27,992 nucleotides of DNA from a virus, in the IMG/VR virus record IMGVR_UViG_3300001533_002285, positions 1-27,992 of that record; one strand, written 5' to 3'. The stretch's first letter is position 1, and each line of letters opens with the position of its first letter. Under the pieces are notes generated by a model, which was not told where the DNA came from, made no database searches, and worked only from the letters and a program-made list of their open reading frames with translations. Positions 1 through 27,992 of the stretch are shown here, piece after piece. The position numbers and the translations under genes were made by a program.

Positions 1-241
1 GTATGAAAATGGTAAGAAATGTTATGAAGATTATCATTTAGATAATAAATATCATAGAGAAGATGGACCAGCTTGTCAATATTGGTATGAAAATGGTAAG
101 AAATGTTATGAAGATTATTATTTAAATGGTAAAAAAGTTTCAAAAGAAGAAGTAATGAATACTTCTAAAACTATTAATATAAAAGGAAAAGAAGTAAGTG
201 AAGAAACCATTTTAAATGCTTTGAAAAATTATTTTAAATAA
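1..241 (+). CDS. MORN-like repeat protein, 3' end only
   Basis: The reading frame is open from the window edge and stops at TAA 239-241, giving the last 79 residues of a protein whose start lies outside. It contains one and a half repeats of about 24 residues of the form YYLNNK.HREDGPA..WYENGQK, which resemble MORN_2/YwqK-type repeats. It ends in the segment KEVSEETILNALKNYFK, shared with three other loci here (248-736, 9525-9662, 12401-12805). Proteins of this repeat type usually have no proven function; the YwqK antitoxin label in databases is weak. It sits directly upstream of its intact paralogue, with six bases between them, so the two probably arose by tandem duplication and are co-transcribed. 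Confidence 0.8.
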   Translation, partial: YENGKKCYEDYHLDNKYHREDGPACQYWYENGKKCYEDYYLNGKKVSKEEVMNTSKTINIKGKEVSEETILNALKNYFK

Positions 242-247
242 AAAATT

Positions 248-736
248 ATGAAAGAATATAAAGTTAAAATAGAAGGATTAAAAGAAGAATGGTTTGAAAA
301 TAATCAATTAGTTAAAGAAATTGATTATTATAATAATGGTCAAAAGGAATATGAAGCATATTATTTAAATAATAAATGGCATAGAGAAGATGGACCAGCT
401 ATTCAATTTTGGTATCAAAATGGTCAAAAGGAATATGAAGCATATTATTTAAATAATAAATTTCATAGGGAAAATGGTCCTGCTTGTCAAGGTTGGTATG
501 AAAATGGTCAAAAAGAATATGAAGAATATTTATTAAATGATAAATTACATCGAGAAAATGGTCATGCTAAACAATGTTGGTATGAAGATGGTCAGAAAAA
601 ATATGAATTTTATTATTTAAATGGTAAAAATGTTTCAAAAGAAGAAGTAATGAATACTCCTAAAACCATTAATATAGGTGGAAAAGAAGTTAGTGAAGAA
701 ACAATTTTAATTGCTTTAAAAAATTACTTTAAATAA
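248..736 (+). CDS. MORN-like (YwqK-type) repeat protein, intact paralogue
   Basis: 162 residues. After a 25-residue lead there are four consecutive repeats of about 24 residues carrying [YF]YLN[ND]K.HRE[DN]GPA and WY.[ND]GQK[EK]YE, a MORN_2-like pattern expected to form a beta-strand solenoid. The C-terminal 35 residues (VSKEEVMN..KTINIGGKEV onward) form a separate small module conserved in the paralogues. No signal peptide or membrane segment is visible, so it should be cytoplasmic. The start ATG at 248 matches the start of the paralogue at 12401 (MKEYKV.IEGL.E.WFENNQ). There is no promoter of its own; it follows the partial copy by six bases. Function unknown. Confidence 0.85.
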   Translation: MKEYKVKIEGLKEEWFENNQLVKEIDYYNNGQKEYEAYYLNNKWHREDGPAIQFWYQNGQKEYEAYYLNNKFHRENGPACQGWYENGQKEYEEYLLNDKLHRENGHAKQCWYEDGQKKYEFYYLNGKNVSKEEVMNTPKTINIGGKEVSEETILIALKNYFK

Positions 737-738
737 AA

Positions 739-770
739 TTTGTATATTTTAAAAATTATTCTTATATTTG
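739..770 (+). promoter_or_regulatory. Bacteroidota-type promoter for 797
   Basis: TTTG at 739-742, a 20-base spacer, and TATATTTG at 763-770. This is an exact fit to the -33/-7 consensus of Bacteroidota housekeeping sigma. It overlaps the end of the MORN-like gene. Confidence 0.85.
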
Positions 771-796
771 TTTATTAAATAAAAAATTAAAATATT

Positions 797-1192
797 ATGA
801 AAGAAATAATAAAATTTGATTTTACAGGTAATCCTTATTTATATAAAGGTCGTGAATTACAAATAAAAGAAAATGAAATTTCTTATCATTTTTTTGAAAT
901 AAATAAGGAAGGTTATCCTGAATTTTCAAAAGAATTAGATGAAGAAATTATTAAATGGTGTATTGAAAATGGTAGATTACCAAGAAAAATAAAAAAATAT
1001 CTTAAAAATGATAATTTAAATAATGAAAATAATAATATAGATATTTATTATACTTATAATGGAAAATCAAAAAAATTAACAAGTAATATTGTTGTTATTT
1101 TGAAAGAAACCGATACAAGATGTAAAATTCAAGATTTAGATGGAAATATAACTTCAGTAGCAAAAAGTCAATTAACTTTAAAAGAAGATTAA
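797..1192 (+). CDS. Hypothetical protein, 131 aa
   Basis: Not recognised. The first half is rich in acidic and lysine residues (IKENEISYHFFEINKEGYPE). The last 45 residues look like a small beta-barrel of SH3/Tudor type (IVVILKETDTRCKIQDLDGN), a fold common in small phage nucleic-acid or protein-binding proteins; this is inference from hydrophobic patterning only. It is the first gene behind the promoter at 739-770, and the next gene begins two bases after its stop, so the two are probably co-translated. ATG at 797 is preceded by AAAATATT, the A/T-rich leader typical of Bacteroidota starts without a Shine-Dalgarno sequence. Confidence 0.75.
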   Translation: MKEIIKFDFTGNPYLYKGRELQIKENEISYHFFEINKEGYPEFSKELDEEIIKWCIENGRLPRKIKKYLKNDNLNNENNNIDIYYTYNGKSKKLTSNIVVILKETDTRCKIQDLDGNITSVAKSQLTLKED

Positions 1193-1194
1193 TC

Positions 1195-1617
1195 ATGGAA
1201 AAATTATTTAAAAATATGGATGAAATTATATTTCATTCTAAAAATGAAGATAAAAAAGGTTATTTTGATAGATATTGTGAAAAACAAAATAAAGTAATAA
1301 TTTACTTAAATGGTGAAATGAAAATTGTTAATATTGATGATATTTCATTAAATAAAATGTGTGGATTTAAAACATATAGACACAATAACCCAAAAGAAAA
1401 AGAATTACATGATAAATTTATTGAAGAATTTATTGATGATAAATTTTCGTGTGATCTTTCTTTATTAGTATTTCCTGCGACTGATGGATCAGGATTTAAT
1501 CCTTCTGATCATTTATCTGACAGAGAAAAAAGAATATTTATTTCAGCTATTCAATGGATAGGAACACCAGTTGGTCAAAATTTTTTAAGAAAATGTGGAT
1601 TTAAAATTGAAAAATAG
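1195..1617 (+). CDS. Conserved phage-type hypothetical protein, 140 aa
   Basis: Function unknown. The C-terminal half has a pattern I associate with a small protein found in several large phages: HDKFIEEFIDDKF, then LSDREKRIFISAIQWIGTPV, then GQNFLRKCGF. The N-terminal 45 residues resemble a small beta domain (VIIYLNGEMKIVNIDDISLN). It begins two bases after the previous stop and is followed at 1653 by a third gene of the same unit. It ends with TAG immediately followed by TGA, one of the few TAG stops in the window. No membrane segment or signal peptide. Confidence 0.8.
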   Translation: MEKLFKNMDEIIFHSKNEDKKGYFDRYCEKQNKVIIYLNGEMKIVNIDDISLNKMCGFKTYRHNNPKEKELHDKFIEEFIDDKFSCDLSLLVFPATDGSGFNPSDHLSDREKRIFISAIQWIGTPVGQNFLRKCGFKIEK

Positions 1618-1652
1618 TGAAATTTTTACTATAAATAATAAAAAATATTAAA

Positions 1653-1901
1653 ATGGAAGAATATCAAATTAAAAAATTATCAAAATATAGAAAAAGAAAT
1701 AAATTTTCATTATTTCCATTTATTGTTGTAAATGGTTTTGATAGTGATTTTATTTGGACTGGAAAATGGTTTAAAAAAATTAAAATAACTGAACAAAAAA
1801 TAAAAGAAAGATATTTAGATTTTGATGATGGTTGGTCTTATAAATATTTTTGGACAAAATGGAAAACAAAATGGAAATTTTTAAAAATTGAAGATGATTA
1901 A
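1653..1901 (+). CDS. Hypothetical basic, tryptophan-rich protein, 82 aa
   Basis: Not recognised. It is highly basic and aromatic: WTGKWFKK, then WSYKYFWTKWKTKWKF near the end. It has an N-terminal basic patch (KKLSKYRKRNK) before a short hydrophobic stretch (FSLFPFIVVNGF). The composition suggests a nucleic-acid or membrane-surface binding peptide, but nothing specific can be claimed. It lies 35 bases after the preceding gene in the same orientation, and its last codons overlap the start of the next small ORF (ATG 1894). Confidence 0.65.
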   Translation: MEEYQIKKLSKYRKRNKFSLFPFIVVNGFDSDFIWTGKWFKKIKITEQKIKERYLDFDDGWSYKYFWTKWKTKWKFLKIEDD

Positions 1902-2067
1902 AAAATATTATAATTTATTTTATAATAAAATAATTTATTTTATAGCATTATATCTTGAAGTTATATTGGATTCTTATCCATTTATAGATGATACATTTAT
2001 ATACATATATGGCATAGCATATTATGTATCATTAATAATGACAGAAAGAAAAATTGATATAAAATAA
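1894..2067 (+). CDS. Small hydrophobic protein, 57 aa
   Basis: The ORF starts with ATG inside the last codons of the previous gene (overlap 1894-1901), an arrangement typical of translational coupling. The product begins MIKKYYNLFYNKIIYFIALY and continues with hydrophobic and aromatic residues through IYGIAYYVSLIM. It could cross the membrane once or twice. Its stop (2065-2067) lies inside the left arm of a long inverted repeat that probably terminates the unit. No family recognised. Confidence 0.55.
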   Translation: MIKKYYNLFYNKIIYFIALYLEVILDSYPFIDDTFIYIYGIAYYVSLIMTERKIDIK

Positions 2068-2099
2068 AATAAAATATTTTATAAAATTTATTTATATCA
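2053..2099. terminator. Long AT inverted repeat, probable bidirectional terminator
   Basis: ATTGATATAAA (2053 onward) pairs with TTTATATCAAT (ending 2099), with one bulged base and further pairing inside. It closes the + strand unit ending at 2067, and would also stop a minus-strand transcript from the promoter at 2122-2153. Confidence 0.55.
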
Positions 2100-2121
2100 A
2101 TTAATCTTAAAATCAATTTTA

Positions 2122-2153
2122 CAAATATAATAATTAATATTTTATAAAACAAA
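2122..2153 (-). promoter_or_regulatory. Minus-strand Bacteroidota-type promoter
   Basis: On the minus strand: TTTG (complement of 2150-2153), a 20-base spacer, TATATTTG (complement of 2122-2129). It points into the terminator hairpin at 2053-2099 and would make a transcript of only about 60 bases. No ORF follows it. Confidence 0.6.
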
Positions 2154-2161
2154 TTAAAATA

Positions 2162-2238
2162 AAATATAATATTTTATAAAATAATATATTACATGGAGTC
2201 TAGTCTTCAGTTAATTTTTTTAATTAACCGCCATTATT
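2162..2238 (-). ncRNA. Repeated small RNA, copy 1
   Basis: Read on the minus strand: a stem-loop starting GGCGGTTAATT and closing AATTAACTG (one G-U pair), then the linker AAGACTAGACTCCA, then an AU-rich inverted repeat at 2163-2190 (7 bp, one mismatch, 6 bp). A consensus minus-strand promoter lies just upstream at 2244-2275. Three further copies are at 4973-5051, 8986-9068 and 14412-14490. No ORF is present on either strand. The function is unknown; a regulatory RNA is the simplest reading. Confidence 0.65.
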
Positions 2239-2243
2239 CTTTA

Positions 2244-2275
2244 CAAATATACGATTAATTTTTTATAATTACAAA
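2244..2275 (-). promoter_or_regulatory. Minus-strand promoter of small RNA copy 1
   Basis: Complement of 2272-2275 is TTTG and complement of 2244-2251 is TATATTTG, with exactly 20 bases between. It lies about 95 bases from the divergent + promoter at 2370-2401. The gap contains an inverted repeat (ATATTAAT, T-run, ATTAATAT, near 2306-2327) that could be an operator. Confidence 0.75.
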
Positions 2276-2369
2276 TATTTTTTAATAATTTTATAAAATA
2301 TTTGGATATTAATTTTTTTATTAATATAATTGTGTGAAATTTATTAATATCAATTATTTTTAAAAAATA

Positions 2370-2401
2370 TTTGCAAATTAAATTTTTTTTTAGTATATTT
2401 G
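2370..2401 (+). promoter_or_regulatory. Promoter for the DUF2779 nuclease gene
   Basis: TTTG 2370-2373, 20-base spacer, TATATTTG 2394-2401. The expected start site is only about 15 bases before ATG 2422, so the leader is very short. Confidence 0.85.
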
Positions 2402-2421
2402 CAGTATAAAAATTTATAATT

Positions 2422-4389
2422 ATGAAAAAAAGACTATTTACAAAGACGGTTTTTAAACTTGCAACAGAATGTCCAACAAAACCTTTTTATTATAAAAGGA
2501 AAGATACTTATGGCAATGTTGATACTGATAATGAATTTCTTATGGCACTTGCTGAAGGTGGTTTTCAAATTGCTGAACTTGCAAAATTGTATTATCCTAA
2601 TGGTATTTTAGTTAATACATATAATCATAAAAAAGCACTCGAAATAACTAACAATTTACTTAAAAAAGAAAATGTTGTTATTTTTGAGGCTGCTTTTTTA
2701 TATGAAAATTGTTTTATTCGTGTTGATATTTTAGAAAAAAAAGGTGATCAAATTAATCTTATTGAAGTAAAATCTAAGTCATTTAATTCTAATGATGTTG
2801 AAATTTTAAATAAGAAAATGACTGAAATAAGAAGTGAATGGAAACCTTATATATATGATGTTGTTTTTCAGGAATGGGTTTTAAGAAATGCAACAAATTA
2901 TAATATTGTTCCATATTTAATGTTAGCCGATAAATCAAAAAATGCAAATGTTGATTCTTTAAATCAAATGTTTCAAATAATTAAAATTGAAAATGGTAAA
3001 AAATCAGTAAATGTTATTGGTGATACTAATAATTTAGGTGAAAAAATTTTAACTAAATTAGATATAATACCTTTTATTTCTTATGTATATAAAGATTTTA
3101 AAGGTGAAAATAATTTTGAAAATACTATTTTAAATTGGTCAGATGCTTATGTTAATGATCGTAAAATACAAAATGATATAACTGATAAATGTTTTAATTG
3201 TCAGTTTAAATATAATGGTGATGAAAAAAAATCAGGTTTTAAAGAATGTATTAATACTAAATTTAAAAATGTTGATTTTTCTAAACCTATGATTGATGAA
3301 ATTTGGAATTACAGGGGTAAGAATAATTTATTAAGTAGAAATATATTATATTTAGAACAATTAAAAGAAAGTGATATTATTGGTGGAAAATCAACACCAA
3401 CAAAAGAAAGGCAATTATTACAAGTAGTTAATACGATTAATAATGTAAAAGAACCATATATTGAAAGAAATAATTTAAAAATGTATTTTAATTCTTTTAC
3501 TTATCCTTTACATTTTATTGATTTTGAGACTTCTATGGTTGCTATACCTTTCCATAAGGGAAGGAGACCTTATGAACAAATTGCATTTCAATTTTCACAT
3601 CATATAATGGAAAAAAATGGTGAAATAAGACATGCCGGAGAATATATAAGTGATGAAAAAGGTAAATTTCCTAACTTTGAATTTGTTAGAAAATTAAAAA
3701 AAGAATTAGAAAATGATAATGGAACTATTTTTAGATATGCTCCATATGAAAATACTGTTTTAAATCAAATTTCTGAACAATTAGAAAACAGTAATGAAAA
3801 AGATAAAAAGGAATTAATAGATTTTATTCGTACAATTACATATAATGATGAAATTCTTATTAATGAAAATGGTGAAATTGTTCTTAATTCAAGAAAAAAT
3901 CCAATATATGTAAAACGTATAGGTGAAAGATGTATGGTTGATATGTTAGAAATGGTTAAAAATTGTTTTTGGTCAAAAGAAATGAAAGGATCAAATTCGA
4001 TAAAAGACGTATTACCTGCTGTTCTTAATAATTCAAAATTTATCCAAGACAAATATTCTTCTCCTATATATGGAAAAGAAATAAAATCTTTGAATTTTAA
4101 AGAAATGGTTTGGATTAAAAAGGATAAAAACGGAAATGTTATTAATCCGTATAAGTTATTAGATAATAAAATATGTAATGGTGGAGAAGCTATGACTGCA
4201 TACGCAAAAATGCAATTTTCAAATATCAATGATAAAGATAAAAATGAATTAAAAAATGCTTTATTAAGATATTGTGAATTAGACACATTAGCTATGGTTA
4301 TGATATTTGAATATTGGAAGAAAAATATTACCCCGAAAAGCACTGTTTATATTTATAAAGGTGGTGAAGAAGAAATATTTTTAGATTAA
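2422..4389 (+). CDS. DUF2779 nuclease: Cas4/RecB-like domain plus DEDD exonuclease-like domain
   Basis: 655 residues. The N-terminal half has a PD-(D/E)XK core: D102 in IRVDILEKK and E115-V-K117 in NLIEVKSKS. Four cysteines, C17 alone near the start and C257, C260 and C276 together, match the FeS-cluster layout of Cas4/AddB-type nucleases. The C-terminal half opens with FIDFETSM (D367, E369), as in DnaQ-like 3'-5' exonucleases, and ends with RYCELDTLAMV (D621), the DUF2779 signature. It may therefore act on DNA ends or recombination intermediates. The biochemical role of DUF2779 proteins is not settled. It is a single-gene unit behind a consensus promoter. No CRISPR array or other cas gene is nearby, so a CRISPR role is not supported. 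Confidence 0.85.
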   Translation: MKKRLFTKTVFKLATECPTKPFYYKRKDTYGNVDTDNEFLMALAEGGFQIAELAKLYYPNGILVNTYNHKKALEITNNLLKKENVVIFEAAFLYENCFIRVDILEKKGDQINLIEVKSKSFNSNDVEILNKKMTEIRSEWKPYIYDVVFQEWVLRNATNYNIVPYLMLADKSKNANVDSLNQMFQIIKIENGKKSVNVIGDTNNLGEKILTKLDIIPFISYVYKDFKGENNFENTILNWSDAYVNDRKIQNDITDKCFNCQFKYNGDEKKSGFKECINTKFKNVDFSKPMIDEIWNYRGKNNLLSRNILYLEQLKESDIIGGKSTPTKERQLLQVVNTINNVKEPYIERNNLKMYFNSFTYPLHFIDFETSMVAIPFHKGRRPYEQIAFQFSHHIMEKNGEIRHAGEYISDEKGKFPNFEFVRKLKKELENDNGTIFRYAPYENTVLNQISEQLENSNEKDKKELIDFIRTITYNDEILINENGEIVLNSRKNPIYVKRIGERCMVDMLEMVKNCFWSKEMKGSNSIKDVLPAVLNNSKFIQDKYSSPIYGKEIKSLNFKEMVWIKKDKNGNVINPYKLLDNKICNGGEAMTAYAKMQFSNINDKDKNELKNALLRYCELDTLAMVMIFEYWKKNITPKSTVYIYKGGEEEIFLD

Positions 4390-4400
4390 TTTGTTATTTA

Positions 4401-4432
4401 TTTGTTTATTCAAAAATTTTTAAGTATATTTA
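4401..4432 (+). promoter_or_regulatory. Promoter for the HU-like gene
   Basis: TTTG 4401-4404, 20-base spacer, TATATTTA 4425-4432 (last base A instead of G). The downstream gene also has a strong AGGAG ribosome binding site at 4475-4479, unusual in this window. Confidence 0.75.
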
Positions 4433-4488
4433 TATTGTATTTATTTAATTAATTTTATTTTTAACCATTAAATTAGGAGATTTTAATT

Positions 4489-4920
4489 ATGGCAAACAAG
4501 AAAGATTTAACAATCGCAGTAGCAGAAGCTACAGGAAAAACACAAAAAGAATCAAAAAGTATTGTTGATTCAATTACTGGAATTATTTCTGGTGAATTAA
4601 AAAATGGAAACCCGGTGAAAATTGTAAATTTTGGTAAATTTTCTGTTGTTGATCGTGCTGCTCGTAAGGGTCGCAATCCTCAAACAGGTGAAGCACTTGA
4701 AATTCCTGCAAAAAGCGCTATTAAGTTTAAAGCTGGTAAAGCACTCGTAGATGCTGTCCAAGAAACTTATGATGAAGAAGATGAAAGCGGATTGGATCTT
4801 GATGATGAAGATGTTTTGGATATAGCTGAACAGGAAGATGAAGAAATTAGTGAAATTGAAGATTCTGTATCAGAAGAAAACCTTCAGGAAAATGAAGAAG
4901 ATATAGTAGAAATTAACTAA
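4489..4920 (+). CDS. HU/IHF-family DNA-binding protein with acidic C-terminal tail
   Basis: 143 residues. Residues 1-91 are a complete HU-type domain: helical N-terminus (KKDLTIAVAEATGKTQKES), then FGKFSVVDRAARKGRNPQTG with the GRNPQTG beta-arm tip, then AIKFKAGKAL. Residues 92-143 form an added tail made mostly of Asp and Glu. Ordinary HU is about 90 residues, so the tail is extra; acidic tails can weaken or redirect DNA binding, or mimic DNA. HU bends and compacts DNA, here probably the phage genome. The gene stands alone between its own promoter and a strong terminator. Codons are less AT-extreme than in its neighbours, and a true AGGAG site precedes the ATG, both consistent with high expression. 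Confidence 0.93.
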   Translation: MANKKDLTIAVAEATGKTQKESKSIVDSITGIISGELKNGNPVKIVNFGKFSVVDRAARKGRNPQTGEALEIPAKSAIKFKAGKALVDAVQETYDEEDESGLDLDDEDVLDIAEQEDEEISEIEDSVSEENLQENEEDIVEIN

Positions 4921-4938
4921 AATATCATCTTATTTATT

Positions 4939-4970
4939 AAAAGGGTTGAATAATATTTCAACCCTTTTTT
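4939..4970 (+). terminator. Rho-independent terminator after the HU-like gene
   Basis: A 12-bp stem AAAAGGGTTGAA / TTCAACCCTTTT with a six-base loop, followed by a T-run. Confidence 0.9.
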
Positions 4971-4972
4971 TA

Positions 4973-5051
4973 TTTTTTAATTTATATAATATAAATTAAA
5001 AAAATACGTGGAGTCTAGTCTTCAGTTATCAATAAATAACTGCCAAAATAA
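4973..5051 (-). ncRNA. Repeated small RNA, copy 2
   Basis: On the minus strand: GGCAGTTAT, a six-base loop, ATAACTG (7-bp stem with an A-U pair where copies 1 and 4 have G-U), then AAGACTAGACTCCA, then a perfect 14-bp AU hairpin at 4973-5003 with a three-base loop. The hairpin lies next to the terminator of the HU-like gene, so the small RNA converges on that unit. Confidence 0.7.
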
Positions 5052-5056
5052 CTATA

Positions 5057-5088
5057 CAAATATAAGAAAAATTTTTATATTTTGCAAA
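5057..5088 (-). promoter_or_regulatory. Minus-strand promoter of small RNA copy 2
   Basis: Minus-strand TTTG (complement of 5085-5088), 20 bases, TATATTTG (complement of 5057-5064). It is back to back with the + promoter at 5105-5136, 16 bases away. Confidence 0.8.
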
Positions 5089-5104
5089 TAAAAATTAATT
5101 TTTA

Positions 5105-5136
5105 TTTGTATTATTAAATTTTAATTATTATATTTG
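5105..5136 (+). promoter_or_regulatory. Promoter for the 59-aa protein gene
   Basis: TTTG 5105-5108, 20-base spacer, TATATTTG 5129-5136. Confidence 0.85.
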
Positions 5137-5168
5137 TTAAAATTATTAATTTAAAATATGAGGTTATT

Positions 5169-5348
5169 ATGGATAATAAATATAGAACATCAATAATTAA
5201 AAAATCGGGTGAAATAGTTTCTAAAAATGAATCATATAATGAAGTTGAAACATTTATATTAGAAAATATGGGGAACATTAAAAAATGTAGAACATGTGAA
5301 AAAGGTAAAAATAATATTGTTCAGGAATTATGTTTAGAAAATAGTTAA
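5169..5348 (+). CDS. Small CxxC protein, 59 aa
   Basis: ATG 5169 opens a 59-codon frame behind a consensus promoter, with GAGG eight bases upstream. The product has IKKCRTCEKGKNNI near its end (C40, C43) and a third cysteine at C55, so a small metal-binding knuckle is possible but incomplete. The N-terminal half (KYRTSIIKKSGEIVSKNESY) alternates charged and hydrophobic residues like a beta hairpin. No family recognised. The next unit starts with its own promoter right after the stop. Confidence 0.65.
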   Translation: MDNKYRTSIIKKSGEIVSKNESYNEVETFILENMGNIKKCRTCEKGKNNIVQELCLENS

Positions 5349-5352
5349 TTAA

Positions 5353-5384
5353 TTTGCAATTTAAAAAAAATTTCAATATATTTG
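5353..5384 (+). promoter_or_regulatory. Promoter for 5418
   Basis: TTTG 5353-5356, 20-base spacer, TATATTTG 5377-5384. Confidence 0.85.
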
Positions 5385-5417
5385 TAATCAAAGAAGTTTA
5401 ATTTAAATTATAAAAAC

Positions 5418-5645
5418 ATGGCAAAAACAAAAGAAAAATTAGGAAAAGTAGTAAAAAACTATAAAGGTTATAACATTCGAATTGAATTAAAAGATGTGAA
5501 AATAACCAAAAAAAATCGATTAGGTCAAGAAAAAGTTGTTGAAACAAGAAGGTGTAATAATGGAACTTATGGTATTTATGCTGGAAAGAAAAAAATAAGT
5601 GATGGTCACAAATCTATTAATGAAGCCATTTCTTTAATTAATTAA
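5418..5645 (+). CDS. Hypothetical basic protein, 75 aa
   Basis: Not recognised. It is a lysine-rich small protein with a compact beta-rich pattern (YKGYNIRIELKDVKITKK, then CNNGTYGIYAGKKKISDGHK) and a final short helix (SINEAISLIN). It could be a small nucleic-acid binding protein, but no motif proves it. It forms a single-gene unit between a consensus promoter and a strong hairpin terminator, which suggests it is expressed on its own and in some quantity. Confidence 0.75.
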   Translation: MAKTKEKLGKVVKNYKGYNIRIELKDVKITKKNRLGQEKVVETRRCNNGTYGIYAGKKKISDGHKSINEAISLIN

Positions 5646-5651
5646 AAATTA

Positions 5652-5692
5652 AAAAAAGAATAAAGGAATTAAATTCCTTTATTCTTTTTTTT
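5652..5692 (+). terminator. Terminator after 5418
   Basis: A long stem AAAAAAGAATAAAGGAAT / ATTCCTTTATTCTTTTTT with a three-base loop, ending in a T-run. Confidence 0.9.
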
Positions 5693-5706
5693 CAAATTTT
5701 ACAATT

Positions 5707-5922
5707 ATGGAAATTTCAAATAATTTAAATATAAAATCACTTGTTCAAATTATTAATAATCATAAAAATGCAGGACAAGGTGAAATTAAAAAAATGTTAA
5801 AAACCATTTATCATATAAAATATAAGTCAAAAAATTATTCAATAAAAAAAGATATTTTGAATTATAATATTCATGGTCAAGTGGTTGCTAATTTTAATGA
5901 TTTAAAACAATTAAATTCTTAA
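5707..5922 (+). CDS. Hypothetical protein, 71 aa
   Basis: Not recognised. The product is mostly helical by pattern (LNIKSLVQIINNHKNAGQGE, IKKMLKTIYHIKYKSKNYSI). It begins only 14 bases after the upstream terminator and no promoter is visible before it, so it must depend on read-through or an unseen start site. The next gene begins seven bases after its stop, making a two-gene unit. Confidence 0.65.
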   Translation: MEISNNLNIKSLVQIINNHKNAGQGEIKKMLKTIYHIKYKSKNYSIKKDILNYNIHGQVVANFNDLKQLNS

Positions 5923-5929
5923 ATAAATT

Positions 5930-6277
5930 ATGAGTAATATTGTAAATATAGAATATAATATAACAAATACAAATAATATTAATTATGAATTTGTTGAAAT
6001 ATTAGGAATTAAAAAATTTAATTCGGGTGATTTTGTAAAAGATTGGTATAATTTAATAAAATATTGTGTACAAAATCAATTAAATAATATTTTTCATTCA
6101 TCATCAGTTAATCATTTTATAATGGATGGAGCACTATATAAATCTAAATATTTATATACTTATGAAAATGGTGAATTTGAATTGAAAAATGAATATTCAG
6201 AAAATGAAATTGAATTTTTCATTGAAAAAGATAAAAATTATACATGGGATGAATTAAAAAAAAGATGTGAATATTAA
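5930..6277 (+). CDS. Hypothetical protein, 115 aa
   Basis: Not recognised. Asparagine- and tyrosine-rich; the C-terminal half is acidic (ENGEFELKNEYSENEIEFFI, then a short helix WDELKKRC). There is no signal peptide, membrane segment or known catalytic motif. It is the second gene of a pair with 5707-5922 and is followed by a fresh promoter at 6284-6315. Confidence 0.65.
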   Translation: MSNIVNIEYNITNTNNINYEFVEILGIKKFNSGDFVKDWYNLIKYCVQNQLNNIFHSSSVNHFIMDGALYKSKYLYTYENGEFELKNEYSENEIEFFIEKDKNYTWDELKKRCEY

Positions 6278-6283
6278 TTATAA

Positions 6284-6315
6284 TTTGTTATTTAAATTAA
6301 TTATTCTTATATTTG
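6284..6315 (+). promoter_or_regulatory. Promoter for 6345
   Basis: TTTG 6284-6287, 20-base spacer, TATATTTG 6308-6315. Confidence 0.85.
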
Positions 6316-6344
6316 TAATGTTGTTTAATTAAAAAAATGGAAAA

Positions 6345-6584
6345 ATGGAAAAATTAATATTAATATTTGAAAAAGATTTTGTTGACAATGAATTTAAAAT
6401 CATTAAAGGTGAATTTAAAATCATTAATGAAACAGAAAATGAAATAATTGCAGATGGTTATTTAAGTGTTATTGGTGAAGATGGTGAGTTTGAAACAGCA
6501 AAAATAACAAATGGTGTTTATGAAAAAAAATATCTTAATATGATTAAAGATATGGAAGAATATAAAAAAGAAATTAATATTTAA
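6345..6584 (+). CDS. Hypothetical protein, 79 aa
   Basis: Not recognised. The pattern is an all-beta small protein: KLILIFEKDFVDNEFKIIKG, with GEFKIINETENEIIADGYLS repeating the FKII element, then IGEDGEFETAKITNGVYEKK and a short acidic-lysine helix. An earlier ATG at 6337 is out of frame and closes after six codons, so ATG 6345 is the start. The stop is followed at once by the next promoter (TTTG at 6585), showing how tightly these single-gene units are packed. Confidence 0.7.
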   Translation: MEKLILIFEKDFVDNEFKIIKGEFKIINETENEIIADGYLSVIGEDGEFETAKITNGVYEKKYLNMIKDMEEYKKEINI

Positions 6585-6616
6585 TTTGCATTATTAAAAT
6601 TTTTTACTTATATTTG
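6585..6616 (+). promoter_or_regulatory. Promoter for the DUF4406 gene
   Basis: TTTG 6585-6588, 20-base spacer, TATATTTG 6609-6616. The leader carries GTTTAACTAAAT, seen also before 10418 and 12873. Confidence 0.85.
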
Positions 6617-6649
6617 CATTATAATTAAGTTTAACTAAATTTAAAAATT

Positions 6650-7051
6650 ATGTCAAACACAAAAGAAAAATTAAAAATTTATATCAGTGGTCCAATGACA
6701 GGATATAAAGATTATAATTATCCTAAATTTGAAAAAATTGCGGATAAATTAAGAAAAAAAGGTTATGATGTAGTTAATCCTTCTAGTGAAGTAAAACCAA
6801 TGTTAAGTAATGGTAAAGAAGTTACTGTTGATGAATTACATGAAATGATAAATAATGGTGAAATTTCTGAAAAAGAAGCATGGCGTTGTTTTCTTCGTGG
6901 AGATGTGGTTGCATTAATGATTAAATGTAATGCAATTTATATGTTGAAAAATTGGAAAAATTCAAAGGGTGCAAGAATGGAAAGAACAAATGCAAAACGA
7001 ATGGATTTTGAATATTTTGAAGAAGGTCACTCACAAATTGATCTTTTATAA
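6650..7051 (+). CDS. DUF4406 protein (nucleoside 2-deoxyribosyltransferase-like fold)
   Basis: 133 residues. The start LKIYISGPMTGYKDYNYPKF, followed by a helix and GYDVVNPSS, is the DUF4406 signature. The family shares the Rossmann-like fold of nucleoside 2-deoxyribosyltransferases (YISGPM, later a D..A/C.A.Y.L..W..S.GA..E motif, here CNAIYMLKNWKNSKGARMER). The proposed activity is cleavage or transfer of nucleoside glycosidic bonds, but most phage members are untested. It forms a single-gene unit with promoter and terminator. Together with the DeoC gene at 10418 it hints at deoxynucleoside metabolism, which is inference. Confidence 0.88.
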   Translation: MSNTKEKLKIYISGPMTGYKDYNYPKFEKIADKLRKKGYDVVNPSSEVKPMLSNGKEVTVDELHEMINNGEISEKEAWRCFLRGDVVALMIKCNAIYMLKNWKNSKGARMERTNAKRMDFEYFEEGHSQIDLL

Positions 7052-7059
7052 ATATAAAA

Positions 7060-7093
7060 TAAAAGGGATAAATTTAATTTATCCCTTTTTTTT
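7060..7093 (+). terminator. Terminator after the DUF4406 gene
   Basis: Stem AAAAGGGATAAATT / AATTTATCCCTTTT, followed by a T-run. Confidence 0.9.
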
Positions 7094-7114
7094 AAAATTT
7101 AAAAATAAAATAAG

Positions 7115-7312
7115 ATGATACTTTTAACAATATTAACAATAGTAAATAGTTTAATATTAATTTATATATTAAATGAAAAATATTTTTCTATATTTGTAGA
7201 CAAATCTTATTCTTTTCATAATAAATTATTAGGATATGGAATTTATCATAAAGGAAAAAGATTTATGTATTATAAAACTTTAAACAAAAAAATAAAAATT
7301 ATATTAAAATAG
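7115..7312 (+). CDS. Small membrane protein, 65 aa
   Basis: Residues 2-19 are strongly hydrophobic (ILLTILTIVNSLILIYIL) and form one N-terminal membrane anchor. The rest is basic and aromatic, ending in NKKIKIILK. The last 46 bases of the gene (7267-7312) are inside a 79-bp sequence repeated perfectly at 10063-10141, so part of this tail exists twice in the window. It ends with TAG. No promoter is visible after the upstream terminator. Family not recognised. Confidence 0.6.
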   Translation: MILLTILTIVNSLILIYILNEKYFSIFVDKSYSFHNKLLGYGIYHKGKRFMYYKTLNKKIKIILK

Positions 7313-7345
7313 TCAAAAATGGATATTAAAATTTAATATATAAAA
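7267..7345 (+). repeat. 79-bp perfect direct repeat, copy A
   Basis: Identical to 10063-10141. It covers the end of the 65-aa membrane protein gene, a six-codon ORF (ATG at 7319), and the first bases of the following headless ORF. The flanking bases differ on both sides. Confidence 0.9.
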
Positions 7346-7622
7346 AAAGAAAAAAGAATATAAAAAATTAACAAAACAAGTTAAAAAAGCAATTAAAAAT
7401 GATGATATTTATTATCGTATTTCTTCTTTAAATGATCAAACACCTTTAAATTTAGCAATAAAAAATAATAGATATGATTTAATAAAAAGAATATTAAAAT
7501 ATTCTGAAAAAATAAAAGAAAAAAATAAAATTATTAATTATTGTTATAAAGATAATAAACCAATAGATATGGCACAAAATGAAGAAATGATAAATTTCTT
7601 AAAAGAAAATGGCGCAAAATAA
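7344..7622 (+). pseudogene. Headless ankyrin-like ORF
   Basis: An open frame of about 92 codons with no ATG, GTG or TTG near its beginning. It contains DQTPLNLAIKNNRYDLIKRI, a good ankyrin-repeat core, and a second degenerate repeat (NKPIDMAQNEEMINFLKENG). The open frame begins just inside the right end of the 79-bp repeat and is out of frame with the short ORF at 7319-7336. The likely history is recombination that replaced the true 5' end; initiation at a non-standard codon or by frameshifting is less likely. Ankyrin repeats bind other proteins. Confidence 0.55.
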
Positions 7623-7629
7623 TTTTTAA

Positions 7630-7661
7630 TTTGCATTATTAAAATTTTTTTCTTATATTTG
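7630..7661 (+). promoter_or_regulatory. Promoter for 7693
   Basis: TTTG 7630-7633, 20-base spacer, TATATTTG 7654-7661. Confidence 0.85.
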
Positions 7662-7692
7662 TATTATATTTAAAGTTTAACCAGTCCAATTA

Positions 7693-7917
7693 ATGGACAT
7701 AAAATTTGAATTTATGAATGTTATTGCAAATTTAAAAGTTAATCCTGAAACTAAAAAGGTAATACCTGTTAAAGGTGTTGATTATTCAATTAAAAAAACA
7801 ACTTTTCGTTTAAGAATTTTTAACGAAAGACGTATTCGTTATCTTGATGTTGTTGCTAAAAAAAGAAGTCAAGCAATAAATGATCTTAAAGATTGTGGAT
7901 ATTGTTATGCTTATTAA
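7693..7917 (+). CDS. Hypothetical basic protein, 74 aa
   Basis: Not recognised. It has an arginine- and lysine-rich beta pattern (VDYSIKKTTFRLRIFNERRI, then RYLDVVAKKRSQAINDLKDC) and ends with CGYCYAY, so it has a C-x-x-C pair at the very end. A second in-frame ATG at 7714 is possible, but ATG 7693 is 31 bases from the -7 box, like other genes here. Single-gene unit. Confidence 0.7.
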   Translation: MDIKFEFMNVIANLKVNPETKKVIPVKGVDYSIKKTTFRLRIFNERRIRYLDVVAKKRSQAINDLKDCGYCYAY

Positions 7918-7976
7918 AAAGGTTATTATTTTATAAAAACCACAAAAATTTTTAATAAGTATATTTAAAATTTTTA

Positions 7977-8008
7977 AAATGGTGGTTATTTTTAATAATC
8001 ACCATTTT
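7977..8008 (+). terminator. Hairpin before the homing endonuclease gene
   Basis: A 15-bp stem AAAATGGTGGTTATT / AATAATCACCATTTT with one G-U pair and a three-base loop. It has no long T-run and ends only 17 bases before ATG 8026, so it could terminate the upstream unit or hold the leader of the endonuclease gene. Confidence 0.6.
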
Positions 8009-8025
8009 AATTTAATTTAATAATT

Positions 8026-8538
8026 ATGGATAAAAAACCAAGGGGTTTTTGGACTAAAAAAGAATGTAGGAAAGAAGCTCTTAAATATTCGTGTAAAATT
8101 GATTTTAAAATGAGTAGTAGAGGTGCTTATAATGCTTGTTTAAATAATAATTGGTTAGATAAGTATTGTAAACATATGGAAAAATTAAAATTATCATTGG
8201 GTGAAGAAAGAATAAGAAAATTTCTTATTCGTGCAAATATTGAATTTGAAGAACAAAAGAAATTTGATAATTGTATAAATATTAATCTTTTACCATTTGA
8301 TTTTTATATAACTGAATTTAACACTTGTATAGAATATGATGGTATTCATCATTTTAAACCTGTTAAATATTTTGGTGGATTAGAAAGATTTAAATATACT
8401 AAAAAGAATGATTTAATTAAAAATAATTTTTGTATTGAAAATAATATTAGATTAATTAGAATACCTTATTTTAAAATTAAAAAAATTGATAATATTTTAA
8501 AAAGAAAGTTTTTATATAATTTAAATTTGGAATTTTAA
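8026..8538 (+). CDS. EDxHD/Vsr-like homing endonuclease with N-terminal DNA-recognition domain
   Basis: 170 residues. Residues 8-52 (FWTKKECRKEALKYS, then SRGAYNACLNNNWLDKY) match the small W/A/Y/W domain that often precedes phage HNH and EDxHD nucleases. The catalytic half has FDFYI (D92), IEYDGIHH (E103, D105, H108, H109), a lysine-aspartate pair (KKNDLIK, D129) and a Vsr-like ending NNIRLIRIPYFK. This is the pattern of I-Bth0305I-type homing endonucleases. It probably cuts a specific site in related phage genomes to spread itself. It is free-standing; no split gene or intron is evident around it, so the target may lie elsewhere. Confidence 0.85.
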   Translation: MDKKPRGFWTKKECRKEALKYSCKIDFKMSSRGAYNACLNNNWLDKYCKHMEKLKLSLGEERIRKFLIRANIEFEEQKKFDNCININLLPFDFYITEFNTCIEYDGIHHFKPVKYFGGLERFKYTKKNDLIKNNFCIENNIRLIRIPYFKIKKIDNILKRKFLYNLNLEF

Positions 8539-8557
8539 AAAATTATTCTTATATTTA
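8526..8557 (+). promoter_or_regulatory. Promoter for 8586 and 8713
   Basis: TTTG 8526-8529, 20-base spacer, TATATTTA 8550-8557. The -33 box lies inside the end of the endonuclease gene. Confidence 0.7.
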
Positions 8558-8585
8558 TAATATAAATAATAAAATATATAAAATT

Positions 8586-8699
8586 ATGAAAAAAATTAAA
8601 ACATATTTGTATTTGAAAATTGGACAAATTATTTATCTTATAAATACCATTAGTATTGATATTTTCAGTTTTTTAATTGCTTATTTAAAAATATTATAA
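8586..8699 (+). CDS. Very small hydrophobic protein, 37 aa
   Basis: ATG 8586 follows a promoter and the usual AAAATT leader. The product is MKKIKTYLYLK followed by a continuous hydrophobic stretch of about 25 residues (IIYLINTISIDIFSFLIAYL). It looks like a single-span membrane peptide with a basic N-terminus. It is followed after 13 bases by 8713. No family recognised; coding status rests on context and start signals. Confidence 0.55.
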   Translation: MKKIKTYLYLKIGQIIYLINTISIDIFSFLIAYLKIL

Positions 8700-8712
8700 A
8701 TTTATTTAAATT

Positions 8713-8979
8713 ATGTTTGCAAAAATAGATCCGAGAAATATAGAAACACCAAGATTAAAAGTATTATTAGAGGATGAAAAATATGGAAATGTTTATAAAC
8801 ATATAACTGGTTTTGCTGATTCTAATATTGGAAATGTAGCAATGGTAGAATGTCCAAAATGTTTTTATAATTGGTTTTTTCATTCAAGAATAAATGAAAT
8901 GAATGGTGGTTCTTATTTTTATTTTTATCAATATATGAAAAATGGGGAATGTTTACATTTTAAACCAAAAAACAAATAA
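8713..8979 (+). CDS. Hypothetical protein with possible zinc site, 88 aa
   Basis: Not recognised. It contains ECPKCFYNWFFHSR (C47, C50, H57) and later NGECLHFK (C80, H82), so the spacing allows one zinc site of the CxxC...CxH type. The remainder is rich in aromatic residues (SYFYFYQYM). It may bind nucleic acid or protein through a small zinc ribbon; this is inference. It is the second gene of a unit with the 37-aa membrane peptide and is closed by the AU hairpin at 8986-9018. Confidence 0.7.
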   Translation: MFAKIDPRNIETPRLKVLLEDEKYGNVYKHITGFADSNIGNVAMVECPKCFYNWFFHSRINEMNGGSYFYFYQYMKNGECLHFKPKNK

Positions 8980-8985
8980 AATTAT

Positions 8986-9068
8986 TTTTATTATTTTAAT
9001 TTATTTAAAATAATAAAATAGGTGGAGTCTATTCTTCAGTTATCTTTAGAATAACTGCCATTAAAATT
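8986..9068 (-). ncRNA. Repeated small RNA, copy 3
   Basis: Minus-strand reading: GGCAGTTAT, a seven-base loop, ATAACTG, then AAGAATAGACTCCA (one base differs from the other three copies), then a perfect 14-bp AU hairpin at 8986-9018 with a five-base loop. The hairpin can also terminate the + strand gene ending at 8979. Confidence 0.7.
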
Positions 9069-9074
9069 ATATTA

Positions 9075-9106
9075 CAAATATAAGAATAATTTTTATATTT
9101 TGCAAA
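9075..9106 (-). promoter_or_regulatory. Minus-strand promoter of small RNA copy 3
   Basis: Minus-strand TTTG (complement of 9103-9106), 20 bases, TATATTTG (complement of 9075-9082). It is back to back with the + promoter at 9127-9158. Confidence 0.8.
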
Positions 9107-9126
9107 TAAAAAATTATTTTTTAAAA

Positions 9127-9158
9127 TTTTTATTATTCATTTTTTATTCTTATATTTG
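9127..9158 (+). promoter_or_regulatory. Promoter for 9184
   Basis: TATATTTG 9151-9158 with TTTT at the -33 position (9127-9130), a weaker match. The spacer contains ATTCATTTTTTATT, shared with the promoters before 10418, 11262 and 14091. Confidence 0.65.
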
Positions 9159-9183
9159 TAATATAAATAATTATTTAAAAATT

Positions 9184-9459
9184 ATGAAAACTATATTATC
9201 AAAAGAAAAACAAGATTATTTAATTAAACTATGTAATAAACACATAGAAGGATTTGATATTATAAAAATGGATATGAATATTGAATATGTTCATTTTATA
9301 AAAATAAATGGACATTCAAAATTTTATGGAAAAGATAATAAACCTTTTGAAATTCCAGTATATAATTATGAAAAAATACATTGGGTTGAAGTTGTTTCAA
9401 TTATATTACCAAAATATATCGATTTATCTTCTGAGCAATTAATTAAAATATTTGTTTAA
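9184..9459 (+). CDS. Hypothetical protein, 91 aa
   Basis: Not recognised. The frame is open further upstream with a TTG at 9100, but that would lie in front of the -7 box, so ATG 9184 behind AAAATT is the credible start. The product has an alpha-beta pattern: helix SKEKQDYLIKLCNKHIEG, strand NIEYVHFIKINGHSKFYG, then FEIPVYNYEKIHWVEVVSII. No catalytic motif, signal or membrane segment. Confidence 0.7.
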   Translation: MKTILSKEKQDYLIKLCNKHIEGFDIIKMDMNIEYVHFIKINGHSKFYGKDNKPFEIPVYNYEKIHWVEVVSIILPKYIDLSSEQLIKIFV

Positions 9460-9475
9460 TTTAAAAATATTAATT

Positions 9476-9532
9476 ATGAATTTATTAGAACAAATAAAAA
9501 ATAATAATCTTTCTAAAAAAGAAAATGTTTGA
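9476..9532 (+). CDS. 18-codon ORF before a stranded C-terminal fragment
   Basis: ATG 9476 behind the usual leader encodes MNLLEQIKNNNLSKKENV and stops at TGA 9530-9532, overlapping the next ORF in another frame. It may be a leader peptide or the 5' stub of a gene disrupted when the MORN-like C-terminal fragment was joined here. Coding status uncertain. Confidence 0.35.
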   Translation: MNLLEQIKNNNLSKKENV

Positions 9533-9662
9533 AAGTTATTTTTTAAATGATAAAAAAGTTTCAAAAGAAGAAGTAATGAATACTTCTAAAACCATTAATA
9601 TAAAAGGAAAAGAAGTTAGTGAAGAAACAATTTTAATTGCTTTGAAAAATTATTTTAAATAA
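9525..9662 (+). pseudogene. Stranded C-terminal module of the MORN-like family, 45 aa
   Basis: Frame MFESYFLNDKKVSKEEVMNT, then KTINIKGKEVSEETILIALK. This is the last third of a repeat plus the conserved C-terminal module of the proteins at 1-241, 248-736 and 12401-12805, without their repeats. An ATG at 9525 could start it, overlapping the preceding short ORF by eight bases. Near identity to the partial copy at 1-241 suggests recent duplication or gene conversion. It may be a decaying remnant, or the module may have a role by itself. Confidence 0.6.
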
Positions 9663-9800
9663 AAATTGTAATATTCATTTTTTATTATTATATTTTTAAT
9701 AATAAATAGTTATAAAAAATTTTAAATTAAAACAATAACTTAATTGATTTATTTGCTATATATTTTATTAATAAATAGGTAAACAAAAATATATAAAATT

Positions 9801-9971
9801 ATGAAAGGACAATTTGTAATTATAGATCTTAGAAATATGGATTTTATGAAAAATGAAAAAGGTAAAATTAATTTCTATGATACAATGGAAGAAGCTTGTG
9901 ATATATGTGGTATGTATGAATTTGAAAATGTTTGGGTAATGAAACTTATGTATAATCATATAGAAGATTAA
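9801..9971 (+). CDS. Hypothetical acidic protein, 56 aa
   Basis: ATG 9801 follows the leader AATATATAAAATT. The product begins MKGQFVIIDLRNMDFM and ends with an acidic helix (YDTMEEACDICGMYEFENV, then VMKLMYNHIED). It has the pattern of a short strand followed by two helices. A weak promoter-like TATATTTT lies at 9689-9696. The pattern resembles small phage proteins with a one-strand start such as FVIIDL, but no family can be named. Confidence 0.6.
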   Translation: MKGQFVIIDLRNMDFMKNEKGKINFYDTMEEACDICGMYEFENVWVMKLMYNHIED

Positions 9972-9984
9972 ATATAGTTTTTTA

Positions 9985-10016
9985 TTTGTAAATTATAAAA
10001 ATTATTATTATCTTTG
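9985..10016 (+). promoter_or_regulatory. Promoter before the second headless ORF
   Basis: TTTG 9985-9988, 20-base spacer, TATCTTTG 10009-10016. No intact ATG-initiated gene follows within 400 bases. Confidence 0.7.
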
Positions 10017-10062
10017 TAAAAAATTAAATATATTGTTAAATTAAAAAAATTGATATTGAAAA

Positions 10063-10141
10063 GTATTATAAAACTTTAAACAAAAAAATAAAAATTATAT
10101 TAAAATAGTCAAAAATGGATATTAAAATTTAATATATAAAA
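10063..10141 (+). repeat. 79-bp perfect direct repeat, copy B
   Basis: Identical to 7267-7345, 2.8 kb away. Here the upstream half of the 65-aa membrane protein gene is missing; only its last codons (through TAG 10106-10108) remain, joined to an unrelated leader. Confidence 0.9.
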
Positions 10142-10344
10142 TATTAAAAAAAGTTAAAAAACAAGCTAAAAAAGGAAAATTCAATTATGAATTTAAAGAA
10201 CCTGTGGTTGGTAATTTAAAAACACTAAATTATAATGAACAATTAATTTTGAAAAATTTAGGATATGATATAAGAATAATATCTGTTGATATAGAGGGAT
10301 TTGTATATAGTCAATATTATTATATAACAACAATATTATGGTAA
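10126..10344 (+). pseudogene. Headless ORF after repeat copy B
   Basis: A 72-codon open frame without any ATG. It contains KKVKKQAKKGKFNYEFKEPV, then LNYNEQLILKNLGYDIRIIS and VDIEGFVYSQYYYI. It is unrelated to the ankyrin-like frame behind repeat copy A and lies in a different phase relative to the repeat. A 5'-truncated gene left by recombination at the repeat is the likely explanation. The 9972-10417 interval holds nothing else apart from promoters and the repeat. Confidence 0.5.
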
Positions 10345-10358
10345 AAATAAAAAATTAT

Positions 10359-10389
10359 TTTGAATATTCATTTTTTATTATTATATTTG
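10359..10389 (+). promoter_or_regulatory. Promoter for the deoC-like gene
   Basis: TTTG 10359-10362, 19-base spacer containing ATTCATTTTTTATT, TATATTTG 10382-10389. The leader has GTTTAACTAAAT. Confidence 0.85.
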
Positions 10390-10417
10390 TATCATTGTTT
10401 AACTAAATATTTTAATT

Positions 10418-11143
10418 ATGAGTAAATTTAATTTTTTAACGGATTACACTTCTTTAACAACAAAAGAAACAATAAAAGATATTGTTGAACTTTGTATTAA
10501 AGCTAATAAAATTGGTGTAAAATCTGTTTGTATTTATCCACAATGGGTAAATACAGCAAAAGTTGCTTTAAGTGCATTAAAATCAAATGTACTTGTTTGT
10601 ACAGTTATTTCATTTCCTGAAGGAAATAAATCAACAAAAGAAAAACTTGAAGAATGTCAAAAAGCAATTGATGATGGTGCTGATGAAATTGATATGGTTG
10701 CTAATTATCAATTAGTTAAAGAAAATTGGGATTCTAAACTTGAAAAAGTCGATGAAAATATTTCTCAATTAATTTTAACTGATATATTAAAAATGGTATC
10801 ATTATGTCATAACAATAACAAAATTTTAAAAGTTATTGTTGAAAGTGGTGTTTTGACACTTGAACAAACAAAGTATTTTACAGAAATTTGTTATAAAGCA
10901 AACGCTGATTTTATCAAAACATCAACTGGAAAAGTATCTGTTGGTGCAGAAATTGAAAAAGTTAAAATTATGAGAAATACCATTAATGATTTATGTGGAA
11001 ATATGAATATTAAAGCATCTGGTGGTATAAGAACATTAGAAGATCAAGATAAATTTTGGTATTATGTAGATCGTTTTGGTATGGATTTTGGTTCTGTTGA
11101 TAAAATCAATAACATTGATGAAACAGTTAATGAAGAATATTAA
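10418..11143 (+). CDS. deoC: Deoxyribose-phosphate aldolase
   Basis: 241 residues, near the usual class I DeoC length of 220-260. Motifs: TDYTSL at the N-terminus, VCIYPQWV, DEIDMVANY (D92), the Schiff-base lysine K167 in DFIKTSTGK, and K199 in NIKASGGIR. The enzyme reversibly splits 2-deoxyribose-5-phosphate into glyceraldehyde-3-phosphate and acetaldehyde, the last step of deoxynucleoside breakdown in the cytoplasm. The family's catalytic residues are all present, so it should be active. It is a single-gene unit between a consensus promoter and a strong terminator. In a phage context it may feed degraded host DNA sugars into energy metabolism; that is inference. Confidence 0.94.
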   Translation: MSKFNFLTDYTSLTTKETIKDIVELCIKANKIGVKSVCIYPQWVNTAKVALSALKSNVLVCTVISFPEGNKSTKEKLEECQKAIDDGADEIDMVANYQLVKENWDSKLEKVDENISQLILTDILKMVSLCHNNNKILKVIVESGVLTLEQTKYFTEICYKANADFIKTSTGKVSVGAEIEKVKIMRNTINDLCGNMNIKASGGIRTLEDQDKFWYYVDRFGMDFGSVDKINNIDETVNEEY

Positions 11144-11166
11144 AAATTAATTTTCTTTTCTTAAAT

Positions 11167-11201
11167 AAAAAACCACTTTTTAATAAAAAAAGTGGTTTTT
11201 T
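11167..11201 (+). terminator. Terminator after deoC
   Basis: Stem AAAAAACCACTTTTT / AAAAAGTGGTTTTTT with a short loop and a following T-run. Confidence 0.9.
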
Positions 11202-11202
11202 A

Positions 11203-11234
11203 TTTGTTTTATTCATTTTTTATTATTATATTTG
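11203..11234 (+). promoter_or_regulatory. Promoter for 11262
   Basis: TTTG 11203-11206, 20-base spacer, TATATTTG 11227-11234. The -33 box abuts the T-run of the deoC terminator. Confidence 0.85.
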
Positions 11235-11261
11235 TATCATAAATAATTAAAATTTAAAATT

Positions 11262-11552
11262 ATGTTAAAATTATTAATTGAATCATATTTAAGATTACAA
11301 GTTATTTCAAGAAAAGAAAATAATACTTTAATTGCTATTGAAACAGATTCTACAAGAGCAAATTTAAGAGATGAAATTTCTAAACAAACAGATGTTGAAT
11401 CTTTACATGTTCAAGAATTTATTGAAATGCAGGCTTGTAAAATAAAAAATGGTGAAAATTTTGATGAAATATTAAATGAAACACAAAATATATTAATTGC
11501 AGATATTATTGCACATAATGATATATTTTTTTGTCAAACTTGTAAAAATTAA
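11262..11552 (+). CDS. Hypothetical protein, 96 aa
   Basis: Not recognised. It is predicted mainly helical: KLLIESYLRLQVISRKENNT, a polar middle (TDSTRANLRDEISKQTDVES), and a long acidic helix (FDEILNETQNILIADIIAHN). It ends with FFCQTCKN, a C-x-x-C pair three residues from the end. Its stop lies five bases before the probable start codon of the next frame, so the two probably share one transcript. Confidence 0.7.
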   Translation: MLKLLIESYLRLQVISRKENNTLIAIETDSTRANLRDEISKQTDVESLHVQEFIEMQACKIKNGENFDEILNETQNILIADIIAHNDIFFCQTCKN

Positions 11553-11557
11553 AAATT

Positions 11558-11800
11558 ATAAAAAAAGAAACAGCAGAATTAATAGTTAATAAATCAGGAT
11601 TAGGTGAATTATATGAAAATTATTCAGGTCGTGGAATGTATGGTAGAAAAACCACAGGTATAGTTTTTAGTAGTCAAGAATTTTTTGAAGCTATTGCTGA
11701 AATTATAATATATGGTGATGAAGAAGAAAGAGAAGAACTTGCTGAATATCTAACTGAAATAAAATCAGACAATCTTGCTTTAGATCAAATATATTATTAA
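11558..11800 (+). CDS. Conserved hypothetical protein with apparent ATA start, 80 aa
   Basis: The frame runs from a stop at 11546-11548 to TAA 11798-11800. It contains KKETAELIVNKSGLGELYEN and YSGRGMYGRKTTGIVF, which I recall from small phage proteins where the KKETAEL-like part is near the start. There is no ATG upstream of residue 26. At 11558 the context AAAATT-ATA-AAAAAAGAA is exactly the local start context with ATA in place of ATG. Either the start codon has mutated, or there is a sequencing or assembly error, or ATA is used, or translation begins at the internal ATG and gives about 55 residues. It lies five bases after 11262-11552. Confidence 0.55.
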   Translation: MKKETAELIVNKSGLGELYENYSGRGMYGRKTTGIVFSSQEFFEAIAEIIIYGDEEEREELAEYLTEIKSDNLALDQIYY

Positions 11801-11805
11801 TATTA

Positions 11806-11837
11806 TTTGTTTTATTTATTTTTTATTATTATATTTG
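11806..11837 (+). promoter_or_regulatory. Promoter for the KH protein gene
   Basis: TTTG 11806-11809, 20-base spacer, TATATTTG 11830-11837. Confidence 0.85.
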
Positions 11838-11862
11838 TATCACAAACTAATAAAAAAAAGAT

Positions 11863-12159
11863 ATGTTTAATTTAAGAAGAAAAAAAAGTAAAGAAATAAA
11901 ATTAAATAACTTAATTAAAAGAGTTATTTATAATTTTTATCTTAATAACAATCAAAAAGTTTTAAGTACAATAACAAATATATCTTTTGAAGATTCAAAA
12001 GATAATCTTAAACTTGTTATTGAAACACATAGACCGGGATTAATAATTGGTAAACAAGCAAAATTTGTTTTATCATTAGTTAATTCTTTAAAAGATGTTT
12101 TTGAAAAGAAAATAAATGTTGATGTAAAACAAACAAATTTTTGGGAATTTAATAATTAA
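11863..12159 (+). CDS. KH-domain RNA-binding protein, ribosomal protein S3-like
   Basis: 98 residues. After a basic N-terminus (NLRRKKSKEIK) comes one KH domain: a strand (KLVIETHRPGL), then IIGKQAKFVLSLVNSLKDVF, then strand KINVDVKQ. The RPG-IIGK start is the type II KH pattern of ribosomal protein S3. The usual GxxG loop reads GKQA (63-66), losing the second glycine, which may weaken or change RNA contacts. It is much shorter than S3 (over 200 residues), so it is not a ribosomal protein copy but a single-domain relative. It probably binds single-stranded RNA in the cytoplasm. It is first in a unit with the ORF at 12166. Confidence 0.75.
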   Translation: MFNLRRKKSKEIKLNNLIKRVIYNFYLNNNQKVLSTITNISFEDSKDNLKLVIETHRPGLIIGKQAKFVLSLVNSLKDVFEKKINVDVKQTNFWEFNN

Positions 12160-12165
12160 AATATA

Positions 12166-12361
12166 ATGAAAAAATATAAAAATATATTATCTTTTTGGGT
12201 AAGACATGAAAATGAAAAAATAAAATTTGTTGATTTTGATTGGGATAAAATATGGATACTTGTTAAATATAAAATTTTTAAAAGAAAAAAAAATAAAATT
12301 TAAAGTAATAAAATCTGTAGGTAAACAAGAATATTTAATACAGTTTTTATATTATTTATAA
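12166..12361 (+). pseudogene. Small gene with probable frameshift at an A9 run
   Basis: ATG 12166 opens a 45-codon frame, MKKYKNILSFWVRHENEKIK onward, stopping at 12301-12303. A second frame continues through IKFKVIKSVGKQEYLIQFLY to TAA 12359-12361, and the two overlap around a run of nine A at 12285-12293. One base of slippage joins them into one protein of about 64 residues. This may be a sequencing or assembly error, a true mutation, or programmed slippage. It follows the KH gene by six bases. No family recognised. Confidence 0.5.
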
Positions 12362-12377
12362 ATTATTCTTATATTTG
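12346..12377 (+). promoter_or_regulatory. Promoter for the interrupted MORN-like gene
   Basis: TATATTTG 12370-12377 with TTTA at the -33 position (12346-12349). Similar to the promoter at 12808 in its spacer (ATTATTTATAAATTATTCT). Confidence 0.6.
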
Positions 12378-12400
12378 TAAAAAATATTAAATAAAAAATT

Positions 12401-12805
12401 ATGAAAGAATATAAAGTAATAATAGAAGGATTAACAGAAAAATGGTTTGAAAATAATCAAAAGATTAAAGAAATTATTTATTATGAAAATGGTCAGAAAT
12501 GTTATGAAGATTATTATTTAGATAATAAATATCATAGAGAAGATGGACCAGCTTATCAAAGATAGTATGAAAATGGTCAAAAAGAATATGAAGAATATTA
12601 TTTAAATGGTAAATTACATAATGAAAATGGACCAGCTTATCAAGGTTGGTATAAAAATGGACAGAAAAGATATGAAGAATATTATTTAAATGGGAAAGAA
12701 GTTTCAAAAGAAGATGTAATGACACCAAAGAAAACCATTAATATAGGTGGAAAAGAAGTTAGTGAAGAAACAATTTTAATTGCTTTAAAGAATTATTTTA
12801 AATAA
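12401..12805 (+). pseudogene. MORN-like repeat gene interrupted by TAG
   Basis: ATG 12401 starts MKEYKVIIEGLTEKWFENNQ, closely like 248-736. The frame is interrupted at TAG 12563-12565, where the paralogues have TGG (the W of the WYENGQK repeat). It then continues unbroken for 79 codons (two repeats and the C-terminal module) to TAA 12803-12805. Total length without the stop would be 134 codons. A single G-to-A change explains it. Amber readthrough or reassignment cannot be excluded, but other genes here end with TAG. It has its own promoter. Confidence 0.75.
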
Positions 12806-12807
12806 AA

Positions 12808-12839
12808 TTTGTATTATTTATAAATTATTCTTATATTTG
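12808..12839 (+). promoter_or_regulatory. Promoter for the 25-aa peptide
   Basis: TTTG 12808-12811, 20-base spacer, TATATTTG 12832-12839. The leader has GTTTAACTAAAT. Confidence 0.85.
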
Positions 12840-12872
12840 TATAATAATTGTTTAACTAAATTTTATAACATT

Positions 12873-12950
12873 ATGAAAAAAGAAATAATTAAAAAAGACA
12901 TTTTAGATGATGTTGATTATCCAGAACCATATCCAATGCCTGGATGGTAA
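12873..12950 (+). CDS. 25-residue peptide gene
   Basis: ATG 12873 behind a consensus promoter and the leader box GTTTAACTAAAT encodes a 25-residue peptide. It starts MKKEIIKKDILDDVDYPEP and ends YPMPGW, with a basic amphipathic first half and a proline- and aromatic-rich tail. A terminator follows 44 bases later, so the transcript has no other gene. Its complete set of signals suggests a real micro-protein, possibly a host-takeover inhibitor, but nothing in the sequence gives its target. Confidence 0.6.
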   Translation: MKKEIIKKDILDDVDYPEPYPMPGW

Positions 12951-12993
12951 AAAATTTTAAAGGTTAGTAATTTTTTAAAGGTTGAGTTTATTT

Positions 12994-13025
12994 AAAAACC
13001 ACTTAAATATTAAGTGGTTTTTTTA
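12994..13025 (+). terminator. Terminator after the 25-aa peptide
   Basis: Stem AAAAACCACTTAA / TTAAGTGGTTTTT with a short loop and a T-run. The following 180 bases (13026-13205) hold only an ATG-less frame of about 35 codons ending at TAA 13181-13183 (EILFFCLKFYNKLSKHLECK), which looks like a gene remnant. Confidence 0.85.
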
Positions 13026-13205
13026 ATTATTAATTAAAAAAATTAATTGAAGAATTTGAAAAATGATTTATAAATTTTAAAATTAATTTGGAAATATTAT
13101 TTTTTTGTTTAAAGTTTTATAATAAGTTATCTAAACATTTAGAATGTAAAATAAATATTGTTGAAGTTAATCTTCTTAAATAAATTAAATTTTAAAATAA
13201 AAATT

Positions 13206-13370
13206 ATGATAACACCAGAAATAATTAATAAAGCAAAACAAAATATTGATAAAAGAAATGCCAAAAAATATTTTAAAAACGAACTTTTTAAAAATTTCTT
13301 TATTGGATTTTTAATAGGTTTATTTTTAGGATTATTATTATGTGGTATAATAATAACCTTAATTCTTTAA
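13206..13370 (+). CDS. Small membrane protein, 54 aa
   Basis: ATG 13206, behind AAAATT, is the credible start; an upstream in-frame TTG at 13158 lacks start signals. The first 28 residues are charged and helical (ITPEIINKAKQNIDKRNAKK). The last 25 are strongly hydrophobic (FFIGFLIGLFLGLLLCGIII) with a glycine every fourth residue, as in helix-packing GxxxG segments. It is a tail-anchored single-span protein of unknown role. The next gene starts six bases after its stop. Confidence 0.65.
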   Translation: MITPEIINKAKQNIDKRNAKKYFKNELFKNFFIGFLIGLFLGLLLCGIIITLIL

Positions 13371-13375
13371 AAATA

Positions 13376-13573
13376 ATGATATATCAAAAAACACCAGATA
13401 AAACAAATAAATTATTTCTTTATAGAAAAGAAATGCCAAAAAATCAAACCCAACTTGGAATGTTATTCGCAGCACTTGATATGTATTGTATATGGGGTGG
13501 TTTTGATACTAGTAATGAAGATTATATAAGTTGGGAATTTGATAAATGTATTACAGAAAAAATTATTAAATAA
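13376..13573 (+). CDS. Hypothetical protein, 65 aa
   Basis: ATG 13376 is chosen over an upstream in-frame TTG at 13340 that lies inside the previous gene. Not recognised. It contains YQKTPDKTNKLFLYRKEMPK and LGMLFAALDMYCIWGGFDTS, the latter a short hydrophobic helix that may pack in the protein core rather than cross the membrane, and ends in an acidic-aromatic segment (YISWEFDKCITEKIIK). It is the second gene of a unit with the small membrane protein. Confidence 0.65.
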   Translation: MIYQKTPDKTNKLFLYRKEMPKNQTQLGMLFAALDMYCIWGGFDTSNEDYISWEFDKCITEKIIK

Positions 13574-13660
13574 GCATTAATACGTGGTGGTTGTAATTTA
13601 CAATAATATTATTATATGTAATTACATATAATAAAAAATTAAATTTTAAAACTTATAATT

Positions 13661-13887
13661 ATGGATAGAGAATTATTTAAAAAAGAATGCTTAAAATTAG
13701 ATATTGAAACATATAATAAAGCAAAAGAATTACAATGGGAAAAAGATAAAATAAAAAAGAATTTATATGGTGATTTATCTAATTGTAAATATTGTGGTAG
13801 AAAATATATAGTATATGTGATAAAGCTGAAAAAGAATGGGAAAATATTATAACTGAAGTTAAAACTATTTCAGGATTTAATGAATAA
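13661..13887 (+). pseudogene. Small zinc-knuckle-like gene with probable frameshift
   Basis: ATG 13661 opens a frame that reads MDRELFKKECLKLDIETYNK and then CKYCGRKYIVYVIKLK to TAA at 13852. Near 13803 a neighbouring frame continues YSICDKAEKEWENIITEVKT to TAA 13885-13887. Joining the two by one base gives CKYCGRK-YSICDKAEKEWE, a much more natural protein with a CxxC and a further cysteine. The junction is in an A/T repeat (AGAAAATATATAG). Error, mutation or slippage are all possible. Function unknown. Confidence 0.55.
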
Positions 13888-13962
13888 AATAAAATAAAAT
13901 AAAATATTTTATTATATTTTATTATACTATAATTATAATATATTGAATAATCTAAATTTGAA

Positions 13963-13994
13963 CAACTATAAGAAAATTTTTTAAATAATACAAA
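13963..13994 (-). promoter_or_regulatory. Minus-strand promoter without the small RNA body
   Basis: Minus-strand TTTG (complement of 13991-13994), 20-base spacer, TATAGTTG (complement of 13963-13970). Its surroundings resemble the promoter part of small RNA copy 4, but the conserved stem and linker are absent. The transcript would run into AT-rich inverted repeats at 13885-13930. Confidence 0.5.
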
Positions 13995-14017
13995 TAAAAA
14001 TAATTTTTTAAAATAAA

Positions 14018-14050
14018 TTTGCAATATTCATTTTTTTTATATTATATTTG
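14018..14050 (+). promoter_or_regulatory. Promoter for 14091
   Basis: TTTG 14018-14021, 21-base spacer containing ATTCATTTTTTTT, TATATTTG 14043-14050. Confidence 0.8.
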
Positions 14051-14090
14051 TATTACAAATAAATTTATTATTAATTAAATTTTAAAATTT

Positions 14091-14321
14091 ATGAAAAAAT
14101 TAATATTATTAGTATTATTAGTTTTAACAATTAATCTTAATGCTGTAAACGAAAAAATTGATAACAAAGAAAAAATTTATAAAACAGATTGTAATTGCCA
14201 TAAAAAAGAAAAATGTGAACGTAGTGTTGGTTTTTACATATTTTCTTCTTTATTTTTTGGTTTTGTTATAATAATAAATTATAAATGTTATAAATATAAA
14301 GGTGATAATTCATATTTATAA
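14091..14321 (+). CDS. Small exported or membrane protein, 76 aa
   Basis: Residues 1-18 (MKKLILLVLLVLTINLNA) form a signal peptide or first membrane span, with an NLNA-V cleavage-like end. The middle is polar with cysteines (DCNCHKKEKCERS), and residues 47-62 (GFYIFSSLFFGFVIII) form a second span, followed by a basic tail. The layout, two spans with a cysteine-containing loop between them, is reminiscent of small phage envelope or spanin-type proteins, but no motif proves this. It forms a single-gene unit with promoter and terminator. Confidence 0.7.
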   Translation: MKKLILLVLLVLTINLNAVNEKIDNKEKIYKTDCNCHKKEKCERSVGFYIFSSLFFGFVIIINYKCYKYKGDNSYL

Positions 14322-14352
14322 TTAAAGAATATTTAAAAAAATAAAACATTAG

Positions 14353-14387
14353 AAAAAGTGAAATTAATATAATTTCACTTTTTTTTA
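14353..14387 (+). terminator. Terminator after 14091
   Basis: Stem AAAAAGTGAAATTA / TAATTTCACTTTTT with a three-base loop and T-run. Confidence 0.9.
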
Positions 14388-14411
14388 TATAAAAAAACAA
14401 GATACGTTAAA

Positions 14412-14490
14412 AATAAAATATTATATTTTATAATATTTTATTATACATGGAGTCTAGTCTTCAGTTATTTAAAAATAACCGCCAATAAAA
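14412..14490 (-). ncRNA. Repeated small RNA, copy 4
   Basis: Minus-strand reading: GGCGGTTATT, loop, AATAACTG (8-bp stem with a G-U pair), then AAGACTAGACTCCA, then a perfect 14-bp AU hairpin at 14412-14442 with a three-base loop. The interval 14322-14682 otherwise holds only the terminator above and AT-rich sequence. Confidence 0.65.
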
Positions 14491-14498
14491 TTATAATA

Positions 14499-14530
14499 CA
14501 AATATAAGAAAAATTTTTTAATAATCCTAA
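14499..14530 (-). promoter_or_regulatory. Minus-strand promoter of small RNA copy 4
   Basis: TATATTTG (complement of 14499-14506) with TTAG at the -33 position after a 20-base spacer, so the -33 box is weaker than in the other three copies. Confidence 0.65.
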
Positions 14531-14682
14531 TAAAAATAAAAATAATTTTTTTATAATTATAACTATTTAATTATCAATAACTTATAAATTAATTTTAAAA
14601 AAATCATATATATAAGGTTACTTTTTATTAACTTTTTCATTTATCTTAAAAACAATTATTAATCCTTAAATCTTTTAATATT

Positions 14683-15090
14683 ATGAAAACAAATGAAATC
14701 TTATATCAAGTAGTTATTGAAGATGCAAAAGATAATGGTATAATTGTTAATGTATTAGAAACATTAACTATTTCTTATCAAAATCAATTAATTAGAAACA
14801 TAGAAATAGAAAATTATGAATATTGCAATATTTTAAAACATTCAATGAAATTAATGTATGACTATATATTTTTAACAATAAAACTTTTTTATTATTATGA
14901 AAAACAAACAATATTAAAAAAAGAATATGAAAATAACGATCTCATTCCCAATCATTTTAATTTTAATCAATTTGACTTTATATGTAAAACAATATGTAAT
15001 TATATGCAAATGAAAGAATTATATAATAATGATAATTTAAATTATAACCCAGATGAAATTTATAAAAAATTATTAAACGTAATTAATTAA
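14683..15090 (+). CDS. Hypothetical helical protein, 135 aa
   Basis: Not recognised. The pattern is a bundle of helices: NEILYQVVIEDAKDNGIIVN, ETLTISYQNQLIRNIEIENY, a hydrophobic helix LMYDYIFLTIKLFYYYEKQT, and FDFICKTICNYMQMKELYNN. No consensus promoter is visible; the upstream 150 bases contain ATCATATATATAAGG near 14604. The sequence around 14575 (CTTATAAATTAATTTT) recurs after this gene near 15100. It directly precedes the sigma factor gene, which has its own promoter. Confidence 0.65.
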   Translation: MKTNEILYQVVIEDAKDNGIIVNVLETLTISYQNQLIRNIEIENYEYCNILKHSMKLMYDYIFLTIKLFYYYEKQTILKKEYENNDLIPNHFNFNQFDFICKTICNYMQMKELYNNDNLNYNPDEIYKKLLNVIN

Positions 15091-15145
15091 TAACCAATAA
15101 ATTATAAATTAATTTTTAAAAAATCTCATTATTTCTTTATTTTTA

Positions 15146-15177
15146 TTTGCATAATTCATTTTTTTAATATACATTTG
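15146..15177 (+). promoter_or_regulatory. Promoter for the sigma factor gene
   Basis: TTTG 15146-15149, 20-base spacer containing ATTCATTTTTTT, TACATTTG 15170-15177. The host sigma would therefore express the phage sigma. Confidence 0.85.
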
Positions 15178-15222
15178 TACCAACAAAAATTTAATAAATT
15201 ATTAACCTAAAAATTTAATATT

Positions 15223-16044
15223 ATGAAAAATCTTCAAATGATTGACAGAACAGAAATTTCAACATTTTTAAAAGAAATTAATAAAAAAGATTTTGAACCA
15301 ATCTCAAATGAAAAAGAAATAAAATTAATTTCAAGAATTAAAAATGATAACGATGAAGTAGCAAGAACTCAACTTTTAAACGTTAATTTGCGTTTTGTCG
15401 TTTCAGTTGCTAAACAATACCAAAACCAATACATAAATATATCAGACCTTATTAATGAAGGTTTGATCGGTATGAACGATGCTATTGATAATTTTGATGC
15501 TTCAAAAGGCTTTAAATTTATAACATATGCCGTCCAGCATATTAGAAAAGCAATGTACAATTATATAATAGAAAACGGTAAACTTGTTCGTATGCCCGCA
15601 AATATCATAAATGATTATAACAAGTGTAAAAGAGAAATGCAAAAAATAGAACAACAAGAACAAAGAAATGTAGATATTACAGAAGTTTATGAAAACTCAG
15701 AATATTTTACAAAAAATCACTCATCTATTGATAAACCAATGAATGATGATAACGAAAATACAATTACAACTATTTACGAAAATCCTAACTCAGAAAAACC
15801 CGATGAAGAATTGAAAAAATCAGATACTGAAAAAATAGTGAACAACGCACTCAAAATTCTAACTCAAAAAGAACAATACGTAATTAAACAACTTTTCGGT
15901 ATAAACGAAAGTTATCCAAAAGTTATTGATGAAATAGCCAAAGATCTTAACTTAACAAGAGAAAGAGTAAGACAAATAAAAGAAAAAGCCCTGAAAAGAA
16001 TACGTATGTCTTCTAACAACAATATTTTAAAACAATATTGCTAA
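15223..16044 (+). CDS. RpoD-family sigma factor (Bacteroidota type)
   Basis: 273 residues, close to the unusually short Bacteroidota RpoD (about 286) with no region 1.1. Region 1.2 is near residues 8-30. Region 2 has NLRFVVSVAKQYQNQ (55-69), DLINEGLIGMNDAIDNF (75-91) and KGFKFITYAVQHIRKAM. Residues about 150-200 are a shortened, acidic region 3 with little similarity. Region 4 has LTQKEQYVIKQLFGIN and the helix-turn-helix LTRERVRQIKEKALKRI (244-260). It should direct host RNA polymerase to particular promoters. Region 2.4 (AVQHIRKAMYNYIIENGKLV) differs from the host type (AVWWIRQSI), so its specificity may differ. Codon use is less AT-extreme than its neighbours. Single-gene unit with a strong terminator. 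Confidence 0.95.
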   Translation: MKNLQMIDRTEISTFLKEINKKDFEPISNEKEIKLISRIKNDNDEVARTQLLNVNLRFVVSVAKQYQNQYINISDLINEGLIGMNDAIDNFDASKGFKFITYAVQHIRKAMYNYIIENGKLVRMPANIINDYNKCKREMQKIEQQEQRNVDITEVYENSEYFTKNHSSIDKPMNDDNENTITTIYENPNSEKPDEELKKSDTEKIVNNALKILTQKEQYVIKQLFGINESYPKVIDEIAKDLNLTRERVRQIKEKALKRIRMSSNNNILKQYC

Positions 16045-16049
16045 AAATT

Positions 16050-16088
16050 AAAAAACCAGGCAATTAAAAATAATTGCCTGGTTTTTTT
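16050..16088 (+). terminator. Terminator after the sigma factor gene
   Basis: Stem AAAAAACCAGGCAATTA / TAATTGCCTGGTTTTTT with a four-base loop and T-run, the most stable terminator in the window. Confidence 0.95.
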
Positions 16089-16135
16089 AATTTAAAAATT
16101 ATTCGTATATTTATAAAAATTTAAAATTTAAAAAA

Positions 16136-16438
16136 ATGAGAATACAATTATTTTTAAACAACGAAGAAGAATATCATATCACAACATTTTATGATATGAA
16201 CAGTAACCCGTTCAAATTAAATGATATTATTAATTTGAAAATTGAAGATATTTATCCCGTTGAATATGAAAAATTTAATAAAGAATTTAAAGAAAAAATA
16301 TTAAATAATAATAAAGAATTATTTAAAAAATTTAATCTTAAAAAAATAAAACTTGTGAAAGAAGAAAAATATCTTGAATTTAAAGATATAGGTGAAAATA
16401 ATTTAATAATTGAATACCATTGTGAAATTATCGATTAA
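16136..16438 (+). CDS. Hypothetical protein, 100 aa
   Basis: Not recognised. A beta-rich start (MRIQLFLNNEEEYHITTFYD) is followed by a lysine-rich helix (EYEKFNKEFKEKILNNNKEL) and a final strand pair (KYLEFKDIGENNLIIEYHCE). It has the look of a small phage protein of the 100-residue class with no catalytic residues. A -7 box TATATTTA is at 16106-16113, with only TTTT at the -33 position, inside the T-run of the sigma terminator. Confidence 0.65.
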   Translation: MRIQLFLNNEEEYHITTFYDMNSNPFKLNDIINLKIEDIYPVEYEKFNKEFKEKILNNNKELFKKFNLKKIKLVKEEKYLEFKDIGENNLIIEYHCEIID

Positions 16439-16450
16439 AATTATTTTTTA

Positions 16451-16482
16451 TTTGCATAATTAAAAAATTATTCGTATATTGC
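16451..16482 (+). promoter_or_regulatory. Promoter for the SprT-like gene
   Basis: TTTG 16451-16454, 20-base spacer, TATATTGC 16475-16482 (one T short of the consensus -7 box). Confidence 0.65.
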
Positions 16483-16513
16483 AAACTGTTATTAATAATT
16501 AAAATTTTAAACT

Positions 16514-17224
16514 ATGCAAGCTGAAAAAATATTTTATGGTAAACTCTTTGATTCAAAATCACCTTATCATGGTATGAATCTTGAATATATACCCAAAAAT
16601 ATAAGAAGAAATTATTTAACTAAACCATTCATTGATCCAAAAATGAAAAAACAAATAAAAGATTCTTTGAATAATGAGCAACCACGTTTTACAAATAGAA
16701 TTGAAAAACCTGTGATGAACGAAAAACCTGTGATGAACGAAAAACCTGTGATGAACGAAATTGATAAATTATCTTATGCGAAAAATTCTGCAATTAAAAT
16801 AATGAAAAATAATCCATTTGTAAATCTTATTAAAAAAGGTTGGTGTTTTGATTTTAATAATACGAAAACTTTCGCAGGTAAATGTAAAATTAAAGGTAAT
16901 AAAAAATTTATTATTTTATCAAAATATGTAATTGAAAAATCAGATAAAGACTTTATACAAAATACTATAACTCATGAAATTGCACATGCTATTGATGTTG
17001 AAAAAAGAGGTTATTCTAATCATGATAACACATGGAAACAAATACATATTTCACTCGGTGGTGACGGTCAAAGAACTTATCAATGTTCAAATGATGATTA
17101 TAATTATAAAGCAGTTTGCCCAAATTGTGGCACACTCAAAGGTGGTTGGTATAGAAAACCGAAATATTTAAAAAGAATTTGTAAAAAATGTAAATCGGTT
17201 GTTGAAATAAAAAAAGTAAAATAA
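16514..17224 (+). CDS. SprT-like zinc metalloprotease
   Basis: 236 residues. The catalytic helix HEIAHAID (H154, E155, H158) is followed by NHDNTWKQIHISLGG, which supplies the third zinc ligand and the SprT signature. A C-terminal zinc ribbon has C202, C205, C223 and C226 (CPNCG ... CKKCK). The N-terminal 70 residues are unrelated and contain three tandem copies of EKPVMN. SprT/Spartan proteins digest proteins crosslinked to DNA, and many large phages carry them, where they may also act in DNA packaging or host protein removal. The start MQAEKIFYGKLFDSKSPYHG is preceded by a variant promoter. Single-gene unit. Confidence 0.92.
   Translation: MQAEKIFYGKLFDSKSPYHGMNLEYIPKNIRRNYLTKPFIDPKMKKQIKDSLNNEQPRFTNRIEKPVMNEKPVMNEKPVMNEIDKLSYAKNSAIKIMKNNPFVNLIKKGWCFDFNNTKTFAGKCKIKGNKKFIILSKYVIEKSDKDFIQNTITHEIAHAIDVEKRGYSNHDNTWKQIHISLGGDGQRTYQCSNDDYNYKAVCPNCGTLKGGWYRKPKYLKRICKKCKSVVEIKKVK
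16703..16756 (+). repeat. Three tandem 18-bp repeats inside the SprT-like gene
   Basis: Three perfect copies of GAAAAACCTGTGATGAAC encode EKPVMN three times in the linker before the protease domain. Perfect identity suggests recent expansion by slippage. Confidence 0.95.
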
Positions 17225-17226
17225 AA

Positions 17227-17258
17227 TTTGTAAATTAAAAAAAAATTTCATATATTTA
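17227..17258 (+). promoter_or_regulatory. Promoter facing the gene-free island
   Basis: TTTG 17227-17230, 20-base spacer, TATATTTA 17251-17258. No ORF follows on the + strand for 2.4 kb. Confidence 0.65.
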
Positions 17259-17730
17259 TATAAACGGTACGCAAATATAAAACGTATCAACATAAACTTT
17301 GATTTTCAATGTATTCTAAAAGCATTATAAGTTTGTTGAGTAAATGTAGCAGGCTCCTGGTAAGTATCCGCTTTTCTTTATTGCATTTCCTTCGTTTACG
17401 ACTATAGTTTTTCTTGCTTTTTATATTTTGAGCGGGGCACTCTAATTTCTAAATATTTTGCTGGTACTTTTTACTGGATATCAATGATTTAGTGTATTAC
17501 TGAAAGCCCCAATTTAAACGATAAAAGACAAAAAGAAAGTCCACCCAATAGTAAATTATTGAATAATAAAGAATATGAATGTTTTAGCTATAAAAGTAAA
17601 AAATTAAAGTAAATAAAATACGTAAATATACCCCTATCGAGCAGTATATATGATATAATATAATTATGTTATATGTGGGTTGTGGGTTTGTTAAAAGGGG
17701 GGGGTATACGTATATGGCAGATTTCTAAAA
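17259..17730 (+). ncRNA. Gene-free, G+C-richer island; candidate long structured RNA
   Basis: There is no ORF of useful size on either strand between 17225 and 17830, yet base composition is clearly richer in G and C than anywhere else nearby. A + strand promoter stands at its left edge. Candidate pairings include GGGGC (17434-17438) with GCCCC (17506-17510), GTAAATG (17340-17346) with CGTTTAC (17393-17399), and TATACCCC (17627-17634) with GGGGTATA (17701-17708). I could not match it to tmRNA, RNase P RNA, a tRNA or a group I intron. Large phage RNAs such as ROOL or GOLLD are the nearest precedent in size, but no identity is claimed. An origin region is an alternative. Confidence 0.4.
17618..17713. 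repeat. Inverted repeat flanking a G-run
   Basis: ATACG and TATACCCC (17618-17634) pair with GGGGTATA and CGTAT (17701-17713), leaving a four-base bulge on the left arm. The enclosed segment has GTGGG, GTGGG and a run of eight G (17697-17704). Confidence 0.6.
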
Positions 17731-17830
17731 ATTGTATTAATTTAAAAAAAATTTCTTAGCTTGAAAATTAAATATTCAAAATTAAGAATTTCTTATAAAT
17801 TAATTAATATATAATAGTTTGTCTTAAATT

Positions 17831-18241
17831 TTAAAATATTTTATCTGATAATGTATGAATAATGTTTCCTATTTCTATTCCACATAAGAATAATAAAAAT
17901 TGAAAAGTAAAAAAATTAACATTAAAAAAATGAAATATTAAAAATAATATGGGTATACAATAAATAATTCTAATTATTGTACCAATTATTATACCATGTG
18001 TAAATATACTTCTATGATGAAATATTCTTTGATATGGAATCCAGTAATATTTAAATATTAACCATCTATTATAAGGTTTTGATCTAATATCAAGATCACC
18101 ATTAAACATAAAAGAAGAAAATAAAAATCCTGAAATAATTATTAATATATCAAAATATAATAATGATAACATTATCATTATTATTACTAAAATAGGAGTT
18201 ATAAATAATGTTATTTTATCATGTGTATTACCATTTGGCAT
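17831..18241 (-). CDS. DUF2227/YdjM-like membrane metal-binding protein
   Basis: 136 residues. Starts MPNGNTHDKITLF (H7, D8), then two hydrophobic spans, FMFNGDLDIRSKPYNRW (D49, D51), WIPYQRIFHHRSIFTHG (H75, H76, H82), and two further spans. The order H-D, D-L-D, RW, HHR, THG is the conserved pattern of DUF2227 and YdjM-type putative metal-dependent hydrolases of the membrane. Substrate unknown. It is the last gene of a four-gene minus-strand operon, seven bases after the previous stop. It is the only clearly membrane-embedded product of the right arm. Confidence 0.8.
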   Translation of the reverse strand: MPNGNTHDKITLFITPILVIIMIMLSLLYFDILIIISGFLFSSFMFNGDLDIRSKPYNRWLIFKYYWIPYQRIFHHRSIFTHGIIIGTIIRIIYCIPILFLIFHFFNVNFFTFQFLLFLCGIEIGNIIHTLSDKIF

Positions 18242-18248
18242 TTTATTA

Positions 18249-18524
18249 TTATTTTAAAGTTTTCAATTTTCTCTTTCTAATATCAATTATAAATTTTCTT
18301 TTAAAATTTAATTTATTTAAATGATATTTTTCAATTAGATAATTATTAAATTTAATTTCATCATTTTCTTTAGCTATCAATATTTCACCATTTTTATCAA
18401 TTATAAAATATAAATATTTATTTTTTAAATATATTATATTATCTATTAAATCTGAATAATGTTCAACATTTAAAAATTTTATAATATCTACAATTTTATC
18501 TTTTTTACCAATTAACATGAACAT
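18249..18524 (-). CDS. Hypothetical protein, 91 aa
   Basis: Not recognised. The product is MFMLIGKKDKIVDIIKFLNV, then a beta hairpin (KYLYFIIDKNGEILIAKEND), then a very basic end (FKRKFIIDIRKRKLKTLK). Its ATG lies 13 bases inside the end of the upstream gene, so translation is probably coupled. Third gene of the minus-strand operon. Confidence 0.7.
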   Translation of the reverse strand: MFMLIGKKDKIVDIIKFLNVEHYSDLIDNIIYLKNKYLYFIIDKNGEILIAKENDEIKFNNYLIEKYHLNKLNFKRKFIIDIRKRKLKTLK

Positions 18525-18850
18525 ATATTTTTTAATTTTCTTTTTCTTCTTTCAACTATTTTTAATTTTTCAAATTTAATTACTTTATTATTTTTATATA
18601 AATAATCTAATTTAATTGGTAATGGATAAAATTTTTTAGTTAATCTTATGGGAACTATTTTTGAATTATTTTTTAATAATTTTGGAAATTTTTTATTAGC
18701 TTTTTTTAATATAATATCAACCATTTTTTCATCAAAAATTAATTTAACTTTATTTTTAGATAAAAAAAGAAAATTTAAACCATAATTTATTCCATAAATT
18801 TCAGAATTTTTTTTGACTAAAAATATACCATATATTTTATTTTTTTTCAT
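18512..18850 (-). CDS. Hypothetical basic protein, 112 aa
   Basis: Not recognised. It has a beta-rich first half (NKIYGIFLVKKNSEIYGINY, GLNFLFLSKNKVKLIFDEKM) and a basic C-terminus (FEKLKIVERRKRKLKNICSC) ending in CSC. Its ATG overlaps the stop of the upstream gene by four bases (ATGA). Second gene of the minus-strand operon. The basic tail may bind nucleic acid; inference only. Confidence 0.7.
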   Translation of the reverse strand: MKKNKIYGIFLVKKNSEIYGINYGLNFLFLSKNKVKLIFDEKMVDIILKKANKKFPKLLKNNSKIVPIRLTKKFYPLPIKLDYLYKNNKVIKFEKLKIVERRKRKLKNICSC

Positions 18851-19608
18851 TTTTTAATATTTAATTTTTTAGATATATCAGATAAAATTAATTCAAATTT
18901 TTTCAAATCATCTTTATTAATATTATATTTATTTCCTTTAGATATAATTATATCTATTAAATTAAATTCATTTGTTATTTCAACACACAAATCTAAATTT
19001 GATAATATTGATGATATTATTTCTAATATTATACTTAATTGTTTATTATATGAATATTTTAAAAATTTTCTTTTATTATTTGTTATTTTTTTATTATTTG
19101 TTATTTTATTTAATTTTAATTCTCTTTGTATTTTTTTATCTATAAGATAAAAATTTCTAGGACTATACCATTGATTAATATTATTATTAACTTTAACTTT
19201 ATCTATTAATTCTACATCACGATAATTTTTATATAATTCATAATCAACAATTGAATAATAATTATTTTCTTTTAAATATTTTGAATTTGTATAACCACAT
19301 TTTACAATTAAACCTTTTAAATTATTAAAATTTTCATTATAAAACATAAGATTATTTTTATAATTAAAATTATTAGGTTTAGAATTATCAAAATCTTCTA
19401 CTTTATTTAAATTAATATTTTCATCAATTGGTTTAAAATATTTAGTATTCATATAATATGTGTTTATACTATTTATATAATATTTTCTATAAATAACATT
19501 ATCAAAATTTTTTACTGTTAATATTTTATTTATTTCATAAATACAATTTTTAAAAATTTTTGATGTAGATTCTATACATATTACTTTAATATTTTCATTC
19601 ATTTTCAT
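18847..19608 (-). CDS. Hypothetical protein, 253 aa
   Basis: Not recognised. The first 55 residues look like a small beta-barrel domain (KVICIESTSKIFKNCIYEIN, ending INTYYMNTKYFKPIDENINL). A second stretch repeats the theme (LIVKCGYTNSKYLKENNYYS). Residues 190-250 are helical (SYNKQLSIILEIISSILSNL, DDLKKFELILSDISKKLNIK). It is rich in Asn and Lys. It is first in the minus-strand operon of four overlapping genes. ATG 19608 (MKMNEN) or the ATG two codons later may be the start. No consensus promoter is visible upstream on the minus strand. Confidence 0.7.
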   Translation of the reverse strand: MKMNENIKVICIESTSKIFKNCIYEINKILTVKNFDNVIYRKYYINSINTYYMNTKYFKPIDENINLNKVEDFDNSKPNNFNYKNNLMFYNENFNNLKGLIVKCGYTNSKYLKENNYYSIVDYELYKNYRDVELIDKVKVNNNINQWYSPRNFYLIDKKIQRELKLNKITNNKKITNNKRKFLKYSYNKQLSIILEIISSILSNLDLCVEITNEFNLIDIIISKGNKYNINKDDLKKFELILSDISKKLNIKK

Positions 19609-19656
19609 TCTATTTTTATTTTAAAAATAATAAAAATTATATTTAAAAAAAATTTC

Positions 19657-19670
19657 TTATATTAATATAA
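19657..19670. promoter_or_regulatory. Perfect palindrome between divergent genes
   Basis: TTATATTAATATAA is a 14-bp perfect palindrome in the 130-base gap between the minus-strand operon and the + strand gene at 19741. It could be an operator, though in such AT-rich DNA chance is a real possibility. Confidence 0.3.
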
Positions 19671-19740
19671 TAAACTTTTATTTTTTTTTTAATATAATTT
19701 TTTATTATATTAATAATTGAAATTTAATATTAAAAAATTT

Positions 19741-20049
19741 ATGGATTTATTAAAAGAAGAACAAAAATTAGATATGTTTGGTGTTCCATTAAATATTGGA
19801 GATTGGGTATATGATATAGAAGATAAATTATTTTTAGTAATTAATATTCAAGAATCTATAGAAAATGCAGCATATGCAGAATGTGTTAGTTATTTTAAAA
19901 AATATGATTGTATTATGAGTAGAGATATTTTAACTAAATTTTTAAAAAAAGTAGATATTATTGCTGGTCATTCTAGATTAGAATATGATATTCTTTTAAA
20001 AGAATATAAACCATTAATTAGAAAGAAAAAATTAAATAAATTTTTGTAA
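19741..20049 (+). CDS. Hypothetical protein, 102 aa
   Basis: ATG 19741 is preferred; an in-frame TTG at 19717 would add MKFNIKKF. Not recognised. The segment LNIGDWVYDIEDKLFLVINI is a small SH3-like beta pattern seen in many phage proteins. The remainder includes AYAECVSYFKKYDCIMSRDI and a basic end (YKPLIRKKKLNKFL). It stands 19 bases upstream of the ClpS gene in the same orientation, so they share a transcript. That context could mean a role linked to proteolysis, but no motif supports it. Confidence 0.65.
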   Translation: MDLLKEEQKLDMFGVPLNIGDWVYDIEDKLFLVINIQESIENAAYAECVSYFKKYDCIMSRDILTKFLKKVDIIAGHSRLEYDILLKEYKPLIRKKKLNKFL

Positions 20050-20068
20050 AATTTAAAAATAAAAAATT

Positions 20069-20344
20069 ATGTTAGAAACTGTAAAAGAAAAAAAATCAAA
20101 AAAGAAAGATAAGAAAAAAGACAAATCAACTTTAATTATTTATAATGATGATGTAAATTCTTTTGAATGGGTTATTAAATCATTAATAGATATTTGTGAA
20201 CATACTCCTGAACAAGCACATCAATGTGCTTTAATAGCTCATAATAAAGGGAAATGTGATGTTAAACATGGTGAAAAAGAAATTCTTTTAGATATGAAAA
20301 GAAAATTAAATGAAAGAAAAATAGAAGCAATTGTTGAAGATTAA
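20069..20344 (+). CDS. clpS: ClpS-like adaptor for the Clp unfoldase
   Basis: 91 residues. After a lysine-rich extension (residues 8-19) comes the ClpS core: LIIYNDDVNSFEWVIKSL (N26, D27, D28), ICEHTPEQAHQCALIAHNKG (H58) and CDVKHGEKEILLDMKRKL. N26/D27 and H58 correspond to residues that hold the alpha-amino group of N-degron substrates. NDDVN-F and EHTPEQA are typical of Bacteroidota ClpS, suggesting acquisition from a host. ClpS delivers substrates with destabilising N-termini to ClpA or ClpC. A ClpC-type gene lies 4.3 kb downstream. The added lysine-rich N-terminus replaces the flexible extension that normally engages the unfoldase. Confidence 0.93.
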   Translation: MLETVKEKKSKKKDKKKDKSTLIIYNDDVNSFEWVIKSLIDICEHTPEQAHQCALIAHNKGKCDVKHGEKEILLDMKRKLNERKIEAIVED

Positions 20345-20383
20345 TTTTAATATATAAAAATCTAAAAAAAATAAATTAATTTA

Positions 20384-20809
20384 ATGAGATTAAAAGATTT
20401 TTTAATAGAAACTATATCTGAAACAATAAAAAATTATAATGAATTTTCAATTTTAGAATGGTTAAATATATTTTTAGAATATGAAAATATATTTTTAAAT
20501 TACCCACAAGTAAAAAATATAAATTTTTTTAATGACGAATATTTTGAACAAAGTTATGATAATTTTAATATTGAAAATTTTGAAATAATGGACGTAGATT
20601 TAGATTCTGATAAATTATTTTTTAGAGGTGATATTAATCAAGAATCTACTGAAATTTTATGTTCATATATTGATGATTCAATAGAATTTGAAATATTAGA
20701 AGAAGATAATTATGATTTATCTTTAACAGATGAAGAATTCTTAAAAAAAATTTTCGGTAAAAATTGGATTAAAATACTAGAAGAAAATTATAATTATAAA
20801 CATATATAA
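20384..20809 (+). CDS. Hypothetical acidic protein, 141 aa
   Basis: Not recognised. Strongly acidic and aromatic: EWLNIFLEYENIFLNYPQVK, MDVDLDSDKLFFRGDINQES, then IEFEILEEDNYDLSLTDEEF and LKKIFGKNWIKILEENYNYK. The N-terminus MRLKDFLIETISETIKNY is an amphipathic helix with F, L and E spaced as in phage capsid-targeting leaders, but this is weak evidence. It follows ClpS by 40 bases on the same strand. An acidic DNA-mimic role is possible but unproven. Confidence 0.65.
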   Translation: MRLKDFLIETISETIKNYNEFSILEWLNIFLEYENIFLNYPQVKNINFFNDEYFEQSYDNFNIENFEIMDVDLDSDKLFFRGDINQESTEILCSYIDDSIEFEILEEDNYDLSLTDEEFLKKIFGKNWIKILEENYNYKHI

Positions 20810-20903
20810 AATAAATAATTTATAATATAGTTTATCATAATTTTGCATTTTTGTATTTTTAATTATAAAATTAAATATATAAAGAAAAGTAAATTTTTTT
20901 ATT

Positions 20904-21671
20904 ATGGGTAAATTAAATGAAAATATGACAAGAAAACATAATTGGGATCAATTACAATATATACAAAAAAAAATTGATAAAGAAGGTGGTGATATTTCTA
21001 AAAAATTGGGAGGTGAATATAAAAATCAAGAAAAAACAGCTAATTCATTATGGATAGATAATCCATTAAAAAAAGATATTGATTTATCAGATAATGAACC
21101 TAATGCTAATACACATACTGATCCACAGTTAAAAGATTTACCTAAAAATTCTTTAATAAAAGAATTTAAAATTTTTGAAAAAGAACAAGAAGAACAAGAA
21201 GATAGAGGCAATTATAATAAAATACAAAGAAATATGAAAACAATTAGGACATGGAATAATTATTATAATGATAATGTTGGTGGAAATTCTAATCCAGAAA
21301 AAGCAAGAAATGTTTTAGCTGGTCGTCAAGTTAAAATGGGCGATGATGAAGTGGGATATATAGAAGATTTTAAAAAGGATGGTGTTTTAGTACAGACAAT
21401 AGATAATAAAGGAAATAGAATAGTTAAATTTTCAGAAATTATTAAAAATTATAAAAAAGATGAAGATAAAGAAGAAAAAAAAGAAGATTTATCTTTACAA
21501 GGTCCTAATCAAGAAAATAAAATAGATAAAGAAGAAAAATCATTAAAAGTTAAAAAATTAGATGATAAAGGTAAAGAAGATAAAAAAACTAAAAATATTG
21601 CAGATAAAATTTATAAAACTAAAGATATAAAGTTAAAAAAGTTAAATGATTTTGGTAAATCTAATTTTTAA
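20904..21671 (+). CDS. Hypothetical charged protein with internal SH3-like segment, 255 aa
   Basis: Not recognised. It is mostly charged and probably disordered. Residues 1-60 contain ENMTRKHNWDQLQYIQKKID, and a Lys/Glu-rich tail from about 185 repeats LKVKKLDDKGK and LKKLNDFGK. In between, LAGRQVKMGDDEVGYIEDFK and KDGVLVQTIDNKGNRIVKFS form a compact beta segment of SH3 type. The segment SLIKEFKIFEKEQEEQED is an acidic amphipathic helix. Such architecture fits scaffold, core or assembly proteins, but this is speculative. No consensus promoter; ATATATAAAG lies 25 bases before the ATG. Confidence 0.65.
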   Translation: MGKLNENMTRKHNWDQLQYIQKKIDKEGGDISKKLGGEYKNQEKTANSLWIDNPLKKDIDLSDNEPNANTHTDPQLKDLPKNSLIKEFKIFEKEQEEQEDRGNYNKIQRNMKTIRTWNNYYNDNVGGNSNPEKARNVLAGRQVKMGDDEVGYIEDFKKDGVLVQTIDNKGNRIVKFSEIIKNYKKDEDKEEKKEDLSLQGPNQENKIDKEEKSLKVKKLDDKGKEDKKTKNIADKIYKTKDIKLKKLNDFGKSNF

Positions 21672-21785
21672 TAATTTTCTTTATTTTATTCCTTAATTTT
21701 TATTTATTTTAATATTTATAATAAACATTTTTTATTTATTTTGTATAATAATTATTAATAACTTTATAAAATAAAATAAAATAAA

Positions 21786-22271
21786 ATGATTTTTTATTTA
21801 AGTAACAATGAAAAAATAAATAATTTAAAAGATTATATTTTAAATTATTTAAATAATAATCCAGAAGTTAAATTATATATTGGAACTGATTCTCAAAGAA
21901 AAAAAGGTGGGAAAATTACTTATATATCCACAATATGTTTTAGACATATTGGAAAAGGTGTACATATTATACATAAAAAATATGTTGGTAAATTTACAAA
22001 AGATTTATTTTCAAAATTATGGAAGGAACTTGAATTTAGTATAGAAATTGCAAATGAAATAAATAAATATATTGATAGAAATGAAATAACTATTGATTTA
22101 GATTTAAATAGTTTAAAAAAATGGGAATCTAATGTTGCACATGACGCAGCAAGGGGTTATGTAATTGGATTAGGATATAATGTAAGAACAAAACCATATG
22201 GTTGGGCAGCCTCTAGAGCTTCAGATCATTTATCTAAAAGAAAAAAGAAAAGAAATATTAAAATTAAATAA
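21786..22271 (+). CDS. YkuK/DUF458-type RNase H-fold protein
   Basis: 161 residues. LYIGTDSQRKKGGKITYIST (D35) is the first strand and acidic residue of an RNase H-like fold. KELEFSIEIANEIN supplies the family's helical Glu, ITIDLDLNS the next acidic strand, and HDAARGYVIGLGYNVRTKPY with ASRASDHLS the glycine-rich end. This order is that of the YkuK/DUF458 family, predicted nucleases related to RNase H, with no settled substrate. The gene ends one base before the antisense homing endonuclease gene. No host-type promoter is seen upstream. Confidence 0.82.
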   Translation: MIFYLSNNEKINNLKDYILNYLNNNPEVKLYIGTDSQRKKGGKITYISTICFRHIGKGVHIIHKKYVGKFTKDLFSKLWKELEFSIEIANEINKYIDRNEITIDLDLNSLKKWESNVAHDAARGYVIGLGYNVRTKPYGWAASRASDHLSKRKKKRNIKIK

Positions 22272-23321
22272 TTATATTTTATTCCATTTTCTTTCCATGA
22301 AAGGAATATTTAGAATTAAAATTTCATTTTTTAATAATTTTAAAATTTTATTATTTGACACACAAAGATAAGAATAATTATTTTTGTTTATTTTTGAAAA
22401 TGTTTTATCTTTATTTATTTGAAAATAATCATAAATAAAATTTTCAATAAAAATTAAATTTTTTAACCAAGAAGAATGAAGTTTAATTCTTAAATTACAA
22501 TCTTTCCTATTTTTTAATTTTGTAATAGATCCATCACCGTCTATAAATCCTATAATTAAAGATAATAAATATTCATTTTTAAAATTAAATAAATAAAAAT
22601 CAATAGGATTATAGGTTTTATTAGAATTATAAATATGAAATTTCTTTATAATTTTATTAAATATATCAATGTTTTGAAATGAAATTCTACAATTTTTATT
22701 ATATTTATAAATATTAGTTTCTATAAAAGATTCAAATAATTTTAAATGATTTATATCTTTATTAGATAATGTTAAAAATATTCTTTTATTTTTTAAATCA
22801 AAATATCCATCAGCTAATAAAAAACCCATCCAATAAAAACTATTAATATTATTTTCAAATAATTTATTCATTTTAGATTTTCTTAAAAAATCATTATTTC
22901 TTTTTAGTTTTAATTCTTCTGCTTTTTGTTTAATTGCATCCCAGCTTCTATTAATATTTGATAATAAAAAATTTTTATCTTTATTATAATAATTTTCTTT
23001 TAGAAAAATTAATTCTTTTTTATTCCAAAAATTATTATGTATTTTTATATTTAATTGATTTGCTTTTCTTAAAATGGAATCCCAATTTTTATTTAATAAT
23101 TTTAATAATTCATCTTTATTTTTATATTTTTTTAATATTTCTAAATCTTTTGATGTCCATTGATTATTTCTTGGTGTTGATATTTTTAATTTTAATTTTT
23201 TAGATTTTTTCTTTATAGATATAATTGATCTATTTTTAAATAAAGATAATAATTCATTATTATCTATTATTTTATTGTTTAATGATTTTAGTAAATTAAT
23301 TTCTTTTTCTAACCATTTCAT
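22272..23321 (-). CDS. LAGLIDADG homing endonuclease with N-terminal Myb/SANT-like repeats
   Basis: 349 residues. Residues 1-140 hold three related segments (ITKKSKKLKL-like, W..ILRKANQLNIK, W.AIKQKAEELKLK), which look like helix-turn-helix target-recognition repeats. Two LAGLIDADG motifs follow: FYWMGFLLADGYF (163-174, D171) and LIIGFIDGDGSI (255-266, D261), so one chain forms both active sites. Such enzymes cut a long specific DNA site to copy their own gene. It is antisense to both neighbours and abuts the YkuK-like gene at its 3' end, as expected for a recent insertion into an intergenic site. No intron is seen. Confidence 0.9.
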   Translation of the reverse strand: MKWLEKEINLLKSLNNKIIDNNELLSLFKNRSIISIKKKSKKLKLKISTPRNNQWTSKDLEILKKYKNKDELLKLLNKNWDSILRKANQLNIKIHNNFWNKKELIFLKENYYNKDKNFLLSNINRSWDAIKQKAEELKLKRNNDFLRKSKMNKLFENNINSFYWMGFLLADGYFDLKNKRIFLTLSNKDINHLKLFESFIETNIYKYNKNCRISFQNIDIFNKIIKKFHIYNSNKTYNPIDFYLFNFKNEYLLSLIIGFIDGDGSITKLKNRKDCNLRIKLHSSWLKNLIFIENFIYDYFQINKDKTFSKINKNNYSYLCVSNNKILKLLKNEILILNIPFMERKWNKI

Positions 23322-23350
23322 AAACTTTATATAAATTTTTAAATAAAAAG

Positions 23351-23381
23351 TTGGATTTTTAATTATTTTTTTGTATATTTG
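23351..23381 (+). promoter_or_regulatory. Promoter for the metallophosphoesterase gene
   Basis: TATATTTG 23374-23381 with TTGG (23351-23354) after a 19-base spacer. This is the only host-type promoter I can see in the right arm. Confidence 0.55.
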
Positions 23382-23413
23382 TAAATATATTATTAAAAGA
23401 AAAATATAAAATT

Positions 23414-23971
23414 ATGAAACAGTGGATAATAACAGATACACATTTTAATCATAAGAACATTGTTAAGTATGAAAATCGTCCAATTAATTATAAAGAAATT
23501 ATAATAAAAAATTGTTGTGAATTAATTTCACCAGAAGATGAATTATATCATCTAGGTGATGTTATTTTTTCAAGAAAAAGTGAATTATATGATATATTAT
23601 TAAAAATCCCTGGAAAAAAATTTTTAACAAAAGGAAATCATGATGATGAAAAAGCACAGTGGTTTAAAAATAAGGGATTTGATGTTGTTTCTAAATATTT
23701 ATTTGTGGATAATATTTTACTTTCACATATTCCTATGGATTTAGAACCTTTTAAAGATATGAATATTAAATTTAATATTCATGGTCATTTTCATAGAAAT
23801 GATAGAAAAGAAGTTTCTAGAAATAAAGAATTTTATCCTTTTTATAGTAATTTTCATTTTAATTTATCTATTGAAGAAATGGATTATAAACCAGTTTTAT
23901 TATATGAATTTATCAACAAAAAAATTTTAGAATTAAAAACTAAATTAACTAAAAAAAATTTAATAAATTAA
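23414..23971 (+). CDS. Calcineurin-like metallophosphoesterase
   Basis: 185 residues. All five metal-site motifs are present in order: D8-x-H10 (ITDTHF), GDVIF (D49), GNHD (N75, H76, D77), SHIP (H105) and GHFH (H125, H127). The enzyme should be a binuclear metal phosphatase or phosphodiesterase acting in the cytoplasm. The next gene, ten bases away, is an RNA ligase, so a role in trimming 2',3'-cyclic or 3' phosphates before ligation is an attractive inference. Phosphatase domains of this fold do this in bacterial Pnkp. Substrate is otherwise open. The short length matches compact phage members of the family. Confidence 0.92.
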   Translation: MKQWIITDTHFNHKNIVKYENRPINYKEIIIKNCCELISPEDELYHLGDVIFSRKSELYDILLKIPGKKFLTKGNHDDEKAQWFKNKGFDVVSKYLFVDNILLSHIPMDLEPFKDMNIKFNIHGHFHRNDRKEVSRNKEFYPFYSNFHFNLSIEEMDYKPVLLYEFINKKILELKTKLTKKNLIN

Positions 23972-23980
23972 ATATAAATA

Positions 23981-24622
23981 ATGAAAAAATATATTAAATA
24001 TCCAAGAACATATCATCTTCCTGAATCTTATAATTCTAATGATGATAAAATATTAAAATCTGATGATTTTTTTAAAGGTAAAAAAGTTGTTGGAACAATT
24101 AAAATGGATGGTGAAAATTTTACAGGATATAATGATTATTGTCATGCTAGAAGTATAAATTCTAATTCACATCCTAGTAGAGATAAAGCAAAATATATTT
24201 GGTTTAAAAATTCATATTTATTAAAAGATGACAAAAGAGTTTGTTGTGAAAATTTATATGCTAAACATAATATTTATTATAAAAATTTAAAATCTTATTT
24301 ACTAGTATTTTCTATTTGGAAAAAGAATATTTGTTTATCTTGGAATGATACTTTAATATTTTCTAAAAAATTAGGATTAGAAACAGTAGATTATTTTTAT
24401 ATTGGTGATTATAATAAGGGAAAAATATTTGATTCATATAAAAATTATAAATTAAATTCAAAAGATAATGTTGAAGGTTTTGTGTTAAGATTATATGATT
24501 CATTTTTATATTATGAATTTTATAAATCTGTTGCTAAATTTGTCGAAAAATCTTTTAAAGAAAATATAACAAATGAACATTGGATAAATAAAAAAATTAT
24601 TCCAAATAAACTTTTTTATTAA
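23981..24622 (+). CDS. RNA ligase, nucleotidyltransferase core
   Basis: 213 residues. Motif I is TIKMDGEN (K41 as the AMP-accepting lysine, with D43, G44 and E45). Motif III is around YLLVFSIW, motif IV is VEGFVLRLY (E165, G166), and motif V has K186 in VAKFVEKSF. These belong to the RNA_ligase family (Rnl2-like fold). It is much shorter than T4 Rnl2 (334), so the C-terminal domain is reduced or absent. It should adenylate itself with ATP and seal nicked RNA. Together with the phosphoesterase just upstream it may repair tRNAs cut by host defence nucleases, which is inference. Confidence 0.9.
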   Translation: MKKYIKYPRTYHLPESYNSNDDKILKSDDFFKGKKVVGTIKMDGENFTGYNDYCHARSINSNSHPSRDKAKYIWFKNSYLLKDDKRVCCENLYAKHNIYYKNLKSYLLVFSIWKKNICLSWNDTLIFSKKLGLETVDYFYIGDYNKGKIFDSYKNYKLNSKDNVEGFVLRLYDSFLYYEFYKSVAKFVEKSFKENITNEHWINKKIIPNKLFY

Positions 24623-24680
24623 AAAAAATTATTTATATTAAAGAATATTTAATTATTTAAAAATTTAAAAATTTAAATTT

Positions 24681-26684
24681 ATGACTGAAAAATCTAATAA
24701 ATCTCAAACACCAGTTTTAGATAAATTTTCAACAGATTTGACTAAACTGGCAGAAGAAAATGCTTTAGATCCTATTATTGGTAGAAATAAAGAAATTCAA
24801 AGAATATCTCAAATTTTATCCAGAAGGAAAAAAAATAATCCAGTTTTAATTGGTGAACCTGGTGTTGGAAAATCAGCTATAGCTGAAGGTTTAGCAATTA
24901 GAATTATTAATAGGAATGTTCCTATAAAACTTTATGATAATAGAGTTGTTACTTTAGATATGGGATCACTTGTTGCTGGTACTAAATATAGGGGTCAATT
25001 TGAAGAAAGAATAAAATCTTTACTTGATGAAATTAAAAAATTAGATAATATTATCTTATTTGTTGATGAAATTCATACTATGGTTGGTGCTGGTGGTTCT
25101 TCTGGATCTTTAGATGCTGCTAATATGTTAAAACCATCATTAGCAAGGGGTGATATTCAAGTTATTGGAGCAACAACATTAGACGAATATAGAAAACATA
25201 TAGAAACTGATGGTGCTCTTGAAAGAAGATTTCAAAAAGTTATAGTTTCTCCAACTACAGTAGATGAAACACATGATATTCTTAAAAATATTAAAAGTAG
25301 ATATGAAAATCATCACAATGTTTCATATACAGATGAAGCAATTGAAGCTTGTGTTAAATTAACCAATAGATATATTACTGATAGAGCTTTACCAGATAAA
25401 GCTATTGATGCTTTAGATGAAGCTGGTTCAAGAACACAAATATCTTTTGAAGTTCCAAAATCTATGTTAAAAATAGAAGAAAAAATTGATAAAGCAAAAG
25501 AAAACAAAAAACAAGCTGTTAAAAAACAAGATTTTGAAAAAGCTGCAGAATATAGGGATAATGAAAAAAATTTAATAGAAGAATTAGAAATTGAAAAAGA
25601 AAAATGGGATAAAGAAATTTCTAAAAATAAAAAATTAGTTACAAAAGAAGATGTAGCTGAAGTAGTTTCTTTAATGAGTGGTGTTCCAGTTTCTAATGTT
25701 GAAACTGAAGAAGGTTCTAAACTAATATTATTAAAAGATAAAGTAGATAAATTAATTATTGGACAAAATGAAGCTGTTGAAAAAGTAGTAAAATCAATTC
25801 ATCGAAATAGAGCCGGGTTAAAAAACCCAAATAGACCAATTGGTTCTTTTGTTTTTTTGGGGCCTACTGGTGTTGGAAAAACACAACTTGCTAAAATATT
25901 GGCAAAAGAATTATTTGATTCAGAAGATAATCTTATAAGAATAGATATGTCAGAATATGGTGAAAAATTTTCTGCTTCAAGAATGATTGGTTCTCCTCCA
26001 GGTTATGTTGGATATGAAGAAGGTGGACAATTAACAGAAAAAGTAAGAAGAAAACCATATTCTATTGTTTTATTTGATGAAGTTGAAAAAGCACATCCAG
26101 ATATATTTAATTCTTTATTACAAATATTAGATGAAGGTCATATTACCGATAGTTTAGGTAGAAAAATTGATTTTAAAAATACAATAATTATTATGACTTC
26201 TAATTTGGGTGTAAAACAATTAAAAGAATTTGGTGGTGGTGTTGGTTTTCAAACAAAAAATAAGGTAGAAACCCAAAATGAATATAACAAAAATGTAATT
26301 AAAAAAGCTTTAAATAATCATTTTAGACCAGAATTTTTAAATAGAATTGATGATATTGTTATATTTAATTCATTAAATAAAAAAGATTTAATTAAAATTG
26401 TTGATATTGAATTAAAAGAATTAAAAGATAGAATAAAAGAAAATTCTTATGAATTAAAAATATCTAAAAAAGCTATGGAATTTTTAGCAGAAAAAGGTTA
26501 CGATCCACAATATGGGGCTAGACCATTAAATAGATCTATTCAGAAATATATAGAAGATCCAATTTCGGAAATTATTATTAAAGGAGAAATTTCTGAAGGT
26601 GATTCAATAAGAATTTCTTTTAAAGATAAAGATGAAGAATTAACTATAAAAGTTGGATATAACAAAGAAAAAATTTCTTCTTAA
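24681..26684 (+). CDS. clpC: ClpC-type AAA+ unfoldase lacking the N-terminal domain
   Basis: 667 residues against about 820-850 for ClpC. It begins right at the start of D1 (PVLDKFSTDLTKLAEENALD), so the 150-residue substrate/adaptor-binding N-domain is missing. D1 has Walker A GEPGVGKS (58-65) and Walker B with D129 and E130. A UVR-like middle segment (KKQDFEKAAEYRDNE, about 280-295) marks ClpC rather than ClpB or ClpA. D2 has Walker A GPTGVGKT (394-401). VGF at 521-523 sits where the ClpP-docking loop (IGF/LGF) is expected, so it may use host ClpP. It hydrolyses ATP to unfold proteins. Single-gene unit with a strong terminator; no consensus promoter upstream. Confidence 0.94.
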   Translation: MTEKSNKSQTPVLDKFSTDLTKLAEENALDPIIGRNKEIQRISQILSRRKKNNPVLIGEPGVGKSAIAEGLAIRIINRNVPIKLYDNRVVTLDMGSLVAGTKYRGQFEERIKSLLDEIKKLDNIILFVDEIHTMVGAGGSSGSLDAANMLKPSLARGDIQVIGATTLDEYRKHIETDGALERRFQKVIVSPTTVDETHDILKNIKSRYENHHNVSYTDEAIEACVKLTNRYITDRALPDKAIDALDEAGSRTQISFEVPKSMLKIEEKIDKAKENKKQAVKKQDFEKAAEYRDNEKNLIEELEIEKEKWDKEISKNKKLVTKEDVAEVVSLMSGVPVSNVETEEGSKLILLKDKVDKLIIGQNEAVEKVVKSIHRNRAGLKNPNRPIGSFVFLGPTGVGKTQLAKILAKELFDSEDNLIRIDMSEYGEKFSASRMIGSPPGYVGYEEGGQLTEKVRRKPYSIVLFDEVEKAHPDIFNSLLQILDEGHITDSLGRKIDFKNTIIIMTSNLGVKQLKEFGGGVGFQTKNKVETQNEYNKNVIKKALNNHFRPEFLNRIDDIVIFNSLNKKDLIKIVDIELKELKDRIKENSYELKISKKAMEFLAEKGYDPQYGARPLNRSIQKYIEDPISEIIIKGEISEGDSIRISFKDKDEELTIKVGYNKEKISS

Positions 26685-26706
26685 TTAAGAATTATTTAAT
26701 TTTAAT

Positions 26707-26744
26707 AAAAATCTCCTTATATTTATTATAAGGAGATTTTTTTA
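26707..26744 (+). terminator. Terminator after the ClpC-type gene
   Basis: Stem AAAAATCTCCTTATA / TATAAGGAGATTTTT with a short loop, then a T-run. Confidence 0.93.
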
Positions 26745-26776
26745 TATATAAGATAATAAATTAAATTTATATTTTA

Positions 26777-27253
26777 ATGAATACATTATTAAATTTTATA
26801 GAATATTTTGATGATATGATATATGAAGGAAAAAAACAAGATTTGGCTGGTATATTATTAATAGTGGATAATAAAATATTATTAGTAAAGCCTTTAAAAT
26901 TTAAAGATAAAAAAAATAAATGGTCAATACCAAAAGGAAAAGTTGAAAAAGGAATAAGTGAAATAGAAACATCTATTTTAGAATTAAGAGAAGAAACTGG
27001 AATTTTATTAAATAAAAATATTAAAATAGATAAAGTAGGTAAATTAAAATATAAAAAATCTGGAAAAATAAAAAATTTAACATATTTTAAAATTAAAGAA
27101 AATAAGAACAATTTAAATGTTGAATTTAAAGGGGATGTTATAAAAAGAAAATATTATAATAATAATGAAATTTATAAAGCTAAATTATTTAGTTTTAAAG
27201 AAGCAAAAGAAAAAATAGAATTTGGTCAATTAAAATTAATAAATGAATTATGA
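26777..27253 (+). CDS. Nudix hydrolase, divergent
   Basis: 158 residues. LAGILLIVDNKILLVKPLKF and NKWSIPKGKVEKG lead into the Nudix box, which ends LELREETGI. The metal-binding glutamates E69, E72 and E73 and G75 are kept. However, the box glutamate after the PKGKVEKG segment is I60, and the arginine before E69 is L68, so the box is degenerate and activity may be altered. Nudix enzymes hydrolyse nucleoside diphosphate derivatives (dNTPs, NAD, RNA caps). The N-terminal 25 residues (MNTLLNFIEYFDDMIYEGKK) precede the fold and look like an added leader. Its stop overlaps the next start (ATGA), so the two are translated together. Confidence 0.88.
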   Translation: MNTLLNFIEYFDDMIYEGKKQDLAGILLIVDNKILLVKPLKFKDKKNKWSIPKGKVEKGISEIETSILELREETGILLNKNIKIDKVGKLKYKKSGKIKNLTYFKIKENKNNLNVEFKGDVIKRKYYNNNEIYKAKLFSFKEAKEKIEFGQLKLINEL

Positions 27254-27936
27254 TTACAAAATATAAATTATTTGAAAATAATAAATTAAATAATCCATGG
27301 TCGGATCACTATATTAAAAAATATCCGTTATTAAAAAAGGTTTATGAAAAATTAGATATTGTTTATGAAGAAGGAAAACATTGGGTTATTCTACATCATT
27401 TTGGATCAAAAGATGCTTATAAACCAAATATAAATTGTAAAGAAAAATTAAAAATAGAAATAGAAAAATTAGATTTAGAATATATTGAGAATAAAATAAA
27501 AAAATTGGCAGATTCTAATAAATTAGATTTTTCATTAATTAAAAAATTTTTAAATTATCCTAAATTTGATTTAGATTTATATCATTTAAATTTATTATCA
27601 AAAATATTGGGATATAAATATTTTGAAGATTATTGTAAAGAAATATATAAAGAAAATAAAGAAAATTTATATGGTGAATTAAATCCTGATTTTTATGGTT
27701 CTGGATTTTTAACAAAAGGAGATAGAATACAATTACCATATAATGTAATAATGTTTTATATTGATTTAAAAGATAAAGAAAAAATATTTATAAATAAAGC
27801 ATATTACAAAATAAAATATCCATTAGAAAAAATATATCCAACTTTTGTAAACCCTTATAATATTAATTTTTTAAATTTATCTGATTTAATTAGAAAAATT
27901 AAAAATTATGGATTTGATGGTAATATAGTCAATTAA
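27250..27936 (+). CDS. Hypothetical protein, 228 aa
   Basis: Not recognised. It starts MITKYKLFENNKLNNPWSDH, again with a short F/E leader. The middle has KHWVILHHFGSKDAYKPNIN and LYGELNPDFYGSGFLTKGDR, suggestive of a compact enzyme fold. The end reads SDLIRKIKNYGFDGNIVN; a GFDG-I-V ending is reminiscent of ADP-ribosyltransferase-like domains in phage polyvalent proteins, but the N-terminal motifs of that fold were not identified, so this is a weak suggestion. Coupled by four-base overlap to the Nudix gene. Confidence 0.65.
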   Translation: MITKYKLFENNKLNNPWSDHYIKKYPLLKKVYEKLDIVYEEGKHWVILHHFGSKDAYKPNINCKEKLKIEIEKLDLEYIENKIKKLADSNKLDFSLIKKFLNYPKFDLDLYHLNLLSKILGYKYFEDYCKEIYKENKENLYGELNPDFYGSGFLTKGDRIQLPYNVIMFYIDLKDKEKIFINKAYYKIKYPLEKIYPTFVNPYNINFLNLSDLIRKIKNYGFDGNIVN

Positions 27937-27992
27937 AATCATATATTTTACACCATTTAATATAAAATGATATATTTTTAATAATTTTAAAT

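Follow-up and report, generated by a model that had tools for sequence, protein, structure and literature searches.

Genomic context of the elements

The window, by which we mean the whole analysed stretch of 27,992 nucleotides, is a 28-kb virus fragment with 19% G+C, and its genes include those for HU, a sigma factor, DUF2779, SprT, ClpS, a ClpA-like ATPase, an RNA ligase, a NUDIX protein and a KH-domain protein. Together with the promoter type described below, this gene set points to a large Bacteroidota phage as the source. The ClpA-like protein shares 61-63% identity with proteins of the megaphages LR756502 and LR745206, and no close kin turned up for other window genes. Dispersed among the genes are four copies of a short element on the minus strand, each detected by pattern and model matches and by its fold, which are listed here with their promoters and the neighbouring features.

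2162..2240, minus strand: RNA copy 1, with a transcript predicted at about 79 nt and an inferred start about 4 nt past the -7 box; 5' hairpin 2230-2208, core 2208-2190, imperfect AU hairpin about 2189-2162
2244..2275, minus strand: promoter of copy 1; TTTG 2275-2272, TATATTTG 2251-2244
4489..4920, plus strand: HU-like DNA-binding protein (phrog_379, 3.4e-32), also near the RNA copies in relatives
4939..4968, bidirectional: GC-containing hairpin ending the HU unit; could also end RNA copy 2
4973..5053, minus strand: RNA copy 2; 5' hairpin 5042-5023, core 5023-5005, AU hairpin 5003-4973 (14 bp)
5057..5088, minus strand: promoter of copy 2; TTTG 5088-5085, TATATTTG 5064-5057
8986..9071, minus strand: RNA copy 3; 5' hairpin 9057-9037, core 9037-9019, AU hairpin 9018-8986 (14 bp)
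9075..9106, minus strand: promoter of copy 3; TTTG 9106-9103, TATATTTG 9082-9075
14353..14383, bidirectional: GC-containing hairpin ending a plus-strand unit; could also end RNA copy 4
14412..14495, minus strand: RNA copy 4; 5' hairpin 14481-14462, core 14462-14444, AU hairpin 14442-14412 (14 bp)
14499..14506, minus strand: -7 box TATATTTG of copy 4; -33 box degenerate (TTAG)

Some other features of the window may be recorded. A KH_2 protein, a possible RNA partner, is encoded among the RNA copies (11863-12159). About 600 bp at 17224-17831 are gene-free, with a G+C content above the rest, and may hold an ncRNA or an origin. YwqK/MORN-like ORFs are repeated (WYENGQKEYEEYYLN) at 1-240, 248-736, 9525-9662 and 12401-12805, some of them truncated or interrupted (stop at 12563), and a LAGLIDADG homing-endonuclease-like ORF lies between phage genes on the minus strand at 22272-23321.

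Constant block, promoters and hairpins of the four copies

Common to the four copies is a 20-nt block, namely TAACTGAAGA, then C or A, then TAGACTCCA, of which copy 3 carries the single variant in its core (GAATAGACTCCA). When searched with up to 3 mismatches, the block matches the window solely at 2194-2213, 5009-5028, 9023-9042 and 14448-14467, with 0 matches expected from 100 shuffles. Identity among the copies is 98% in the block, 36% in the leader and 63% in the stretch 3' of the block, and composition alone gives 35%.

The consensus of the Bacteroides sigma-AB promoter is TAnnTTTG at -7 with TTTG near -33 (PMC7366714). On the minus strand of the window, the strict form TTTG-N18-22-TAnnTTTG occurs 5 times in total, against 1.4 in shuffles, and 3 of these occurrences are the promoters of copies 1-3. 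The gap from the end of the -7 box to the GGC is 11, 12, 15 and 15 nt in the four copies. Each copy has a promoter of its own directly upstream, which is one of the marks of a phage trans-acting small RNA. Just beyond copy 1 the minus strand has another promoter with both boxes (TTTG at 2153, TATATTTG at 2129), followed by a hairpin, TTGATATAAA...TTTATATCAATTTTTC, and the family core is absent from this stretch; the minus strand of 2153-2050 looks like another small RNA gene outside the core family.

The AU hairpin, here called P3, is interrupted in copy 1 and is a perfect 14-bp stem in copies 2, 3 and 4, where it stays perfect in spite of differing arms. Perfect stems of at least 13 bp number 11 in the window and 0.15 in shuffles; the 11 comprise the three AU hairpins and others, including GC-containing stems that end plus-strand units. 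On the minus strand the AU hairpin of copy 2 lacks a U-tract, so that it is not just a terminator. The nearest good terminator of copies 2 and 4 is the bidirectional GC hairpin shared with the plus-strand unit, and a clear U-tract terminator was found at neither copy 1 nor copy 3.

Most of this layout had been described in a sequence-only reading of the window, and our searches recover it: four minus-strand copies at those places, a linker constant except for one change in copy 3, a TTTG-N20-TAnnTTTG promoter whose -33 box is degenerate in copy 4, 11-15 bases from promoter to stem-loop, an AU hairpin of 14 perfect base pairs in three copies, and a variable base forming A-U or G-U at position 2 of the 5' stem.

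A related 348-kb phage

Scanning with the HU protein of the window led to two near-identical contigs of 348 and 345 kb, which share with the window HU, SprT, NUDIX and a 75-aa protein. When a model (R1) trained on the four copies of the window was run against 24 large contigs, its best matches fell exactly on this pair and within the shared region. By pattern search the 348-kb phage has five elements, at 224.9, 229.7, 235.5, 237.5 and 239.9 kb, thus within 15 kb, all on one strand and near HU, SprT and tRNA genes. The core of these elements is GAGUAGACUCCAANUUGCG, a TATnTTTG/A box stands directly before each of the five, and at the end of one element there is a hairpin plus U-tract. Before the second copy of this phage lies an unannotated stretch with a T-arm-like GGTTCGAATCC (L155:7500-7740), which was called neither tRNA nor tmRNA.

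Distribution in Bacteroidota phages

Two further profiles were built, one from the window, the 348-kb relative and LR745206 (R2), and one a sequence profile containing neither the window nor the 348-kb phage (R3). R2 finds the copy of LR745206 at 6e-10, this being a training sequence to which R1 had first given an E-value of 0.6; outside the training set it matches elements in IMG/VR at 1e-6 to 1e-4 and the Tenacibaculum phage Larrie at 1.4e-4. In the window, the top four R3 matches are its four copies, all on the minus strand, at E-values of 0.019-0.24, so that they are found by a profile lacking them, as expected of homologues. These direct E-values are weak and the copies are missed at E 0.1 in a filtered search, the link being made via the 348-kb phage. 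By R3 there are 5 copies in the 348-kb phage, 3 in Larrie and 1 in LR756502, with a range of 1-6 per phage.

Among 50,697 phage records, Larrie gave the lowest E-value in BLAST both with a 43-nt consensus (4e-4) and with a single element (9e-3), and the other meaningful matches were LR745206 and LR756502, two megaphages of about 640 kb; the 43-nt consensus had no meaningful match in plasmids. The pattern GANTAGACTCCAAYYTGC matched 36 stretches in 30 contigs of IMG/VR, of which 1 is clearly a chance match (L260, with 54% GC and no promoter) and 2 were already known. There remain about 27 further contigs, and in most of them a TAnnTTTG promoter lies 20-66 nt upstream of the element; in such pattern-found rows the conservation of the core is given by construction, and the promoter and hairpins are independent of it. 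In the phage with six copies (IMGVR_UViG_3300012147_000006, L310-L313), every copy is preceded by TTGTAACTTTTTnAA...ATCGTTATA, apparently a promoter specific to this phage. Larrie has its three copies on the plus strand, at 16.9, 18.8 and 19.4 kb, in gaps, and its genes are nearly all on the minus strand.

The layout shared by the family is a promoter, a leader which in many members has its own hairpin, GGG[C/U], the 5' stem (P2) and the core, to which an AU-rich P3 is often added. The core is GANUAGACUCCAACCUGC in most members and GAMUAGACUCCAYGUA in the window.

Other searches gave nothing. At its curated thresholds Rfam 15 has no match in the window and only tRNAs in the 348-kb relative, and nothing sensible appeared even with E-values up to 10. 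The exact 20-mer of the window does not occur in IMG/VR, and looser patterns of the window linker and stem gave 23 and 23 stretches, all within unrelated sequence. A single match in GTDB, to a Phycisphaerales MAG with the window-type core as query, is at chance level. No relatives came from the sigma-factor and DUF2779 scans, and R1 found nothing convincing in the 80 large-phage loci reached by a ClpA scan. Several weak R2 matches (L201, L203, L204, L212, L223-L225) were discarded, their core plus promoter being missing.

Conservation of the 5' stem

In an alignment of the window, the relative phage and the megaphage, for which the loops were cut to equal length without affecting the pairs, 91% of stem pairs are standard and 16 cells are double changes, compared with 6.4 after shuffling, and sliding the register gives a far poorer result in every case. 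Stem pair 2 occurs as A-U, G-U, G-C or U-A, and pair 5 in five pair types. Among 20 distinct rows, double changes are seen in 7/7 stem pairs, with 31 cells against 10.7 shuffled, in an alignment made by a model and hence fitted to the structure. Outside the window, P2 shows a modest excess over shuffles (combined p 0.013), and a subgroup (L199, L248, L262) may be without it. P3 is above shuffles overall, with the window copies contributing most; several relatives have a weak P3 or none. Some folds also showed a closing helix, P1, which was rejected, as it is not above shuffles.

For the 5' stem, then, structure is kept by compensatory change. That the copies form a minus-strand RNA family with pair-conserving stem changes had been claimed from the four copies, where the evidence is thin (one wobble position), and it is the homologues that bear it out; a stem broken while the sequence is retained as a DNA site, which had been named as the result that would speak against the claim, is not seen in them. 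The further argument that wobble pairing favours the minus-strand RNA holds in direction and is weak in strength, with 82 of 90 cells pairing on the RNA strand and 75 of 90 on the other.

Interpretation and alternatives

From this comparative evidence, the elements very probably constitute an undescribed phage ncRNA family, and it is likely, though less firmly so, that they both form such a family and act in trans. In the window, the four elements are predicted to be independent genes for one phage RNA of about 80 nt, read from the minus strand by sigma-AB promoters. The core alone is constant and both hairpins vary, for which reason the hairpins are taken as holders and the core as the trans contact: the hairpins would hold and protect the single-stranded core, and the core would meet a conserved partner in trans. 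Action in trans is favoured because the core is constant while the arms vary, and because the element is multi-copy, occurs in either orientation and has no fixed neighbour. No constant neighbour gene pointing to a partner was found, synteny being restricted to close relatives. Five loci have SprT-like genes, but these are common in any case.

As to the partner, the leading guess is that the phage makes several copies in order to sequester or divert a conserved factor of Bacteroidota, one that binds RNA or works in transcription or translation, with the RNA serving as decoy or cofactor. The protein-decoy mechanism is a guess, which we hold to be somewhat less probable than its negation, and still more tentative is the wider proposal that a widespread multi-copy RNA captures a host factor of Bacteroidota, be it an RNA-binding protein, RNA polymerase, the ribosome or a defence component. 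Transcription, trans action, the protein partner and the decoy role are what we infer, and so is the ranking of partners, in which the protein decoy or cofactor comes before base-pairing with host RNA, and this before mimicry of a defence RNA.

The most probable alternative is a base-pairing small RNA that would control either a conserved host RNA or phage mRNAs through pairing with its core. The exposed, nearly invariant 18-nt core with hairpins on either side is laid out as seed regions usually are, and phage small RNAs of the base-pairing kind, PreS and VpdS, are known (PMC12197685). In addition, copy 1 of Larrie (L276:16964-17026) has about 50 nt downstream a perfect anti-core, GGAGTCTACCC, which is able to hide the core, so that pairing of the core is possible at least in cis. 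However, the core fits neither the 5' regions of the genes of Larrie and the window nor the nine tRNAs of the 348-kb relative better than shuffled cores do, and near the window gene starts there is no complement of at least 7 nt with useful G+C. The suggestion in the sequence-only reading that the linker could pair with mRNA thus finds no support against phage 5' regions. Because of this lack of fit to phage mRNA starts and tRNAs, a conserved host partner is put first, and we regard base-pairing as possible but rather unlikely.

Improbable, to a greater degree, is counter-defence by RNA, in which a mimic of a host defence RNA would poison the defence complex as Racrs do by mimicking CRISPR repeats. 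A short RNA right behind a strong promoter, unlinked to a gene and present in several copies, is the arrangement of solitary repeat units (PMC10651486). But no Rfam CRISPR-repeat family was matched beyond chance, and one core runs through phage clades with likely different hosts, whereas Racr repeats are matched to the host.

There is little probability that the elements act in cis, on the minus transcript or on the plus-strand units, as terminator, antiterminator or blocker of read-through at the ends of plus-strand operons. Each window copy faces the end of a plus-strand unit and its 3' hairpin could stop RNA polymerase. The rule noted earlier, that the copies are directed against coding-unit ends, is true of the window and of Larrie and fails in the 348-kb relative, where 5/5 copies run with the genes; moreover, downstream of the window copies there is no gene on the minus strand, the plus-strand units at copies 2 and 4 have their own terminators, and the invariance of the 18-nt core would be left unexplained. 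Least probable of all is a DNA element (a site for protein binding, recombination or packaging) instead of an RNA, for although the elements are dispersed, intergenic and in either orientation relative to genes, and inverted promoters flank the element in some contigs, several phages, one of them using a different promoter motif, show a fixed promoter spacing, stem changes are compensatory with hairpin arms that vary freely and retain pairing, and the wobble asymmetry, small as it is, favours the RNA strand.

Relation to known phage RNAs and significance

The RNA family preferred here resembles PreS of lambda and VpdS of VP882 in being short, in having a promoter of its own and in flanking an exposed stretch with hairpins (PMC12197685). 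Those two are each from single phages and have Hfq as helper, whereas the window RNA belongs to a multi-copy family across distant Bacteroidota phages, and Bacteroidota hosts have no obvious Hfq (PMC7366714). With Racrs it shares the position of a small RNA immediately after a promoter in a phage genome and the lack of a linked protein gene (PMC10651486), and it differs in bearing no resemblance to CRISPR repeats of Rfam and in having a core common to several phage clades. The family is also a conserved structured phage RNA like GOLLD and ROOL, but has a size of about 80-120 nt and matches no Rfam family. GOLLD and ROOL are large phage ncRNAs of conserved structure and unknown role, hundreds of nucleotides long. 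Phage small RNAs are therefore a known kind; what is new, as far as our searches reach, is a multi-copy family over distant Bacteroidota phages that is absent from Rfam.

Phages of Bacteroidota are abundant, and phage ncRNAs are mostly known from hosts bearing Hfq. That phages ranging in size from 77 kb to 640 kb carry multiple copies of a conserved RNA with a fixed core implies a single host target common to them, which could be found by pull-down. Since Tenacibaculum phage Larrie has been isolated and has copies of its own, tests of expression, deletion and partner are feasible. If the capture of a host factor is true, distant Bacteroidota phages would share one RNA-based device for takeover or counter-defence.
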